Positions 1 through 64,000 of a stretch of DNA of 64,000 nucleotides are shown one piece after another. Source of the DNA: Cytobacillus oceanisediminis 2691. GTDB taxonomy: Bacteria > Bacillota > Bacilli > Bacillales > Cytobacillaceae. The notes under the pieces were generated by a model, which saw only the letters and a program-made list of their open reading frames with translations, ran no database searches and had not been told where the DNA came from. The stretch is taken from positions 62,001 through 126,000 of the forward strand of contig NZ_VEEP01000006.1 in NCBI RefSeq assembly GCF_007678455.1. The letters are read 5' to 3'. How positions within the stretch are numbered: position 1 is the first letter of the stretch; the number at the start of each line of letters is the position of its first letter. The translations under genes were made by a program, and so were the position numbers.

Positions 1-561
1 ATTCCAGATAGATTCATACAGGAACGTTGGGTGATAGTATGTGCCATTGATATACATCTGGTTGATGATGAATTCAGGAAGATGCAGGTTCTCCAAAAAT
101 GCCCGGGTGACTTCTCCGCCATGTGCCTCCTGGTTCATGAAATTGCCCCAGCGGCCGATTGCCTGGCCAAGGATGATACTCGGAGCGGCGATATCCGCAA
201 GCTTCCAGAATGAAACATTCCTTGACTTCGTAAAGAAATAAGTAGTGGCTACAGCTCCGATCAACGCGCCATGAATCGCAATCCCGCCATTCCAGATTTT
301 AAAAATCTCGCCCGGATACTGTACGTAATAATCCCACTGGAAGATAACATAATAAATCCTTGCTGAGATGATGGCGATTGGAATCGCCCAGAGCATCAAG
401 TCTGCAAATATATCTTTTGGCAATCCGCGCCGTTCGCCTTCGCGCATGGCAATCCATAAAGCGAGCGCAATTCCAAGCCCGATGATGACGCCGTACCAGT
501 GCACCTGGATCGGGCCAAGCGAAAAGGCAATCGGGTCGATCGGCTGAATATTCTTTTCCAT
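1..561 (-). CDS. lgt: Prolipoprotein diacylglyceryl transferase, C-terminus cut by the window edge
   Basis: This enzyme moves diacylglycerol from phosphatidylglycerol to the lipobox cysteine of prolipoproteins in the membrane, the first step of lipoprotein maturation. The frame reads from ATG at 561 (AAAGGGG 7 nt upstream) to base 1 without a stop, about 187 residues. The N-terminus runs [20 protein letters not shown], followed by membrane segments, the conserved NGGIAIHGA stretch and the family signature around [14 protein letters not shown]. It lies downstream of hprK on the same strand, as in B. subtilis, but here about 320 nt containing a repeat element separates them. Several lipoproteins in this window (cytochrome c551, GerC, the beta-propeller protein) would be its substrates. 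Confidence 0.95.
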
Positions 562-582
562 ATCATTTCCCCTTTTTCACAA

Positions 583-705
583 GAAAAGCGCAAGCGCCAT
601 GTCCAGCCCCGACAAGCGCTGGAGGGCCGACCATTGAAGTCGTTCTTTGACTTCATTGGGCGGACCGAAGCGACTCGAGGGGCTAGGCGCTGGAGCTGGA
701 CAATT
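583..705. repeat. Dispersed Bacillaceae-type intergenic repeat between hprK and lgt
   Basis: About 120 bp of GC-rich sequence, unlike its AT-rich flanks, fill the hprK-lgt gap. It opens with GAAAAGCGCAAGCGCC, closes with GGCGCTGGAGCTGGAC, and contains inner inverted repeats (CCAGC...GCTGG at 602-621; GAAGTC...GACTTC at about 635-653). From memory, closely similar sequence is scattered between genes in many Bacillus-related genomes and is often mis-translated as short proteins; I cannot name the family. The element would form a folded region in an hprK-lgt transcript. Only one copy is present in this window, so repeat status rests on recall and on its structure. Confidence 0.55.
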
Positions 706-769
706 CTCGAAGTGAATTTTTATATATTAAAAAATGAAAAAACCATTTATACCAGCACTTTAGCCGTGT

Positions 770-789
770 TTAATCAAACGTTTGATTAA
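770..789. promoter_or_regulatory. Perfect 20-bp palindrome, possible operator
   Basis: TTAATCAAACGTTTGATTAA is a perfect inverted repeat between hprK and lgt. A near-identical palindrome lies at 14470-14489, between csbA and uvrB. Low GC and the lack of a following U-run on either strand argue against a terminator. The size suits a dimeric repressor of the TetR type, but no such regulator gene is nearby. Its function is unknown. Confidence 0.4.
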
Positions 790-881
790 GGCTCTTTTTG
801 TAAACTTTATCGCTTTACAATGCATTATTTTCTTGCGTTCTACTATAGAAATACCTATCTGAAATTCATGGTTGTGTCAAT

Positions 882-1817
882 TTACCGTTCATCATGGTCG
901 CCGTCTTCGATGACGTCAGAAAGCCTGTTGGTGAATTGCTCTGCTGCGTTCATCCCCATGCGCTTCAGCCTGAAGTTCATTGCGGCTACCTCAATGATGA
1001 CAGCGAGGTTACGGCCTGGACGGACCGGAATCGTCAGCTTCGTGATATCGGTGTCGAGGATTCTCATTTTTTCTTCATCAAGGCCCAATCTATCATATGA
1101 TTTTTTCTGGTCCCAGATTTCGAGATCAATAATCAGGGAAATCCGTTTATGTGAGCGTACCGCTCCTGCCCCGAACAGTGTCATGACATTGATGATGCCC
1201 ACGCCGCGGATTTCGAGCAGATGTTCAATTAGATCTGGCGAGTTACCGACGAGTGTTCCGATATCTTCCTGGCGGATTTCGACGCAATCATCCGCTACCA
1301 GCCGGTGTCCGCGTTTGACCAGTTCAAGCGCAGTTTCACTTTTACCGACACCGCTTTTGCCTGTGATCAGAACGCCAATCCCATATAGATCGACCAGTAC
1401 ACCATGTACGGCAGTAGTTGGTGCAAGCTTGCTCTCCAGGTAATTTGTCAGATGACTCGAAAGCCTTGTTGTCTTTTGCTTCGATCTCATGACCGGAACA
1501 GATTCTCGTTCGGCCGCTTCAATCAGTTCAGCCGGAACTTCCATGTCCCTTGTAACAATGATGCCTGGCGTAATATCTGTACAAAGCTTTTCCATCCGCT
1601 CTGTCTTTTCGCGAGGGTTCAGTTTTTCAAAGAAGGTCAATTCTGTTTTACCAAGCAACTGCAGGCGCTCCGCAGGATAATATTCAAAGTAACCGGCAAT
1701 CTCGAGTCCCGGCCTTGAGATATCAGTGGTCGTAATCGGACGGTTGATGCCTTCCTCTCCACTTAACAATTCCATGTCGAATTTCTCGATGATGTCTTTA
1801 GTGCGGACTTTTGGCAA
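882..1817 (-). CDS. hprK: HPr kinase/phosphorylase
   Basis: This bifunctional enzyme phosphorylates and dephosphorylates Ser46 of HPr and Crh, which sets CcpA-dependent catabolite control. The Walker A loop GKSGVGKS lies near residue 153, followed by the [12 protein letters not shown] and [10 protein letters not shown] stretches characteristic of HprK. The start is taken as TTG at 1817 because AAAGGAGGAAG ends 5 nt upstream and the resulting 311-residue protein matches the usual length of about 310. An in-frame ATG at 1853 would add 12 non-conserved residues and place the Shine-Dalgarno inside the gene. Divergent from nagA; lgt follows downstream. Confidence 0.97.
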
Positions 1818-1871
1818 AGAAACTTCCTCCTTTATTAGGACATTTTTTTCCACATGATCACAATACTTTAT

Positions 1872-1899
1872 ATTTTAGCACTTTTTCAGACAGAACCAA
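1872..1899 (-). promoter_or_regulatory. Candidate SigA promoter of hprK
   Basis: On the minus strand TTGGTT (1894-1899) is separated by 16 nt from TAAAAT (1872-1877), about 55 nt before the TTG start of hprK. This is the best housekeeping match in the hprK-nagA divergent region, but it is weak and could be coincidental. Confidence 0.4.
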
Positions 1900-1957
1900 A
1901 TATAAGGAGTCAAAAAACACCATTGTTGTTTTTGAAATTGTATACTTCTCAATATAT

Positions 1958-2030
1958 GTCTATACCAGTTGAAGCCATAATCAAATTATGTATAGTGGTA
2001 TAGACAACCCAAAGGTGAGATTTGTATAAT
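1958..2030 (+). promoter_or_regulatory. nagA promoter with two NagR (dre-type) operators
   Basis: GTCTATAC (1958-1965) and GTATAGAC (1998-2005) both fit the GT-N-TA-N-AC operator core bound by HutC-subfamily GntR regulators, and they are inverted relative to each other. A promoter TAGACA (2001-2006), 18 nt, TATAAT (2025-2030) overlaps the second operator at its -35 box. A second possible promoter, TTGAAG (1969-1974), 16 nt, TATAGT (1991-1996), lies between the two. B. subtilis NagR (YvoA) is known to repress nagAB from such sites until amino-sugar phosphates bind. Autoregulation of this three-gene operon is the natural reading. Confidence 0.75.
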
Positions 2031-2064
2031 AGAAAGAAATAAGACACAATTTTCGGGTGATAGG

Positions 2065-3237
2065 ATGAAAGAATTATTGCTGGTTAACGCCAGGATTTTA
2101 ACCGAAGAGACGTTGATTCAAAAAGGATATCTTTATATAAAAGACGGGATAATTGCTGATATCGGACTTGTTTCTTCCCTCCCCGAGCATCATGCAGATG
2201 TAGTGGAACTGCCGGAAGATAGCACAATTGTTCCCGGGTTCATTGATGTGCACATCCATGGAGCCGGCGGAGCCGATACGATGGACGCAACCATTGAAGC
2301 CCTGACCACCATGGCGTCGTTCCTGCCAGAGGAAGGAACGACCAGTTTTCTTGCTACAACGATCACACAGGAACAATCCGCCATTTTCAAAGCTTTGAAA
2401 AATGCCGAAGACTATATGGGCAGTCATAATTATCCAGGAAAAGCGGAGATGCTCGGGATCCATCTGGAAGGACCCTTCATCAATGAAGTACGTAAAGGGG
2501 CCCAGCCAGAGAAATACATCAACAAACCCGATATCGAGCTATTCAAGAACATGCAGCAAGCATCAGGGAACAATATCAGGCTTGTCACGCTGGCGCCGGA
2601 AAAAGAGAACGGCAATGAACTTATAGCACATTTGGCCAAAAATGGTGTCATTGCTTCGGTTGGCCATTCTGATGCTACATACGCCCAGATGTCTGAAGCT
2701 GTAAAATCCGGCGCGAGCCATGTGACCCATTTATTCAATGGTATGCGCGGGATACATCACCGCGATCCAGGAGTCGCAGGAGCTGCGCTGCTTTTGGATG
2801 AGTTGAAAATCGAGCTGATTGCGGATGGAATCCATGTCGTTCCAGAAATGCTTGATCTAGCGATACGGTCAAAGGGAAAAGATGGTGTCATTCTGATTAC
2901 CGATTCCATGAGGGCGAAATGCCTTAAGAACGGCATATACGACCTTGGCGGGCAAGCAGTGAGTGTTGCGGACGGAAAGGCACTTTTAGAAGATGGAACT
3001 CTTGCTGGCAGTATTTTAAAAATGAAGGATTCCCTGAAGAATATGATGAAATTCACCGGCATCAGTCTTGAGGATGCAGTAAAGCTATCCAGTGAGAATC
3101 CTGCCAGGCAGCTTAAAGTTTTCAATCGAAAAGGAAGCATTGCTGCCGGGAAGGATGCCGATCTTGTTGTGCTGGACAGCAACAACGATGTTGCCATGAC
3201 TTTTTGCCGGGGTATCATCAGCTATACCCGCTTATAA
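2065..3237 (+). CDS. nagA: N-acetylglucosamine-6-phosphate deacetylase
   Basis: The enzyme removes the acetyl group from GlcNAc-6-phosphate to give glucosamine-6-phosphate, in the cytoplasm. It is an amidohydrolase-fold protein of 390 residues, the usual length. Metal and active-site motifs are visible in order: HIHGAGGADTMD, HLEGPFI, GHSDAT, HLFNGMRG, and the catalytic aspartate in LITDSM. First gene of nagA-nagB-nagR, with 22 nt to nagB. The product feeds NagB and then glycolysis or wall synthesis. It fits recycling of murein sugars, given the wall hydrolases nearby. Confidence 0.97.
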   Translation: MKELLLVNARILTEETLIQKGYLYIKDGIIADIGLVSSLPEHHADVVELPEDSTIVPGFIDVHIHGAGGADTMDATIEALTTMASFLPEEGTTSFLATTITQEQSAIFKALKNAEDYMGSHNYPGKAEMLGIHLEGPFINEVRKGAQPEKYINKPDIELFKNMQQASGNNIRLVTLAPEKENGNELIAHLAKNGVIASVGHSDATYAQMSEAVKSGASHVTHLFNGMRGIHHRDPGVAGAALLLDELKIELIADGIHVVPEMLDLAIRSKGKDGVILITDSMRAKCLKNGIYDLGGQAVSVADGKALLEDGTLAGSILKMKDSLKNMMKFTGISLEDAVKLSSENPARQLKVFNRKGSIAAGKDADLVVLDSNNDVAMTFCRGIISYTRL

Positions 3238-3259
3238 CCATTTTGAAAGAGGTGATGAT

Positions 3260-3985
3260 GTGAAACTGATCCAAACATTGAATTACGCAGAGCTTAGCCA
3301 GCAGGCAGCAGCGCAAGTCCTCTCCCGCCTCAAAGGGAATCCAGCGCTCAATCTTGGCCTTGCTACCGGAAGTACACCGACCGGACTTTATCAGGAACTT
3401 ATTAAAGACCATCAGTTGAACAGGACTTCCTACCAACGAGTAAACACATTCAACCTGGATGAATACATTGGCGTTCCAAAAAAGGATCACCACAGCTACC
3501 ACTACTTCATGTGTGAGAAGCTATTTGAACACATCGATATCCCAATTGAGCAGACCCATATACCTGATGGGACAGCAAAGGATTTTGGCAAAGAATGCAC
3601 ACGTTATGAACAGTTCATCCGTGAGTATGGCGGCATCGACCTGCAGGTTCTCGGGATTGGACAGAATGGGCATATCGGTTTTAATGAACCAGGAACATCA
3701 TTCGACAGCAGGACGCACCTCATTGACCTGGCGGAAAGCACACGTAAGGCAAATTCGCGTTTTTTCGCTTCTCTTGATGATGTCCCGAGGCAGGCGATCA
3801 CTATGGGAATTGCCACAATCATGGATAGCAGGGAAATCTTCTTGCTTGTTTCCGGGATTACCAAGGCTGAGGCGCTTGCCCGCTTGATGGAAGGCGAGGT
3901 CAGCGAAGAGTTTCCTGCTTCTGTACTGAAAAAACACCCGAATGTTACGATTTTTGCCGATAAAGAAGCGGCAGCAATGCTTTGA
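3260..3985 (+). CDS. nagB: Glucosamine-6-phosphate deaminase
   Basis: Converts glucosamine-6-phosphate to fructose-6-phosphate and ammonia. The 241-residue protein is the short Bacillus type without the C-terminal allosteric tail of the enterobacterial enzyme. Family motifs are ATGSTPTGLY near the N-terminus, FNLDEYIG (catalytic Asp), and GIGQNGHIGFNEPG with the catalytic His. GAGGTGATGATGTG precedes the start: GTG at 3260 is read here, with a Shine-Dalgarno-like AAAGAGGTG. It sits between nagA and nagR. Confidence 0.96.
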   Translation: MKLIQTLNYAELSQQAAAQVLSRLKGNPALNLGLATGSTPTGLYQELIKDHQLNRTSYQRVNTFNLDEYIGVPKKDHHSYHYFMCEKLFEHIDIPIEQTHIPDGTAKDFGKECTRYEQFIREYGGIDLQVLGIGQNGHIGFNEPGTSFDSRTHLIDLAESTRKANSRFFASLDDVPRQAITMGIATIMDSREIFLLVSGITKAEALARLMEGEVSEEFPASVLKKHPNVTIFADKEAAAML

Positions 3986-4027
3986 TTCCGCTATACCGGA
4001 AACGATATGCAGTCAGGAGAATGACCT

Positions 4028-4750
4028 ATGATTGATAAAAATTCACCCATACCGATTTATCATCAGCTTGAAGAATATATTAAAAGCCAGATTGAAAGCG
4101 GCGAGCTCAAGCCTGATGAAGCCATTCCCTCGGAACGCGTTTATGCCGACCTCTTCAAAATCAGCCGAATGACCATCAGGCAAGCGTTGACGAATCTTGT
4201 GAATGATGGATACCTGTACCGCCAAAAAGGGAAAGGCACCTTCGTCAATCAAAAGAAAGTCGAAAATCGCCTGGAGGGAATGACAAGCTTTACAGAAGAC
4301 ATGAAGGAGCGCGGGCTTACTCCTGGCAGCAGGCTGGTGTCATTCGAAATCATTCCCGCCAGCCGGCAAATTGCCGATATGCTTCATCTTGGTGAACATA
4401 CACCTGTATTTGAAATCACGCGTGTCAGACTTGCCGATGATGCCCCGCTGGCTCTTGAAACCACCTATCTACCTGCCAATCTGGTGAAGGGATTGACAGA
4501 GGAAATCATTAATCATTCCCTTTACGAGTACATCGAGGAAAAACTATCCCTGACGATCCATGAAGCGACACAGCAAATCGAGGCGACAATTGCGAAGGAA
4601 CACGAATTGCCCTTGCTGGAAATCGACAGAGGCTCGCCAGTCCTGCTGATACACAGGACTTCATATCTAAAGGATGGCACCCCCTTCGAATACGTAAAAT
4701 CAGCCTATCGTGCCGACCGCTACAAATTCATTCATACTATGCAGAGGTAA
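4028..4750 (+). CDS. nagR: GntR/HutC-family repressor of N-acetylglucosamine use
   Basis: 240 residues. The N-terminal winged helix (residues about 5-70; IPSERVYADLFKISRMTIRQ) is followed by a UTRA/chorismate-lyase-fold effector domain (about 95-235) ending ...FEYVKSAYRADRYKF, the HutC-family layout. Its place as last gene of nagAB and the two GTNTANAC operators before nagA identify it as the NagR/YvoA orthologue. The family binds glucosamine-6-P or GlcNAc-6-P. A strong terminator follows. Confidence 0.93.
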   Translation: MIDKNSPIPIYHQLEEYIKSQIESGELKPDEAIPSERVYADLFKISRMTIRQALTNLVNDGYLYRQKGKGTFVNQKKVENRLEGMTSFTEDMKERGLTPGSRLVSFEIIPASRQIADMLHLGEHTPVFEITRVRLADDAPLALETTYLPANLVKGLTEEIINHSLYEYIEEKLSLTIHEATQQIEATIAKEHELPLLEIDRGSPVLLIHRTSYLKDGTPFEYVKSAYRADRYKFIHTMQR

Positions 4751-4765
4751 TGACTATTTTTTCAG

Positions 4766-4789
4766 AGACCCCCAGCCGGGTCTTTTTTC
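4766..4789 (+). terminator. Rho-independent terminator of nagABR
   Basis: AGACCC/GGGTCT stem with a CCAGCC loop, followed by a run of six T, 16 nt after the nagR stop. Confidence 0.9.
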
Positions 4790-5028
4790 GTGACTTTTTC
4801 ACACTGAACCCCCCCCCTGCCTGGTAAGTAATCATTCAAAGGCTAAACGAGCTTTTCATTACTGTCGCTCCCTCTTTATAAATTCCTACAAAAATTTCAT
4901 GTAATGGCTCTATTGTCGATGTCAAAAGAAAATTTAGCTTATTTCCACGGAAATAATCGAACGCCTTTGTCGAATAGTTTGTCTGATTGCCTTAAAATGG
5001 GGGTAATAAACAATAAGGAGTAGATAAG

Positions 5029-5256
5029 ATGCTTAAGAACTTCCAGATTGATGATTTTGCCAGGAATCAAATGACCGCTGAGATCAAGCAATATTTCCTT
5101 GAAGAACGGGGTGAGGAACTGGGAGATTTGGCTGCCATGCTGATTCTTGAATTTTTTGCGAATAAGCTCGCACCTCACTTTTATAATAAAGGAATCCAGG
5201 ACGGCCACGATTTCATATCACAGCGTCTGGATGACATATTTGAACTGAACAAATAA
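5029..5256 (+). CDS. DUF2164 family small protein
   Basis: A 75-residue soluble, acidic protein, full length for DUF2164. The recognisable centre is YFLEERGEELGDLAAMLILEFF, then AP.FYNKGIQD. AAGGAG lies 10 nt before the ATG. It stands alone between the nag operon and the amidase gene, 239 nt after nagR with nothing else recognisable in that gap apart from a C9 homopolymer at about 4807. The function of the family is not known to me. Confidence 0.85.
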   Translation: MLKNFQIDDFARNQMTAEIKQYFLEERGEELGDLAAMLILEFFANKLAPHFYNKGIQDGHDFISQRLDDIFELNK

Positions 5257-5364
5257 GAAACAACGTATGGATAACCCCCTTTATCTGATCTCAATATGTC
5301 CTTTTCCTGGATTTAGTCATATATATACTGATGAGGAAATCTTTTAACGGAAGGTGTGATAAAC

Positions 5365-6096
5365 TTGAAGATCATGCTTGATGCTGGGCATGGCTACAAC
5401 ACCCCGGGTAAGCGAAGTCCTGATGGATTGAGAGAATATGAGTTTAACAGGGCCGTGGCGAATTATGCGAACCAGCTGCTTGAAAACTACAAGAATGTCA
5501 CCGTGTATTTTTCTCATTCCGATCAGCGAGATGTGTCATTGACAGCAAGGACAGACAAGGCGAACAGCCTGAATGTGGATATATTTGTATCGATCCATGC
5601 CAATGCGTTTGGCAGCGGGGGCTGGAATAATGTCGGCGGTATTGAAACTTATGTCTATCCATCCAGGCCGCCTGTGGCGAATCAGCTGGCCCAAAAAATC
5701 CAGCGCAATCTTGTCATCGCTACAGGTCTCGAGAACCGTGGGGTACGAACTGCTGATTTCCATGTCCTGAGGGAAACAAAAATGGATGCCGTCCTGGTGG
5801 AGGGCGGATTTATGACAAACCGTAACGAAGTAGAGCTGCTGCGCTCCGAAACGTACCGAAGAACGATAGCAGAAGGCATTGTCAAAGCTTTGGCAGAGCA
5901 GTTCAAGCTCCAGCGAAAAGACAATGCGGCACCATCCCTTGCTCCCTCACCTTCGGCTGCAAAATCTGCCGCTACAGCCAGAAAAGGCGGATTATACAAA
6001 GTCCAGGCTGGAGCGTTCGAAGATGAGCGTAACGCTGAAGAACTTGCCGCACGTTTAAGGAAGGCGGGCTTTGAAGCTTATATTGAGCAGGAATAG
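5365..6096 (+). CDS. N-acetylmuramoyl-L-alanine amidase with C-terminal SPOR domain (CwlC-like)
   Basis: Cleaves the MurNAc-L-Ala bond of peptidoglycan (Amidase_3 fold, zinc-dependent). Zinc and active-site residues are seen in MLDAGHG (N-terminal His), the downstream SIHANAF (His) and LVEGGFM (Glu). A Pro/Ala/Ser linker leads to a SPOR domain (about 200-243; LYKVQAGAFEDERNAEELAARLRKAGF) that binds denuded glycan strands. There is no signal peptide, as in B. subtilis CwlC, which is made in the mother cell and lyses it late in sporulation. TTG at 5365 is preferred over GTG at 5356 because GGAAGGTG ends 8 nt before it. Assignment to CwlC rests on domain order and the missing signal. Confidence 0.85.
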   Translation: MKIMLDAGHGYNTPGKRSPDGLREYEFNRAVANYANQLLENYKNVTVYFSHSDQRDVSLTARTDKANSLNVDIFVSIHANAFGSGGWNNVGGIETYVYPSRPPVANQLAQKIQRNLVIATGLENRGVRTADFHVLRETKMDAVLVEGGFMTNRNEVELLRSETYRRTIAEGIVKALAEQFKLQRKDNAAPSLAPSPSAAKSAATARKGGLYKVQAGAFEDERNAEELAARLRKAGFEAYIEQE

Positions 6097-6097
6097 G

Positions 6098-6135
6098 AAA
6101 AGGCCGACACTTTACGTGCTGGCCTTTTCTTTTTT
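6098..6135. terminator. Bidirectional terminator between the amidase gene and yvlD
   Basis: AAAAGGCC (6098-6105) pairs with GGCCTTTT (6121-6128), with T-runs usable from both sides. It closes the amidase transcript and the convergent yvl operon. Confidence 0.85.
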
Positions 6136-6161
6136 ATCTAGATGAGGTTCATTTGAAGATG

Positions 6162-6527
6162 TTACCTGCGTTTTTTATCCGATTCGCGCAACACCGTGTT
6201 CTGGATGACCAGGTTTGCGATGGACATGATCACCGCTGTAAGAAGCGCCATGCCAAAACCGGCTATTTCAAACGAACTCCCCATCAGTCTGTCTGTCAGC
6301 ATCAGTGTGACTGCGTTGATGACAAACAGGAACAGTCCGAGGCTAAGGACTGTGACAGGAAGTGTCAAAATGATTAAAATCGGCTTAACCAGGATATTCA
6401 AGATTGAAAGAATGAAGCTGGCGCCTAATGCAGCACCGAAACCAGACAGATAAATCTCATTCTCGAAATACCCGGCAAGTGCCATGAAAAGGACTGCGTT
6501 AATGACGATTCCCAACAGCCATCTCAT
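6162..6527 (-). CDS. yvlD: YvlD-like phage-holin-family membrane protein
   Basis: 121 residues with four hydrophobic segments and a basic tail (SDKKRR). It matches the Phage_holin_4_2/YvlD family (ILNILVKPILIILTLPVTVLSLGLFLFVINA). Last gene of the four-gene cluster DUF4870-yvlB-yvlC-yvlD, 2 nt after the yvlC stop. In B. subtilis yvlABCD belongs to the SigW envelope-stress regulon, and a consensus SigW promoter is found here too. The molecular role is not established. Confidence 0.88.
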   Translation of the reverse strand: MRWLLGIVINAVLFMALAGYFENEIYLSGFGAALGASFILSILNILVKPILIILTLPVTVLSLGLFLFVINAVTLMLTDRLMGSSFEIAGFGMALLTAVIMSIANLVIQNTVLRESDKKRR

Positions 6528-6529
6528 TT

Positions 6530-6721
6530 TTAATATTCCTCCCTGTTTGGCAGTGCAAACACAAATACAAGATAAAGGACGGCCATCGGGAAGAATGCCG
6601 TACTGAACAGCAGAATCACAAACAGGATTCGCAGCAGGGCTGCCTTCACTCCAAAGGATTCTGCCATCCCGCCGAGCACTCCTGCGAGCATACGGTTCGT
6701 CCGGGAACGGGATAATTTCAT
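6530..6721 (-). CDS. yvlC: PspC-domain small membrane protein (YvlC-like)
   Basis: 63 residues when started at ATG 6721, which has GGAAGGTG 6 nt upstream; the longer GTG start at 6730 would overlap that site. The short basic N-terminus (RSRTNRMLAGVLGGMAESFG) followed by one long hydrophobic hairpin is the PspC signature. PspC proteins act in membrane-stress responses, recruiting PspA-type partners in other bacteria. It is translated with yvlB and yvlD. Confidence 0.88.
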   Translation of the reverse strand: MKLSRSRTNRMLAGVLGGMAESFGVKAALLRILFVILLFSTAFFPMAVLYLVFVFALPNREEY

Positions 6722-6734
6722 GGTTAACACCTTC

Positions 6735-7850
6735 CTACTGCTGTTGTAATAATTTTTTTACTGCAATTGAACCTGTTTTGGTGTCAGCATAGAGCCTGAC
6801 AGCCTTTTGCCCGCCATCAGCAGGCTTGAAGCGAAGATGTTTCTGGACCATATCACTTTTCTCCTCAACGACCTGTATGCCATCGAGCTCGATGGTAAAG
6901 CCGCCAAGATTCGATTTGAGTTCACCACTGGCTGGTGTTTTTTCCGGCAGGGTCACCTCTATGCTTCCTGTCGTGGCCTTCACTTCCACGCTTTCGCAAT
7001 CCTGGTTCTTTACGGTGCATGTCACATTTCCATTAAAAGATTGAAGATCGACATGATTAAAAAAGCCATCGGCCTTGATTGCGCCATTGATTGTTTCAGC
7101 TTCAAGTTCTCTGATTGCACTTCGCTGGATGCTGATTTGGCCACTCACAGTTTCCGTTTCCAGCTTGCCGCACTCAAGGTTTCCGAGCAATACTTTGCCG
7201 TTTGCCGTTTTTGCCCGGCAATCCTTTATTGTTAAGTTTTCACCATCGATGGTTCCATTAAACAAGCGGATCCGGACATTTTCATATTCTTCTTTCGGAA
7301 TATGGATGACTGCATCCACCTTCATCCACTTTTGCTGCACCGAAAAACGGAGCTTTTGATTTTCAATCGTGAAGATTGCATCCTCTAAAAACTTCTTGCG
7401 TGCCTCATCCTGGTTTTCGACCCGATACACTTTCGCACTGCACTCGACTCGCACATCCTTTTGTTCCCATGGCACTATTTTTACCGAACCATTTGCCATA
7501 TCAATGTCCACCTGGTTCAAATAAGTATCACCCTGCTGGAAAATATGCGTGATATCAACGGAATGGCCAAAGTTCAGGTCCAAATCGAAATCCTTGATCT
7601 TTTTGAAAGCGGAATCTACAAAATCAAGCACCTTATCTTTTACAGTGTTGAAATTATACGTATTGTAATCTTCTTTTTTGTATTCAGCTTTTTTGGCTTC
7701 TTCAAAATTCACATTTGTTGAAAGAGCGGTTGATTTTTCCTGGTTCTGTGTTTTCCCCTGCTCCAGCTGCTCGATCAGGAACAAAGCTTCTTCCACCGTC
7801 ATCTTTCCCTCTTCAACAAGCTTCAAAATCCGTTTTCTTTCTTCTTTCAT
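6735..7850 (-). CDS. yvlB: YvlB-like protein: SHOCT-like helix hairpin plus DUF4097 beta-helix
   Basis: 371 residues, no signal peptide. Residues 1-35 (RKRILKLVEEGKMTVEEALFLIEQLEQ) form the bihelical SHOCT-like/YvlB N-domain. A polar linker follows, then from about 110 a DUF4097 repeat region of short beta-strands (GSVKIVPWEQKDVRVE, NGTIDGENLTIKDCRAKTANGKVLLGNL and so on) typical of a stacked beta-solenoid. AGGAGGATGGACC precedes ATG. First large gene of the SigW-type operon. In related bacteria a similar SHOCT-DUF4097 protein (LiaX) senses envelope stress, but that parallel is inference. Confidence 0.87.
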   Translation of the reverse strand: MKEERKRILKLVEEGKMTVEEALFLIEQLEQGKTQNQEKSTALSTNVNFEEAKKAEYKKEDYNTYNFNTVKDKVLDFVDSAFKKIKDFDLDLNFGHSVDITHIFQQGDTYLNQVDIDMANGSVKIVPWEQKDVRVECSAKVYRVENQDEARKKFLEDAIFTIENQKLRFSVQQKWMKVDAVIHIPKEEYENVRIRLFNGTIDGENLTIKDCRAKTANGKVLLGNLECGKLETETVSGQISIQRSAIRELEAETINGAIKADGFFNHVDLQSFNGNVTCTVKNQDCESVEVKATTGSIEVTLPEKTPASGELKSNLGGFTIELDGIQVVEEKSDMVQKHLRFKPADGGQKAVRLYADTKTGSIAVKKLLQQQ

Positions 7851-7862
7851 GGTCCATCCTCC

Positions 7863-8177
7863 TCAATTTGTATTAAGCACCTTTATTCCTTTAACCAAAT
7901 TCCATATAAGGACAATGAAACTCAATATAACCATTAAAATCGCACTGCTGAACAGGAATACAGGGAATCCCCCTGTTCCTCCGTTAAAATCAATGAACAC
8001 CGCAATTAAAATAAGCGGCACAGGAATCAGTGGTATAAGATGTGACATTAGCGCTTTCTTCGCATGGAACTTTACATCTCCATCCTCTGAAGCTAAATAA
8101 GCAACAAGGGGGAACAAGATCCCGGCGAACATAATACTGAAATAGCACAAAGCTGACAGAATCCTTTTCGTATCCAT
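7863..8177 (-). CDS. DUF4870-family membrane protein (YvlA position)
   Basis: 104 residues with three to four membrane segments and the conserved GDVKFHAKKALMSHLIPL motif of DUF4870/Tic20-like proteins. Start placed at ATG 8177, with AAGGAG 9 nt upstream. The longer frame to 8228 runs through a SigW promoter and so cannot be the true N-terminus. First gene of the yvl operon, 12 nt before yvlB. No function can be stated beyond envelope-stress association. Confidence 0.82.
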   Translation of the reverse strand: MDTKRILSALCYFSIMFAGILFPLVAYLASEDGDVKFHAKKALMSHLIPLIPVPLILIAVFIDFNGGTGGFPVFLFSSAILMVILSFIVLIWNLVKGIKVLNTN

Positions 8178-8201
8178 CCTCTTCATCTCCTTAGCAATTA
8201 A

Positions 8202-8227
8202 TACGCAGCGGAGTCTAAGAAGTTTCA
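8202..8227 (-). promoter_or_regulatory. Consensus SigW (ECF sigma) promoter of the yvl operon
   Basis: On the minus strand TGAAAC (8222-8227), exactly 16 nt, then CGTA (8202-8205). This is a full match to the known SigW consensus TGAAAC-N16-CGTA. It lies about 15 nt upstream of the DUF4870 gene's Shine-Dalgarno and agrees with the SigW control of yvlABCD known in B. subtilis. Confidence 0.88.
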
Positions 8228-8387
8228 TTTCTTTATGAAATTAATTCGACAAACTGCTTTCAAACCCTTGTCTACACCCCCATTATTTATCGAATCTTCC
8301 GTGAACTCTACAATAGGCAAATTCCACTATTTTCTTATTCAAATAATGTTGATGAACTATTATCCTGTAATTATATAGAAATATTCC

Positions 8388-8413
8388 TGTAACAAACATG
8401 AAATATTACCGTC
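8388..8413 (+). promoter_or_regulatory. ECF-type promoter of the polysaccharide deacetylase gene
   Basis: TGTAAC (8388-8393), 16 nt, CGTC (8410-8413), 42 nt before the GTG start. The AAC and CGTC elements fit the overlapping SigX/SigM/SigW recognition pattern; TGTAAC is closest to the SigX version. Together with the divergent SigW promoter this makes the intergenic region an envelope-stress control point. Confidence 0.55.
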
Positions 8414-8455
8414 TAAGTAAGTGAAATTAAATTAGAAATCAGCGAGGGATGCAGA

Positions 8456-9334
8456 GTGTTCAGCTTGAAAAGTAAAACAGCCAGATGGTGCACTGTTGTT
8501 TGTTTAGTTGGGTGGCTAGTCACTTCCTCTTCCGCCGTGGCTAGCCAGGTGAAAAAGCCAGTGGTCCATAGTTCCTGCCAACATCAGGAACTCAAACCAG
8601 CTTATCATCGCACTGACCATGTGTTAAAAAAACTTGAAACAAAGCCGCCTAGATTTATAGTAAGTGAAACACGATATAAAGAACAACCGACTCCAGACGT
8701 AGTTAACCCTCCCTCTGAAGAACCAGCCAAAGCTCCTTCAAAAACTGTCTACTTAACATTTGACGACGGACCGCACAAGGTATCAGACCAACTTTTATCG
8801 ATTCTAAATGAGTTTGACGCAAAAGCTACCTTTTTTATGCTGGACGGCAATATGAGGAACTTTCCCGATGCGGTAAAAAGGATGGCAGAAGCCGGCCACA
8901 GCCTTGGAGCGCATGGTGTCACCCATGACAAAACGAAAATCTATCAGTCTCCGCAAACCGTTGTCGCTGAAATGGAACAGACACTAAAGACCATCAAAGA
9001 AATCACAGGAATCGATTCGACCCTGATCCGCACACCATATGGGAGCGCCCCTTACATGAAGGATCCTTATAAAAAAGCCGTCAGTGACAAAGGATACCAG
9101 TTGTGGGACTGGAACGTAGACAGCAAAGACTGGTATTACCGCGATAACCGGCTGGTTGCCAATACAATCGCCCAGGTAGCAGACAAAGCCAAGAAGGATG
9201 AGCCGCTCGTGATCCTTCTGCATGAAAGAGAAGAAACCCTTATCCAGCTGCCTCAATTGCTGGAATTCCTGAAAAAGCAGAATTATGATTTTAAAGCGCT
9301 CGATGCACAGATGACACCGATTCAGTTGAAATAG
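8456..9334 (+). CDS. Secreted polysaccharide deacetylase (NodB domain)
   Basis: 292 residues: a signal peptide (1 to about 30, ending AVAS), a linker, and a carbohydrate-esterase-4 NodB domain (about 96-290). Catalytic and metal motifs are present: TFDDGP (Asp103/Asp104), GAHGVTH (His152/His156), RTPYG, WDWNVDSKDW and ILLHE. It probably removes acetyl groups from peptidoglycan or another wall glycan outside the cell. Start is GTG with GAGGG upstream. The ECF-type promoter suggests induction by envelope stress, for which wall deacetylation (lysozyme resistance) is a known response. The exact substrate cannot be told from sequence. Confidence 0.9.
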   Translation: MFSLKSKTARWCTVVCLVGWLVTSSSAVASQVKKPVVHSSCQHQELKPAYHRTDHVLKKLETKPPRFIVSETRYKEQPTPDVVNPPSEEPAKAPSKTVYLTFDDGPHKVSDQLLSILNEFDAKATFFMLDGNMRNFPDAVKRMAEAGHSLGAHGVTHDKTKIYQSPQTVVAEMEQTLKTIKEITGIDSTLIRTPYGSAPYMKDPYKKAVSDKGYQLWDWNVDSKDWYYRDNRLVANTIAQVADKAKKDEPLVILLHEREETLIQLPQLLEFLKKQNYDFKALDAQMTPIQLK

Positions 9335-9354
9335 TGTAGTATGATTCTTTACGC

Positions 9355-9388
9355 AAAAAATCTCTTCCCGAAAAGGAAGAGATTTTTT
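9355..9388. terminator. Bidirectional terminator, deacetylase gene / uvrA
   Basis: AAAAAATCTCTTCC (9355-9368) pairs with GGAAGAGATTTTTT (9375-9388) around a CGAAAA loop; T-runs are present on both strands of this convergent junction. Confidence 0.93.
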
Positions 9389-9396
9389 CATATAGA

Positions 9397-12276
9397 TTAC
9401 GCATTGCTAGTACTTTTTTCTTTTTCCTCGATCTGCTCTTTCATCCGCAGTCTATCGCGTTCCAATATCGGCTTGAGGTACCGGCCGGTATAAGATTCTT
9501 CCACTTCGGCGATTTTTTCCGGAGTGCCGGTAGCGACGATGGTGCCGCCGCGGTCTCCTCCTTCCGGGCCAAGGTCGACGATATAGTCAGCGGCTTTGAT
9601 GACATCGAGATTATGTTCGATGACCAGCACGGTGTCGCCATTTTCGACGAGACGCTGGAGGACGACAAGCAGGCGGGATATATCATCGACGTGCAGACCG
9701 GTTGTCGGCTCATCCAGGATATAAAGCGAACGTCCTGTTGAGCGTCGGTGCAGCTCGGATGCCAACTTGACGCGCTGGGCTTCCCCGCCGGAAAGAGTCG
9801 TCGCCGGCTGGCCGAGTTTGATATAGCCAAGGCCGACATCGTAAATCGTCTGCAATTTGCGGGCGATCTTCGGAATATTAGCAAAGAATTCAACCCCTGC
9901 CTCAACCGTCATATCAAGGATATCTGAAATATTCTTTCCTTTGTATTTCACTTCCAAAGTCTCGCGGTTGTAACGCTTGCCATGGCATACTTCACATGGG
10001 ACGTATACGTCAGGCAGGAAGTGCATCTCGATTTTGATAATACCGTCTCCGCGGCAGGCTTCACAGCGGCCGCCTTTTACATTGAAGCTGAAGCGGCCCT
10101 TTTTATAGCCGCGGACTTTTGCTTCATTCGTCGACGCAAACACATCACGGATGTCATCGAACACACCCGTATAGGTTGCCGGGTTTGATCTTGGCGTACG
10201 GCCGATTGGCGACTGATCGATATCGATGACCTTGTCGAGGTGATCGATACCTTTTATTTCCTTGAACTCGCCTGGCTTGCTTTTTGCTCTGTGCAGCTTC
10301 ATCGCCAGCGATTTATGAAGGATTTCATTGATCAGGGTACTTTTGCCGGAACCGGATACACCTGTGACGGCCATGAAGGTTCCGAGCGGGAACTTCACAT
10401 TGACATTTTTCAGGTTGTTTTCCTTTGCGCCTTTGATTTCAATATAGCGGCCGTCTGGTTTGCGGCGCTCGATTGGCAGCGGAATGAATTTTTTGCCTGA
10501 GAGATACTGGCCCGTAAGCGAATTTGGATCATCCATCACCTCTGCCGGCGTACCCTGGGAGATAATTTCCCCGCCATGGATGCCAGCACCAGGACCGATA
10601 TCGATCAGGTGGTCAGCCGCTAACATCGTATCTTCATCATGTTCGACGACAATCAAGGTATTGCCGATGTCACGCATATTTTTCAGCGTATCAATCAGCC
10701 TGTCATTGTCGCGCTGATGCAAACCGATGGACGGCTCATCAAGGATATAAAGCACTCCGGTTAGACGCGAACCAATCTGGGTTGCCAGCCTGATCCGCTG
10801 AGCTTCCCCGCCGGATAGCGTTCCGGCAGCGCGGCTCAACGTCAGATAATCCAGACCCACATTTATCAGGAAGCCAAGCCGCTCAGTGATTTCACGGAAA
10901 ATCATGTTGGCAATTTTCATTTCTTTTTCAGAAAGTTCAAGGCCCTCGAAAAATTGATGTGCTTCCTCAACCGATAATGCTGTTACTTCACCGATATGGC
11001 GGCCGTCAACCAGTACCGCCAGGGTTTCACGCTTCAGCCTATAGCCTTTGCATGTCGGGCAGGCGTGCTCGCCCATATACTTCTCCATCTGCTCGCGGAT
11101 ATAGTCAGAGCTAGTTTCCTTATAACGGCGCTCCACATTCTTCAATACGCCTTCGAAAACAATATAATTTTCCCTGACCTGTCCCCAGTCGTTCTCGTAA
11201 CGGAAGTAAATCCTGTCTTTAGTGGAACCATAGAGAATCTTCTCCATCTGGTTGTCTGGGAGATCCTTTACCGGCATATCCATATCGATTCCATAGTGAT
11301 TGCAGATTGCCTCAAGCAGCTGCGGATAGTATTGCGAGCTCGTCGGTTCCCACGGGGCAATGGCATGCTGCTTTAATGAAAGCTCCTTATTCGGGATGAC
11401 CAGGTCGACATCAACCTCCAGCTTTGCGCCGAGTCCGTCACATTCCGGGCAGGCACCGAACGGGCTGTTGAATGAGAACATCCGCGGCTCCAGCTCACCG
11501 ATTGAAAAACCGCAAATCGGGCAGGCATGGTTTTCGCTGAACATCAATTCTTCCTCGCCCATCACGTCAATCAGCACATTGCCTTCACCTAGCTTGAGTG
11601 CAGATTCAAGTGAGTCCGCCAAGCGTGCAGCTATGCCTTCCTTGATGACAATCCGGTCGATGACGACTTCGATCGAATGCTTCTTGTTCTTTTCAAGCTC
11701 GATTTCGTCACCCAGGTCGAGCATTTCCCCGTCAACGCGGACACGGACATAGCCCTGCTTTTTTACATCCTCAAGGACTTTTGCATGGGTGCCTTTACGG
11801 CCGGAAACGAGCGGAGCCATAATTTGCAGCTTCGTTCTCTCCGGATATTCCAGCACGCGATCGACCATCTGTTCAATCGTCTGTGAGGTAATCTCTATAT
11901 TGTGCACCGGGCAGGTTGGTCTTCCCACCCTTGCGAATAACAGTCGCAAATAATCATAAATCTCGGTCACCGTTCCCACTGTTGAACGCGGGTTCCGGCT
12001 TGTTGTTTTCTGGTCGATGGAAATCGCCGGAGACAATCCTTCGATTGAATCGACATCCGGCTTGTCCATCTGGCCGAGGAACTGGCGCGCGTATGCAGAC
12101 AATGATTCCACATAGCGGCGCTGCCCTTCAGCGTAAATCGTATCGAACGCCAGCGAGGACTTCCCTGAACCGGAAAGTCCTGTCAGCACAACAAGCTTGT
12201 CTCTCGGAATGGTGACATCTATATTTTTCAAATTATGGGCCCTGGCGCCTTTGACAATCAGTTTATCCATAGCCAT
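9397..12276 (-). CDS. uvrA: Excinuclease ABC subunit A
   Basis: DNA-damage recognition ATPase of nucleotide excision repair; loads UvrB at lesions. 959 residues, normal length. It has two ABC ATPase halves: Walker [11 protein letters not shown] near residue 31 and [10 protein letters not shown] near 640, each followed by an LSGGEAQR signature. Two CxxC...CxxC zinc modules are seen (CPICGFS...[12 protein letters not shown]...CEVC). It overlaps no gene and starts 7 nt after the uvrB stop, so the two are co-transcribed and SOS-controlled from the uvrB promoter. Confidence 0.98.
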
Positions 12277-12283
12277 GTTATCG

Positions 12284-14263
12284 TCATCCTTCCGCTTTCA
12301 ACTCAAGAATGAGGTCACGCAGCTCGGCTGCCCGTTCGAAGTTGAGGGCCTTTGCTGCTTCCTTCATTTCCTTTTCCATATTTAAAATTACTTGTTCGCG
12401 ATCTTTCTTTGTCAGCTTCTTCAGACCTTCTGCCGGGCTGTACGCTTCCTGATCTTCGGCAGCAATCGTCGCACGGATCACGTCGCGGATACTCTTCTGG
12501 ATCGTCTGCGGTGTGATGCCATGCTTTTTGTTATATTCCTCCTGGATTTCACGGCGGCGCTTCGTTTCACTGATCGCCTTTGTCATCGAATCGGTCATCT
12601 TGTCCGCATACATGATGACATGACCGTTTTCATTCCTCGCTGCACGTCCGATCGTCTGGATGAGCGATCTTTCTGAACGGAGGAAGCCTTCCTTATCGGC
12701 ATCCAGAATCGTCACCAGCGATACCTCCGGAATATCCAATCCTTCCCTCAAAAGGTTGATTCCGATAAGGACATCATATTTACCAAGCCGCAGCTCGCGG
12801 ATGATTTCAATCCGCTCAAGCGTCTTGACCTCTGAGTGCAGGTACTGGACCTTGATGCCGATTTCCTTCAGGTAATCGGTCAGATCCTCTGACATTTTCT
12901 TCGTCAAGGTTGTTACCAGTACACGCTCATTCCGCTTCGTCCGCTCCTGGATTTCGCCGATCAGGTCATCGATCTGGCCTTCAATCGGCCTTACATCGAT
13001 TGTCGGATCAAGTAATCCAGTAGGACGGATGATCTGCTGGACCATTTCCGGTGTATGCTCCAGTTCGTACGGCCCTGGAGTCGCCGAGACGAACACCGCC
13101 TGTTTGACATGCTTCTCGAATTCGGCAAATGTCAGCGGACGGTTATCCATCGCTGACGGCAAGCGGAACCCATGGTCAACAAGCACTTGTTTACGTGCCT
13201 GGTCACCATTAAACATTCCCCGTATTTGCGGCAATGTAACATGCGACTCATCGACGACAATCAAAAAGTCATCGGGGAAGTAATCAAGCAATGTATAAGG
13301 AGTCGCACCCGCCGGCCTTAAAGTCAGGTGGCGCGAGTAGTTTTCGATTCCTGAACAGAAGCCCATCTCGCGCATCATCTCAAGGTCATACCTTGTCCGC
13401 TGCTCAAGCCTTTGAGCCTCAAGCAATTTCTCCTCGGCACGAAGCACTTCAAGGCGCTCTTCTAGTTCTTTTTCAATATTCTCGATCGCGATCTTCATCT
13501 TTTCTTCGCGGGTTACGAAGTGGGATGCCGGGAAAATCGCGACATGATCACGTTCACCGATGATCTCGCCAGTGAGCGCATCGACCTCGCGAATCCGGTC
13601 AATCTCATCACCGAAAAACTCAATCCTCATGCAATGCTCATCACGTGATGCAGGGAAGATCTCGACAACATCACCGCGGACACGGAACGTCCCGCGCTTG
13701 AAGTCAATATCATTCCGTTCGTACTGGATATCAACCAGCTTGTGGAGCAGTTTGTTCCGCTCAATCTCCATCCCAGTCCGGAGCGACACGACCATGTCAC
13801 GGTATTCATCCGGATTACCGAGACCATAGATACAGGATACACTGGCAATGATGATGACATCCTTGCGCTCGAACAAAGACGAAGTAGCTGAGTGGCGCAG
13901 CTTGTCGATCTCATCATTGATGCTCGCATCTTTTTCAATGAATGTATCCGTCTGAGGCACATAGGCCTCCGGCTGATAGTAATCGTAGTAACTGACAAAA
14001 TACTCAACCGCATTATTCGGGAAAAATTCCTTGAACTCGCTGTAGAGCTGCCCTGCCAATGTCTTATTGTGGGCAATGACAAGCGTCGGCTTGTTCACTT
14101 CCTTGATGACATTCGAAATCGTGAACGTCTTCCCTGTTCCTGTCGCCCCAAGGAGCGTCTGGTGCTTCTTGTTATCGCGAATGCCTTTCACCAGCTCTGT
14201 TATTGCCGCAGGCTGGTCTCCCTGCGGGGAATACTTCGAGACTAATTCAAATTGGTCCTTCAC
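12284..14263 (-). CDS. uvrB: Excinuclease ABC subunit B
   Basis: Helicase-like damage-verification subunit that recruits UvrC. 659 residues. Walker A is GATGTGKT near residue 40, followed by the [12 protein letters not shown] beta-hairpin, DESH motif II, helicase motif VI (QTIGRAARN), and a C-terminal UVR domain (about 620-655). Upstream on its strand is a candidate LexA box with a TAGAAT -10 element. Order csbA-uvrB-uvrA is as in B. subtilis. Confidence 0.98.
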
Positions 14264-14367
14264 AGAAAAGCCTCCTGTAATTTAATTTCTGTCGGGTTCA
14301 TTTCGCAGTGGAATATGAACCTTCCTATATATAAGCCTTACACGGTTGTCAAAAAAGTCATATCCTC

Positions 14368-14419
14368 ATTCTACCACAAAGCAGGTAAAACAAACCAACA
14401 AAAAGCGAACAAACATTCG
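14368..14419 (-). promoter_or_regulatory. uvrBA promoter with LexA (SOS) box
   Basis: CGAACAAACATTCG (14406-14419) fits the Bacillus LexA/DinR operator CGAAC-N4-GTTCG with one mismatch. About 32 nt downstream on the minus strand is TAGAAT (14368-14373), a plausible -10 element. The -35 is weak. uvrBA is a known SOS operon. Confidence 0.75.
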
Positions 14420-14469
14420 AATTACTATTCTTCTTTTAAAAGACACTGTTGAGCAATGTCGAATGATTG

Positions 14470-14489
14470 TTAATCAAATGTTTGATTGA
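14470..14489. promoter_or_regulatory. 20-bp near-perfect palindrome, second copy
   Basis: TTAATCAAATGTTTGATTGA differs at two positions from the perfect palindrome at 770-789. It lies upstream of the uvrB promoter and downstream of the csbA terminator. It could be an operator, or part of a small dispersed element. No regulator is suggested by the context. Confidence 0.35.
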
Positions 14490-14514
14490 ACTTCGGTTTT
14501 GCCTGCTGTAATAG

Positions 14515-14543
14515 GAAAAACCTGCCGAACAGAATTCGACAGG
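14515..14543 (-). terminator. Terminator of csbA
   Basis: On the minus strand CCTGTCGAA pairs with TTCGGCAGG (one G-U) around a TTCTG loop, then TTTTT. It separates csbA from uvrBA, so uvrBA has its own promoter. Confidence 0.8.
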
Positions 14544-14563
14544 CTTGATTTAACTTTTTTCAG

Positions 14564-14791
14564 CTATTTCTTGTTCCGACTCCTCATCTGATTGGCCAGA
14601 AAGAAGCCAAACGTCAACGAGAAAGCGTCAACGACGATCAGCAGAAAGGTATCCGTATACCCTTTATAAACAGAAGCCGCGATCAATGCGACCGTCAATA
14701 CAAGCGCAAGGACATGATTATAGGCAACCCGGGAAAAAAACACGACCATGAAACCAGGCAGGAGCAGTGCGGACAAATATTTCAGCACCAA
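14564..14791 (-). CDS. csbA: CsbA-like small membrane protein
   Basis: 75 residues, two to three membrane segments and a basic end (RSRNKK). The sequence pattern (FFSRVAYNHVLALVLTVALIAASVYKGYTDTFLLIVVD) and the position upstream of uvrBA match CsbA, a SigB-controlled general-stress membrane protein of unknown role. The start is TTG (14791) or GTG (14788); TGAGGTG lies 8 or 11 nt upstream. I could not find a clear SigB promoter before it. The 327 nt to the next gene hold only that gene's terminator. Confidence 0.88.
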   Translation of the reverse strand: MVLKYLSALLLPGFMVVFFSRVAYNHVLALVLTVALIAASVYKGYTDTFLLIVVDAFSLTFGFFLANQMRSRNKK

Positions 14792-15082
14792 TGGAAAAAC
14801 ACCTCATTCAGAGAGAATTTCGAACTTTTTCAAAATGACTTTATCTATGTAAAAAATATAGCTTTTTTAGCGGCAGGTTACAAGAATTTACTTTGCAAAT
14901 GAAGGTTGTTTCCGAAAGATGTTGTTAAAATCTTAAAGCCGATTTTAACGTGCTATAAAGCCATTTTGCAGTTCGTTTTTAAGTGTGCAAGCTCTTTTCT
15001 CATGATAAGCTTTTATTTTATGAAGAAAACTATCATTCAATCCCATTTAGTAGTCAATAGCAATAAAGTTTGAGAAAAGAGC

Positions 15083-15113
15083 CTAAAAGAAAAAGCATGC
15101 AGCAGCATGCTTT
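15083..15113 (-). terminator. Terminator of the EAL-HDOD gene
   Basis: AAAGCATGC...GCATGCTTT hairpin followed on the minus strand by TTTTTCTTTT. Confidence 0.85.
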
Positions 15114-15118
15114 AAAGA

Positions 15119-16360
15119 TTATGGATTCACTTCAGTCAATACCTTGGCTGCCCAGTCACTCGCCTCTCCATAAAGCCTGAAGAGCTCTTCCTTGCTCATC
15201 GTGGTCGGGTTGAAAGCAAGCTCAAGATTTTCGTGGAAGGCATGCTCAATATCTATTAAAAATTGAAGCATGACGTATTCATCATTCTTTTCACCCGATA
15301 AGGCATCCTTCAATTCATTGCTGAGAGGCAAGTCTTGAAGCAAGTCCTCCATCGGATGGTGCAGCAGGGAATCCATCAGGGAAAACATTCCGAGAAGGAA
15401 ATACTTAGAGGCCAATACCTCTCTTCCTACCTTCCTGCCAATCAGTTCCCCCAGCTTTCCCCGCTTAAGGGACAATTCAATGATTTCCCTTTCCTTGGAA
15501 TTGCCGGTACCTGTGACTGCTCCCCTGATGGCCAGTACATAGATCCATTTTTTTATTTCATTAAGCCCTAAAAGGATAATGGCTTGCTTGATCGAGGAAA
15601 TCTCGTTCCGCGGCCTGAAAACCGGGTTATTGATCAATCTTAACAGTTTGTAGGAAAGGGATATATCCTTTTCAATGACATCCTTTATTTTTTCCAGGTC
15701 TGGTTCCGGGCTCTCGGTTTCTTTCAGAATCTGAAAATAGGAATGATAATAAGATGGGATATCATAGCTGTTCAGGATAACCGGCTTGCTAAAGTAAAAA
15801 CCCTGAAAGAATACGAACCCATCTTCCTTCGCTTCAAGATATTCATCGATCGTTTCGACCTTTTCAGCAAGAAACCGGATGTCCCTTCCCTTTAAAAAGC
15901 GGATCATTTCCTGCCTGTCCGTTCGGCTGGTCGTCCTGAAATCGATTTTGATAATATCAATAAAGTCCAATAATCGGACCGTCAGTTCGTTCCACTGGGA
16001 AACAAAAAAATCATCCAGCGCAATAGTGTATCCATGCGATTTCAATTCCTGGCAAATTTTCAGGATCTCATCATTCAATTCAACGGTTTCAAGAATTTCC
16101 ACCACAATTGATAATGGATTGAAATAAGAAGGAACACCAAGTTTTAATAGATTATCAGTAAAATTAATGAAACAAGGTTTGCCATTCGATAAGTCTTTGA
16201 CCCCGATATTCAAGAAGCTATTCACAATAACGTCCGTTGTAGCCTGGTCCCCATCTGTATGCTGATAAGTATTGACTGCGCTGCTCCTGTAAAGCAATTC
16301 ATACGCAACAGTCTTCTCATTCAAATCAAATATAGGCTGCCTGGCAACATAAATATCCAT
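15119..16360 (-). CDS. EAL-HDOD signalling protein (YuxH-like)
   Basis: 413 residues, soluble. Residues about 1-200 form an EAL-type domain starting MDIYVARQPIFDLNEKTVAY, with YELLYR in place of the catalytic ExLxR region, IALDDF and KIDF conserved. Residues about 205-400 are an HDOD domain (SYKLLRLINNPVFRPRNEISSIKQAIILLGLNEIKKW). This layout is that of B. subtilis YuxH, a c-di-GMP-related EAL protein; whether this copy hydrolyses c-di-GMP is uncertain because several EAL metal ligands look altered. GGGAGGATTCAGT precedes ATG. Monocistronic. Confidence 0.88.
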   Translation of the reverse strand: MDIYVARQPIFDLNEKTVAYELLYRSSAVNTYQHTDGDQATTDVIVNSFLNIGVKDLSNGKPCFINFTDNLLKLGVPSYFNPLSIVVEILETVELNDEILKICQELKSHGYTIALDDFFVSQWNELTVRLLDFIDIIKIDFRTTSRTDRQEMIRFLKGRDIRFLAEKVETIDEYLEAKEDGFVFFQGFYFSKPVILNSYDIPSYYHSYFQILKETESPEPDLEKIKDVIEKDISLSYKLLRLINNPVFRPRNEISSIKQAIILLGLNEIKKWIYVLAIRGAVTGTGNSKEREIIELSLKRGKLGELIGRKVGREVLASKYFLLGMFSLMDSLLHHPMEDLLQDLPLSNELKDALSGEKNDEYVMLQFLIDIEHAFHENLELAFNPTTMSKEELFRLYGEASDWAAKVLTEVNP

Positions 16361-16488
16361 ACTGAATCCTCCCGGGGACGTTCACAACTAATCTGTTACT
16401 ATTTAACAATAGTTCGATAGGAAAAATATACTATTATTTTACAAGTATTACAAGATTAATGTTGAGTCGCCAGGATTTTCAATTTTTC

Positions 16489-17052
16489 TCATTGCTTATT
16501 ATGAATAACTCTATTGATTTTTTTGCGAATGGATTCTCGCGTCCTCCCGAGCAATTCAGAGATTTCGCCCAACGACTTGCCGCAGCAGTAGAATTCCATC
16601 AGGAGCTTCTCTTCTTTTTTCGTCCATGCTTTATAATTCGTGACTTGCCGAACGGTTTTACGCTCTTCTGCCACCCACTCCGGTTCAGGAGGGAGTGCAT
16701 CAAGCTCTAGTTTGGAAAAGTCAATTTTATGGCGCTTACTTTCAGCCCACGCCCAAAAATCATCAATGTTGATGAAGGTAAATTTCTTCTTATTGCGGGT
16801 AATCCGCTGATGGGAATCCAATTCATGATTAAGGACCCATTGCATCACGGTATTTCGGTCTATCTTAAGGATGTTTGCCAGTTCTCCGGCGGTCAGCATT
16901 CCCGTGTAAGATTTCGTGTGGGACAGTCCCAATCTGGTGATCTTCACTTCAAGGGCTGTAAGACTGCGATTCAGCCTTCTGGCAATGCTAGGTAATGATT
17001 GGCTGCCAAGCTGGTCTTTAATTAGCTGTATATCTTCAGGCGCGTATTTCAT
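16489..17052 (-). CDS. Putative DNA-binding protein with two helix-turn-helix regions
   Basis: 187 residues from ATG 17052 (a TTG at 17064 is possible). The N-terminus (APEDIQLIKDQLGSQSLPSIARRLNRSLTALEVKITRLGL) resembles a Myb/SANT-like or GcrA-like HTH. The middle (GELANILKIDRNTVMQWV) resembles an excisionase/MerR-type HTH with a following wing. The C-terminus (WTKKEEKLLMEFYCCGKSLGEISELLGRTRESIRKKINRV) is a second SANT-like HTH. I do not recognise a named family. It stands alone between the EAL-HDOD gene and the GNAT pseudogene. Confidence 0.75.
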   Translation of the reverse strand: MKYAPEDIQLIKDQLGSQSLPSIARRLNRSLTALEVKITRLGLSHTKSYTGMLTAGELANILKIDRNTVMQWVLNHELDSHQRITRNKKKFTFINIDDFWAWAESKRHKIDFSKLELDALPPEPEWVAEERKTVRQVTNYKAWTKKEEKLLMEFYCCGKSLGEISELLGRTRESIRKKINRVIHNKQ

Positions 17053-17210
17053 CTTAGATCTCAACCATCCTTCAATCTAAAATTACTGCTGCTTTATTTT
17101 TCACTTTGCTAATTAAAACACATTTAGAATCCAAGAAGAATACCACATGGGGTAAAAAACCAATTTTCCCAACAATTATTAGCGCAGGATTTTCCTTCCA
17201 TTACCACTTG

Positions 17211-17618
17211 TTAGTACTTACGATACATTCCATAGGAAGCAGGATAAGTATAGTCAAAACCAAATTTTTCATACAGCTTATTTGCCGGTGAATCCGCAAT
17301 CAAGCTGACATAAGAACCTTCTTATGTATGTTGTTCAAGGTATGTGCAAAGCTCCTCCATCACAAGTCTTCCCAATCCCTTACCCTGATAAGCCGGCTTG
17401 ACGGCGATATCTACTACTTGAAAAAACGCCCCGCCATCGCCAATGATCCTTCCCATCGCCACTAGCGTGGTATGTTCATAAACAGTGACAGCAAATAATG
17501 AATTTTTCAGTCCGATTCGCGCGGCTTTCTCCGATTTCACGCTCAAACCTGCTTCGAGGCGAAGATTGATATAGTCTGAAATGCTTGGGGGATGATATGT
17601 AACCTTAAAATCAGTCAT
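17211..17618 (-). pseudogene. GNAT N-acetyltransferase interrupted by an in-frame TAA
   Basis: The intact first part (17618 to the TAA at 17322-17324) encodes 98 residues, including the acetyl-CoA loop motif QGKGLGRLVM. Reading on in the same frame past the stop gives EGSYVSLIADSPANKLYEKF, then GF and a natural TAA at 17211. This is exactly the missing C-terminal strand-helix of a ~135-residue GNAT enzyme. There is no frameshift, so a single nonsense codon (or stop readthrough) breaks the gene. Its start overlaps the HAD gene stop by 8 nt, so the two form an operon. The truncated product lacks the end of the fold and is probably inactive. Confidence 0.85.
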
Positions 17619-18291
17619 GATTTTCAGCTCCTTTTTCGATGATCCCTAACAACTCTTCTAATTCTTTAATGATAAAATCAGCTTCCGCGCTGTGCCAATA
17701 GTCATTACTCTTCCAAATCCCAATCATCCCGGCACATTTGGAGGCAGCCACATCATATTCTGGATGGTCACCTACAAATATACTGCCAAATGCTGATACA
17801 CCAAGAGCGTCAATCCCCTTCCTGAAGATTCGAAAGTCAGGTTTCCTCAATCCCACTGCTTCAGAGATGAGAATGGTATCAAAGTAACCCTCAATTCCTA
17901 AAGCCTTTATATTGTCCATCTGGAAATTAGTCTTGCCATTCGAAATGATGCCCAGCCCCAGATCCATTTGCTTAAGTTTCCCAACTACCTTGTTCAGGTT
18001 ATTAAATCCTGTGCACGAATGCTTGAAATTCATTATGTAATCTCCCATCAACTCTTCCCATATCAGTGACGCTATGTTGAATTCTTGTAAGAGCTGGCTG
18101 AAGACTTTATCCTTCCATACATATCCGCGGGCATCCAATTCAATGAATCTCTCTTTATAGACCTGTTTGTCTATCACTTGCAATTCACTTTGAAAGCGGT
18201 CGTACTGGGCTTCAATAAATTTTACGAGAGATGTTTCACGGTCCAGGAGGGTACCGTCCAAATCAAAAAAGACAGCCTCAATATTCCGCAA
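17611..18291 (-). CDS. HAD-superfamily hydrolase, phosphatase-like
   Basis: 226 residues with all HAD motifs: FFDLDGTLLD (nucleophile Asp near residue 10), ISNGK (motif II), GLRKPDF (motif III Lys) and VGDHPEYD (motif IV). A helical cap lies between about 20 and 90. It looks like a subfamily-I phosphatase of the YjjG/pyrophosphatase type. The start is TTG with GAGGAGGAATTCAG upstream. Translationally coupled to the broken GNAT gene. The substrate is unknown. Confidence 0.88.
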   Translation of the reverse strand: MRNIEAVFFDLDGTLLDRETSLVKFIEAQYDRFQSELQVIDKQVYKERFIELDARGYVWKDKVFSQLLQEFNIASLIWEELMGDYIMNFKHSCTGFNNLNKVVGKLKQMDLGLGIISNGKTNFQMDNIKALGIEGYFDTILISEAVGLRKPDFRIFRKGIDALGVSAFGSIFVGDHPEYDVAASKCAGMIGIWKSNDYWHSAEADFIIKELEELLGIIEKGAENHD

Positions 18292-18372
18292 CTGAATTCC
18301 TCCTCTTTCAAAAGAATCGTATTTGTTTAATGACTTTCTGAACTATGGACGCTGCCAGGGATTAGCCCATGC

Positions 18373-18402
18373 AAAAAAGAACAGACCATTTTAGGCCTGT
18401 TC
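18373..18402 (-). terminator. Terminator of the SLH-subtilase gene
   Basis: GAACAGGCC/GGTCTGTTC stem on the minus strand followed by TTTTTTGC, just downstream of the protease stop. Confidence 0.8.
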
Positions 18403-18412
18403 ACATTTTACC

Positions 18413-20872
18413 CTATTTCAGAAATGCATTATAGTAACGTGTCATCGCAACTGCAAAGTCTCCGCGTGTGTTTTTTGCAGTTGGGCTGAAGCTTGCTGTT
18501 ACTTTTGGTTTTAAATCGTATGGACCCTGTGTTACAGCGAAGTTCGCATTGAGGATGTTCAGGTCCAGCGCCATCTGAACATAGCCTTTCAGATGTTCCG
18601 GAACTTCTGCTGCATCTGAAATGGCAATTCTCTCATCATTATACTGTACTGTCAGCTGGCCATCGAATTCTTCCGCCTCTTTTTGCATGCCCAATGCCTG
18701 GACGAGTGAGTATGCCAATTCTGCGCGAGTCACGCCATCCTTTGGCGCAAATTTGCCTGTTGCTTTAGGAAGAATGACTCCGTTCTGGATATGCTGCTGA
18801 TCCCGGAAGGAGGCTCCTTTGGCAGTTGCTGCTTCAATGAATGGAATGTCTGAGCTTGAAACATCCGTGAAACTTGGGGCTGCTGGGAGTGATTGCTTGA
18901 TTTCTGCTCCCATTACCAGGTATTTTGCCAGCTCAGCTCTTGTTAAAAGTGCATCAGGTTTGAAGGCGCCATTCGAGAAGCCATCAAATAAACGGTCGCC
19001 CACCCCCATTTTAATTGCTTCAGCTGCTGGGTGTCCGGCAATATCATTCAATCCGGAGAAACCGCTGACCTTCGTGAACGCCATCTCTCCTTTTACCGTT
19101 TCTGGAAGAGCCAGGCCTAGCGGATTGGCATCTGCCCCGCGAAGCCCGCGGATTTCAGCCTTCCATGCACCAGGTACAGGTGATGTGACCGATACGGTGC
19201 GGTCATAGTAGAGCGGGAACAGCAGGCTTACACCTGAGCTGTATTCCTTGCCGTCCGGAGCAATCAGCACCAGGTTGATTGGATTGCCCGTTTGCTCCAT
19301 CAGACCCGCTCCGTCTACTTTTGCCACAATGCTTGACATGCCTTCTTCGACAGTGAATTCATATTTGTTATCCGAAATAAATGTGAGCGGATTATAATCA
19401 ACCGAAAATTCCTTTCGCTCCGTTGATGAATCAACATTGCTATAGAATGTCTGGGTTGAGTTCAGGGTTGATCCATAGGCAGTATCATTGAATGCCTGAT
19501 CGATGGCTGCATAGGCATTCACATAACCTGCACCGACCTCCCATGTTTCATAGCCTGGCATATTCGTAGCGGTCTGTTCAAGGATGGATTTGATTTCATC
19601 CGGTGATAACTGCGGATTCGCTTCGAGCATCAAAGCGACGATCCCGGCAACATGTGGCGTCGCCATTGAGGTCCCGCTCATGGTTGTGTAATAAGGCAGG
19701 TAAGCGGTCTCGATTGTTTGCGCATCCTGGTCGGCTGACAGGCTTGATACCGGCGCGAGGACACGGGTTGAAACGATATCCACTCCCGGAGCCGTCACTG
19801 TCGGTTCATCCTTCCATGTCCATTCCTCGCCATCCATTGTAAAAGTACCGCCGACACCCTTTGTTCCCCTTGAAGAAAAATCAGCCAGTGTGCCATCTTT
19901 TACTCCGGCTGCAACGGAAATGACCCATGGAGCTTTAGCGTACGGATTATGAGTGTTCTCCCCGGGACCTTCATTTCCTGCCGCAAAGAGAACTGTGATG
20001 CCGCGGTCGTGCGCTTTTTTGCTGGCAATATTGATCGGATCATTTGGATCGAAGTCACCTGATGAACCCCATGAATTCGTGATGACACGGATATTGTACT
20101 GCGATTGGTGAGTGATCGCATAGTCAAACCCGCCAATGCCATCAAGGACGAATAATGCCGCTCCTGAGCCATAGCCAATCAGGTCAGCGCCAGGTGCTGC
20201 ACCTTCATATTTGCCGCCTGACATCGCCCCCGTTCCGCCAACCGTTCCGGCAACATGTGTACCATGTCCTGAGTTCGAGTCAGTGTTGGGGACATTTTCC
20301 TGGTAGCTGATTGGCAGCAATCCAGGAGCCAGTGCATTCAGATTTGTCTGGGCCATTACATTCTGGACCAGATTTTTACCCAATTCGTGGTCCTTATGCG
20401 TTCCGTCAACGCCACTGTCGTTCACGACGACACCTACTCCTTTTCCTGAAACCGGCAGTCCTCCATTTGCTTTCCGGAAGCTGTCGTCTGTCCTCGCTTT
20501 ATCGACGCCGGTGATCGCTGTGGCATCTGCGTTGAAGTAAGAGAGCTTCTTGTTCATATAGATTGATTGAACTTCCGGATTTGCCGCCAGCTGCTCAATC
20601 TGATCCTTTGTCGCGATGACCCCGGCAATCGGCAGGGACTTCATGCTTACTCCCGTTTCAATTCCGAGCGTTTTTAACAGAGATAGCTGGGAGCTTGTTG
20701 GTGCGCTGTCCCCCTTGAAAGTGACAATGACTTGCAGTGAACTTGCCGTGTCAAGCGCCTCGGTGACAAGCGGGTCAATTACCGCAAGACTGCTCGCCTT
20801 CCCCTGTGGAACGGCAAAAAACGGCATAAACAGCAGGAATGCCAGCAGCAGATACATAAAACGTTTCATCAT
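18413..20872 (-). CDS. Secreted subtilisin-family serine protease with SLH surface anchors
   Basis: 819 residues. Signal peptide (1 to about 27), an inhibitor-I9-like propeptide (about 45-105), then the S8 catalytic domain with the triad in NDSGVDGTH (Asp), NSGHGTHVAG (His) and GTSMATPHVAG (Ser). A beta-rich spacer follows to about 610, then three SLH-type modules (GFSNGAFKPDALLTRAELAK, KFAPKDGVTRAELAYSLVQ and a degenerate third) that would hold it to wall polymers. RBS GAGGAGAAT precedes two adjacent ATG codons. It lies next to a shorter paralogue at 21177-22604. The likely role is extracellular protein digestion at the cell surface. Confidence 0.93.
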   Translation of the reverse strand: MMKRFMYLLLAFLLFMPFFAVPQGKASSLAVIDPLVTEALDTASSLQVIVTFKGDSAPTSSQLSLLKTLGIETGVSMKSLPIAGVIATKDQIEQLAANPEVQSIYMNKKLSYFNADATAITGVDKARTDDSFRKANGGLPVSGKGVGVVVNDSGVDGTHKDHELGKNLVQNVMAQTNLNALAPGLLPISYQENVPNTDSNSGHGTHVAGTVGGTGAMSGGKYEGAAPGADLIGYGSGAALFVLDGIGGFDYAITHQSQYNIRVITNSWGSSGDFDPNDPINIASKKAHDRGITVLFAAGNEGPGENTHNPYAKAPWVISVAAGVKDGTLADFSSRGTKGVGGTFTMDGEEWTWKDEPTVTAPGVDIVSTRVLAPVSSLSADQDAQTIETAYLPYYTTMSGTSMATPHVAGIVALMLEANPQLSPDEIKSILEQTATNMPGYETWEVGAGYVNAYAAIDQAFNDTAYGSTLNSTQTFYSNVDSSTERKEFSVDYNPLTFISDNKYEFTVEEGMSSIVAKVDGAGLMEQTGNPINLVLIAPDGKEYSSGVSLLFPLYYDRTVSVTSPVPGAWKAEIRGLRGADANPLGLALPETVKGEMAFTKVSGFSGLNDIAGHPAAEAIKMGVGDRLFDGFSNGAFKPDALLTRAELAKYLVMGAEIKQSLPAAPSFTDVSSSDIPFIEAATAKGASFRDQQHIQNGVILPKATGKFAPKDGVTRAELAYSLVQALGMQKEAEEFDGQLTVQYNDERIAISDAAEVPEHLKGYVQMALDLNILNANFAVTQGPYDLKPKVTASFSPTAKNTRGDFAVAMTRYYNAFLK

Positions 20873-21135
20873 ATTCTCCTCTCACTATATAAAAATTTTG
20901 AATATTCCTAACTTAATTATCATGAAATCCCCGCTGCAAAACTATTCTTCAAAGGTTATAAACTTTATTTCCGGAATGACTATTTTGGCATCGTACAAAA
21001 GTTGTAGATGGAGTAGTGCTGATGTATTTATGGTTTTCCAAAATTTGGATTACGGTGTAGTTTTCAGGTTAATCTTGATTTCCTATTCCATTGAGATGCG
21101 CGTCATTTGCTAGTTTTTTTCTCACTTCAGCATTG

Positions 21136-21166
21136 CAAAAATCTCCCTCGCAACGGCAAGGGAGAT
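21136..21166 (-). terminator. Terminator of the second subtilase gene
   Basis: ATCTCCCT/AGGGAGAT stem (21141-21166) with TTTTTGC following on the minus strand. Confidence 0.9.
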
Positions 21167-21176
21167 CAACTAATCA

Positions 21177-22604
21177 TCACTTTTTCATTTTAAAAGCTGC
21201 ATCTACCGCTTTATAAGCATTCACATAACCGGCGCCGACTTCCCACTCAGCGTAATCCGGCATTGCTGTGGCGGTGTTTTCAAGGATTGATTTTACCTCG
21301 GAAGGTGACAGCAACGGGTTTGCCTCCAGCATAAGAGCAATGATGCCGGCGACGTGCGGTGCGGCCATCGATGTTCCGCTCATCGTTGTGTAATAAGGCA
21401 GGTATGCCGGCTCTATATATTCAGCGTCAGAGGTTGCTCCAAGCGCCACGAGGGGGCTGATGACCCTGGTTGAAATGATGTCGACTCCTGGTGATGTCAC
21501 TGTCGGCTGATCGACCCATTTCCATGTCTTGCCGTCGACAGTGACGGTTCCTCCCCGGCCCTCTTCACCGCGTGATGAAAAGTCGGCGAGCTTTCCTGAT
21601 TTATCCCCGGCTGCAACGGTCACTGCCCATGGTGCCTTCTTGTAATTCCCGGAAATCGTTTTTGCGTCCGGACCAGAATTCCCTGCAGAGAAAACCGTCA
21701 CGATTCCTCTGTCGTACAGTTTTTTTGTTGCGATATTAATAGGATTGTAGGGATCAAAGTCAGTTCCGGCGTCACCCGTGTCTCCCCAGGAATTCGTGAT
21801 GACGCGTATATTGTATTGCTGCTGATGGGTCAGCGCATAATCAAATCCGCCAAGAGTATCAAGCATTGCGACCGCTGCGCCTGATCCGTAGCCAATCAGG
21901 TTCGCGCCAGGAGCAACCCCTTCATATTTCCCGCCAGACATTTCGCCAGTTCCGCCTACAATACCAGCTACATGTGTGCCATGGCCGGAACTTGAATCAG
22001 TGTTCGGCACATTTTCAACATATGAAACAGGCAAAAGCGTGCTTAGTGCATTCAGGTTGGTGGATCCAAGCACATTCTGGACGAGATGGCTGCCGAATTC
22101 CAGATCCTGATGCGTTCCGTCGACCCCGCTGTCATTGATGACGACGCCAATTCCCTTTCCAGTGACCGGCAAGCCGCCGTTAAGCTTTCTCATTGTGTCA
22201 TCTGTCCGAACCTGGTCCACACCGGTGAGATCCGTAGCTTTGGCGTTTTCGTACTCCAGCTTTTTGTTCAAATAGATGGATACCACCTGGTCACTTTGAG
22301 CAAGCTGATCAACCTGCGATTTTGTCGCGAGAATTCCCGCGATCGGCAATTTGTTCAGCGTCAGGCCCTTCGTGATGCCAAGCTTCTCCAAAAGATTCAC
22401 CTGCTCCGGCAGGACCCCTTCATCACTATTAAAAGTGACGATTGCTTCGACCGGCGTGATGCTCTTCAGCAGGGTTTCCGCCAGTTCAGAGTCCACAACT
22501 GCTGTACCAGGCTCAACTGCCTTAGTCGCCGTCCCTGGAACCATCGCAGCAAAGACTGTCGCGGCCGTGAGAATAAATGATAAAAATGCAGCTTTTAACT
22601 TCAT
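21177..22604 (-). CDS. Secreted subtilisin-family serine protease without anchors
   Basis: 475 residues. Signal peptide (MKLKAAFLSFILTAATVFAA...), propeptide, and an S8 domain with INDSGVDGTH, SSGHGTHVAG and GTSMAAPHVAG. Over its full length it aligns by eye with the first 480 residues of the neighbouring 819-residue protease (TGVDQVRTDDTMRKLNGGLP versus TGVDKARTDDSFRKANGGLP). It ends shortly after the catalytic domain (DAAFKMKK). The pair looks like a tandem duplication, with SLH modules lost or gained in one copy. This one should be freely secreted. Confidence 0.93.
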   Translation of the reverse strand: MKLKAAFLSFILTAATVFAAMVPGTATKAVEPGTAVVDSELAETLLKSITPVEAIVTFNSDEGVLPEQVNLLEKLGITKGLTLNKLPIAGILATKSQVDQLAQSDQVVSIYLNKKLEYENAKATDLTGVDQVRTDDTMRKLNGGLPVTGKGIGVVINDSGVDGTHQDLEFGSHLVQNVLGSTNLNALSTLLPVSYVENVPNTDSSSGHGTHVAGIVGGTGEMSGGKYEGVAPGANLIGYGSGAAVAMLDTLGGFDYALTHQQQYNIRVITNSWGDTGDAGTDFDPYNPINIATKKLYDRGIVTVFSAGNSGPDAKTISGNYKKAPWAVTVAAGDKSGKLADFSSRGEEGRGGTVTVDGKTWKWVDQPTVTSPGVDIISTRVISPLVALGATSDAEYIEPAYLPYYTTMSGTSMAAPHVAGIIALMLEANPLLSPSEVKSILENTATAMPDYAEWEVGAGYVNAYKAVDAAFKMKK

Positions 22605-22729
22605 TAATTTTTCAGCCCCTTATTTTTTCCTTAATATTCCCACAATATTTACACGAAAACCATTCTGCATTGGGTTTAAAAAATGATATCTTCTGTACTA
22701 ATCTTCGATACTACCAAAGTAGTATCTAA

Positions 22730-22757
22730 AAGAAAAAGAGCCCCGTCATGAGGACTC
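22730..22757 (-). terminator. Terminator of the two-component operon
   Basis: AAAGAG...CTCTTT stem with a GC-rich inner part, then TTTTCTTTT on the minus strand. Confidence 0.75.
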
Positions 22758-22760
22758 TCT

Positions 22761-23417
22761 TTATACTCCGCTCGATGTCGGCGGGATTGGTACGAGCTGA
22801 TGCTGGACAGCATGGATGACAACCTGTGAACGGCTCTTGACGTTCAGCTTTTTGAAAATTTTGCTGACGTGGATTTTCACCGTTTTGTCGCTGATGAACA
22901 GGCGGTCGGCAATTTCTTTGTTGCTGAGGCCTTCCACCAGGCAAAGAAGCACCTCTTTTTCGCGCTCAGTCAGGGTCGTGTCCTCCTGCTCTGTTTGTTT
23001 TTGCTGGTGAAAGGCGAGCAGTTTCCTGGTCATCGAGGGATGAATGACCGATTCGCCGCGGGCGACGGTCCTGATCGCTTCGACGACCTGGTCGGATGGC
23101 GCGTCCTTCAATAAATATCCATCCGCTCCTTCGCGGATTGCGGACATGAAGTATTCCTCGTGGCTATGCATCGTCAGCACAAGAATTTTGATATTCGGGT
23201 ATTTCTTTTTTAAAATGCCAGTGACTTCGACACCATTTTTCATCGGCATGTTGATATCCATCAAAATCATATCCGGCTGACAATTTTCCACCTTCAAAAG
23301 GGCATCATCCCCGGAAACAGCTTCACCGACGACTTCGATATCTTCTTCAACGGACAGGATGTTTCGCAGCCCATCGCGCAGTACAGCATGGTCATCCACT
23401 AGCATGAGCCTGATCAT
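22761..23417 (-). CDS. NarL/LuxR-family response regulator
   Basis: 218 residues: receiver domain (1 to about 120) with the phospho-acceptor in [13 protein letters not shown] and a conserved Lys in YLLKDAPSD, then a LuxR/GerE HTH (about 150-210; [40 protein letters not shown]). Its start lies inside the end of the kinase gene (26-nt overlap), so the two are co-translated. The kinase lacks a recognisable ligand domain outside, so the target genes cannot be inferred. Confidence 0.95.
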
Positions 23418-25248
23418 GTATGTTTTCCCCCTCGATTCCCATTCTAGGAACGGTGATGCTCACTTCCGTTCCCGAGCCTTCCTTGCTGTCGATCTGCAGG
23501 GAAGCGTTGATTTTTTCAGCAGCATCGTTCATTTGCAGGATGCCGAAATGCGGCTGGTTCCTCGCCTTGAGCATTGCCTGGAACAGCGAGAATCCTTTTC
23601 CTTCATCCTTGATTTTCAAAAGGATATGCTCCGTTTGATAGCTTAAGAGAACCTGTGCCTTCATTGCCTGTGAGTGCTTGATGGCATTGTGCAGGCTCTC
23701 CTGGAAGGTGTCGAACAGAACCTTTTCGACCATCGGGCTAAGCTCCTGCTCCTTGCCTCTGATCTCGAATTCGATATCCATCTTGTATTCCTTCTGGACA
23801 GCTTCGATTTTTCTAAGAATCGCTTCTGCCAGGGTCGCTTTCTGCGTCGGATATGGACGCAATGCATAAATCGACTCGCGGACCTCCTTCAGGCTTTCCC
23901 TGAGGCCGCTGACACTTTCGTCCACAAGCTTCCTTGTTTCTTCTGGATTTTTCGTGAACTTCTTACCCGCGGTCTCAAGCTTCATGACCGCCCCGGCAAG
24001 AGTCTGAGCCACACCGTCATGGATATCGCGGGCAATCCGGTTCCGTTCTTCAAGGACAATCCGCTTTTCCTTTTCAGTAAAAAGCATCCTTGTTTTGATA
24101 ATGACAGCAAGCTGGTTGGCCAGTGTCGCAATTGATTGGACATCATGGTCTTCAAAGCTTTTCGTCCGGCTCCTCGCGACGATGAACATCCCGATTGTTT
24201 CATTCTCGATGACAAGGGGCGAGTAGACGAACGCCTTCACGTCATCTTCAAAACACGCAGCTGCCACACCGCCATCTTTTTTGCGGTCATTATAGACAAC
24301 AGGACTGCGCATGCCGTCAAATTCAGCAAACGCCTCTGATGGCAGCTCGCAATTCAATATGGTCCTCCCATCTTTGAAGCTAAGTTCCCATTCGCCATCC
24401 CGTTTAATCCATAATGAACTTGCCTCTGCTCCAATCAATTCGTTGAAGCTGCCGCTTAATGCCGACAGCCAGTCCTGTGAAGGAAGCATCTGGTTCAACT
24501 CGGAGGTGATCGAAAAAAGCAGCTTCAATCGGTTCTTCTCCCTTTTCAGCCTCGCAACCGTCGCGCTCAAAAGGGAAATCCCGACAAGCGGCGAGAAAAA
24601 GAAGAAGTAGGCAAAGACATCGATTTCACCGCGGTTTTGGCTGCCGACCACATAAAGGGTAATGCCGTAAATCAATGAAATTGCCGCACTATTCATTTCT
24701 GTGATCGTTTTTTGCTTCCAAACTTTAAACGAATAATGCTGCGGCCTGATGAAAAGGACGAGGTCGACAATCACATTGTTTACCAGTACATAGACTGCCA
24801 ACAGGAAAAGATAACCCAGCATTCCCTGGAAAATCGGTGCGGGTGCAATTATCGCAAGCAAAGGCTCCATTACAGGCAAAAGCATGGCGGCAGAGTAAAA
24901 GCTCAGCACCAGCTGGGCGGGATTGAACAAAACCGTCCGAAGCGGTCTTCTATGGATGATGTTCACGATCAGGACGGCAGCTGCATAAGCAATCGCAGTA
25001 TACGAAAATCCATACAGCAAGAACAACACGTAGACCACGGGAAATGTGATGGCTGTATGACCCCTCCACACCGGCATTGGGTAGTACTCGCTAATAAGCA
25101 GGAATAAGAACAGAAGTGCAAAAACAACCGGTTCAGCAGGCAATTCTATTTTTACAAATGAATAAAGGATGAGTACCCAGCCAAGCAGTGTAACTGAATT
25201 CATGAACAGCTTCGCATACCACTCCCTTTTTTGTTTCACTTGTTTCAC
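23392..25248 (-). CDS. Membrane sensor histidine kinase with GAF domain (HisKA_3 type)
   Basis: 618 residues. Residues about 15-235 hold roughly seven membrane segments with almost no extracellular loop, suggesting sensing in or at the membrane. A GAF domain follows (about 255-395), then HisKA_3 with the phospho-acceptor His in [18 protein letters not shown] (about residue 410) and a HATPase_c domain ([12 protein letters not shown]-box, [15 protein letters not shown]). Partner is the overlapping NarL-type regulator. The stimulus is unknown. Confidence 0.93.
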
Positions 25249-25306
25249 CCCTATCGCGTTTAGAATTTTCAGTTAATTAATTTTATAACGACAGGTTCTA
25301 TATTAC

Positions 25307-25359
25307 AAATAAAACCCATTCACTGGCCGAATGGGGGTGCCACTAGCCAATGAATGGGC
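25307..25359 (-). terminator. Terminator downstream of the orphan permease pair
   Basis: CCCATTCA-TGGC (25346-25358 on the minus strand) pairs with GCCA-TGAATGGG (25315-25327), followed by TTTTATTT. The long loop holds a second GC-rich segment. It lies 94 nt after the permease stop. Confidence 0.7.
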
Positions 25360-25452
25360 CAAACTCATATAGAGTTTCGTTGAACACTATTATGACAAAA
25401 GCTTTGGAAAATGACTATTCATCAAACGGGGTATTTTTATAGTACAAAAGTG

Positions 25453-26382
25453 TTATACTCCCTTGTTCTTCCTTACCATATCCTTATGGCTGAAAAAGTC
25501 GCTCAGGGCCTTGTTAATCATTGCCACACTCAGGGCGGTCATGGCGAAAAACAGGATTGGCACATAGACAATCCATTCATATGCAAGCATAAAGCGCTTG
25601 TTCAGGCCGATCAATCCAGACCATTCATGGGTGACCGAGGAAGGCGGCCCTTCGCCCAAGATCGTCCCGCCGAAGAGGACGAGCATGACACCAAGGTGGA
25701 CAAGCAGCGTAAGCACCTGCAGGAATTGCTGGCCAAACATCAATATCCATTCTTCATAAAGCTGCGGAAGGATGTGCTTGAAATAGATATGGCGCTTGCT
25801 TCCTCCCAGTGTAATGGCTGACTCGATGAATTCCTCCTTCCAAATGCGGCGCTTTTGCTCAATCAGCTGGACAGTCAAGGCCGGCAGCGCGATCAATACC
25901 AAAATGATGAATTCATAGACCACCCTGACCCATAAAGGGTGATTGAAGCCGTTGATCGTATACATGACGACCGTGGCCAGCAGGAAGTAGGCAATCAGCG
26001 TCTGTGGGAAAAATGACAAAGGCTCGGCAATCGCTTTTAGCAGCTTGAAGATCCGTTCCGGGACCCTGAAAAGGAAATAACTGAGCACAACCGATAAAAC
26101 CATCCTTAAAAAAGCGACAATCAAGACGATGCCGATTGAATATTTCGCTCCCTCAATGACCGTATGGAGCATATCATAGCCATACATGTCCGACCCCAAA
26201 ACAAAAACATCAAATGGCGGATACGGCGGAGCCTCGTCCAGGCTTCCATCTTCATTGTAGACGAAAGGAACCTGCCTGATTTTCCCGTCGTTCACAACGG
26301 TGTTCAAAATGCTCAGGACCAGAAGAATCGTCAAAAAGGATACTCCAAATATGAATTTCTTCGTTTTCAGCAATTTGCTCAT
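25453..26382 (-). CDS. ABC transporter permease, peptide/nickel type (DppC-like)
   Basis: 309 residues with about six membrane segments. The N-terminal half resembles the DppC/OppC family, with a short loop DVFVLGSDMYGYDMLHTVIEGAKYSIGIV before the inner-membrane binding-protein-dependent transport domain; the EAA-like loop reads EFIESAITLGGSKRHIYFKHILPQ. Its start overlaps the stop of the upstream permease gene by 4 nt (ATGA). No ATPase or substrate-binding protein is encoded on either side, so the rest of the transporter must be elsewhere. Confidence 0.85.
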   Translation of the reverse strand: MSKLLKTKKFIFGVSFLTILLVLSILNTVVNDGKIRQVPFVYNEDGSLDEAPPYPPFDVFVLGSDMYGYDMLHTVIEGAKYSIGIVLIVAFLRMVLSVVLSYFLFRVPERIFKLLKAIAEPLSFFPQTLIAYFLLATVVMYTINGFNHPLWVRVVYEFIILVLIALPALTVQLIEQKRRIWKEEFIESAITLGGSKRHIYFKHILPQLYEEWILMFGQQFLQVLTLLVHLGVMLVLFGGTILGEGPPSSVTHEWSGLIGLNKRFMLAYEWIVYVPILFFAMTALSVAMINKALSDFFSHKDMVRKNKGV

Positions 26383-27227
26383 AAGGTTAACCTTCTAAAA
26401 TCTATTAGTCTGTAAATCAGGAAAAACGGCGTGAAAAATAGAATGCAGCTAAACACGAATAGTTCGACGGATATATGCTTGATATTGAACAGCATCAAAC
26501 CGTCCAGGTTAAATATGTATTCAACCATGACAAGCGTTGAAAGCATCATCCAGACAATCGTCTTGAAGTGACCCTGCAAATCCTGGCTGATATTGCGGAG
26601 CACATGGACATTCAGCATATAAAAATACGACAGGCCTTTTGCTTTTGCCAGCAAAATGTACTGCTGATCCAATTCTTCAAAGATTTTAAGGACGATAATC
26701 TGCGTCAGGAACAGAAAAAGCGGCAGGCTCAGGCTGATCAGCGGCAGCAGGAAAGCCTGGTGATCGGTTCCAAGCGAAGTCGTCTGGACGAATTTCACGC
26801 CAAAGGTCTTAAAAACCCAGATCACTACCGCCTGCAGCAGGAACATCCATAGCACATCAGGAACGGACCGGATGATTTCTATGAAGCTTAGAATATAGTC
26901 TTTTTGCTTTTCAAAAAAGAGAACGAGCAAATAGGACAGCAGGAACGCCGCAGCTGTGGCCGCGATAAGAGCCGTGCCCAATGTCGTCATCGAATAGAAA
27001 AAGCGGCCCATCACCGCCGGCAGCATCTCATGCTGGCCATTGTATGTCAGGCCAGTCAATGTGAAAATCTTGATGGCAAGGTCCTTTATGCTTTTGAAAT
27101 ATCCTTCCGTATCAAAGGTCAAATCCCTCAGGAGGACTGGCAGACTGCCGATGAAGATGAAAATGAGCACACCTGTTATGTATTGGATCAGAAGGCGGAG
27201 CAAACGTGTGGTACTTGTCTTAATCAT
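26379..27227 (-). CDS. ABC transporter permease, peptide/nickel type (DppB-like)
   Basis: 282 residues, about six membrane segments, partner of the DppC-like permease. The EAA-like loop is seen in QQYILLAKAKGLSYFYMLNVHVLRNI. AAAGGGG lies 10 nt before the ATG. It is shorter than typical DppB (about 310-340), with a reduced N-terminal periplasm-side loop. An orphan pair such as this may use a shared ATPase or may be a divergent family; the substrate cannot be assigned. Confidence 0.82.
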   Translation of the reverse strand: MIKTSTTRLLRLLIQYITGVLIFIFIGSLPVLLRDLTFDTEGYFKSIKDLAIKIFTLTGLTYNGQHEMLPAVMGRFFYSMTTLGTALIAATAAAFLLSYLLVLFFEKQKDYILSFIEIIRSVPDVLWMFLLQAVVIWVFKTFGVKFVQTTSLGTDHQAFLLPLISLSLPLFLFLTQIIVLKIFEELDQQYILLAKAKGLSYFYMLNVHVLRNISQDLQGHFKTIVWMMLSTLVMVEYIFNLDGLMLFNIKHISVELFVFSCILFFTPFFLIYRLIDFRRLTL

Positions 27228-27300
27228 CGAAATATTTCCCCTTTATTTGAGTTCCTCCCTAATTATATGAAATTTTTAAAAAATATGACAGTAACTTCCA

Positions 27301-27789
27301 TCAGGTGCGCTCCTTTTTAATAAGGCGGTAAAAAGCCAGCAGCAGCGTTTGAACAAAAAGATAGATCGGGAAAGACCAATACATCTTATAGCCCTTGTCA
27401 TAATGAAGCAAGCCAATCTGGAGCCCAATCCACTCCATCAGCATTGAAAATGCCGACCAGATCAAAACGTAAAAAATCACCTTAACACCAGAAATCTTGT
27501 ATTTTTCATAGAAGTAAACAAAGAAATAACTGTATGGCCCATAGGATATGTAACTAAGGAAGTCCATGAACTGAAAGGCGGAGCGATCATTCACATCATA
27601 AAAATCCCACGGCTTGACACTGATGGTATGGTCGAAAAACAAGACAACATTGACCCCATAAAAGTAGTAGGCAATCGTTTCCAGCTTATTGAAAAGCTTC
27701 GGCGCAAACCAAAGGGCGCCATGCAGCACAATGAGGCTGCCAATGATGAACCACTCATTCTGGTTAAAAGCATCCTCATAAATTTTCAT
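27301..27789 (-). CDS. CBO0543-like membrane protein
   Basis: 162 residues with about five membrane segments, rich in aromatic residues (MDFLSYISYGPYSYFFVYFYEKY). The pattern matches the uncharacterised CBO0543 family of spore-forming Firmicutes. Its start overlaps the end of the upstream membrane protein gene by 14 nt, so the two are translated together. No function is known to me. Confidence 0.72.
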   Translation of the reverse strand: MKIYEDAFNQNEWFIIGSLIVLHGALWFAPKLFNKLETIAYYFYGVNVVLFFDHTISVKPWDFYDVNDRSAFQFMDFLSYISYGPYSYFFVYFYEKYKISGVKVIFYVLIWSAFSMLMEWIGLQIGLLHYDKGYKMYWSFPIYLFVQTLLLAFYRLIKKERT

Positions 27790-28267
27790 CTTTATTGCTC
27801 TCCTGGACGTTGATATTCAGCAGCATCCTCAAGACTCCAAGGGCGATCAACAAGTATATGGCATTAATAATACCACTGTAAAAAAGATTCCAGCGGATAA
27901 ACTTAATGATTCCAAAATAGTCGTTAAACCAATCCATTCCAACCAGGATGAATAAAAAGGCTGGTAAAAGCAAAGCTATGTTTTTTCCCGATTCCTTCAG
28001 GAGGTAATAATTGATAAAAATTACGACGACAGCTGGCAGCAAAAGGTTTCGATAAAGCAGAAATGACAGGTAATCCAGATTGCCACTCGACTTTTCCATT
28101 AAATGCAGTTCCATCCGTACTATTGTGATGAAAAGGGTCGCTAAAAACACAATGACCATATATATAATGGAATTCTGCAAGAGGTTCAGCGGTCTCCGCA
28201 TGGAAAATAAATGAAGAATGGCCAGGATTGCCAATGAAAGATAAAGTGGGAGAGGCATAATAAACAT
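27776..28267 (-). CDS. Small polytopic membrane protein, unknown
   Basis: 163 residues with about five membrane segments and a charged C-terminus (QESNKDENL). It resembles its downstream neighbour in size and topology and may belong to the same broad group. The pair forms its own overlapping transcription unit between the ABC permeases and the MATE gene. I do not recognise a domain. Confidence 0.7.
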   Translation of the reverse strand: MFIMPLPLYLSLAILAILHLFSMRRPLNLLQNSIIYMVIVFLATLFITIVRMELHLMEKSSGNLDYLSFLLYRNLLLPAVVVIFINYYLLKESGKNIALLLPAFLFILVGMDWFNDYFGIIKFIRWNLFYSGIINAIYLLIALGVLRMLLNINVQESNKDENL

Positions 28268-28334
28268 CCTTTAATAAATTTCAATTCATCACTCTTTACT
28301 TTGTCCATCTTCAAACATCCTAATCACCTGAATT

Positions 28335-28365
28335 AAAAACAGCATACAGCCGGAACCGTATGCTT
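28335..28365 (-). terminator. Terminator of the MATE gene
   Basis: AGCATAC/GTATGCT stem (28341-28364) followed on the minus strand by GTTTTTAATT. Confidence 0.85.
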
Positions 28366-28369
28366 GTTT

Positions 28370-29809
28370 TCAGTAGTTATTGGCGCAGGCGGACATGTTT
28401 TCTTTTGCAGTTTGCGGGTGGCAGTGTGATTCTGGATCTGGTGCTTTTTCGAGCGCCATCCATTTCCCTCTTTTGAACTGAATCGCCAGGACCACCGCAC
28501 GAAATGCGATATCGGCGCCAATTGCGATCCAGACTCCTGCTAGTCCCCAGCCCAGTTTGATTCCAAGGATATAGACAAGCACCGTGCGCACTGCCCACAT
28601 GCCAAAGCCTGTCAGGTACATCGGGAACTTGGTATTATTCGCACCTTGAAATGCCCCTGTCAGCACCATCAATACGGCCAGGAATGGCTGGAAAACTCCC
28701 GAGATTTTCAGGGCTGTACCGATATTGTCAATAACCTGCTGATCTTCGGTGAAAAAGCTGCCTGCCCAGTCACCAAGAAAGAAGAGCAACGCACCGAGTA
28801 CGGTCATGAAGCCAACAGTAAGATAGGTCGAAAGCCTCGCGTAATGCTTGGCCTCTTCAATATTTCCGGCTCCGATCTGCTGCCCGACAAGGATGGTTGC
28901 CGCTGTCGCAAAACCATAGCCAATCATATAAGAAAAGACCTCTACATTCCCGGCAATCTGGTGGGCTGCAAATGCATTCGTCCCGAGCGCAACGACGAAG
29001 CCGAAATAGACGATTTGTCCTGCGCGCATGACCAGCCTTTCACCTGCCGCCGGTGCTCCCAGGGTTGTCAGCTCCTTAAGGTGAGTCTTGTCAATACTCC
29101 AGTAATCCTTGCGGAAGGCAAGGGTTTCTGTACGATTCACATAGTAGAATAATGCAATGCTGCCGATCAGCCTCGAGAATACCGTTGCCAGCGCGGCACC
29201 GACAATCCCCATTTCAGGTATGAATAAAAATCCGAAAATAAGGACGTAATCCAAAACGGCATTGATGATATTGATGACAATACTGACCTTCATCGGAGAC
29301 TTTGTATCCCCTGCTCCCCTCAAAATGGCACTTAACACAAACATAAAGCTAATCACGATTGACGGAATCCCGACAATCCTGAAATAGAGGGCTCCAGCCT
29401 CGAGAACTTCTGCTTCTATCCCCATCAATTTGAGAAGAGGCTCTGCAAAAATCAATGTGATGATACCCGTTATGATTCCAAAAGCAGCAGCAAGAACGAT
29501 CGATTGCTGTGATATATGCCTTGCTTTTTCCGGCAAGTTTGCACCGAGAAAGTTCGCAATCCTGACATTGGCTGCTACCCCAATTGCCATGAATAACGCA
29601 AAATAAATGGCAAGGACCGCATTGGTCACCCCTACAGCTGAAACTTCGGCAAGGCCAATTTTAGATACAAAGTATGTATCAACAAAGCCAAGGATCGTCT
29701 GAAAAAAATTCTCGATGACTGCCGGTATTGCCAGTACAGTAATGATTTTCAGCCGGCCTTTATCCGTCTGCGGCATGGTGATTTTCCCCTCAATGACCTT
29801 ATCCTTCAA
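28370..29809 (-). CDS. MATE-family multidrug/cation efflux transporter
   Basis: 479 residues, twelve membrane segments in two related halves, of the NorM/DinF superfamily. Typical segments are FFQTILGFVDTYFVSKIG near the start and AAATILVGQQIGAG (written in the protein as ATAATILVGQQIGAGN) at the start of the second half. It exports organic cations using Na+ or H+. Start placed at TTG 29809, with a strong AAAGGAGG about 9 nt upstream; an upstream ATG at 29857 would include the Shine-Dalgarno. Single gene bounded by terminators on both sides. Confidence 0.93.
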   Translation of the reverse strand: MKDKVIEGKITMPQTDKGRLKIITVLAIPAVIENFFQTILGFVDTYFVSKIGLAEVSAVGVTNAVLAIYFALFMAIGVAANVRIANFLGANLPEKARHISQQSIVLAAAFGIITGIITLIFAEPLLKLMGIEAEVLEAGALYFRIVGIPSIVISFMFVLSAILRGAGDTKSPMKVSIVINIINAVLDYVLIFGFLFIPEMGIVGAALATVFSRLIGSIALFYYVNRTETLAFRKDYWSIDKTHLKELTTLGAPAAGERLVMRAGQIVYFGFVVALGTNAFAAHQIAGNVEVFSYMIGYGFATAATILVGQQIGAGNIEEAKHYARLSTYLTVGFMTVLGALLFFLGDWAGSFFTEDQQVIDNIGTALKISGVFQPFLAVLMVLTGAFQGANNTKFPMYLTGFGMWAVRTVLVYILGIKLGWGLAGVWIAIGADIAFRAVVLAIQFKRGKWMALEKAPDPESHCHPQTAKENMSACANNY

Positions 29810-29837
29810 TACATTAACCTCCTTTGCTGAGGAATGA

Positions 29838-29864
29838 AAACAAAAGCACACTATCAAAGTGTGC
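29838..29864 (-). terminator. Terminator of the YtkA/FixH-like gene
   Basis: GCACAC/GTGTGC stem with TTTTGTTTT following on the minus strand, 20 nt downstream of the stop. Confidence 0.8.
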
Positions 29865-29883
29865 GCATCGTTTTTAGTATGGC

Positions 29884-30753
29884 TTACTCCTGTACCTCTA
29901 TCACAAAAGAAACGGTATAGAGCTTGCCTTTATACTTGAACTGCCCCCAAATCTTGAACAATCCTTCCCTTGGGAAGCTTGTCATATACTCCACCCTGGG
30001 GCCCTTCGTGTTTTCATCGGCTGGATGGACATGAAGGAATTCGTTCATATCCTCGCTGACAATCACGACATGCCCTGCAGAACCAAGATAGGGCTCGAGT
30101 TCCGTAACAGGAGCTCCCGCATGATCTCTTAATTCGAAAATCAACTTAACCGGTTCATCCACCCTGGCCGTTGGAAGGATCAGTTCGATTTCAAGGTCAT
30201 CTACCGTTTTTCTCAGGACTTTATCGGCGTTGATTTCTTCATCGCCTTCATGTCCAGTAACCACAAGTTCATGAGTTGCCAGCTGCTGATTTGCCCCTTC
30301 CGGCAGGAAATCGGCATACAGTTTATACCTGCCGGCTTTAGGGAAGGTTGTTTTAATCTGGAATCTCCCCTTTCCGAGATAAGCAGGGTGAAGATGCTGG
30401 AATACCGATAAATCCTTTTTAATAGCCAGGAGATGCATTTCTTTATCATGGACAGTGGTAAATACCTCATGCGCTTTGCCAGATGCATCTTTAATATCAA
30501 TGATAATCTCCGTTTTCTGATTGCTTTCAATCGGTTCAGGATTTGACTTCCACTCCACCTCGACCTTCACAGCACGCTGCTCACCTAAAAGCTGGCCGTG
30601 ACCGTGATCCCCTGGGTGGCCTGCATGGGAATCATGCATGCTATTGTCCTGATGTGGGTTGGCAGAGTGATCGGCGGCCGATCTGTTTTCTCCCGTTAAG
30701 CCATCCTGCTGCATAGAGCTGTGGCGGCTATCATGGTCATGTTCACGATTCAT
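29884..30753 (-). CDS. YtkA/FixH-like protein with His-rich N-terminus
   Basis: 289 residues from ATG 30753 (GGAGG 8 nt upstream; the longer start at 30768 lies on that Shine-Dalgarno). The first 60 residues are hydrophilic and rich in His, Asp and Ser (HDHDSRHSS, HDSHAGHPGDHGHG), a likely metal-binding tail. Two beta-sandwich units follow (about 65-165 and 180-285), each with an HLHP or HVHP motif (FQHLHPAYLG, FLHVHPADEN), like YtkA or FixH copper-handling domains. No signal peptide is visible, which is odd for such domains. It is 25 nt downstream of a ferritin-like helical gene and divergent from a multicopper oxidase, which suggests copper or metal stress. Confidence 0.75.
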   Translation of the reverse strand: MNREHDHDSRHSSMQQDGLTGENRSAADHSANPHQDNSMHDSHAGHPGDHGHGQLLGEQRAVKVEVEWKSNPEPIESNQKTEIIIDIKDASGKAHEVFTTVHDKEMHLLAIKKDLSVFQHLHPAYLGKGRFQIKTTFPKAGRYKLYADFLPEGANQQLATHELVVTGHEGDEEINADKVLRKTVDDLEIELILPTARVDEPVKLIFELRDHAGAPVTELEPYLGSAGHVVIVSEDMNEFLHVHPADENTKGPRVEYMTSFPREGLFKIWGQFKYKGKLYTVSFVIEVQE

Positions 30754-30777
30754 CCTCTCAACCTCCATTCTAAAAAT

Positions 30778-31296
30778 TTATTCTTCCATAATATGACTGA
30801 AATGATTCACTACCTTCTTTTGTTCATCCACAGTACCGAGAGGTGTTACGTCCGCTTCATTCTCTTTAAGGAACTCTGTAATCATTTCGAGGAGCGTTAC
30901 TTGCTGCAGTGCCATTTCAATATGTGCTTCCTTCACTTTAGGATCCTTCATCTTTAGAGCGGAGACGAAATTATCCTTTGCCATCGCCTCGGCAGATGTC
31001 TTGATTTCCATCGCGATATGCCTGTCCATCTTTTTGCTGCCTCTCGTTGTCGTTTCAAACTGATTCTGGGGAAGCTCATCGAAATCAGGAATCTTCTCGA
31101 AGCCGCTTTTATCTGGATCAAGCATATCCATCATAATGCGCACATGGCTGCGTATGATACCTGCCTTCAAATTTAGCAAATTTATCAGTTTTTCATCCTT
31201 TGCTTCTTTTGCCAAAAGCTTCACTTTCATAAGCATGCCGTCGTGGGCAGGTAAGTGGGATGTGATCAATCCTAAATCAGACGCTGGAAGTAACAA
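30778..31296 (-). CDS. Helical CotF/ferritin-like protein, unknown role
   Basis: 172 residues, all-helical, no signal peptide. His residues sit at helix starts (ITSHLPAHDGMLMKVKLLAKEAKD, KAGIIRSHVRIMMDML, HIAMEIKTSAEAMA, VKEAHIEMALQQVTLLEM), a pattern seen in CotF-like and ferritin-like four-helix bundles. Start is TTG 31296, with AAGGAGG 9 nt upstream; ATG at 31323 would overlap that site. It is upstream of the YtkA/FixH-like gene in one operon. CotF-like spore protein versus metal-binding bundle cannot be separated here. Confidence 0.6.
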   Translation of the reverse strand: MLLPASDLGLITSHLPAHDGMLMKVKLLAKEAKDEKLINLLNLKAGIIRSHVRIMMDMLDPDKSGFEKIPDFDELPQNQFETTTRGSKKMDRHIAMEIKTSAEAMAKDNFVSALKMKDPKVKEAHIEMALQQVTLLEMITEFLKENEADVTPLGTVDEQKKVVNHFSHIMEE

Positions 31297-31442
31297 AAGA
31301 ATATTCCTCCTTACTTTTTTCATTGCCTCAAATAACCACTACCACTTTCAGGGAAGGATAAACTCCATAGAAAATGCATATTTAGCTGATACGGTTTATT
31401 TTGTTTGCAATTGAAAAATAGCGCTTATAAAATACTACACGA

Positions 31443-31461
31443 GGTATACCAAAGGTATAAT
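31443..31461 (+). promoter_or_regulatory. Inverted repeat over a -10 element before the multicopper oxidase gene
   Basis: ATACC-AAA-GGTAT lies within GGTATACCAAAGGTATAATG. Its right half merges with TATAAT (31456-31461), 45 nt before the GTG start. This is a reasonable place for a metal-responsive regulator (MerR/CueR or CsoR type), but no regulator gene is adjacent and the -35 is unclear. Confidence 0.35.
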
Positions 31462-31506
31462 GTCAGAATCAACGATGGCCAAGGCTACAAAGGAGGCGCA
31501 AAAAAA

Positions 31507-33039
31507 GTGAAAAAGTTTGGTATAGCAGCACTGATCATCCTTGTCTTAGTCCTAGTAGGCGGCTGGTTATTCATGAGGATGATGGGCGGAGGCATGGGAG
31601 GGAATATGCCCGGCCAAGGCGGCGGAATGATGAACGGTGGCGGAATGGGAAATGGCGGAATGATGGGCGGCGGTTCCGGCCAGGTTGAGGATATGAAGAA
31701 TGAATCTTTTGCCGAGGGAGAAAAGCCACTCCCGATTCCTCCGATTCTTGAAGATGAGAATCCCGACCCGGGCAAAGCAGAATTCACTCTTGTTGCCCAA
31801 AAAGGTTCGATGGAGTTTTTAGAAGGAAAAGCTACAGATACATTCGGGTATAATGGCGATTACCTTGGCCCAGTCATTCGCGTCAAAAAGGGCGATGACG
31901 TTTCTGTCAAAGTGAAAAATGAGATTGGTGAAGCAACCACTCTACACTGGCATGGTCTCGAAGTGGATGGTGAGGATGATGGCGGTCCTCACAACGGAAT
32001 CCAGCCAGGGACTACCTGGAATCCGCAATTTAAAATCGAACAAAACGCGGCAACATTATGGTACCATCCGCACCTGCTCCATGAAACAGGAGAACATGTT
32101 TATAAAGGGCTTGCCGGGTTATTTTTAATCGATGATGAAGAAAGTGAAAAACTGGACCTGCCAGATGAATATGGTGTGAATGATATACCATTGATTGTCC
32201 AGGACAAACAGCTGGATGAAAATGGCCAGTTTGATTATGATTTGAGCATGCACGACGTGATGATGGGTCTCCAGGGTGACACCATTATGGTCAACGGAGC
32301 CATCAATCCGTATGTTGAGGTTCCGAAAGGAAAGGTTCGTTTCCGGCTGCTCAATGGGTCGAATGCGCGGATCTATCAATTCGCATTGAGCAATGGACAG
32401 GAATTTTACCAGATAGGTACGGATGGCGGTCTGATGGAAAAGCCTGTGAAGCTGAACAGCCTCATTTTAAGCTCCGCCGAGCGGGCAGAGCTGATTGTGG
32501 ATTTTTCCGAATATGAAGAGGGCCAGACAGTCGAGTTGACAGACCAGGGCACCTCATTCATGAAATTCGTCGTAACTGGCGAGGAAAAAGGGCCAAAAGA
32601 ACTTCCCTCCCAATTGGCTGACATTCCGCAAGTCGATGAATCCATGGCTTCCAGGACAAGAGAGTTTGTCATGTCAGGAATGGGAAGCAATGTCACTATC
32701 AACGGCAAACAGATGGATATGGATCGGATTGACGAGCAGCTCAAACTTCATGATACAGAGATATGGGAAATTTCGAACGAGGGCATGGGCATGATGGGCA
32801 ATAATATGGGAATGGCTCACCCATTCCATGGCCATGGCACTCAGTTCCTGATTTTGGACCGGGATGGAAATCCGCCACCTGCAAACGAACGGGGCTGGAA
32901 AGATACGATTTTGGTCGCACCTGGAGAAAAAGTGCGTGCGATTGCGACATTCGACCATAAAGGTTTGTTCATGTACCACTGTCACATCCTGGAGCACGAG
33001 GACGCCGGGATGATGGGACAATTCACGGTAGAAGAGTAA
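31507..33039 (+). CDS. Multicopper oxidase, membrane-anchored, with Met/Gly-rich linker
   Basis: 510 residues. An N-terminal membrane anchor or signal (FGIAALIILVLVLVGGWLFM) is followed by a ~35-residue Met/Gly/Asn linker (MMGGGMGGNMPG, MMNGGGMGNGGMMGGG) suited to Cu(I) binding. Three cupredoxin domains carry all four copper motifs: LHWHG, WYHPH, HPFHGHG and HCHILEHEDAGMM (type-1 Cys and axial Met). It is probably a Cu(I) or phenol oxidase protecting the cell surface from copper, as CueO does. Start is GTG 31507 with AAAGGAGG 10 nt upstream; an earlier in-frame ATG at 31405 lacks an RBS. Confidence 0.93.
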   Translation: MKKFGIAALIILVLVLVGGWLFMRMMGGGMGGNMPGQGGGMMNGGGMGNGGMMGGGSGQVEDMKNESFAEGEKPLPIPPILEDENPDPGKAEFTLVAQKGSMEFLEGKATDTFGYNGDYLGPVIRVKKGDDVSVKVKNEIGEATTLHWHGLEVDGEDDGGPHNGIQPGTTWNPQFKIEQNAATLWYHPHLLHETGEHVYKGLAGLFLIDDEESEKLDLPDEYGVNDIPLIVQDKQLDENGQFDYDLSMHDVMMGLQGDTIMVNGAINPYVEVPKGKVRFRLLNGSNARIYQFALSNGQEFYQIGTDGGLMEKPVKLNSLILSSAERAELIVDFSEYEEGQTVELTDQGTSFMKFVVTGEEKGPKELPSQLADIPQVDESMASRTREFVMSGMGSNVTINGKQMDMDRIDEQLKLHDTEIWEISNEGMGMMGNNMGMAHPFHGHGTQFLILDRDGNPPPANERGWKDTILVAPGEKVRAIATFDHKGLFMYHCHILEHEDAGMMGQFTVEE

Positions 33040-33069
33040 GATTCCGGACATCCCCGGAGTCTTTTTTTT
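33040..33069 (+). terminator. Terminator of the multicopper oxidase gene
   Basis: GATTCCGG/CCGGAGTC stem, ACATCC loop, then eight T. Confidence 0.85.
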
Positions 33070-33075
33070 GTGGCA

Positions 33076-33606
33076 TTAACCGATCAGGAGATGGACCCCT
33101 AAGGCAATCCCAAAAACAATCGCGATTGCCCGGTGGATTTTTTTATACGCGAGATACTTCTTCCCCTTTGCCCACTTGTCCAGGATCAAGCCAAAGGTTA
33201 CAAGAAAAGCAAATCCTATCAATGTCGCTAATCCGCTGTAGATGCTTTCCCATTCTTCATTAGTCTGCAGGAAAAAATAAGAGCCATGCGCAATCGCTCC
33301 TGAAAAAGCAGCCCAGCCAATCAGTGTATGATGCTCCCTCAAAAGCTTGTATGCTATCTGGGCCCACTTCAAAAATCCAACTTTCCGTTTTTTTAATTGC
33401 AGGAATAGAAGTCTGGCCAGCCATAGTGCAAAGGCTGCGATCGCTCCTATTTCGGCTGCTGTTCCGACCTTCTCGTAAAGATCGCTCAACAAATCAGTTT
33501 CACCAGTGAAGAAACCGAGGATCAACATACCAGCAAATGCAGCAGTAACTATGTAGCCACCCAGCTTAATCCATTTTGACAAAGCATCTTGGGACATACG
33601 CTTCAC
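33076..33606 (-). CDS. Four-to-five-helix membrane protein, probable heme b type
   Basis: 176 residues with about five membrane segments. Paired histidines sit at equivalent depths in two helices (LREHHTLIGWAAFSGAIAHGSYF and YKKIHRAIAIVFGIALGVHLL), as in cytochrome b561, YedZ or DUF4405-type membrane hemoproteins. It is convergent with the multicopper oxidase gene and lies 3' of the split feoB operon, within a metal/redox region. Heme binding is inferred from His placement only. Confidence 0.65.
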   Translation of the reverse strand: MKRMSQDALSKWIKLGGYIVTAAFAGMLILGFFTGETDLLSDLYEKVGTAAEIGAIAAFALWLARLLFLQLKKRKVGFLKWAQIAYKLLREHHTLIGWAAFSGAIAHGSYFFLQTNEEWESIYSGLATLIGFAFLVTFGLILDKWAKGKKYLAYKKIHRAIAIVFGIALGVHLLIG

Positions 33607-33750
33607 TCCTTGTCTAATTATTCTATCCTATACCCTGAAACCCATTCTATATTAGGCAAAGAACAAATTCGCAAGCATCTCGTTCAGGCCAACAACAAAC
33701 GCTGCCAACTTAAAAATAACGGTGTCGCTTGCTGGTCGGGCCTTGGATAA

Positions 33751-33795
33751 AACAAAAAGCATAAGGACCAACCCACTTATTTGGCCCTTATGCTT
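33751..33795 (-). terminator. Terminator of the feoA-feoB operon
   Basis: AAGCATAAGG/CCTTATGCTT 10-bp stem followed by TTTTTGTTTT on the minus strand, 5 nt after the last stop. Confidence 0.9.
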
Positions 33796-33799
33796 ATTT

Positions 33800-35200
33800 T
33801 CACACCCAGCCTAATAACTTTGCCAGTTGGGCGATCACAAATGTTACAAGTAAGGCGATGACAGTCGGGATCATGAATGCCATAAAAGTCCATTTCTTGC
33901 TCTTTGTCTCCTTATAAATATTGATCAGTGTGGTTCCGCAAGGATAATGAAGGAGTGAAAACAACATCATGTTGAGAGCTGTCAGACAGGTCCAGCCCTG
34001 ATCAAGGAAGATTTGCTTCAAATCCCCGATTCCTTCCACATCGATCAGTTCCCCTGTGGATAAATAACCCATCAACAGTACCGGCAATACAATTTCATTT
34101 GCCGGCAGGCCAATCAAGAAAGCCATAAGGATATATCCATCCAGCCCCAGCGATTGCCCAAGAGGATCTAAAAATTGCACAATATGCAGGAGGATGCTGG
34201 TTCCGCCTATATCGATGTTGGCGAAAACCCATGTCAGGACGGCTGCGGGCGCCGCGACTTTAACCGCCCTGTTAAGAACGGATAGCGATTTTGTCAGAGA
34301 AGCCCTGATCACAGTATCGAATATTTTCGGCTTTCGATATGGAGGCAGCTCCAATGTATAATGTGTCGGAACTCCTTTAAGCATTGTTTTTGAAAGAATC
34401 CAGGATACAAAGAATGTCACGATGATGCCAAACAATACAATCCCCACGATGACCGAAGTCGTCACGACCATTGCCATTCCGCCCGTAAAACCTGAAGCCA
34501 TGAATAGTGAAGCAAGGACAATCAGTGTTCCCCATCTTCCGTTGCAAGGTACGAAGTTATTCGTAAGGATCGCCAGCATTCTTTCCCGCGGCGACTCGAT
34601 GATTCTCGTAGACATCATCGCTGCCGCATTGCACCCAAAACCCATCGCCATTGTCAGCGATTGCTTTCCATGTGCGCCAACAGACTTAAAAAGTCGGTCC
34701 ATATTAAAGGCAACACGCGGGAGATAGCCATAGTTTTCAAAGAGGGCAAATGTCGGGAAGAAAATCGCCATCGGCGGGAGCATGACACTGATCACCCATG
34801 TTGTGCCACGATAGAAACCTAGAACAAGTACACCATGTAGCCATTCAGGTGCATTGATCATTTCAAAAAACAAAGTGAGGTATCCTTCAATCCAGCCAAA
34901 AAATTCAGCCAGCATGGCAGATGGAACATTTGCGCCGGCAATCGTTAAATAAAAGACCACCCCGAGCATCACCAGCATGATCGGGAAACCAAGGATGGGC
35001 GAGGTGAAAATCGCATCTAATTTTTCAGTGCGCTGAGAGTGTTTATTTTTCGTGTAAGTAACTCCGGCCTGAACCAATTGACTGCTATTCTGATAGAGCT
35101 TCTCAACGATGCGGTCACGAGAGTCGGAGGTTGATAGTTTTTCAGCTTGATGAAGAATTTCTTCCAAAAGCTGATTTTGATCCAATGATTGAGATTCCAT
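33800..35200 (-). CDS. feoB: FeoB-like membrane (Gate) subunit, separate polypeptide
   Basis: 466 residues carrying only the membrane half of FeoB. After about 75 soluble residues come roughly ten membrane segments with the FeoB core GFGCNAAAMMSTRIIESPRE, NNFVPCNGRWGTLIVLASL, and two Gate/nucleoside-recognition regions. FeoB normally carries an N-terminal G-protein on the same chain; here that domain is the preceding gene, and the junction is a one-base TAATG overlap. It imports Fe2+, or possibly Mn2+ given the MntR-like site upstream. Confidence 0.9.
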   Translation of the reverse strand: MESQSLDQNQLLEEILHQAEKLSTSDSRDRIVEKLYQNSSQLVQAGVTYTKNKHSQRTEKLDAIFTSPILGFPIMLVMLGVVFYLTIAGANVPSAMLAEFFGWIEGYLTLFFEMINAPEWLHGVLVLGFYRGTTWVISVMLPPMAIFFPTFALFENYGYLPRVAFNMDRLFKSVGAHGKQSLTMAMGFGCNAAAMMSTRIIESPRERMLAILTNNFVPCNGRWGTLIVLASLFMASGFTGGMAMVVTTSVIVGIVLFGIIVTFFVSWILSKTMLKGVPTHYTLELPPYRKPKIFDTVIRASLTKSLSVLNRAVKVAAPAAVLTWVFANIDIGGTSILLHIVQFLDPLGQSLGLDGYILMAFLIGLPANEIVLPVLLMGYLSTGELIDVEGIGDLKQIFLDQGWTCLTALNMMLFSLLHYPCGTTLINIYKETKSKKWTFMAFMIPTVIALLVTFVIAQLAKLLGWV

Positions 35201-35895
35201 TACTGCAACACCTCCTCTGACGGTTGCCGCTTGCTGATTTCCTCAAGCAGCGCTTTATCTCCATCAAGTAAGCGCAAAGCAAGCCATCTGGATGGAATTC
35301 GGCTATTCCGAAGCTGTTTTACCAGCGGAATGAGGACTGCAATTTTTTCTTCGGTTTCTTCATCATAGGTGACCGGTACAGGATTACATGTGATCTCACC
35401 GCTCATCAGCCGGTCCATGGCATCGAGCAGCGCCGAAATGCCCGTTTTATTCCTGGCAGAGATTTTGATGACCGGTACCCCTAGCCGCCTCATTAAGATC
35501 TTTTCATTAATTTTAATCCCCATCTTCTCAGCCTCATCAATCAAATTGATGCAGATGATTACCTGGCCGGTCATCTCAAGAACTTGTAAAGCCAGGTTAA
35601 AATTCCGTTCCAGTGCAGTAGCGTCCAATACGACGAGTGTGAGATCAGGTTTTTCGAACACAATATAATTGCGGGCCACTTCTTCATCAAGAGAATTGGA
35701 GTAAAGCGAATAGGTACCAGGCAAATCGACTAGTTTAAAAGTGTTGCCTTTATATTGAAAGGAACCTTCCTTTAATTCAACCGTCTTTCCCGCCCAGTTT
35801 CCCGTATGCTGCTTCAATCCAGTCAAAACATTGAACAATGTACTTTTCCCCGTATTAGGGTTTCCAGCCAGCGCGACACGAAATTGCCTGCTCAT
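35200..35895 (-). CDS. FeoB-like G-protein subunit, separate polypeptide
   Basis: 231 residues: a GTPase domain with G1 AGNPNTGKST, G3 DLPGTYSL, G4 NLIDEA and G5 SARNKTG, then a helical GDI-like region (about 165-225). This equals the cytosolic N-terminus of a normal FeoB. It stops in the overlapping TAATG that starts the membrane subunit, and it begins at the last base of the feoA stop. The chain break falls between the GDI region and the first membrane helix, so a functional two-subunit transporter is likely rather than a decayed gene. Confidence 0.92.
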   Translation of the reverse strand: MSRQFRVALAGNPNTGKSTLFNVLTGLKQHTGNWAGKTVELKEGSFQYKGNTFKLVDLPGTYSLYSNSLDEEVARNYIVFEKPDLTLVVLDATALERNFNLALQVLEMTGQVIICINLIDEAEKMGIKINEKILMRRLGVPVIKISARNKTGISALLDAMDRLMSGEITCNPVPVTYDEETEEKIAVLIPLVKQLRNSRIPSRWLALRLLDGDKALLEEISKRQPSEEVLQ

Positions 35896-36140
35896 CAGTC
35901 CATCAGCTCCCCTTCGATTTTTATGCTTTCATCTTTCCTTAAAGCGATCGTAGTATTGCTTACGCGAAAAGCAATTGGATCACCCAAAGGACTTTTCCTG
36001 ATTACTTCCACGATCGCCCCAGGCACAAATCCTAAATCAAGCAGCCTTCTCCGCATGACCCCTTCAACTGATATGCACGTCAGCTTAATGACGTTTCCTT
36101 TTTCACCATCGGATAAACGGACTTTTTTTGATTCGCTCAT
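35895..36140 (-). CDS. feoA: FeoA-family SH3-like protein
   Basis: 81 residues from ATG 36140 (GGAGG 8 nt upstream). A small SH3-like beta barrel of the FeoA family: LTCISVEGVMRRRLLDLGFVPGAIVEVIRKSPLGDPIAFRV. FeoA stimulates FeoB by binding its cytosolic part. First gene of feoA-feoB(G)-feoB(membrane), all three joined by single-base overlaps. Confidence 0.92.
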   Translation of the reverse strand: MSESKKVRLSDGEKGNVIKLTCISVEGVMRRRLLDLGFVPGAIVEVIRKSPLGDPIAFRVSNTTIALRKDESIKIEGELMD

Positions 36141-36162
36141 TAATATTTCCTCCACCTTAAAA

Positions 36163-36180
36163 AGTTTCCTTAGTGCAACT
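36163..36180 (-). promoter_or_regulatory. MntR-like operator before feoA
   Basis: On the minus strand AGTTGCACTAAGGAAACT lies just downstream of the promoter's expected +1. Against my recollection of the B. subtilis MntR box (TTTGCCTTAAGGAAAC) 13 of 16 positions agree. No Fur-type palindrome was seen. If real, manganese rather than iron would control this Feo-like system. Confidence 0.4.
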
Positions 36181-36190
36181 TTTGTTTTTT

Positions 36191-36219
36191 ATTATATGTA
36201 AGTGTGGAGAAAGTGTCAA
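36191..36219 (-). promoter_or_regulatory. Consensus SigA promoter of the feo operon
   Basis: Perfect TTGACA (36214-36219), 17-nt spacer, perfect TATAAT (36191-36196) on the minus strand, about 50 nt before the feoA start. Such a strong promoter implies control by repression, in line with the operator-like sequence immediately downstream. Confidence 0.85.
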
Positions 36220-36230
36220 AATTATTTTTA

Positions 36231-36283
36231 TAAAACAAAAAAGCATATGGACAAATCCAGAAAATTGGATATGTCCATATGCT
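36231..36283 (-). terminator. Terminator of the small siroheme reductase gene
   Basis: GCATATGGACA...TGTCCATATGC long hairpin (36243-36282) extended inward by ATCCA/TGGAT, then TTTTTTGTTTT on the minus strand. Confidence 0.9.
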
Positions 36284-36322
36284 CTCCAGCCTTGGATAGC
36301 AGAATATGAAATCATCTTATTT

Positions 36323-36964
36323 TTACTTTTGACACGCTGTATTAATCATCTCCAACAGCTCTTCTTTTCCAAACCGGGCAATGAATTTATGGACCGGCTC
36401 GCGCTTTTTCCCATTCTCATTATATATGTCTATGAGACTCTCAACTCTTTGATAAAGCTCATCCGGAGTAAGCTGTTCATATAACAGGCTTCCCGGTGCA
36501 GCATCCTGCCCCTTTGATTTTCCCCCGGCATATAGATTGTAGCCGTCTTTCACTTTCATTATGCCGATATCGTTAATGAGCGGTTCACCGCAGCCGACCG
36601 GGCAGCCGGTATACGCTGGCTTCAGGGTAAAAGGGACAGCTTTGCCGGCGATCCTTTTGTTCAGTTCAATGGCAACGGGCATCCCTTCCTCCTCCGCTCC
36701 TTTGCAAAAATTACATGTGCGGAGACTTTTCACAAAGCTCCCAACTGGATAACAGCTGAGGCCAGCCTGTTCAAACTCTGCGATTGCCTCTTCTTTTCGG
36801 CTTTCCGGTATTTCGATATACAGCTGCTGAAACGTCGTCAGCTCCAGCTCCTGGTCCTCTCCCAGATATTTCGCCAGGGCCAGCAGCTGCCTGGCATTCA
36901 GTTTGGAGCCAAAATCAATGCCGCCATTAACGGCCAGCTTTATGGTTTTCTCAGTCGTTTCCAA
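36323..36964 (-). CDS. Half-size nitrite/sulfite reductase-like siroheme/[4Fe-4S] protein
   Basis: 213 residues. Residues about 5-80 are a ferredoxin-like half domain of the nitrite/sulfite reductase family. A cluster-binding region follows with TCNFCKGAE and TGCPVGCGEP (CxxC ... CxxxC), which in the family hold the [4Fe-4S] cluster and siroheme. Full-length reductases have two such halves; this is a single half, so it may dimerise or serve a different redox reaction. Start is TTG 36964 with AAGGAGG 11 nt upstream. An alternative start at 37015 (or 37012) lacks an RBS. Single gene. Confidence 0.78.
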   Translation of the reverse strand: METTEKTIKLAVNGGIDFGSKLNARQLLALAKYLGEDQELELTTFQQLYIEIPESRKEEAIAEFEQAGLSCYPVGSFVKSLRTCNFCKGAEEEGMPVAIELNKRIAGKAVPFTLKPAYTGCPVGCGEPLINDIGIMKVKDGYNLYAGGKSKGQDAAPGSLLYEQLTPDELYQRVESLIDIYNENGKKREPVHKFIARFGKEELLEMINTACQK

Positions 36965-37051
36965 TTTATCTCCATCCTCCTTCACGCTTATATAGAATGA
37001 ATTTATTTCCATCATACCGTGAAAAAGTGGAGAATGTGTGGATTTTTCGAA

Positions 37052-38110
37052 TCAATTCATGATCGTGATTCCGTTAGGTATTTCCCCAACCTTGATTGTT
37101 TTTACTTGTTTGCTAGCCAAGTCAATGATACTGACTGTGTTATCGAACATATTGGTGACATAGGCGAACTTTCCGTCATTGCTAACAGTAACACCATGCG
37201 CTCCATTTCCTGTCTTGATCTCATCGACAACCGTTTTTGCTTCCAAATCAACTATTGACATGGAACTTGAAGGGGATTCCTCGGTACCCTGGTTCGCGAC
37301 ATACGCATACTTGCTGTCAGGACCAATATAGACCTGTGCCGGGCCTGTACCAACTTCCACCTTGGCCACTTGCTTCGTTTCTAGATCGACTATGGCTAGT
37401 GAGTTTTCTGAGAAAAGGGTTACTGCCAGGGTCTTTCCGTCCTTGGTCACTCCTGTTGTCACAGGTGTACTTCCTATTTTCATTCTTTCTTCCTGGAATG
37501 TTTCCAGATTGATTACACTTACTGTGTCCTCACCCATATTGGCGATATAGGCGAATTGGCTGTCAGGAGAAACCCTGAAACCATGTGGGCCATTGCCTGT
37601 GGGAACGGTTTTGATCACTTTATAGGCTGCCGCGTCAATGACTGAAACGGTGTCATCCTCGTTATTTGTTGTCAATACGTATTTGCCATCCCCTGAGTAC
37701 ACAACATGCGCCGGATGATTCCCAACCTCCACTTCTTTTAACAGTTCATTTGTAAAGGCATCATAGAATACTACTTTTCCAGAAGTTCCTCCTTCGTGAC
37801 CGCCATGCCCGTGCCCAGACTCAGGAATTAGTGTTGCGGCAACAACTTTTCCATCAGGCGAAAGCTGGATATTATGAACCACTCCTTCCGCCTCGATGGT
37901 ACCAGCCACCTTATTGTCTTTTACATTGATCTTGCTGATGGTCCCGCCCTCATTCGCGGTGAAATAATATTTTTCTGAAACTAGTTCTTGTTTGGCCGCT
38001 TTCACTTCAGGTTTCTTTTCAACCTTAGTAGCAGCACCCGTCCCACACCCTGCAAGAACAAGTCCAACAGAAGCAAACAGGCTAATCATTTTTACATTTA
38101 AACGACTCAT
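37052..38110 (-). CDS. Lipoprotein with YVTN/YncE-type beta-propeller
   Basis: 352 residues from ATG 38110, with AAAGGAGGG 6 nt upstream. A lipobox (SVGLVLAGC) leads to mature Cys near residue 21. About seven beta-propeller blades follow, each with patterns such as GNHPAHVVYSGDGKYVLTTNN, GNGPHGFRVSPDSQFAYIAN and GNGAHGVTVSNDGKFAYVTN. A small His/Gly insert (SGHGHGGHEGG) lies between blades 2 and 3 and may bind metal. Related proteins are extracytoplasmic and of mixed or unknown function. Divergent from the PadR operon. Confidence 0.87.
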   Translation of the reverse strand: MSRLNVKMISLFASVGLVLAGCGTGAATKVEKKPEVKAAKQELVSEKYYFTANEGGTISKINVKDNKVAGTIEAEGVVHNIQLSPDGKVVAATLIPESGHGHGGHEGGTSGKVVFYDAFTNELLKEVEVGNHPAHVVYSGDGKYVLTTNNEDDTVSVIDAAAYKVIKTVPTGNGPHGFRVSPDSQFAYIANMGEDTVSVINLETFQEERMKIGSTPVTTGVTKDGKTLAVTLFSENSLAIVDLETKQVAKVEVGTGPAQVYIGPDSKYAYVANQGTEESPSSSMSIVDLEAKTVVDEIKTGNGAHGVTVSNDGKFAYVTNMFDNTVSIIDLASKQVKTIKVGEIPNGITIMN

Positions 38111-38299
38111 TTTGAGCCCTCCTTTTCGGAAATCTACCACCATGATAATCCCGCCCATTCCTGCGAAAATGTTAAGTTCATCACAAACCAAAATATAAAG
38201 CTGAGAAATTTTACAGCTTTTTGAAATTGATAAAATCTGCAAATTTCCGGAGTAGAATTTACTATTTGTTTTCATTAGGGAAGGATAGTAGCAAAATAA

Positions 38300-38360
38300 T
38301 TGATTTATTTTCTTGATAAGTTAAAATGATATCGAGTTTCGTTATTGGATTTCGATATCA
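38300..38360 (+). promoter_or_regulatory. Promoter and palindromic operator of the padR-fetAB-chrA operon
   Basis: TTGATT (38300-38305), 16 nt, TAAAAT (38322-38327) is followed at once by a 9-bp perfect inverted repeat: TGATATCGA (38327-38335) and TCGATATCA (38352-38360). The left arm abuts the -10 box. Autorepression by the PadR protein encoded immediately downstream is the simplest reading. Confidence 0.65.
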
Positions 38361-38379
38361 GGGAAAGAAGGAATTTTAC

Positions 38380-38688
38380 ATGGAGGATAAAGTTCTCAGG
38401 AAACTTTTTCTCGGGTTCATCCAGATCCATATTTTGCATCATGCAAAAGAGCAAGAGATTTTTGGGTTGTGGATGCTGGAAGAGCTTAAAGAACACGGCT
38501 ACAGTTTGAGCGCCGGGACTCTATATCCGATTTTGCACAGTATGGAATCAGATGGATTGCTGATAAAAGAAGAAAGAAAGGTCGAGGGAAAAATACGCAA
38601 ATACTATCGGACAACAGACAAAGGAAACAGGGTGCTTGAGGAAGCCCAAAAGAAAGCGTACGAACTCTTCAAGGAAATCAAGGATTGA
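38380..38688 (+). CDS. PadR-family transcriptional regulator
   Basis: 102 residues: winged-helix PadR domain (FLGFIQIHILHHAKEQEIFGLWMLEELKEHGYSLSAGTLYPILHSMESDGLLIKEE...) plus a short C-terminal dimerisation helix, the small PadR type. Start ATG 38380, with AGAAGGAA upstream; the longer frame from 38326 would include the operator. It heads the operon with an iron-exporter pair and a chromate transporter, so the signal may be a metal or a redox-active compound. Confidence 0.9.
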   Translation: MEDKVLRKLFLGFIQIHILHHAKEQEIFGLWMLEELKEHGYSLSAGTLYPILHSMESDGLLIKEERKVEGKIRKYYRTTDKGNRVLEEAQKKAYELFKEIKD

Positions 38689-38746
38689 TCAGAGGCTCGA
38701 AGATATATGTGTACCAGAATTCAGTGGATGAAGGGAGTGAAGCAGT

Positions 38747-39382
38747 TTGTTTGAACTTCAGAATGTGACTGTGAACGGTATTTTACAAATCGATCAGCTG
38801 ACGATTCCGGAAAATCAATTCACCTGCATCCTTGGACCGAGCGGAAGCGGGAAGTCGACGCTATTGAGGCTTTTGAATGATCTGTCCAGCCCTGATGATG
38901 GGAAGATTCTTTATAAAAACAAACCAATCAACGAATTCGATCCGCTTCAGCTCCGAAGAACGGTTGTTATGGTGTCGCAGGCGCCGGTCATTTTTCAGGG
39001 CAGTATTGAAGATAATTTGCAGATTGGCCTTTCTTTTTCCGGAAAAGAAGCAGCAAGTGTTAAGGAAATGGAGACAATGCTCGAATTATTCATGCTTGAT
39101 AAAAAGCTGGGCGATGAAGCGGAGAACCTGTCTGGCGGCGAAAAACAGCGTCTTTCCTGGGCCAGGGCGATGCTGCTGGATCCCGAGGTGTTTTTGCTGG
39201 ACGAGCCGACCTCCGCGCTGGATGAAGAAACAGCCCGTACTGTGCTAACAAGATTTTACGAGTATGCAAAAAAGCATTCGAAAACAGTCATTATGATCAC
39301 TCATTCAAAGGAACTGGCAGAGCTCGCAGCCGAGAATACGATTGACTTGTCCCAATACTCCCTTGGAAGCGAGGGGCTCTGA
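38747..39382 (+). CDS. ABC transporter ATPase, FetA-like
   Basis: 211 residues. Walker [12 protein letters not shown] near residue 32, Q-loop SQAPVIF, signature LSGGEKQRLSWARAML, Walker B VFLLDEPTSALD and switch His in MITHS. A compact ATPase of the FetA (YbbL) type that powers the adjacent FetB permease, an iron exporter in E. coli that eases oxidative stress. TTG start with AAGGGAG upstream. Its stop overlaps the fetB ATG (TGATG). Confidence 0.88.
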   Translation: MFELQNVTVNGILQIDQLTIPENQFTCILGPSGSGKSTLLRLLNDLSSPDDGKILYKNKPINEFDPLQLRRTVVMVSQAPVIFQGSIEDNLQIGLSFSGKEAASVKEMETMLELFMLDKKLGDEAENLSGGEKQRLSWARAMLLDPEVFLLDEPTSALDEETARTVLTRFYEYAKKHSKTVIMITHSKELAELAAENTIDLSQYSLGSEGL

Positions 39383-40176
39383 TGGATGGTGTAATGGATC
39401 TATCGTTACTGCAGCTTGCTGCTGCCTATATCTTCATCCTGATATTAATCATCATTGTCAGGGTTCGCGGAATCCGCCGGGAAAAAGAAATCCTGCTGGC
39501 TACTGTGCGAATGTCCATCCAGCTTGTACTGGTCGGGTACCTTCTCGTCTATCTGTTTGATAATCCTAACCCCTGGTATACCTTGCTGATCATTGCCATC
39601 ATGCAGATTTTTGCCATTTATAATGTGTACAAACGTACAAAGCACCCTCTTGGAAGCGGGATGAAAAAGTATATTGCTTATGCTATGGCAATCGGAATCC
39701 TATCGAGTTTGTTCTTTTTCATTCTCGTTGTCCTGGATGTTACTCCATGGTACGAACCGCGTTATTTCATCCCGATTGCCGGGATGATCATCGGAAATTC
39801 GATGACCGGTGTTTCGCTCGGGGTGAATAATTTAATTTCGGGATTTACATCGCACAAGGATGAGATCGAGGGCGCCCTGATGCTTGGCGCCACACCGAAG
39901 GACGCCGCCAGGAAGGTCGTCAACGAAGCTTTCGATTCTGCGATGCTGCCAACCATCAACTCAATGGTCGGGATGGGAATCATATTCCTGCCGGGAATGA
40001 TGACGGGTCAAATTCTTTCCGGCACCTCCCCCATCGTTGCCGTGGAATACCAGATCGCCATCATGCTTGGGATTGTCGGAAGCGTGTCACTGACGGTGAT
40101 TTTGTATTTGCAGATGGCCTATAAATCTTTTTTCAATGAGCGTTTTCAATTAGTTATGAAGGAGAATAAGAAATGA
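39382..40176 (+). CDS. FetB-like (UPF0014) metal-export permease
   Basis: 264 residues with about seven membrane segments; UPF0014/FetB hallmark regions RVRGIRREKEILLATVRMSIQLVLVGYLL, MIIGNSMTGVSLGVN and LMLGATPKDAARKVVNEAFDSAMLPTINSM are present. With FetA it should form an ABC exporter for iron or a related cation. Its stop overlaps chrA by 4 nt (ATGA). Confidence 0.9.
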   Translation: MDGVMDLSLLQLAAAYIFILILIIIVRVRGIRREKEILLATVRMSIQLVLVGYLLVYLFDNPNPWYTLLIIAIMQIFAIYNVYKRTKHPLGSGMKKYIAYAMAIGILSSLFFFILVVLDVTPWYEPRYFIPIAGMIIGNSMTGVSLGVNNLISGFTSHKDEIEGALMLGATPKDAARKVVNEAFDSAMLPTINSMVGMGIIFLPGMMTGQILSGTSPIVAVEYQIAIMLGIVGSVSLTVILYLQMAYKSFFNERFQLVMKENKK

Positions 40177-41366
40177 GAGAGAAAAAAAGTGTAACTTTCC
40201 AGTCGCTGCTGGAAATCTTGATGGTTTCGACCAGGCTCGGCCTGACATCTTTCGGCGGGCCTGTCGCCCATCTAGGCTATTTCCATGAAGAATATGTCCG
40301 CCGCAGGAAGTGGATGGACGAAAAAAGCTATGCGGATCTCGTGGCATTATGCCAGTTCCTGCCTGGCCCGGCAAGCAGCCAGGTCGGAATCGGTGTGGGG
40401 CTGATGCGCGGCGGATTGATCGGAGGATTGTTCGCATTCCTTGGATTCACCCTGCCTTCTGTTTTGGCACTTATCATCTTCGCTTTAATTTTACAGGGAT
40501 TCGATATTGGAGACGCAGGCTGGATTCATGGTTTGAAAATTGTCGCTGTCGCGGTAGTGGCCCACGCTATACTCGGGATGGCACAGAAGCTTACTCCCGA
40601 TCTGCCGCGGAAGACGATTGCTTTATTTGCGCTCGCTGCAACCCTGCTGTGGCAAACAGCGTTCACGCAAATTGGAGTCATCATAATCGCTGGAATTTTA
40701 GGATATGTTTTATTCAAGTCCCATACTGCATCTGCAGACGATTTGATGACTTTCTCAATTTCCAAAGGTGTTGGGTATATCAGCTTGGGACTCTTTTTCG
40801 GTTTGCTCATCCTCCTGCCGATTTTACGGGAAGCGACTTCACTTAATTGGATTGCCATGTTTGATAGCTTTTACCGATCAGGTTCCCTTGTTTTTGGCGG
40901 AGGACATGTAGTTTTGCCTCTGCTTGAACGCGAATTCGTGCCGACAGGCTGGCTGAGTGAGGAAGCCTTCCTCGCTGGATATGGCGCTGCCCAGGCAGTA
41001 CCCGGACCCTTATTTACCTTTGCTGCCTATATCGGAGCAGTCATCAGCGGCTGGAAGGGCGGACTGCTCGCGACAGCGGCAATTTTTCTTCCGGCATTCC
41101 TGCTGATCCTTGGGACACTGCCTTTCTGGGATGCATTGAGAAGGAACAGCAAGATCAGCAGAGCGCTTATGGGCGTGAATGCCGCCGTTGTCGGCATCCT
41201 GATTGCGGCGTTCTATCATCCTATCTGGACAAGTTCCATTCTCGCGCCTGTTGATTTCGTGTTTGCAGCAGTTTTGTTCAGCATGCTTGTGTATTGGAAG
41301 CTTGCTCCTTGGATAGTCGTTGTTACTGGTGCGGTTGGGGGAATGATTTTGTCGATGATTTTTTAA
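40173..41366 (+). CDS. chrA: Chromate transporter, two-domain ChrA
   Basis: 397 residues, about ten membrane segments, two CHR domains in tandem: TSFGGPVAHLGYFHEEYVRRRKWMDEKSYADLVALCQFLPGPASSQ in the first, and SLVFGGGHVVLPLLEREFV...LAGYGAAQAVPGPLFTFAAYIGA in the second. ChrA exports chromate from the cytoplasm, giving resistance. Last gene of the PadR operon, translationally coupled to fetB. Substrate range outside chromate is unknown for this subfamily. Confidence 0.92.
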   Translation: MREKKSVTFQSLLEILMVSTRLGLTSFGGPVAHLGYFHEEYVRRRKWMDEKSYADLVALCQFLPGPASSQVGIGVGLMRGGLIGGLFAFLGFTLPSVLALIIFALILQGFDIGDAGWIHGLKIVAVAVVAHAILGMAQKLTPDLPRKTIALFALAATLLWQTAFTQIGVIIIAGILGYVLFKSHTASADDLMTFSISKGVGYISLGLFFGLLILLPILREATSLNWIAMFDSFYRSGSLVFGGGHVVLPLLEREFVPTGWLSEEAFLAGYGAAQAVPGPLFTFAAYIGAVISGWKGGLLATAAIFLPAFLLILGTLPFWDALRRNSKISRALMGVNAAVVGILIAAFYHPIWTSSILAPVDFVFAAVLFSMLVYWKLAPWIVVVTGAVGGMILSMIF

Positions 41367-41371
41367 AAAGG

Positions 41372-41393
41372 ACGGGCTTTTGCCCGTTTTTTT
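41372..41393 (+). terminator. Terminator of the PadR-fetAB-chrA operon
   Basis: ACGGGC/GCCCGT stem with a TTTT loop, then seven T. Confidence 0.92.
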
Positions 41394-41460
41394 GCTATTT
41401 GGGTAAGGTTTCATTGATTTCGCACCCATATTCCTGCTTCCGAATTCCGGTAAAATAGGT

Positions 41461-41577
41461 TTATTGGCGAAAATCTGATTTTATCGACCACATTTTTAAT
41501 TATTTCGGCGGATTTTCAAATATATCGACCACTTTTCCGAATATATCGACCACATTTACAGATATATCGACCAAGTC
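41461..41577. repeat. 21-bp-period intergenic array A (core TATCGACCA)
   Basis: TATCGACCA occurs at 41482, 41523, 41544 and 41565, with degenerate units at about 41461 and 41503. Spacings are 41 (two units), 21 and 21 nt. The core extends to ATATCGACCAC; the remaining ~10 nt of each unit vary. The array lies between the convergent chrA and iadA genes and ends 4 nt before the iadA terminator. See arrays B, C and D for the same layout with other cores. Confidence 0.85.
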
Positions 41578-41580
41578 AAA

Positions 41581-41612
41581 AAGAACCTTGACCGCTCATG
41601 GTCAAGGTTCTT
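41581..41612. terminator. Terminator of iadA (symmetrical)
   Basis: AAGAACCTTGACC pairs perfectly with GGTCAAGGTTCTT around GCTCAT; it lies 4 nt downstream of the iadA stop and could act on both strands. Confidence 0.85.
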
Positions 41613-41616
41613 CTAA

Positions 41617-42786
41617 TCATTCAAATGTCCCTCTCACTAGCGGAACTTTATCTTCTACCATTACTTTTCCCATTGCGATGACCGTATCAATCTCAAGGTC
41701 CTTATCCAGCAGCACCAGATCTGCGTCACGTCCTGTTTGGATCCAGCCTTTTTGTGAAAGCTTTAAAACGGCTGCCGGGTTCGCCGTGATGACACGGATG
41801 GCCGTTTCGAGCGGAATCCCCTCTGATAAAACGGCTTCCTTAACAGCATAATATAAAGACGAAACCTGGCCAATCTGCAAACCGATTAGTTCACCATTTT
41901 GATCAAAATCTGGCAGGCTCGCCTGTCCGTCCGATGTGAAGGTAATCTGGCTGATGTCGACGCCCGCGTCGAGCATCCGCTTGAGACCAACACTGCATTT
42001 GACCTCTCCCTCTTCCAAAAACTTTGGAATGGAACTGGTAGTGAAATCAACCCAGCCGCCTTTTTTTGCGTATTCAATGCCCGCTTCAAACAGATGCGGA
42101 TTCCGGTTGATATGGGTCGGATAAAATTGCCGGATCGGGATGTCGGTACTCTTGACGACCTCCTCGATCAGCTTCAGATGGTCGAGGCTGTCGCCGACAT
42201 GGACATTGACGATGCCGCTTTTTCCAGCGAGCATCCCGCCGATCCTCGCTGCCGAAGCGATTTTGGCCAGCTCCTCGGCAGTCGGCTGGGATGAACGATG
42301 ATCGGCGATCGCAATCTCGCCCGCTCCGATTACTTTATCAATCAAAATGATGTCGTCCTCAATTTTGCCGGTAAGCGTTTTGACAGGGACCTGATAGGAG
42401 CCCGTTTGCACATAGGTAGTGATGCCTTCTTCTTCTAACGCTCTTGCCTTGGCAATCAAGCTCGGCATCGTTCGTGTCGTGCCGTCAGTGCCGAGAACAC
42501 CGACCAGCGTCGTGATGCCGGCAGTTGTCGCCTGGGTCAGCTGGATTTCCGGTGTCCTGGTACGGAACCCGCCTTCTCCGCCGCCGCCAATCAGGTGGAC
42601 ATGTGAATCGATGAAGCCTGGTACAACCGTCTTGCCCTCAGCATCAATAACTTTCACATCGACGAACTTTTCTGGAACTTCGATTTCATCCTGGATGAAT
42701 CCGATTTTCCGATCGACAATTAAAATATCTTTTTTACCAATGTGATCTGGTGCGTAAATCTCGCCATTCTTAATAAGTGTCAGCAT
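41617..42786 (-). CDS. iadA: Isoaspartyl dipeptidase (beta-aspartyl peptidase)
   Basis: Cleaves beta-aspartyl (isoaspartyl) dipeptides that arise from protein ageing. 389 residues, the usual length for IadA. Amidohydrolase motifs: PGFIDSHVHLIGGGGEGG (HxH), the AIADHRSSQP stretch, NVHVGDSLDHL, FYPTHINRN, and TFTSDGQAS (catalytic Asp). Start at ATG 42786, with GGAGGAGAG close upstream. Divergent from the T-box and symporter unit. Confidence 0.93.
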   Translation of the reverse strand: MLTLIKNGEIYAPDHIGKKDILIVDRKIGFIQDEIEVPEKFVDVKVIDAEGKTVVPGFIDSHVHLIGGGGEGGFRTRTPEIQLTQATTAGITTLVGVLGTDGTTRTMPSLIAKARALEEEGITTYVQTGSYQVPVKTLTGKIEDDIILIDKVIGAGEIAIADHRSSQPTAEELAKIASAARIGGMLAGKSGIVNVHVGDSLDHLKLIEEVVKSTDIPIRQFYPTHINRNPHLFEAGIEYAKKGGWVDFTTSSIPKFLEEGEVKCSVGLKRMLDAGVDISQITFTSDGQASLPDFDQNGELIGLQIGQVSSLYYAVKEAVLSEGIPLETAIRVITANPAAVLKLSQKGWIQTGRDADLVLLDKDLEIDTVIAMGKVMVEDKVPLVRGTFE

Positions 42787-42904
42787 GCACTCTCCTCCAA
42801 CTTCCTGCTGTTTCCTCAATTATAGCTTGTTTCAATTCTCTGAAAAAGAAGCTTGACAGTATATTCTTATCATACTATAATTTCGAGTATTACATTTTAA
42901 TAAG

Positions 42905-43160
42905 TTGAAGCATTGAAGAGAGTTTATTAAGCCGGTCTCCCTGTTACTAGAGAATCAGTGGTTGGTGAAAACTGATACAAAGTCCTGGTGAATTTCGTTC
43001 TTGGAGCTTTTCCTTTAATACACATTGTAAAAAAGGAACGGACTTGGCCGTTATCCAATTAACTTGAGCGGGAAGCGTATTTTTGCTTCCAAATAGGGTG
43101 GTACCGCGTGTTCAGCCACGTCCCTATCCAGATCGTTGGATAGCGGCGTGGCTTTTTATT
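42905..43160 (+). ncRNA. T-box riboswitch before the sodium symporter gene
   Basis: The invariant T-box AGGGTGGTACCGCG is at 43095-43108. It is followed by a strong terminator in which AGCCACGTCCCTATCC (from 43114) pairs with GGATAG-CGGCGTGGCT, ending in TTTTTATTTT. Upstream lies a long Stem I region. A candidate specifier is TTT/TTC at 42993-42996 in GGTGAATTTCGTTC, which would mean phenylalanine, but I could not fix the fold by eye. The T-box makes expression of the symporter respond to an uncharged tRNA. Confidence 0.93.
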
Positions 43161-43213
43161 TTGCCCGGACGTCCAGCGGCTCAGCTGAAATAGAGAGAAA
43201 AGGGAGAATCAAC

Positions 43214-44551
43214 ATGGAGAAAGAGCAATGGTCATCAAAGATTGGATTTATCCTTGCCGCAGCCGGTTCGGCAATCGGAATCGGGGCAATCTGGAAGCTT
43301 CCTTATGTGACGGGGGTCAGCGGCGGCGGAGCGTTTTTCCTCATGTTCATTTTATTTTCGCTGTTCATCGGCCTGCCGCTGCTGCTTGCGGAATTCGTGA
43401 TCGGCCGCAGTACTGGAAAAGAAGCGATCCGTGCTTATCTAGAAATCGCGCCTAAAAGCAAATGGTATTTGATCGGGATACTCGGTGTCGTTACCAGCTT
43501 CGTGCTGCTTAGCTTTTACAGTGTGGTTGGCGGCTGGATCAGTGTTTATTTTGTAAAGGGGCTTGCTGGCGGAGTGATCCAGGAAGGCGCCGATTATGGT
43601 GAGCTGTTCGGGACGACGATCAGCGATCCGTGGAGTGTACTCGCCGCGCAGGCTGCGTTCTTGCTGATGACCATCGTGGTAGTCGCCAAAGGCGTCCAGT
43701 CTGGCATTGAAAAAGCGAGTAAAATCCTAATGCCAGCCCTGTTCCTGCTTTTTATCATCTTGATCGTCCGTTCACTCACGCTCGATAACGCGTTAACTGG
43801 AGTAAAGTTCTTCCTCGCTCCGGATTTTTCAAGCATCACCTCCGAAAGCATCTTATTCGCGATGGGACAATCCTTTTTCTCCCTGAGCATCGGGGTATCA
43901 GTAATGGTGACATACAGCTCCTACCTGCCGAAAAAAGGCAGCCTTGTACAGCCGGCCCTGTCAGTTGTCGGGATGAACCTGTTCATCGCACTGCTTGCCG
44001 GACTGGCGATCTTTCCGGCTGTATTCTCACTCGGATTTGAACCTGCTGAAGGTCCGGGACTGCTATTTGTCGTCCTGCCAGCGGTTTTTGAAAAAATGGT
44101 TTTCGGCGAGCTGTTCCTGCTGCTGTTTTTAGCGTTATTCCTGTTCGCGACACTGACATCGGCATTCTCGATGCTTGAAATTGTCGTCGCCACTCTTGCA
44201 AAAGGCGATCGTAAAAAGCGCGCCAGATTCGCATGGATTGCCGGCGGATTGATCTTCCTTCTCGGCATCCCATCCGCCCTGGCTTTTGGAATTCTGGCGG
44301 ATGCAACGGTTTTCGAAAAAAACATCTTTGACACAGCCGACTTCCTGGTAAGCAATATCCTGATGCCGCTTGGAGTCCTGCTGATTTCGATTTTCGTTCC
44401 GCTGAAAATCAGGAAAGAAGTTTTAAGGCAGGAGCTTCTCCAACATTCCAAAACAGGCAGCTGGCTTTTTAATCTCTGGTACAATGTCATGAGGTTCATC
44501 GTTCCAATCGTCATCATCATTGTATTCCTTGATTCACTAGGCCTCATATAA
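43214..44551 (+). CDS. Sodium:neurotransmitter-symporter (SNF) family amino acid transporter
   Basis: 445 residues, about eleven to twelve membrane segments. The SNF signature near the N-terminus is [34 protein letters not shown], as in LeuT-like bacterial transporters such as YocR and YhdH. It imports an amino acid with Na+. Start ATG 43214, with AGGGAG upstream; the frame open back to 43136 lies in the T-box terminator. The leader ties it to starvation for one amino acid, possibly phenylalanine or another aromatic. Confidence 0.93.
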
Positions 44552-44554
44552 AAG

Positions 44555-44584
44555 GAAGCTGGCATTACGCCAGCTTCTTTTTTA
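44555..44584 (+). terminator. Terminator of the symporter gene
   Basis: GAAGCTGGC/GCCAGCTTC 9-bp stem with ATTAC loop, then six T. Confidence 0.94.
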
Positions 44585-44679
44585 GTTGATACATACAATC
44601 ACAAAATCTATCATCAGTATAATTTTTCCCTATAATGCAAAACCTTTTGTGTAGATGACTGGCATCGGAGGGATTTTTT

Positions 44680-46185
44680 ATGTTCTTCAAGAAACAGAAA
44701 CGTGAAGCTCCTGACAGCATGAATGAAAAAAATCTCGACGACAAGGAGTTAATCCCCGTATCCAAAGATGAATTCATCAACATTATGAAAGAGCGTCTTC
44801 ATCATAGTGCCGACCTAAACACAAAAGAATTGGCCAATGGTTTCACCCTTGTTTTCCTCGACACTTTGACTGATAAGAAAATGTTGAATGAGGATATTTT
44901 ATCGCGTTTGGCTGGCACCTCTGCTACACCGGATGAAGCTTTAAAGAGCATAACGGTTTCGAGCACTTTGAAGCATAAGTACGTTGAAGATGGTGTCGAT
45001 TCGATACTGAAAGGTGCCGTACTGGTCCATTCTACTGGATACCCTGTCATTATCAGCGCAGTTGTGGCTACCCAGGAAAACCGCTCATTGACCAGGCCGG
45101 AAAATGAATCCCAGGTGATGGGACCGCAAATCGCCTTCAATGAGAGTCTGGCAACGAATATATCACTGCTTCGCCGTTTTCTTACAAATGCCAATCTATG
45201 CAATGAAAGTTTTAAAGTAGGAAAACAAACGAATTCTGCGGTTGCGCTGCTTTATTTAAAAGATATTGCCGATGAAGAGATGGTTGACAGAATGCGTGAA
45301 CGGATTCAGAGCATCGACATCGATTCAGTCCTTGATAGCTCTTTCTTGATCCAGCTTATCGAAGACAATTCACTGGCAATTTTCCCGCAAATGCTGCTGA
45401 CGGAAAGACCAGATCGTGCCTGTGCATGGCTTTTGAACGGAAAAGTAGTGGTACTGGTGGATGGCAGTGTCCAGGTCATCGGAGCACCGCAAACCTTCAT
45501 CGAATTTTTTCAGAGCATGGAGGATGAAAGTGTCAGATGGCAGATTGCCACTTTTATCAGGATCCTGCGCGTTTTTTCCATGATAGTCTCGATTTTTTTC
45601 ACCGCCATTTATGTTGCGTCTTTGACATTCCATTACGAAATCATTCCACAGACATTGCTGGTCCCGCTCGGTGAATCAAGATCGCGTGTTCCTTTTCCGC
45701 CCATTATTGAGGCATTATTGCTCGAAACAATGATTGAGCTCCTCCGGGAAGCAGGAGCCCGGCTGCCAACGAAAGTCGGCCAGACAATGGGTATCGTAGG
45801 CGGTATTGTAGTTGGTACAGCTGCAGTAGATGCCGGATTCACAAGCAACATCCTGATCATCATCATTGCCGTTAGCGCCCTTGCCTCTTTTACAACACCA
45901 AACTATACGATGGGCAATGTCATACGGATCCTGCGCTTTCCCTTAATTATTTTAGCTGGTTTTTGGGGTTTTTACGGGCTGATGTTCGGCTTTTGTTTCC
46001 TGCTGATCCACCTGATCCGCCAATCCAGTCTTGGAAGCCCATTTCTGGCTCCTTTTTACCCGCCGAGATTTGCAGACTGGCGGGACAGCATCATCCGTCT
46101 CCCGATTGGCTGGACCAATAGTCGTCCAAAACAGGCAAGACCAGATGACAAAATGAAATTCAGAGCCCAAAAAACCAAAGAATAA
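44680..46185 (+). CDS. Spore germination receptor subunit A (GerA family)
   Basis: 501 residues. A soluble N-terminal domain (1 to about 260) is followed by about five membrane segments and a basic C-terminal tail. GerA-family motifs include TGYPVIISAVV..., QVMGPQIAFNESLATNISLLRR (with the usual GPxxxFxE region) and SRSRVPFPPIIEALLLETMIELLREAGARLP. It is a component of an inner-membrane germinant receptor that releases the spore from dormancy. First gene of an A-B-C operon; the usual SigG promoter could not be identified. Confidence 0.93.
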   Translation: MFFKKQKREAPDSMNEKNLDDKELIPVSKDEFINIMKERLHHSADLNTKELANGFTLVFLDTLTDKKMLNEDILSRLAGTSATPDEALKSITVSSTLKHKYVEDGVDSILKGAVLVHSTGYPVIISAVVATQENRSLTRPENESQVMGPQIAFNESLATNISLLRRFLTNANLCNESFKVGKQTNSAVALLYLKDIADEEMVDRMRERIQSIDIDSVLDSSFLIQLIEDNSLAIFPQMLLTERPDRACAWLLNGKVVVLVDGSVQVIGAPQTFIEFFQSMEDESVRWQIATFIRILRVFSMIVSIFFTAIYVASLTFHYEIIPQTLLVPLGESRSRVPFPPIIEALLLETMIELLREAGARLPTKVGQTMGIVGGIVVGTAAVDAGFTSNILIIIIAVSALASFTTPNYTMGNVIRILRFPLIILAGFWGFYGLMFGFCFLLIHLIRQSSLGSPFLAPFYPPRFADWRDSIIRLPIGWTNSRPKQARPDDKMKFRAQKTKE

Positions 46186-46201
46186 AGATGTGGTGTTATG
46201 A

Positions 46202-47329
46202 ATGAAAATCCTGATCGAGGTAAAACCGCAGAGTATGGTCAATACCATGCTGCTCGTATTCGTGATTTTTTCCATGCAGGTAGGCGTAGGCATCCAGGGA
46301 TTCCAGAGGGTCATTTATATGGAAGCAAAGCATGATGCCTGGATTTCCGTTATTTTGAGTGGTGTTGCAACTGCAATCGTTGGGTTCATCATGGTCAAGA
46401 CTTTGAAAGCCTATGAGAATACGGACCTCTATGGAATTCAATATGATGTACTTGGAAAATGGTTCGGGAACATGCTCAATATCTTATTTGTCATTTATTT
46501 TCTTGGAGGATTCCACATCATTGTCCGAAATTATATTGAAGTTATCCAGGCGTGGATTTTCCCTGAAGTACCGGACTGGCTGATTTCCCTTACTCTTCTC
46601 TACCTTGTCTACTACGGACTAAATGGAGGACTGAGGACAGTGGTAGGAGTATGCTTCTTTAGTGTAGGTCTGTCCTTCTGGCTAATTCTCCTGCTTGCCT
46701 ATCCCTTCCAGTTCGCCAATTGGGATTACTTATTTCCGATGTTCGAAGCGAGCATTCCGGAAATTTTAAGGGGTACAAAACAAATGACATTCACTGTCGT
46801 CGGCTTTGAGATCATCTATGTAATCTATCCTTTTTTAAAAGAAAAAGACAAGGTCCACAAATATATGCAAGTAGGCCTTTTTTTTACCACCATCCTTTAC
46901 CTCACGATTATGGTGGTCTCCCTGGCCTATTTTAGCGGAGGACAGTTGGAACGGACGATTTGGGGAACTCTCTCTCTCTTAACAATCGTCCGCTTTCCTT
47001 TCATAGAAAGATTTGAATACGTGGCTATTACCTTCTGGGTGTTGCTGATCATGCCGAACTTGATGCTCTATATGTGGGCGGCTACCCGAGGTATTTCAAG
47101 GGTTTTTGGTAAAAAGGAACAGAAAGTCAGTTGGAAGTTGCTGATATTTTTATTCTTGACCCTGCTTTATCCACTCACCAGGGTACAAATCAATATGATG
47201 AACGATTATTTCGCAAAAGGTGCCTTCTATATCGTGTTTATCTATCCATTCCTGCTATTCGGTGCAGTTCTAGTCAAAAAGAAATTTTTCCGAAAAAAGG
47301 ATGAGGCCAATGTACAAAAAAATGAATAA
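46202..47329 (+). CDS. Spore germination receptor subunit B (GerB/endospore germination permease)
   Basis: 375 residues with about ten membrane segments of the APC fold. Typical stretches are MQVGVGIQGFQRVIYMEAKHDAWISVILSG and NWDYLFPMFEASIPEILRG. GerB subunits bind the germinant amino acid in the membrane. It starts 16 nt after the A-subunit stop and its end overlaps the C-subunit gene. Confidence 0.93.
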   Translation: MKILIEVKPQSMVNTMLLVFVIFSMQVGVGIQGFQRVIYMEAKHDAWISVILSGVATAIVGFIMVKTLKAYENTDLYGIQYDVLGKWFGNMLNILFVIYFLGGFHIIVRNYIEVIQAWIFPEVPDWLISLTLLYLVYYGLNGGLRTVVGVCFFSVGLSFWLILLLAYPFQFANWDYLFPMFEASIPEILRGTKQMTFTVVGFEIIYVIYPFLKEKDKVHKYMQVGLFFTTILYLTIMVVSLAYFSGGQLERTIWGTLSLLTIVRFPFIERFEYVAITFWVLLIMPNLMLYMWAATRGISRVFGKKEQKVSWKLLIFLFLTLLYPLTRVQINMMNDYFAKGAFYIVFIYPFLLFGAVLVKKKFFRKKDEANVQKNE

Positions 47330-48434
47330 AATCATCATTGCGATCCTTGTCATCATCATTTCCGGCTGTGCTGATCCGAAAACATTGGAGCGAATGGGTT
47401 TGGTCACAACAATCGGATATGATACGACAGAAGATAAAAATGTTCTTGTAACAATGGTACTGTTGCAAATTGATCCAGAGGCAGCTCAGAATTCCATTAT
47501 CCTTTCCGCAAAATCAGAGACTAGCAAAGGGGCGAAAAACAAAGCTGATTTAAAAAGCCCTAAAAAGCTGCAATCAGGTCAACTCCGGGTAGCACTAGTC
47601 AGCGAAGAGTTCGCACAGCTAGGTATCATCAATCTCGTAGACACCCTGGCACGGGATCCGGCTATCAGCAATCTCACCTATCTTGCAGTCGTTGAAGGCA
47701 GTACACATAAACTGCTCAAACAGAAAAACGCGGGGTTTTCCGATATCAGCCAGCTCATTTATAAGGAACTAGATCAAAATATAAAAGGGGAAAAAATCCC
47801 CTCGTCAACTCTGCAGGAAGTCATGCAAGATTATTATGCTGCAGGAACTGACCCGGTTTTGCCCACTATAAGGGGGGAAAACGGAGAAATTATCATTACC
47901 GGCATGGCGTTGTTCAAGAATGATAAAATGGTCAGCAAGGCCAATCCCGATGAAGCATTTTTTCTGAAATTGGTCAATGACCGATATAAAACAGGAGCAA
48001 TAGAAATAACCATCCCAAAAGGCGGTTTTGGTATTCCGGAGTCAATTAAAGCTCCTGACCAAATGTCCGTGGTCCTGGATACGATCACAAGCAAAAGTGA
48101 TATCAACCTGCTCAACAAAGACAACCTCCAGTTCGAAATGAAAATCAAATTAACAACAAGATTGCTTGAGGTCAATCAAGTAATGGACATTAAGAACCCA
48201 GTACTACTAAAAAAACTGGAAGACAGACTTAGTGAAAAAATCACCTCCGAAATTGAGAACCTGGTTGAAAAGGCGCGCGTGGCCGGAGCAGATCCATTCG
48301 GGTTTGGCGAAATTTACCGTAAAAGCGTCAGAGGCACAAACCTGACTGCATCGAAATGGCACAAGATGTATCCGGATAGCAAGGTTAATGTAAAGGTGGA
48401 CTTCGAGATTCTGCGGACAGGGGTTGTGGAATAA
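47310..48434 (+). CDS. Spore germination receptor subunit C (GerC lipoprotein)
   Basis: 374 residues from ATG 47310 (an in-frame ATG at 47301 adds three residues). Lipoprotein signal IIIAILVIIISGC, then a Ger(x)C domain with LERMGLVTTIGYD and the C-terminal KWHKMYPDSKVNVKVDFEILRTG. It is the outer-face lipoprotein of the receptor and depends on Lgt. It overlaps the B-subunit gene by 20 nt. Confidence 0.93.
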   Translation: MYKKMNKIIIAILVIIISGCADPKTLERMGLVTTIGYDTTEDKNVLVTMVLLQIDPEAAQNSIILSAKSETSKGAKNKADLKSPKKLQSGQLRVALVSEEFAQLGIINLVDTLARDPAISNLTYLAVVEGSTHKLLKQKNAGFSDISQLIYKELDQNIKGEKIPSSTLQEVMQDYYAAGTDPVLPTIRGENGEIIITGMALFKNDKMVSKANPDEAFFLKLVNDRYKTGAIEITIPKGGFGIPESIKAPDQMSVVLDTITSKSDINLLNKDNLQFEMKIKLTTRLLEVNQVMDIKNPVLLKKLEDRLSEKITSEIENLVEKARVAGADPFGFGEIYRKSVRGTNLTASKWHKMYPDSKVNVKVDFEILRTGVVE

Positions 48435-48441
48435 TACGAAA

Positions 48442-48474
48442 AAAGCGGGAGTCTCGTGTGATGGCTCCCGCTTT
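48442..48474. terminator. Terminator between gerC and minJ (convergent)
   Basis: AAAGCGGGAG/CTCCCGCTTT 10-bp stem with A/T flanks on both strands. Confidence 0.88.
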
Positions 48475-48480
48475 GGTTTC

Positions 48481-49674
48481 TTATCCAACTTCACTGTCCC
48501 ACTTTTTCTCATCCTGAACAAAAAGGATACCAAGTTCGTGATGATCGCCTTCATATAACGCCCGTTGCACAAAACGGATTTGCGCATTCGTATCAAGCAC
48601 TTCCAGCTTGCAATGTGCCCTGTTTCGCGAAAGAGCCTCGTAAAATGTTTTTTCGTCATTGACGTTCGTGCCATTGACTTTTGTGACAAGCTCCCCTACT
48701 TCCAGGGCCATTTTATCGGCTGGCGATCCTGGCAGGATGCCGAGAATCATTACGCCATGATTCTTTTTGGAAAAATAGAACGGATGGCTTTCTTCCTGCA
48801 TCCGCTGGGTATAAGTCAAAGCTTCGCGGCCAATGATCGCGATAGACACGGCTGCGATGGCCGCGATGGGGTACCAGTACCCGGCTGCAGCAATCAGTAC
48901 GGCCAGGATGCCAAGTCCAATCACCCGGCTGCCCTGCTGCTGAATGGCCTCCCTCGGCAGCATGCCCTGGATTTGCTGATGCATGCCGATCGCGAATGGA
49001 ATGAGAAGCAATGAATATGTATTGTCGCCAAGCGTGAACACCGGCCACCACTCGAACGGCATGGTCAGGATGTTTCCTGGAATGAGCATGAATGCCGGAA
49101 CCAGCCACAGCCGTTTCACCTCATGAACACCGACCGTCTGGCCGCGCTTGCTTTTAACTAATTTTGGAGAAGTTCCCTTTTTGCCATTCTTTAAAATAAG
49201 GAATCCTTCACCGATTGTCAGCAGTGCCAGCAAAATCGCGATGGAAGGATATATTTTTTCATCCAAATTTGAAAATAAATCGCCGGCCAGCGGAAGCTCG
49301 ATGTTTTTGCCCGACAGAAAAGCTAGAGCAAAAAAAGCAGCGCCAACCGTATAGGCAGGAGCCAGCAGCCTCACTCTCGCGGTAAAGCTCAATAGCAATG
49401 TCGCCGCCGCAATTAAAACAATCGCCGCGAATGGTATCGTAAGCCCTGCTCCAATAGTGATTGCGGAAATCAGCAGACCGACAAGCAGACCAAGCGGAAA
49501 CAGCTGCCTTAGCTCAAAATAAGCATCTTCCGACCGGACCGTGAAGTTTTTCCGCTCCCGCTTCACGCGCGCAACCCCAAGGACCGCAGCTATAATAAAA
49601 GAATAATAGAACACAGGGTGAAGCAGAAGCCTGCCCGTCCCCTTCAAAAGCTCAATGAACCAATCCTGTGCCAC
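48481..49674 (-). CDS. minJ: PDZ-domain membrane protein, MinJ-like division-site protein
   Basis: 397 residues: about eight membrane segments (20-285), then a C-terminal PDZ domain (about 300-395; GVMILGILPGSPADKMALEVGELVTKVNGTNV). MinJ bridges DivIVA and MinD at the poles and division site. Position next to ctpB and ftsEX is as in B. subtilis. GTG start with a weak upstream ATAGGG. The 328 nt separating it from ctpB hold the ctpB terminator and repeat array B. Confidence 0.88.
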   Translation of the reverse strand: MAQDWFIELLKGTGRLLLHPVFYYSFIIAAVLGVARVKRERKNFTVRSEDAYFELRQLFPLGLLVGLLISAITIGAGLTIPFAAIVLIAAATLLLSFTARVRLLAPAYTVGAAFFALAFLSGKNIELPLAGDLFSNLDEKIYPSIAILLALLTIGEGFLILKNGKKGTSPKLVKSKRGQTVGVHEVKRLWLVPAFMLIPGNILTMPFEWWPVFTLGDNTYSLLLIPFAIGMHQQIQGMLPREAIQQQGSRVIGLGILAVLIAAAGYWYPIAAIAAVSIAIIGREALTYTQRMQEESHPFYFSKKNHGVMILGILPGSPADKMALEVGELVTKVNGTNVNDEKTFYEALSRNRAHCKLEVLDTNAQIRFVQRALYEGDHHELGILFVQDEKKWDSEVG

Positions 49675-49810
49675 CCCTATGTCACCATCCCCGTAAAATT
49701 ACATATTATTAAGCTTATTCTATCAAATCTAGGGGGTAAAACCTATTAATACTTGCGGAAATGGGATGGGATTTTTTTCTTGTGGAGGTTTATTTCGGTC
49801 GATAGCAACT

Positions 49811-49936
49811 AATCTCTATGGAATCCGGGTTATTCTCTACGGTTTGGTCTGGAATCTCTACGGAATGCTGCTTATTCTCTACGGAAGAGGCTATAATCTC
49901 TACGAAATGAAGCATATTCTCTACGTTTACCATAAA
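49811..49936. repeat. 21-bp-period intergenic array B (core TCTCTACGGA)
   Basis: Six contiguous 21-bp units start exactly at 49811, 49832, 49853, 49874, 49895 and 49916. Each opens AATCTCTA or ATTCTCTA alternately, followed by CGG or TGG and about ten variable bases. One frame reads as alternating heptads beginning NLYG and ILYG (NLYGIRVILYGLVWNLYGML...), but no convincing start signal serves it. The array ends 5 nt from the ctpB terminator. Confidence 0.93.
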
Positions 49937-49941
49937 CTAAC

Positions 49942-49976
49942 AAAAAAAACACTGCACCCCTGACTAAGGTACAGCG
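49942..49976 (-). terminator. Terminator of ctpB
   Basis: On the minus strand CGCTGTACC pairs with GGTGCAGTG (three G-U pairs) and TTTTTTTTG follows. Confidence 0.8.
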
Positions 49977-50002
49977 TCTTCTAAAAATGGAGTTGTAGTT
50001 GA

Positions 50003-51454
50003 TTACCTTGCCAGCAGCCTCAACGCAGTCTGCAGCTGCAAATCGTTCTCTTCCTGCTTCATCGCTTCCCTGGCAGCTTCCTCGAGAGCACTGGCTGTTT
50101 TGGCGTTGATCACGCCGGTTACGTTCATGCTATTGTTACGCTGGAATGCCTTGACGGCGATTTCGGTCTTATCGCTGAAGTAGCCGTCTGTACGCCCCGG
50201 CTCGAATCCAAGGCCTGCAAGAATCTCCTGGGCGTTCTTGACCTGCTCGTTATTCATATCCAGCTTCAGCGGTTTTTCAGCCTGGATCGGATGTGTGTGA
50301 TACAAAGCTGGCTGGTTGACTTCGACGGTTGGCTCGATGCCTTTCTTATGGATCCAGTTGCCATCCGGCGTCAGCCATTTGAACAGCGTCAGCTTGATAT
50401 TGCTTCCATCGCCCATCGGCACAGCCTGCTGGACTGTTCCCTTTCCGAAGGTCTTTTCGCCGATAATAGGATAGCCGCCCGCTTCCTTCAATGCCCCGGC
50501 CAGGATTTCCGCTGCTGATGCACTTCCGTCATTTGTCAACACGCCAATCGGGTAGTCTTTCGCTTTAGCCAAATTGGAAAAATATCGTGTCTTATCGCCG
50601 CTGCGTTCCTCGATTTGATATAGCGGCTTATCTTTAGGAATCAGCTCACGTAGAATCTCTTCGACGCTCGAAAGCAGCCCGCCAGGATTACCGCGAACAT
50701 CGATCACCAGCGCATCCAATCCCTCTTTTTCCAGTATCTTCAGTTCTTTATTGAATTCCTTGGATGTTTCCTCAGAAAAAGAGGTTATCTCCAGGTATCC
50801 AATTTTTTCGCCATTTACCTTTTTCATATCACTATAAACGGTAATCTGCGGGATTTCATCACGGACCACTTTTACCTGAAGTGGATCCTTCAAGCCTTTC
50901 CGCCCAATCTCGAGTACCACAGGGGTCCCCTTTTTCCCGCGGATTTTCGTTGTCGCTTCAAACAAGTCCAGCCCATCGATACTTTCACCATCAACCTTCA
51001 GAATCTGGTCGTTCGGCTTCAAACCCGCTTTTTCTGCAGGCGAATTTTTAAAAGGCGAAACAATCACGATCTTTCCATCTACTGAACTGACTTCAGCGCC
51101 AATCCCCTCAAATGATGACTCCAGTGTCTGATTGAATTGCTTAGCAGTTTCCTTGTCCATATAGACCGAATAAGGATCCTCCAAAGTCGACAGCATGCCC
51201 TTGATGGCACCCTCAACCAGCTTTTTTCCCTCTACTTTTTCCACATAACTATTAAAAATCAAACTGTAGGCCTGCTCAACTTTTTCAATACTGCCCTGCT
51301 CGCCTGATTCTGCCCTCGCACTATCCTTAAAAGGGACAATCTGACGGTCCAGCACCCCAGCCTTACTCTCGTACCATTGCATCCCGGCGTATGTACTCCC
51401 CGCCCCAGTCAGCAGCGAGCCCGCCATCAAAATGGCAATCCACTTACGCTCCAT
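50003..51454 (-). CDS. ctpB: CtpB-like carboxy-terminal processing protease (S41) with peptidoglycan-binding domain
   Basis: 483 residues: N-terminal signal anchor (IAILMAGSLLTGAGSTYAGM), PDZ (about 110-195; VSPFKNSPAEKAGLKPNDQILKVDG), S41 catalytic core with Ser in TNDGSASAAEIL and Lys in GEKTFGKGTVQ, and a C-terminal PG_binding_1 domain (about 400-465). B. subtilis CtpB cleaves SpoIVFA to trigger SigK activation in the mother cell. Start at ATG 51454, with GGGAGGAG 7 nt upstream. Lies between minJ and the M23 gene. Confidence 0.94.
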   Translation of the reverse strand: MERKWIAILMAGSLLTGAGSTYAGMQWYESKAGVLDRQIVPFKDSARAESGEQGSIEKVEQAYSLIFNSYVEKVEGKKLVEGAIKGMLSTLEDPYSVYMDKETAKQFNQTLESSFEGIGAEVSSVDGKIVIVSPFKNSPAEKAGLKPNDQILKVDGESIDGLDLFEATTKIRGKKGTPVVLEIGRKGLKDPLQVKVVRDEIPQITVYSDMKKVNGEKIGYLEITSFSEETSKEFNKELKILEKEGLDALVIDVRGNPGGLLSSVEEILRELIPKDKPLYQIEERSGDKTRYFSNLAKAKDYPIGVLTNDGSASAAEILAGALKEAGGYPIIGEKTFGKGTVQQAVPMGDGSNIKLTLFKWLTPDGNWIHKKGIEPTVEVNQPALYHTHPIQAEKPLKLDMNNEQVKNAQEILAGLGFEPGRTDGYFSDKTEIAVKAFQRNNSMNVTGVINAKTASALEEAAREAMKQEENDLQLQTALRLLAR

Positions 51455-51616
51455 TGCCAAACTCCTCCCTGTTTACCGCATCAACTGCTTCTCTGCCGTA
51501 AAAATTTATATGATTCCCATTATATGACGAAGAGGGACAGGGTATGAAGGTTTAATTTTGCAGGAAGGTCCCGTTTGGATTTATTTTACAAGTTTCTAAG
51601 ACTATTAAACGGGAAA

Positions 51617-51648
51617 ATAAAAAAGGAAGAGATTTGAGGTCTCTTCCT
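51617..51648 (-). terminator. Terminator of the M23 hydrolase gene
   Basis: AGGAAGAGA/TCTCTTCCT stem around TTTGAGG, then TTTTTTATTTT on the minus strand. Confidence 0.9.
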
Positions 51649-51655
51649 GAATTTA

Positions 51656-52981
51656 TTACCAATATGCAGCTGGGTTTACAGCGTTTGATTTAGAAGCGTT
51701 CCACGATCCTCTGTGCAGTTCAAAGTGCAAGTGCTGTCCATAAGATTGTCCAGTATTGCCCATTGTGCCAATTCTTTGTCCTCTGGAAACCACTTGACCA
51801 TTGCTAGCCATACGCGCACTCATATGTGCATAAACAGTTGTCCATGTTTGTCCATTAATTGAGTGTGCTACAAAAATAACATTCCCATAGCTTGAGGAAT
51901 AATAAGAGCGAATGACAACACCATCTGCCGCAGCATGAATTGGTACGTTCGATCCACGGTTGGCAATATCAATTCCTGCATGGTATGAACCCCAACGGCT
52001 GCCAAGTCCAGATGAGATGCGTCCGCTTGCCGGCATGATGATCATACCGCCTGATGATGGTGCTGCCGCTACTGGTTCTGGGTCTGGAGCTGGAGTTGAA
52101 GTGCTTCCGCCACCGCTGCTTTTCGCTTTTGCAGCAGCCGCAGCCCTTTGTCTTGCAAGCTCAGCTTGTCTCGCTCTTTCGGCTGCGATCTCAGCCTGGC
52201 GTTTCTTTTCTAGTTGAATTGCCTGAGCCATTGCAGCTTCCTGTGCCGCCAAAACATCCGCGGCTTCTGACATTTCTAGATTCTCCGCATGCATCTGCTC
52301 TTCTTCATGCTTAAGAGTACTCATAAGCTTGTTCTTTTCTTTAATTTGATCGTTCAACTTCACTTTTAATGCTTCTAGTTCCTTCTTCATTCCCTGAAGG
52401 TTATTAAGCTTTGTTTCTACTTCATTCTGCTTCTTTTCAAGCTCTTCCTTATCCAATCTGTGCTGTTCAAGGATATCTTTATCAGCCTGTACGATTGTTG
52501 TTACCGCACTTACACGGTCAACGAAATCACTGAAACTTTGTGCTCCAAGAAGGACATCGATATAGTTTACAGTACCGCCATTTTCCTGGAAAGAACGTGC
52601 CTTGTCCTTAAGCAATTCATTGCGTTTTTCGATACGCTTGATCAATTCAGCGATTTCTACTTTTAATTGCTCGATTTCAGCGGTAGTCTGTGCGATTTCC
52701 GCATTTTTTACTTCAATTTTCTTTTCTGCGTCTTCAACACCTAAATCAAGTTTTTTGATCTGGTCATTCAGACTTTGCTGTTCAGTTTGCAGTTCACCGA
52801 TCTTAGATTTATTTTTATTGATTTCAGAATTGATGCCTGAACGTTTATTTTGCAATGCATTCTTTTCTTTTTGCATTTCCGAGATGCTTGCTGCTTTTGC
52901 TTCATTTACTGATAATGGGCTTACTAAAGAACCCAGGCTTAAAGTACTGACTACTGCTAGTGAGAGTATCTGCTTTTTCAC
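51656..52981 (-). CDS. Secreted coiled-coil M23 peptidase, EnvC/PcsB-like partner of FtsEX
   Basis: 441 residues. Signal peptide (to about residue 31, ...NEAKA), a long coiled coil (about 35-280, heptads of E/K/L/I/Q, then an Ala/Arg/Glu helix), a low-complexity Ser/Gly/Pro/Ala linker, and a LytM/M23 domain (about 310-441). Zinc and catalytic residues are intact: YHAGIDIA, TVYAHMS, QHLHFELH. Intact ligands suggest a real endopeptidase rather than a pure activator. It lies downstream of ftsX, where FtsEX-dependent hydrolases are expected to be activated through their coiled coils. GTG start. Confidence 0.9.
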   Translation of the reverse strand: MKKQILSLAVVSTLSLGSLVSPLSVNEAKAASISEMQKEKNALQNKRSGINSEINKNKSKIGELQTEQQSLNDQIKKLDLGVEDAEKKIEVKNAEIAQTTAEIEQLKVEIAELIKRIEKRNELLKDKARSFQENGGTVNYIDVLLGAQSFSDFVDRVSAVTTIVQADKDILEQHRLDKEELEKKQNEVETKLNNLQGMKKELEALKVKLNDQIKEKNKLMSTLKHEEEQMHAENLEMSEAADVLAAQEAAMAQAIQLEKKRQAEIAAERARQAELARQRAAAAAKAKSSGGGSTSTPAPDPEPVAAAPSSGGMIIMPASGRISSGLGSRWGSYHAGIDIANRGSNVPIHAAADGVVIRSYYSSSYGNVIFVAHSINGQTWTTVYAHMSARMASNGQVVSRGQRIGTMGNTGQSYGQHLHFELHRGSWNASKSNAVNPAAYW

Positions 52982-53097
52982 TAGATCTTTTCCCCTCTCT
53001 TACTCATGATAGTTTCGTAACTTTGTCTTTCTATCTATCGTCTATTGGTTATGTAGTGTTTAGGAGAAATTTCCGGCGATACCGGAAATTTGATCCT

Positions 53098-53991
53098 TTA
53101 CACCTTCAAGAACTTGCGGACGGACATGAGACTTCCCCAGATTCCAATTGCCGCACCCATGATAATCAGGATCGCAGACAGCTGGTACACAAACGGGTTG
53201 AATTCTAGCAATCTTATGAAATGATCTTTTAGCTTTTCGTTCAAGAAGTCGTAAGCGTAATAATACGCTGCTGATACGACGGCAATCGGCACCACTGCTC
53301 CAAGGATACCCAGCCATAGGCCTTCAAGGAAGAATGGCCATCTGATAAAACCATTTGTGGCCCCAACGAGTCTCATAATCTCAATCTCTCGTTTACGCGC
53401 CATGATTGTAATCTTAATCGTATTAGAAATCAGGAACATTGCAGTAAAAAGAAGTCCGACAATCAAGACGAGTCCGACATTACGGCTTACTTTTATAAAA
53501 CCGAAAAGTTTCTCCACCTTGCCCTGACCATATTTTACAGTTGCTACATACTCCAGCTTCTCTATTTGCTTCGCGACTTTCATTGTGTCAGTAGGATTTT
53601 TCGTCTTTACGACGAACACATCGTTTAAAGGATTGTCCTGCTCAAATAACTGGAAGGCTTCCCCTTCATCTCCCAGACTGTTAATCAGGCTTTCGAGTTC
53701 TTTTTCCTTCGGAGAATAGGTCACTTTTTTAATTCCAGATACCTGGTTGATCCGCTGTTCCAATACCTTTTTATCTTTGTCGTTCGCAGCTACATCCACA
53801 TGGACTCGGATTTCTACATCCTCCTCGATTGTGGTTGCGACTTTATTTAAATTCATCATAATGACGAAAAAGACACCGACCAAAAGCAAGGTAACCGTTA
53901 CGGCACTTACGGATGCGAACGTCATCCAGCCATTCCGGCCTAAGCTTTTAAAGCTTTCACGAATGTGGCGGCGGAATGTTCTAGCTTTCAT
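53098..53991 (-). CDS. ftsX: FtsX, membrane subunit of the FtsEX cell-wall hydrolase regulator
   Basis: 297 residues from ATG 53991 (AAAGGTGAT upstream). Four membrane segments: one near residue 25-50, a large extracellular domain (about 55-170) that contacts wall hydrolases, then three more. The cytoplasmic start RRHIRESFKSLGRNGWMTFAS is typical. Overlaps ftsE by 11 nt. With FtsE it transmits ATP-driven shape change to the outside hydrolase, here probably the neighbouring M23 protein. Confidence 0.96.
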   Translation of the reverse strand: MKARTFRRHIRESFKSLGRNGWMTFASVSAVTVTLLLVGVFFVIMMNLNKVATTIEEDVEIRVHVDVAANDKDKKVLEQRINQVSGIKKVTYSPKEKELESLINSLGDEGEAFQLFEQDNPLNDVFVVKTKNPTDTMKVAKQIEKLEYVATVKYGQGKVEKLFGFIKVSRNVGLVLIVGLLFTAMFLISNTIKITIMARKREIEIMRLVGATNGFIRWPFFLEGLWLGILGAVVPIAVVSAAYYYAYDFLNEKLKDHFIRLLEFNPFVYQLSAILIIMGAAIGIWGSLMSVRKFLKV

Positions 53992-54667
53992 ATCCGTAAT
54001 CACCTTTCATTTCATCACGCGCAATCCGGCCGTTCTCTATCGCGATGACGCGATGCTTGATTGTGTTGACGATTTCTTTGTTGTGGGTGGCCATGACAAT
54101 CGTGGTTCCCCTCATATTAATTTCTTCGAATATGTTCATAATTTCCCATGAAGTGTCCGGGTCAAGGTTACCAGTTGGCTCATCGGCGATTACCACTTTT
54201 GGTGCGTTCACTATTGAACGAGCGATGGCAACACGCTGCTGCTCCCCGCCTGAAAGCTCAGTCGGAAGCGATCTGGCTTTATGCTTCAACCCGACTAGAT
54301 CCAAAGTTTCCATTACTCGCTTTTTGATATATTGCGGCGATTCCTCAATAACCTCCATCGCGAACGCGACATTTTCATAGACTGAAAGAGTATTGAGCAA
54401 TTTGAAGTCCTGGAATACGACGCCAATATTTCGGCGCAGCAATGGTACTTTGCTGTCCTTAAGCTTTGCGAGATTAACACCATTTATAATGATGGAACCC
54501 TTAGAAGGCTTCACTTCACGGTACATCATTTTTATAAAAGTAGATTTCCCAGCACCGCTGGGTCCTACCACGTATAAAAATTCACCTGCATCTATATGAA
54601 CATTAATTCCATTTGCGGCCATGATACCGTTGGAATAAGTCTTGTAAACATCCTGCATATCAATCAT
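53981..54667 (-). CDS. ftsE: FtsE, ATPase subunit of FtsEX
   Basis: 228 residues from ATG 54667, with AAGGTGAT close upstream. ABC ATPase motifs: [38 protein letters not shown] and MATHN. First gene of ftsE-ftsX, followed by the M23 gene and ctpB-minJ, the B. subtilis order. Confidence 0.97.
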
Positions 54668-55070
54668 TTTTTGTATCACCTTAGATAGTTAGTCTTATCA
54701 CTCGGCTTTTCTTCGACAATTTGTAACAAACCTATTATAGCATCTAGCTCTATCAAATAAACCCTTTTATATATTACAGTTTCTTTTCAAATTGAACAAA
54801 AAGTCCCATTATATTCCTCTGAAGGGTAATATATCTACTAATTCACAAAGCATTTCACTTGCCAATCTAGCTATTTACCAAGTAAAATGCACTATTTGCA
54901 GCAAGTGTGTATTTGTCGAATTTTTAGTTTTATTACACATGTGTTACGAGATTTTGTCAAAACTTGTATGTACAAATTGTGAAGCTTGCTGAATTGCTAA
55001 ATAATTTGGCGATTTTTCTAAAATGCATAAGGACAGCATTTTACCTGACAGCAGACTGGAAAAATAAGCG
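54668..55070. other. Gene-free stretch upstream of ftsE
   Basis: About 400 nt of AT-rich sequence between ftsE and the cccB terminator. It should carry the ftsE promoter. I see no clear palindrome, riboswitch or gene. A 66-codon open frame (54792-54992) with several Cys residues has no ribosome site and is not called. Confidence 0.6.
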
Positions 55071-55103
55071 CAAAAAAAACGCCCTGATGATGATCAGAAC
55101 GTT
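55071..55103 (-). terminator. Terminator of cccB
   Basis: AACGTTCTGAT pairs with ATCAGGGCGTT (two G-U pairs) around CATC on the minus strand, then TTTTTT. Confidence 0.85.
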
Positions 55104-55115
55104 TCCTTTTAAATG

Positions 55116-55427
55116 TTATTTTTTGTTTGCCAGCCATTCAGCAACTGCAGATGCATCGTCACCTTCAAGTAATTTTGGAGGCATTGACCCTTTACCATTG
55201 GCGATTGTACTTTCAATCTCATCCTGGGATAGACGTGAACCTACATCACTTAATTTTGGCCCTACGCCGCCTTCAAGATTTCCGCCATGGCAGCTTGAAC
55301 ATTTTTGGTTAAAAAGCTTTTCCGGATCTGCACCAGCTTTGTCGCCGCCAGCTTCATCGCCGCCACCGCCGCAGGCTGCCAGTGCCAAGGAGGTTCCCAT
55401 TAATAGAGCTAATAATTTCTTCTTCAA
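55116..55427 (-). CDS. cccB: Cytochrome c551, lipoprotein
   Basis: 103 residues. Lipoprotein signal ([14 protein letters not shown]), a Gly/Asp/Ala linker, then a small class-I cytochrome c with heme motif CSSCH and axial Met in KGSMPP. It is anchored on the outer face of the membrane and passes electrons from the bc complex toward cytochrome oxidase. Position between ftsE and the YitT-family gene matches B. subtilis cccB. Confidence 0.95.
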
Positions 55428-55478
55428 ACTTAACTCCCCCTAAGAAAATTTTGCATACACGACTATTTTATACCAATA

Positions 55479-56342
55479 CTAAGCCCTTTTAAAACCCTCA
55501 CCCAATACCTCTGAAGCATCCATTACAATCACAAATGCAGCAGGGTCAATGGATTGAACCAATTGTTTCAATTTTGTGAACTCCGTCTGGTCCACTACAC
55601 ACATAATGATTGGCCGTTCTTGATCGGTATAGCCGCCGTATGCTGATAGTTTTGTCACTCCGCGGTCAATTTTATTCAAAATCGCTTCACGAACTTCATC
55701 CTGGCGGTTCGTGATGACCATCGCCATCTTCGAGCGACCGATACCAACCTGCACAAGGTCGATGGTTTTACTAGTCACATAAAGCCCGATCAAAGCATAA
55801 AGACCTCGTTCAATATCAAAGACAATCGCTGCAGACAATACAATCAGCCCATCAATCAACGCCACGCAGGTTCCAAGTGAAAGTCCCGTGTACTTATGGA
55901 TGATTTGCGCGGCCAAATCCGTACCGCCAGTTGATGCATTTCCTCTGAATACAATCCCAAGGCCCAGACCGACACCAATACCGCCGAACAATGACCCAAG
56001 CAAAGGATCGAGAGTCCAAGGCTTCACATCATTCGTCAGGAACACAACAAATGGAAGAAAAATGGTCCCTGCAAGAGTTTTATACCCATATTGCCTTCCA
56101 AGTAAAACAACCCCGGCAATAAACAACGGAATATTAAATGCCCACTGCACATACGCTGGCTCCCAGCCAAGCGTCGCATCCAAAATTGTACTGATCCCGC
56201 TCACTCCGCCTGAAGCAACACGGTTTGGCAGCAGGAACACATTAAACGATATAGCCACAATCCCTGAACCTATCAACACATATACATATTCAATCAGCTT
56301 GTCCAAAGCTGGATTCATCTTTTGATTCCGCCGTTTTTTCAC
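55479..56342 (-). CDS. yvjA: YitT/DUF2179-family membrane protein (YvjA)
   Basis: 287 residues from GTG 56342 (AAAGGGG 8 nt upstream). Five to six membrane segments ([46 protein letters not shown]), then a C-terminal DUF2179 domain (about 205-285; GVTKLSAYGGYTDQERPIIMCVVDQTEF). Family function is unproven; some members are tied to spore properties. Synteny with cccB and prfB supports YvjA. Confidence 0.9.
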   Translation of the reverse strand: MKKRRNQKMNPALDKLIEYVYVLIGSGIVAISFNVFLLPNRVASGGVSGISTILDATLGWEPAYVQWAFNIPLFIAGVVLLGRQYGYKTLAGTIFLPFVVFLTNDVKPWTLDPLLGSLFGGIGVGLGLGIVFRGNASTGGTDLAAQIIHKYTGLSLGTCVALIDGLIVLSAAIVFDIERGLYALIGLYVTSKTIDLVQVGIGRSKMAMVITNRQDEVREAILNKIDRGVTKLSAYGGYTDQERPIIMCVVDQTEFTKLKQLVQSIDPAAFVIVMDASEVLGEGFKRA

Positions 56343-56607
56343 TGTCCTATCCCCTTTTCCCATTAATGCCGTCAGTGAGTATAGCATGTGTCGAATTTTC
56401 TGTAAACGCTAGCAGTGCGCCGTATTAAAGGATGAAAGAAAGACTTCGATTATATATGAAGAGGTACGCCGTCTTTTAATAGGCTGCCCCGGGTCAATTA
56501 GGAAAAGAAAGATTTTAAAGCTAATTTTTTTGACTTCTCTGGGTGAGTTTGTGAAATTATGAACAATTTTTGACGTTTCTTTAAATACCCTTACCCCTAG
56601 TCGTACT

Positions 56608-56624
56608 TTGTGATATATTTCACG
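56608..56624. promoter_or_regulatory. Rex- or Fnr-like site upstream of the CoA-disulfide reductase gene
   Basis: TTGTGATATATTTCACG is a near-perfect palindrome. It fits the Rex operator pattern TTGTGAA-N4-TTCACAA loosely, and the Fnr/CRP pattern TGTGA-N6-TCACA with one mismatch. Either would link the downstream redox gene to NADH level or oxygen. Confidence 0.5.
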
Positions 56625-56642
56625 TATAAGGAGGCGGTCATA

Positions 56643-56684
56643 TTGATTAGTCTTTCCTGTAATAAGATGAAATTATTTTTTTAA
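56643..56684 (+). CDS. Possible 13-residue leader peptide
   Basis: A TTG-started frame encoding MISLSCNKMKLFF with a strong AAGGAGG (56628-56634) 8 nt upstream. It ends 53 nt before the start of the large fusion gene, which has its own AAAGAGGG. An excellent ribosome site with no long gene behind it suggests a translated leader. A single Cys in such a short peptide before a sulfur-transfer gene is suggestive only. Confidence 0.4.
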   Translation: MISLSCNKMKLFF

Positions 56685-56737
56685 CAAGGATTGCTCAACG
56701 CTACACAATAAAATTCTCCAGAAAGAGGGTAATATAG

Positions 56738-59305
56738 ATGGCTAAAAAAGTGGTAATCGTAGGTGGAGTTGCTGGCGGAGCTACAACAGCTGCCCGGTTG
56801 AGAAGATTGGATGAACAAACAGAAATCGTGATGATCGAACGCGGTGAATACATTTCTTTTGCCAACTGCGGCCTTCCTTATTATATCGGCGGTGCCATCC
56901 AGGAGCGCGATGCATTGCTTGTGCAGACAGTTGAAGGCATGTCTAAAAAGTTCAATATGGACATCCGCAACCTAAGCGAAGTGACGCGAATTGACCGTGA
57001 ACGCAAGGTAGTGGAAATCCATGATTTAAAAACAGGTAAAACATATGAAGAAAATTATGATGTACTGGTTCTATCACCTGGAGCGAGTCCTATTAAACCT
57101 CCGATTCCGGGTATCGATGAAGCTGAAGCATTGTTCACACTTCGCAATATTCCGGACACTGATAAAATCAAGGCATATGTCGATGAGCGGAAGCCGATGA
57201 AAGCAACAGTCATCGGCGGCGGTTTCATCGGTGTCGAAATGGCCGAAAACCTTTGGGAACGCGGCGTCGAAGTGACACTTGTCGAGATGGCTGACCAGAT
57301 CATGGCGCCGATCGACTTTGAGATGGCTTCTATTTTACACCAACATCTACGGGAAAAAGGCGTGAACCTGATCCTAGAAGATGGTGTGAAATCTTTTGAA
57401 AACAACGGTAAACTGATCAACCTGAATAGCGGCAAACAAATCGATACTGATCTGGTAATACTTGCGATTGGCGTTACTCCTGAAAATAAATTGGCTAAGG
57501 AAGCAGGCCTGGAGCTTGGACTTCGCGGTGCAATCCGTGTTAATGAAAGATTGCAGACAGCCGATGAAAGCATCTACGCTATCGGTGACGCGATTGAAGT
57601 AAAAGATTATATCAACGGCCAGGCGACTCACATTCCGCTCGCATGGCCGGCCAACCGCCAGGGACGCATCGTCGCTGACCATATCAACGGCATCGACTCC
57701 AAGTACCAGGGAACACTCGGAACATCCATTGCGAAGGTGTTTGACATGACAGTTGCCGCAACAGGCAATAACGAAAAGACATTGAAGCGCCTTGGCATTT
57801 CTTACGATGTCGTTCACGTTCACCCAAGCTCTCACGCTGGCTACTATCCAGGCGCCTTCCCTATCGCACTTAAATTGATCTTTGACCGCGAGACAGGAAA
57901 AATCTTTGGAGCTCAGGCGGTGTCTTATGATGGCGCCGACAAACGAATCGATGTTTTAGCAACTGCCATCAAAGGCGGCATGACGATTTTTGACCTTCCG
58001 GATCTTGAGCTGGCATACGCGCCGCCATACTCTTCTGCAAAGGATCCAGTCAACATGGCGGGCTATGCAGCGAAGAATATCGCTGAAGGTCTTGTGGAAA
58101 CCGTTCAATGGCATGAAATCAATGACATCCTTGCAAACGGCGGCTACCTGATTGACGTCCGCGAGCCAATCGAGCGCGACATGGGCCTGATTGAGGGTTC
58201 TGTCAACATCCCGCTTGGCGAGCTGCGCGACCGCCTAGACGAGATTCCGACGAAAGAAGTGTATGTATACTGCCAGGTCGGCCTGCGCGGGTACCTTGCT
58301 TCTCGTATCCTGAAGCAGGCTAGGTTCAATGTTCGCAACCTGGATGGCGGATACAAGACTTACTCTTGCGTGTTCGAGCCAGATGCGAGTGAAAACTGTG
58401 GTACACCAATTAGCGATAATGGTGTGGCTCAGCGCAATCTTGCGATGGAAGAGATTGCTGCGGGTGCGGCCCAGAGCAGTGTTGGATTGGCCGTTGAGGC
58501 GGCTCCAGTTGCACCGGCAGCTCCAGTTGCTCCACCGACTGTAAAAACCACCCTTGATGCCTGCGGCTTATCCTGCCCTGGCCCAATCATGAAGGTGTAC
58601 AAAACAATCGGTGACATGAAGGACGGCGAGGTGATGGAAGTCCATGCAACTGACCCAGGCTTCGCGAAGGACATCAAGGCATGGTGCGAAAAGACCGGCA
58701 ACAAGCTGGTCAGCAACAAGTTTGAAGATAAGAAATTCAAGGCGCAAATCATGAAAGGAAACGTCGTTGTGCCTATGAATACCATGGCAGCACCGGTGGA
58801 AGTTCCAACCGATGTGCCAACAGCCGCCCCTGCCAAAAACGGTGCGACAATGGTCGTGTTCAGCGGTGACCTTGATAAAGCCATCGCAACCTTCATCATC
58901 GCATCCGGAGCCGCGGCGATGGGTAAAGAGGTAACTTTGTTCTTCACCTTCTGGGGACTGAACATCTTGAAGCGCAACGACGCACCGGCCACCGAGAAGG
59001 ATATGATGGCAAAAATGTTCAGCATGATGATGCCGAAAGGCGCGAACGACCTGCCATTATCCAAGATGAACATGGGCGGCATGGGCGCCAAGATGATCAA
59101 GACCGTCATGGCCAACAAAAATGTCGACAGCCTCGAAACCTTAATGAAAAACGCTATGGACGCCGGTGTTAAGCTTGTCGCCTGCGGCATGAGCATGGAC
59201 CTCATGGGGATTTCCAAAGAAGAGTTAATCGACGGAGTCGAAATCGGCGGAGTTGCAGCATATCTTGGAGATGCTGAGGATTCTGGATTGAATTTGTTTA
59301 TATAG
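56738..59305 (+). CDS. CoA-disulfide reductase / rhodanese / TusA / DsrE-like fusion
   Basis: 855 residues in four parts. (1) FAD/NAD(P)H disulfide reductase (1 to about 445) with GGVAGGATTAARLRR, catalytic single Cys44 in SFANCGLPYY, and a second nucleotide motif GGGFIGVEMAE; this is the CoA-disulfide or persulfide reductase type. (2) Rhodanese (about 455-545) with active Cys512 in YCQVGLRG. (3) TusA-like (about 603-675) with CGLSCPGP (Cys609, Cys613). (4) A DsrE-like C-terminus (about 695-855; MVVFSGDLDKAIATFIIASGAAAMGKEVTLFFTFWGLN and LVACGMSMDLMGISKEEL). Together these could reduce a persulfide or polysulfide and hand the sulfane sulfur along fixed Cys relays. Single gene. Confidence 0.93.
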   Translation: MAKKVVIVGGVAGGATTAARLRRLDEQTEIVMIERGEYISFANCGLPYYIGGAIQERDALLVQTVEGMSKKFNMDIRNLSEVTRIDRERKVVEIHDLKTGKTYEENYDVLVLSPGASPIKPPIPGIDEAEALFTLRNIPDTDKIKAYVDERKPMKATVIGGGFIGVEMAENLWERGVEVTLVEMADQIMAPIDFEMASILHQHLREKGVNLILEDGVKSFENNGKLINLNSGKQIDTDLVILAIGVTPENKLAKEAGLELGLRGAIRVNERLQTADESIYAIGDAIEVKDYINGQATHIPLAWPANRQGRIVADHINGIDSKYQGTLGTSIAKVFDMTVAATGNNEKTLKRLGISYDVVHVHPSSHAGYYPGAFPIALKLIFDRETGKIFGAQAVSYDGADKRIDVLATAIKGGMTIFDLPDLELAYAPPYSSAKDPVNMAGYAAKNIAEGLVETVQWHEINDILANGGYLIDVREPIERDMGLIEGSVNIPLGELRDRLDEIPTKEVYVYCQVGLRGYLASRILKQARFNVRNLDGGYKTYSCVFEPDASENCGTPISDNGVAQRNLAMEEIAAGAAQSSVGLAVEAAPVAPAAPVAPPTVKTTLDACGLSCPGPIMKVYKTIGDMKDGEVMEVHATDPGFAKDIKAWCEKTGNKLVSNKFEDKKFKAQIMKGNVVVPMNTMAAPVEVPTDVPTAAPAKNGATMVVFSGDLDKAIATFIIASGAAAMGKEVTLFFTFWGLNILKRNDAPATEKDMMAKMFSMMMPKGANDLPLSKMNMGGMGAKMIKTVMANKNVDSLETLMKNAMDAGVKLVACGMSMDLMGISKEELIDGVEIGGVAAYLGDAEDSGLNLFI

Positions 59306-59312
59306 TATTGGG

Positions 59313-59341
59313 AGCGGCCTTCTTAGGAGGGCTGCTTTTTT
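59313..59341 (+). terminator. Terminator of the CoA-disulfide reductase fusion gene
   Basis: AGCGGCC/GGGCTGCT stem followed by TTTTTT, about 10 nt after the stop. Confidence 0.85.
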
Positions 59342-59364
59342 CTGATTTTTTCCTTATTTAGGAA

Positions 59365-59469
59365 GACGGTGCAATTATCTCGATTATTGGCGCAATTAAT
59401 TAGGAGGACCGTGCAATTATTGCAAAACATGGTGCAATAACCTTAAACAACGGTGCAATTATCTCTTTT
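59365..59469. repeat. 21-bp-period intergenic array C (core GTGCAATTA)
   Basis: Five contiguous 21-bp units start at 59365, 59386, 59407, 59428 and 59449. Each has three variable bases, then (C/G)GTGCAAT or GGCGCAAT, then about ten variable bases. It begins 23 nt after the terminator of the fusion gene. Array D, on the far side of the NERD gene, has the same core in the same orientation. Confidence 0.93.
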
Positions 59470-59623
59470 TACTAACAGAATAATTTTTCCAGTAGCAAAA
59501 GTGAACAGCTATATTCGATAAAAAGTCTACTTTTTGACCTTTTTCTACCTTCGCCCCTCCACAAAAACGACTTGCGTACTGTGCTAAGCAGATTTGCGCA
59601 ATATATTAGCGTAAATCTAGATT

Positions 59624-60150
59624 TTAATTGCAAGTTACCTTTTTTACTCCTTACTTGTTTCGTGCTTGCTTACTGAATTAAGCTCCTCATCTGGAATATT
59701 CTCCAAACCTCGAGCTTGGGGTTGTTGTAAATAGGTAATTGAGGGGTTTTCCGATGTTTAATTGAAAGTTACCTTTTTTAACTGTTTACTTGTTTTGTGC
59801 TTGCTTACTGAATTAAGCTCCTCATCCGGAATATTCTCCTCACCTCGCGCCTGGGGTTGTTGTAAATAGGTAATTGAGGGGTTTTCCGATGGTTAATTGA
59901 AAGTTACCTTTTTTAACTGCTTACTTGCTTCGTGCTTGCTTACTGGAATACTCCTCACCTGGATTATTCTCTCACCTCGCGCCTGGGGTTGTTGTAAATA
60001 GGTAATTGAGGGGTTTTCCGATGGTTAATTGAAAGTTACCTTTTTTACTTCTTACTTGTTTCGTGCTTGCTTACTGAATTAAGCTCCTCATCTGGAATAT
60101 TCTCCTCACCTCGAGCCTGTGGTTGTTGTAAATAGGTAATTGAGGGTTGG
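59624..60150. repeat. Four tandem copies of a ~134-bp sequence
   Basis: Copies begin TTAATTG at 59624, 59758, 59893 and 60025 (periods 134, 135 and 132). Each runs through AAGTTACCTTTTTTA, a CTTGTTTCGTGCTTGCTTACTG-like part, CTCCTCATCTGGAATATTCTCC, GGGGTTGTTGTAAATAGG and TAATTGAGGGGTTTTCCGATG. The last copy is cut short after GGTAATTGAGGG. In each unit GTTACC and GGTAA could pair across about 90 nt. No open frame spans it. It fills the region upstream of the NERD gene. The 154 nt between array C and copy 1 show nothing recognisable. Confidence 0.93.
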
Positions 60151-60268
60151 GGCAGTAAAATGTCCTTTTTTAAATAACAACAACCGAGTAAATAATTCTC
60201 CCTCTTTAACAGGGTTTTTACCGATTATGTCGAATAATACACTCATCAACCTAAAGGAGTGACAATGT

Positions 60269-61225
60269 TTGATAGCGAAACACAGAACGGTCCCCCGCAG
60301 AATCCTCGTTAATGAAGCGCTGCTTAGAAGAACTTCTCCAACCCACCCAAAGAGGCAAGATATCTTGAAAGATTTACTGATTAAAAGAGCAGGATTTAAA
60401 GGCGAACAGGAGATGGATTATTATCTCAGCCTTTTGAACGAAAACGATTTTCATATCCTCCAGGATCTCCGTATTCCACATGGCACTAATTACTTCCAAA
60501 TTGATTTCCTACTTTTATCAACCAAATTCGCATTGCTGATCGAAAATAAGAATATGCCTGGAAGCATCGAATTTGACCCTGCCTTCAAACAAGTTTTCCG
60601 AAGATATAATGACACAACGGAAGTATACGACTGCCCGGTTGACCAGGTAAAAAGACAAGTGTATCAATTCAGAAGTTGGCTGAAGAAACACAACATCACC
60701 CCACCTCCTTTAGAATTCCTCGTCACCTATAGTAATCACGGCTCCATCCTTCAAAATCCCAGTAAAAATCAAGAAATTTATCATCGAGTTTGTAAAGGAG
60801 GACATTTGGTCTTTAAAGTTGACGAATTTCAAAATCGTCACCAAAGAGAAGTCCTTTCGCTCAAAGATATAAAAAAATTAACGAAACTTTTGATTAAAAG
60901 CCATGAACCAGAGAAAGCCGACATTAACAAGTATAATTTAGCCCCTTCTGACATCATTCCTGGTATTCAATGTCCAACCTGTGAGCACTTCCACATGGAA
61001 AGAATCTCAAGGAAATGGTACTGCTCCCATTGCGGAATTACTTCATCTCATGCGCATGAACAAGCTATTCTTGATTACTTTTTGCTAATTGGGCCAACGA
61101 TGACAAATAAGCAATTGAGGAATTTCCTCTGCTTGCCGTCACGAAGTACTTCTACCAACTTATTGAGGAATATGAGTTTACAGCATACAGGTAGTACAAA
61201 AAATAGAGTGTATTTTCAAGCATGA
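60269..61225 (+). CDS. NERD-domain (nuclease-related) protein with C-terminal zinc ribbon
   Basis: 318 residues, no signal or membrane segment. NERD domain (about 40-150) with GFKGEQEMDYYL (Glu46), YFQIDFLLLS (Asp79), LLIENKN (Glu92, Lys94) and DCPVDQVKRQVYQFRSWL (Gln126). This is the order of a PD-(D/E)xK nuclease active site, all key residues kept. A zinc ribbon follows (Cys235, Cys238, Cys252, Cys255), then a helical tail rich in basic and Ser/Thr residues (RNFLCLPSRSTSTNLLRNM). TTG start at 60269, with AAAGGAG about 10 nt upstream. Substrate and role are unknown; NERD proteins are presumed to act on DNA or RNA. It is set between two 21-bp arrays and next to the 134-bp tandem repeats. Confidence 0.88.
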   Translation: MIAKHRTVPRRILVNEALLRRTSPTHPKRQDILKDLLIKRAGFKGEQEMDYYLSLLNENDFHILQDLRIPHGTNYFQIDFLLLSTKFALLIENKNMPGSIEFDPAFKQVFRRYNDTTEVYDCPVDQVKRQVYQFRSWLKKHNITPPPLEFLVTYSNHGSILQNPSKNQEIYHRVCKGGHLVFKVDEFQNRHQREVLSLKDIKKLTKLLIKSHEPEKADINKYNLAPSDIIPGIQCPTCEHFHMERISRKWYCSHCGITSSHAHEQAILDYFLLIGPTMTNKQLRNFLCLPSRSTSTNLLRNMSLQHTGSTKNRVYFQA

Positions 61226-61229
61226 TTAT

Positions 61230-61263
61230 AACCTCCTCTTCCATGTGGCCGAGGAGGTTTTTC
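61230..61263 (+). terminator. Terminator of the NERD gene
   Basis: AACCTCCTC/GAGGAGGTT 9-bp stem followed by TTTTT, 5 nt after the stop. Confidence 0.9.
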
Positions 61264-61275
61264 CATTATTAGGAT

Positions 61276-61422
61276 GACGGTGCAATTCTAGCAGCTTACA
61301 GTGCAATAATCTTGAATGAACGTGCAATTATTCTAGTTGATGGTGCAATTAGCTTCAAATAGGGTGCAATTATGACGTTTGACCGTGCAATTAATAAAAA
61401 CTGCAGCCCAATTAACACAAAA
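61276..61422. repeat. 21-bp-period intergenic array D (core GTGCAATTA)
   Basis: Seven contiguous 21-bp units start at 61276, 61297, 61318, 61339, 61360, 61381 and 61402, the last one degenerate. Units read NNN-(G/C/A)GTGCAAT followed by about ten variable bases. Read on the minus strand, one frame gives heptads such as LIAPSTR and IIARSFK, but it has no start signal. It lies between the NERD terminator (13 nt away) and the prfB terminator (touching). Confidence 0.93.
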
Positions 61423-61446
61423 ATCCCCCGCCAACCCGGCGGGGGA
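61418..61446 (-). terminator. Terminator of prfB
   Basis: TCCCCCGCC/GGCGGGGGA 9-bp GC-rich stem followed by TTTTTGTG on the minus strand. Confidence 0.93.
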
Positions 61447-61453
61447 CCACAAA

Positions 61454-62564
61454 TTACTCACCCAAACTCAACTTAGACCTCAAATAAGCATCAATAAACA
61501 TATCAATATCCCCATCCATGACTGCCTGCACGTTGCCTGATTCGGCGCTGGTGCGGTGGTCTTTGACCATGGAGTATGGATGGAAAACGTAGGAGCGGAT
61601 CTGGCTGCCCCAGCCGATTTCTTTTTGCTCGCCGCGGATTTCGTCGAGTTCGGCTTGCTGCTGTTCGATTTCTCGCTGGTAAAGCTTTGCTTTCAGCATT
61701 TTCATCGATGTTTCGCGGTTCTTGATCTGTGAACGTTCTGCCTGGGATGATACAACGACACCAGTCGGCAAGTGCGTAATCCGGACGGCTGAGTCAGTTG
61801 TGTTGATATGCTGACCGCCGGCGCCGCTTGCACGGTACGTATCAATCTTCAGGTCTTCAGTACGGATATCGATCTCGATCTCATTGTTGAATTCCGGCAT
61901 AACTTCGCAGGAAACAAATGAAGTATGGCGTCGCCCTGAAGAGTCAAACGGCGAAATACGAACCAATCGATGTACGCCTTTTTCCGCCTTTAAATATCCA
62001 TAAGCATTATGACCTTTGATCGCTAAAGTGACACTCTTGATGCCCGCTTCGTCACCAGGAAGGTAATCCAAAGTCTCAACCTTGAAGCCGCGCTTCTCCG
62101 CCCAGCGTGTGTACATACGCAACAGCATCGAACCCCAGTCCTGTGACTCGGTTCCGCCGGCACCCGGGTGCAATTCAAGAATTGCGTTATTTTTATCGTA
62201 CTCTTCACTCAACAACAATTGAAGCTCGAACTCACTCATGCGCTCTTTGAACTCGACAAGCTCCTTCTCCAGTTCTTCACGGAGATCTGCATCGTTTTCT
62301 TCTTTTACAAGCTCATAAGTTAAATCAAGATTTTCGTATGTCTCGTTAAGCTCATTAAAAACATTTACCTGTTCTTTAAGCGCATTGGCTTCATTGATGA
62401 CGACCTGTGCCTTCTGCTGGTCATCCCAGAAGTCAGGCGCAAGCATGCCGTCTTCTAGCTCTGCGATTCGCGCTTCCTTATTTTCGAGGTCAAAGAGACC
62501 CCCTGAAGTCCGCTAATTTCTTAGCTGTTTTCTCAAGCTCATTCCTGATATCTGCTAATTCCAT
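61454..62564 (-). CDS. prfB: Peptide chain release factor 2, with programmed +1 frameshift
   Basis: Terminates translation at UGA and UAA. Translation starts at ATG 62564 (GAGGTG upstream) and reads 24 codons to ...GSL. It then meets an in-frame TGA at 62490-62492 in the context AGGGGGTCTCTTTGAC, the classic internal Shine-Dalgarno plus CTT-TGA-C slip site. Skipping base 62492 joins the main frame ([12 protein letters not shown]...), for a total of about 369 residues: complement(join(61454..62491,62493..62564)). Domain signs: GGxxG hydrolysis motif in [18 protein letters not shown], and codon-reading region with [13 protein letters not shown]. Low RF2 favours the shift, so the protein controls its own synthesis. 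Order secA-prfB as in B. subtilis. Confidence 0.97.
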
Positions 62565-62621
62565 ATCATTCACCTCATAGTATATTATAGCGTCTTGCTA
62601 AATGAATTTCACATCTGGTCT

Positions 62622-62651
62622 AAAAAAAGAAACCAGCGGGTTGCCCGCCGG
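62622..62651 (-). terminator. Terminator between secA and prfB
   Basis: CCGGCGGG/CCCGCTGG stem with CAA loop (one G-U pair), then TTTCTTTTTTT on the minus strand. It partly or fully separates secA from prfB transcription. Confidence 0.85.
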
Positions 62652-62665
62652 CCTCTTGTATCAGT

Positions 62666-64000
62666 TTATTCAGCTTTGCCGCAGCAGTTCTTGTATTTCT
62701 TGCCGCTGCCGCAAATACATGGATCATTACGGCCTACATCCATTGTTTTGACGACTGGCTTCTTCTTCACTTTTCCGCCTTCGTCTTCCTTTGGATTCAC
62801 CGCCTGGCCTTTTGCTACTTCCTGGCGCTCAAGGTTGCTGCGGATTTCAGCCTTCATGATGTATTTCGCAACATCGTCTTCGATGGAAAGAACCATGCTC
62901 TCGAACATTGCGAAACCTTCATGCTGGTATTCACGCAGTGGATCGATCTGACCGTACGCACGAAGGTGGATGCCCTGGCGCAGCTGGTCCATCTGGTCGA
63001 TATGGTCCATCCACTTCGAGTCAACGGAACGAAGCACGATGACTTTTTCAAACTCACGCATCTGTTCGTCAGTCAACATTTCTTCTTTTTCATCATAGCG
63101 CTCTTTCACCTTCGCCATGATCGCTTCAATGATTTCATCCTGCTCTTTGCCGCGAAGGTCTTCAACAGTGATGTCACCTTCATGAAGCAGGCTGCCGTTC
63201 ACGTAATCGATGATGCTGTTCAGATCCCATCTTTCCATATCTTCGCCTGCTGGCGTATGGGCGGAAACATTGCGTTCCAATGAAGATCTGATCATATTTT
63301 CAACGATGCTGCGAAGGTTTTCAGATTCAAGAACCTCGTCACGCTGCTTGTAGATGATCTCACGCTGCTGGCGAAGAACATCATCGTACTGAAGCAATTG
63401 CTTACGGGCGTCGAAGTTGTTGCCCTCAACACGTTTTTGCGCAGATTCAACGGCTCTTGAAACCATCTTGCTCTGGATTGGCTGGGTATCATCCATGCCA
63501 AGGCGTTCCATCATCGTTTTCATATTGTCAGAACCGAAACGGCGCATCAGTTCATCTTCCATTGAAAGGTAGAACTGCGTGACACCAGGGTCTCCCTGAC
63601 GTCCGGAACGTCCGCGGAGCTGGTTATCGATACGACGGCTCTCATGTCGCTCAGTACCAATAACAGCAAGGCCGCCAAGCTCTTTAACGCCTTCACCAAG
63701 CTTGATGTCCGTACCACGGCCCGCCATGTTTGTGGCAATCGTAACCGAACCCTGATGACCGGCCTCAGCGATGATTTCCGCTTCACGCTCATGGTTTTTC
63801 GCGTTCAGGACATTATGCTTGATGCCTTTTTTCGATAAAAACGCAGAAATGATTTCAGACGTTTCAATAGCAACTGTACCAACAAGAACAGGTTGTCCCG
63901 CCTGGTGGCGCTCAGCGATGTCATCAGCAACTGCCTTGAACTTCCCTTGCATCGATGCGTAAATCAAATCCGGACGGTCGTCACGGGCAATCGGACGGTT
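62666..64000 (-). CDS. secA: Preprotein translocase ATPase SecA, N-terminal part outside the window
   Basis: About 444 residues of the C-terminal half, open to the window edge. Visible are the second nucleotide-binding fold ([54 protein letters not shown]), the helical scaffold and wing regions, and the C-terminal zinc tail [18 protein letters not shown] that contacts SecB or ribosomes. SecA drives export through SecYEG. Secreted products in this window (both subtilases, the M23 hydrolase, the deacetylase) depend on it. Confidence 0.98.

Follow-up and report, generated by a model that had tools for sequence, protein, structure and literature searches.

Plasmid iterons and the centromere arrays of the ParR/TubR type consist of direct repeats spaced by about two helical turns, which are cooperatively bound by one protein and occupy one site per replicon beside the rep or par gene. 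CRISPR arrays combine a leader with a constant repeat and variable spacers, and new spacers are acquired next to the leader, so that close relatives carry different ones. The core of the Noc-binding site is the palindrome ATTTCCCGGGAAAT. Noc-binding sites (NBS) are described as approximately 70 dispersed sites of a sequence-specific protein that are absent from the terminus region (PMC4331003). Bacillus genomes are also reported to carry "20–21 nt tandem repeats" of constant size and variable sequence (Subirana and Messeguer 2021; PMC8161180). These repeats are described there as mostly non-coding and as forming several families per genome, each with a short characteristic sequence; B. selenatarsenatis is listed with 30 of them, and a link with two turns of the helix and with a nucleoid protein was already suggested. 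A second Bacillus class in the same genomes comprises tandem repeats of 51–53 nt (PMC8161180).

The window analyzed here (the whole stretch of 64,000 nt) contains four arrays that agree with the first of these classes as set out in PMC8161180: they have 20–21 nt units, at least four repeats, non-coding locations, a shared short sequence and several families. The preliminary description knew of no named family, a view superseded by that paper; a match with an already described repeat class, which it had listed as refuting, is thus what was found. The main text of PMC8161180 does not use the words "terminator", "downstream", "orientation" or "intergenic". Relative to this main text, what the present analysis adds is the leader and tail units, the kept sites, the shifts of dialect and the terminus scarcity reported below. 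Literature searches, in which titles and abstracts brought up no relevant work beyond that of Subirana and Messeguer, found no printed account of arrays with a leader, a tail and little variation in unit number, of kept sites with lineage dialects, of an array-wide change of the same base without spacer excess, or of near-absence from the terminus-proximal region.

In contrast to the single site of iterons and ParR/TubR-type arrays, the 21-nt arrays occur at many chromosomal sites, and no rep/par-type gene was recognized by eye in the flanking ORFs of 20 loci. They resemble CRISPR arrays in having a leader, a constant word and a variable spacer, but the word is only 8–10 bp long, the remainder is approximately 11–13 bp, and there are many loci per genome. 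They also differ from CRISPR arrays in that orthologous arrays have common spacers with point changes (mean identity of 70% in 41 pairs) rather than spacers acquired at the leader.

Four arrays in the window

All four arrays of the preliminary description, A to D, were recovered at their positions, and the 21-nt period proved exact in B, C and D and interrupted in A by a single one-base slip. Array A (41461..41577, minus strand) belongs to the GTCGATA class and consists of three in-register GGTCGATA units followed by a 20-nt variant (GCCGAAATA..), another GGTCGATA unit and the tail GCCAATAAA; this tail order recurs, as judged by eye, in 9 of 15 GTCGATA arrays. The iadA terminator hairpin (41581..41612, minus strand) lies upstream of it in word orientation, as does the ctpB terminator hairpin (49951..49977, minus strand) for array B (49811..49936, minus strand), a GTAGAGA-class array of six 21-bp units reading C(G/A)TAGAGA on the word strand. 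Arrays C and D belong to the GTGCAATT class and lie, with their accessory parts, on the plus strand. Array C (59365..59472) has five units reading G(T/C)GCAAT between a leader unit (59346..59367; TTTTTTCC..TTAGGAAGAC) and a tail unit (59473..59492; TAACAGAATAATTTTTCCAG), and is preceded by the terminator of a CoA-reductase/rhodanese fusion gene (59314..59345). In array D (61276..61422), six units with GTGCAAT are followed by a degenerate seventh without a clear tail, and the T-run of the NERD-gene terminator (61230..61262) doubles as the start of the leader unit (61259..61279; TTTTTCCATTATTAGGATGAC).

The order gene, terminator, array is the same at all four loci. Our purpose-made, uncalibrated finder places terminators 1, 12, 21 and 13 bp before A, B, C and D, near the 4–23 nt given earlier, and the exact hairpin ends quoted above were set by eye. 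All four arrays are situated between long ORFs, i.e., in non-coding DNA, and each has at least four repeats (six units in B, five in C, six in D, and four words with a variant unit in A). TRF reports period 21 for A and B, while C and D fall under its score. The three window words are present in their own genome as 11, 16 and 12 pairs. Rfam 15 matches within 41200–62000 comprise a T-box at 42904–43128 and a sub-gathering match at 56763–56931 inside a gene.

Period, units and words in related genomes

We scanned 1.67 Mb of related DNA (the window and 80 ctpB loci) for kept words with a variable remainder. Period 21 yielded 95 clusters, compared with a single cluster in a control shuffled in 2-base blocks; the next highest period was 12, with 22 clusters. 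This excess supports the earlier proposal of one element class with a fixed period and a locus-specific word. Some of the 95 clusters are coding. Coding repeats were treated separately in a set of 119 sequences, where 30 of 119 clusters fell inside ORFs of 150 codons or more and were removed. The common core (C/G)GT-N-N-A fits the three window words, but not the class as a whole, because relatives use GGGCAATT, GGGAGAWT, GAGAGATT, GGCGGAAT and GGGATTAAA.

For polarity and unit counts, 64 sequences were entered and only those with three chained words contributed rows. Among 62 arrays, with chaining restricted to intervals of 20, 21, 22 and 42, 217 of 232 word intervals equal 21, ten equal 20, five equal 42 (a skipped unit) and none equals 22. 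The usual array has five or six units, and its 8–10 bp word begins with a variable part and closes with an AT-rich, ATTA-like end. A leader unit precedes arrays of the GTGCAATT and GTAGAGA classes, and a tail unit follows some of the GTGCAATT arrays; among 36 of the latter, the tail motif is present in 13 and lies five units (109 bp) past the array start in ten. The leader TTTTCC..AGGATGA and the tail ..TTTTTCCAG have TTTTCC in common. A second AT-rich patch is found about one turn from the AT end of the word (AT 348/405 vs 395/810, 134/141 vs 106/235 and 133/140 vs 51/140), at phases picked post hoc, after the interval and tail results.

Across 41 pairs of orthologous arrays at 20 sites, identity averages 95% in words, 70% in spacers and 80% in flanks. 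Word identity exceeds spacer identity in every pair, a comparison that is partly circular because the arrays were grouped by word; in five pairs spacer identity is at most 0.50, which is close to that of unrelated arrays. Relative to substitutions, gaps occur half as often in arrays as in flanks (32/405 vs 182/1092; 21 pairs, p = 1e-4). Judging from these alignments, we propose that selection may keep the word and the spacing and hardly the spacer sequence. The arrays could be multivalent, helically phased sites of a candidate DNA-binding factor with drifting specificity, a reading on which our own judgement is evenly balanced. We infer the protein binder, its binding to one face of the helix, cooperativity and a chromosomal role; placement of the cores on the same helix face, suggested before, is compatible with the 21-bp period.

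Genomic setting and comparison between sites

A lack of enrichment beside terminators had been named beforehand as refuting; enrichment was observed. Of the 62 arrays, 25 have the end of a same-strand terminator no more than 30 bp upstream, and 35 have a same-strand terminator within 60 bp; for random intergenic positions (3173 in the 60-bp comparison) the corresponding shares are 5.3% and 9.1%. Adjacency is not a strict rule, since some arrays are located between purF and purM or between leuC and leuD, and 5 of 62 lie between divergent genes; these and other gene names were recognized by eye in translations, not by database search. Arrays lie mostly just past a terminator in 3' gaps, probably because such gaps tolerate them. 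Strand assignment by word composition mis-signed several arrays (55 same and 31 opposite among 86 upstream neighbors), and being unreliable was replaced by a recount with three fixed words. In tandem gene pairs, 30 arrays are co-directional and 11 counter-directional; over all settings, the upstream gene is opposite in direction for 16 of 61 arrays (one locus, L227, has no upstream ORF).

The 30:11 sense bias would also be expected if the arrays acted at the RNA level, being transcribed by read-through of the terminator or as part of an operon and working as an sRNA, sponge or 3'-UTR element with the word as seed. We consider this explanation unlikely. The purF-purM and leuC-leuD arrays are presumably transcribed with their operons, a point that also weighs against the binding-site reading. 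A seed change in a trans RNA would likewise yield different words in different lineages, and transcription of the 52-nt repeats has been reported in B. coagulans (PMC8161180, PMC8625621). However, the 16 arrays behind an opposed gene do not suit it, and the 21-bp phasing and avoidance of indels have no obvious reason in RNA. Furthermore, no folding signal was detected in the 62 arrays (z averages of 0.10 and 0.20), and Rfam 15 (E up to 1) gave no match over any array in 41200–62000.

Spacers of different arrays in one genome have median identities of 0.42 in the GTGCAATT class (204 pairs), 0.48 in GTAGAGA (10 pairs) and 0.64 in GTCGATA (28 pairs), where a common consensus makes free spacer variation less true. 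The top value among all 242 pairs, 0.73, belongs to two L186 arrays at neighboring genes, and recent copying between sites was rejected on this basis. Array presence varies between species at orthologous gaps. Such variation, array replacement at some sites, the GTCGATA consensus and TTTTCC in both leader and tail (TTTTTCCAG) are traits of MITE-like non-autonomous elements, which would have conserved ends, target terminator T-runs (TTTTCC) and be moved by a putative recombinase. This origin is improbable: within a genome, arrays of the GTGCAATT and GTAGAGA classes lack common spacers, near-identical copies at unrelated sites are absent among the 242 pairs, and no target duplication was seen in the gaps inspected by eye. 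A phage origin was rejected, as 16 viral-contig matches turned out to be 15 isolated pairs and one uniform repeat in an ORF, which also speaks against MITE-like elements.

Lineage dialects and chromosomal placement

Array sites are kept across lineages while their words differ ("dialects"). Pairs of GGGCAATT were found in three of 21 genomes searched (five in G003, five in G017 and one in G004). The word GGGAGAWT occurs 145 times in G008 (partly in duplicated blocks), which lacks all three window words, 16 times in G003, four times in G017 and 0–1 times elsewhere. It should be noted that some L loci are G genomes (L040 and L171 carry an identical array, and the spacers of L041, L043 and L044 are those of G004, G017 and G003), so that group sizes in the comparison across sites may include some genomes twice. 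Several words coexist in one genome, and one factor is therefore insufficient.

At leuC-leuD and a protease-gene gap, one T of GTGCAATT is missing in all 20 units of G003 and G017 and kept in 39 of the 45 reference units that are in register. Between the focal genomes and the references, this base differs in 60/60 and 28/30 comparisons at the two sites, against 13/75 and 2/15 among references, whereas the spacers differ by 39% vs 42% and 31% vs 25%, respectively; the leuC-leuD count excludes two reference rows (G018 and G006) that are out of register by one base. This concerted change is based on one pair of relatives at two sites, and the grouping of the unchanged G019 beside G017 in a small tree was counted against it. 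At site C, a G017-like and a G003-like array (L043 and L044) differ in the word and most spacers, implying whole-array replacement. In one species (G000 vs G061), the purF-purM gap exists in two unrelated forms with flanks 97% alike. The same gap holds 52-nt repeats in other genomes (four units 52 apart in G012, two in G006 and one in G004), so that 51–53 nt repeats, whose 52 bp make five helical turns and which carry a word and its near-inverse, share a location with 21-nt arrays.

A neutral or selfish minisatellite, created by slippage or local duplication and then decaying, with the terminator side favored since insertions survive there, would leave unit duplications such as those in the ctpB array of L061 (8 units), in the repeated spacers of G005 purF-purM and in the G008 blocks, as well as differences in presence between species. 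We nevertheless regard it as quite improbable, given the small range of unit numbers, the presence of leader and tail, the 95% word identity beside 70% in spacers, the array-wide change of one word base without excess spacer change, and the fact that period 21 alone stands out.

Arrays of the 21-nt type are almost missing from the ~40% of the chromosome nearest the terminus, a region that does contain 52-nt arrays. Within 0.55 of half a chromosome from parS lie 67 of 68 GTGCAATT loci and all 23 GTCGATA loci, a count that takes GTCGATA from four genomes (G015 and G061 not included), leaves out GTAGAGA and uses rounded lengths for G019 and G015. The exceptions are a GTGCAATT locus at 0.73 and, in G016, one of its two GTAGAGA loci (1.52 Mb), at ~0.64. 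In 80 evenly spaced 20-kb stretches, the quarters from origin to terminus contain 10, 5, 7 and 1 clusters of the 21-nt type, 10, 14, 14 and 8 of the 52-nt type, which is not scarce near the terminus, and 367, 427, 331 and 447 terminators. The difference in distance between the two repeat types reaches only p = 0.03, with orthologues that are not independent, and the origin-side bias may track conserved genes instead.

Noc and its sites, terminus-poor according to PMC4331003, offer a working analogy for this distribution (90 of 91 GTGCAATT and GTCGATA loci within 0.55), although Noc sites are single palindromes and the arrays are direct repeats with asymmetric words. The array words were rejected as Noc sites on account of this asymmetry, and exact TTTCCCGGGAAA sites are separate, at 3–5 per genome in four genomes. 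That protein-bound arrays form a transcription boundary, as roadblocks or as a second terminator where the intrinsic one leaks, would suit the terminator adjacency and polarity but is very unlikely, as purF-purM and leuC-leuD arrays would impede their own operon and the terminus scarcity would be left without reason. The near-absence by the terminus points to a role in chromosome organization or cell-cycle timing over local gene control.

If the arrays are phased sites of a DNA-reading factor, units exactly two helical turns apart would make each array one multivalent site, on which a sequence-specific factor, or a small family, would bind the words along one helix face and assemble cooperatively over about 110–150 bp. 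Its specificity would drift or be swapped between lineages, and arrays at the same sites would follow through base changes in all units or array replacement. A more speculative extension, which we hold to be doubtful, is that the arrays mark an origin-side chromosome domain, each lineage having its own word dialect read by a fast-evolving DNA-binding protein family, with shifts running through arrays at old sites and 52-nt arrays forming a second, whole-chromosome code able to fill the same gaps. In bacteria, such a system would parallel centromeric DNA and the proteins that bind it, which co-evolve rapidly.

The 20–21 nt repeats have been described without being explained; the present results make the class testable through its kept word beside a far less conserved spacer, its guarded spacing, a spelling that differs by lineage at kept sites, and its terminus scarcity. 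At one site, the 21-nt and 52-nt classes are tied to a shared gap. Orthologous arrays in two dialects could serve as a concrete bait for the proposed reading factor, and they offer a natural experiment in the joint change of a DNA-binding specificity and its many sites. Mesobacillus species carry many such arrays beside their genes, in spellings that differ from species to species.

The 21-bp arrays of the window and their class

The four arrays of the preliminary description, A (41461-41577, minus strand), B (49811-49936, minus), C (59365-59469, plus) and D (61276-61422, plus), are present in the window as stated. Their word strands, in which a short constant word alternates with a variable spacer, read GGTCGATA... 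in A, CGTAGAGA... in B and GGTGCAATTA... in C and D. All four are ordered gene, terminator, array, with the word running in the direction of the upstream gene, which is iadA for A, ctpB for B, a CoA-reductase/rhodanese fusion for C and a NERD gene for D. Array C is followed by ~3.9 copies of a 135-bp unit (59624-60146, 91% matches), and pieces resembling this unit (GGGGTTG.TAAA..AGGTAATTG) precede C-site arrays in several other Mesobacillus loci. A T-box leader (Rfam RF00230, 124 bits) was located at 42904-43128, upstream of an ORF at 43136. By ctpB, the nearest named relatives of the window's genome (G000; 4.9 Mb, 477 contigs) are mostly Mesobacillus species and Bacillus sp. ISL isolates. The record JAGGQZ010000013.1 (locus L040) is labelled Chryseobacterium sp. 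ISL-80, a label that is probably wrong, judging from its ctpB, which shares 96% identity with that of the window, and from its ctpB array, which equals that of G013.

We scanned the window and 80 ctpB loci (1.67 Mb) for 8-bp words that recur at a constant period while the remaining bases vary. Period 21 yielded 95 clusters, some of them accounted for by coding heptads, versus one in a shuffled control; the remaining periods within 12-40 yielded 0 to 22 each. Across 119 sequences, 30 of 119 clusters fell inside long ORFs and 89 were retained. Fixed-word searches of 61 genomes found GTGCAATT pairs in 16 (14 of 20 within the genus; reversed control 0 in every genome), GTAGAGA in 14 and GTCGATA in 34 (19 of 20 within the genus), where single matches of the latter two words are no evidence, since their control reached 2 per genome. 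Several GTCGATA arrays lie a few hundred bases from contig ends (L227, at the end of G000 contig C55; G013 contigs C2, C3 and C4), where a repeated locus, for example rRNA operons, may adjoin them.

The observation is thus confirmed, whereas the supposed lack of a known family is not: a survey of 176 Bacillus genomes had already described such arrays among 781 tandem repeats of 20-21 nt, alongside 1886 of 51-53 nt, with constant size, variable sequence and short characteristic sequences (PMC8161180). It counts 30 and 49 of these, respectively, in B. selenatarsenatis, and its authors suggest nucleoid proteins and small RNAs as well as two helical turns. Its main text nowhere uses the words terminator, downstream, orientation or intergenic.

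Anatomy and constraint

For array anatomy, we used the 62 arrays that three fixed words picked out in 64 sequences. With chaining permitted at intervals of 20, 21, 22 and 42 only, 217 of the 232 intervals between consecutive words measured 21, ten measured 20 and five measured 42 (one unit skipped); a whole-genome search permitting 19-23 gave at least one GTGCAATT pair 22 apart among the matches listed. Five words are found in 18 of 36 GTGCAATT arrays (six in 8, four in 7, three in 2, eight in 1), six in 7 of 11 GTAGAGA arrays, and three chained words followed by variant units in 10 of 15 GTCGATA arrays. A leader, TTTTcCA..ataGGatgA, precedes the first word in the GTGCAATT class and a similar one (TTTT..TTTtaTGGAAAA) in the GTAGAGA class; the GTCGATA class has none. 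A motif search recovered the tail TAAGAGAATAATTTTTCCAG from 13 of the 36 GTGCAATT arrays; ten of these tails lie at 109 bp, a distance of five units, two at 108 bp, and one at 88 bp, a distance of four units. GTCGATA arrays show a tail order of their own, closing with GCCAATAAA, which is complete by eye in 9 of 15. Within each unit, a further AT-rich patch lies roughly one helical turn away from the AT end of the word.

Among 41 same-word pairs from 20 sites, identity was 95% in the word, 70% in the spacer and 80% in the flank, and the word exceeded the spacer in all 41, a contrast partly built in by grouping arrays on the word; spacer identity was at most 0.50 in five pairs. Independently of this grouping, gaps per substitution in arrays (32/405) were half those in flanks (182/1092), so the arrays hold their length even as spacer sequence drifts. 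In same-genome comparisons, no common spacers were seen among GTGCAATT arrays (204 pairs, median 0.42) or GTAGAGA arrays (10 pairs, median 0.48), the best identity in these classes being 0.73 for two arrays at neighbouring genes; GTCGATA arrays have a spacer consensus in common (28 pairs, median 0.64).

Kept sites and changed words

By their flanks, 106 arrays at Mesobacillus loci form 18 groups of at least two and 23 singletons, the largest group merging neighbouring sites and some genomes possibly being counted twice because they have two locus names. Arrays that follow ctpB carry GTAGAGA in the window and in loci L040 (= L171), L046 and L230, GTAGTGA in L042, L045 and L061, GTGCAATT in L184 and in the first of the two L043 arrays, and GGGCAATT in L044, each array standing a short way past the terminator. 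Loci L062, L063, L066 and L068, with no evident array, keep downstream of ctpB a near-palindrome like TTTCCGCGGAAATA, close to the Noc-binding site motif.

The purF-purM gap (this and other pur and leu names were assigned by eye) was compared by eye in 20 genomes and holds 21-nt arrays in 11: GTGCAATT-like in G009, G016, G061, G018, G005, G007, G015 and G002, GGGAGATT in G003 and G017, and GGGAGAAT in G008. Three genomes carry 52-nt units, each a word plus its near-inverse (four, 52 apart, in G012, L245; two in G006, L244; one in G004, L247), so both published classes share one gap in sister species. No array was found there in G019, G011, G013, G000, G014 and G001, of which G013 and G000 retain the leader and one word. 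G000 and G061, of one species, have unrelated gap sequences between flanks 96.6% and 97.4% identical, indicating that whole-array replacement also occurs.

Words also shift by lineage as dialects. Among 21 genomes searched, GGGCAATT pairs number five each in G003 and G017 and one in G004, and GGGAGAWT pairs 145 in G008 (some in duplicated blocks), 16 in G003, 4 in G017 and 0-1 elsewhere; fixed-word searches found none of the three window words in G008. The G008 GGGAGAWT arrays include long blocks recurring every ~300-400 bases (C31:22178-23894, C23:211581-212919). G003 and G017 retain three and seven GTGCAATT pairs. At leuC-leuD and in a gap flanked by two protease genes, their arrays align with those of relatives, sharing the tail and having like spacers. 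None of their 20 units at these sites (five per genome and site) has the T of GTGCAATT, whereas in-register units of the reference relatives have it in 27 of 30 and 12 of 15 cases, respectively. Among such units, this position differs in 60/60 focal-reference comparisons versus 13/75 among references at leuC-leuD, and in 28/30 versus 2/15 at the protease-gene gap. Corresponding differences are 13% versus 8% and 10% versus 4% for the rest of the word, and 39% versus 42% and 31% versus 25% for spacers. In a small tree (~1.6 kb), G019, which kept GTGCAATT at leuC-leuD, groups with G017 (support 0.947); accordingly, the change occurred twice or reverted, or the tree is wrong at that node.

Genomic placement and a putative reader

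The terminator adjacency proposed for all arrays holds as a genuine, polar association, with exceptions. Upstream of 25 of 62 arrays, a same-strand terminator ends no more than 30 bp away, compared with 5.3% for 3173 random intergenic positions (at up to 60 bp, 35 of 62 versus 9.1%); at the other end, 13 of 62 arrays have an opposite-strand terminator no more than 60 bp away, versus 9.3%. The upstream neighbour is co-oriented with the word in 45 of 61 arrays (the 62nd has no upstream ORF), the gaps being tandem in 30 co-directional versus 11 counter-directional cases, convergent in 15 and divergent in 5. Because arrays also occur inside operons, within the purF-purM and leuC-leuD gaps, placement past gene 3' ends more likely reflects tolerance than function.

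On the chromosome, parS, used as origin mark, is close to the ends of single-contig records but more internal in G018 and G015. Measured from parS, 67 of the 68 GTGCAATT array loci in six genomes and all 23 GTCGATA loci in four fall in the first 0.55 of the half chromosome; these counts cover those two words, and the orthologues among them are not independent. Of the two GTAGAGA loci in G016, one (1.52 Mb) is at ~0.64. We also sampled G016, G009, G018 and G061 in 80 evenly spaced stretches of 20 kb, where the quarters from origin to terminus contain 10, 5, 7 and 1 21-nt clusters (3 of 23 being weak calls, including the terminus-quarter one), 10, 14, 14 and 8 52-nt clusters (p=0.03 between the two distributions), and 367, 427, 331 and 447 terminators. 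Noc-binding sites of B. subtilis are also missing from the terminus (PMC4331003), although they differ from the array words.

Helical phase, guarded spacing, drifting spacers and words changing together by lineage point to a trans-acting reader of the word, for which a DNA-binding protein would fit the sequence patterns best. A seed-bearing RNA could also read the word; arguing against this, the arrays have no folding signal, occur in either orientation relative to genes and maintain their helical phase. For the putative DNA-binding protein, we infer both binding of the word and all later steps. Several of the regularities found here, foremost the dialect shifts at kept sites and the scarcity near the terminus, were not met in our searches of the literature, which took in PMC8161180, PMC6749651 and PMC8625621. 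Being scarce near the terminus, these arrays may have a role at the scale of the chromosome.
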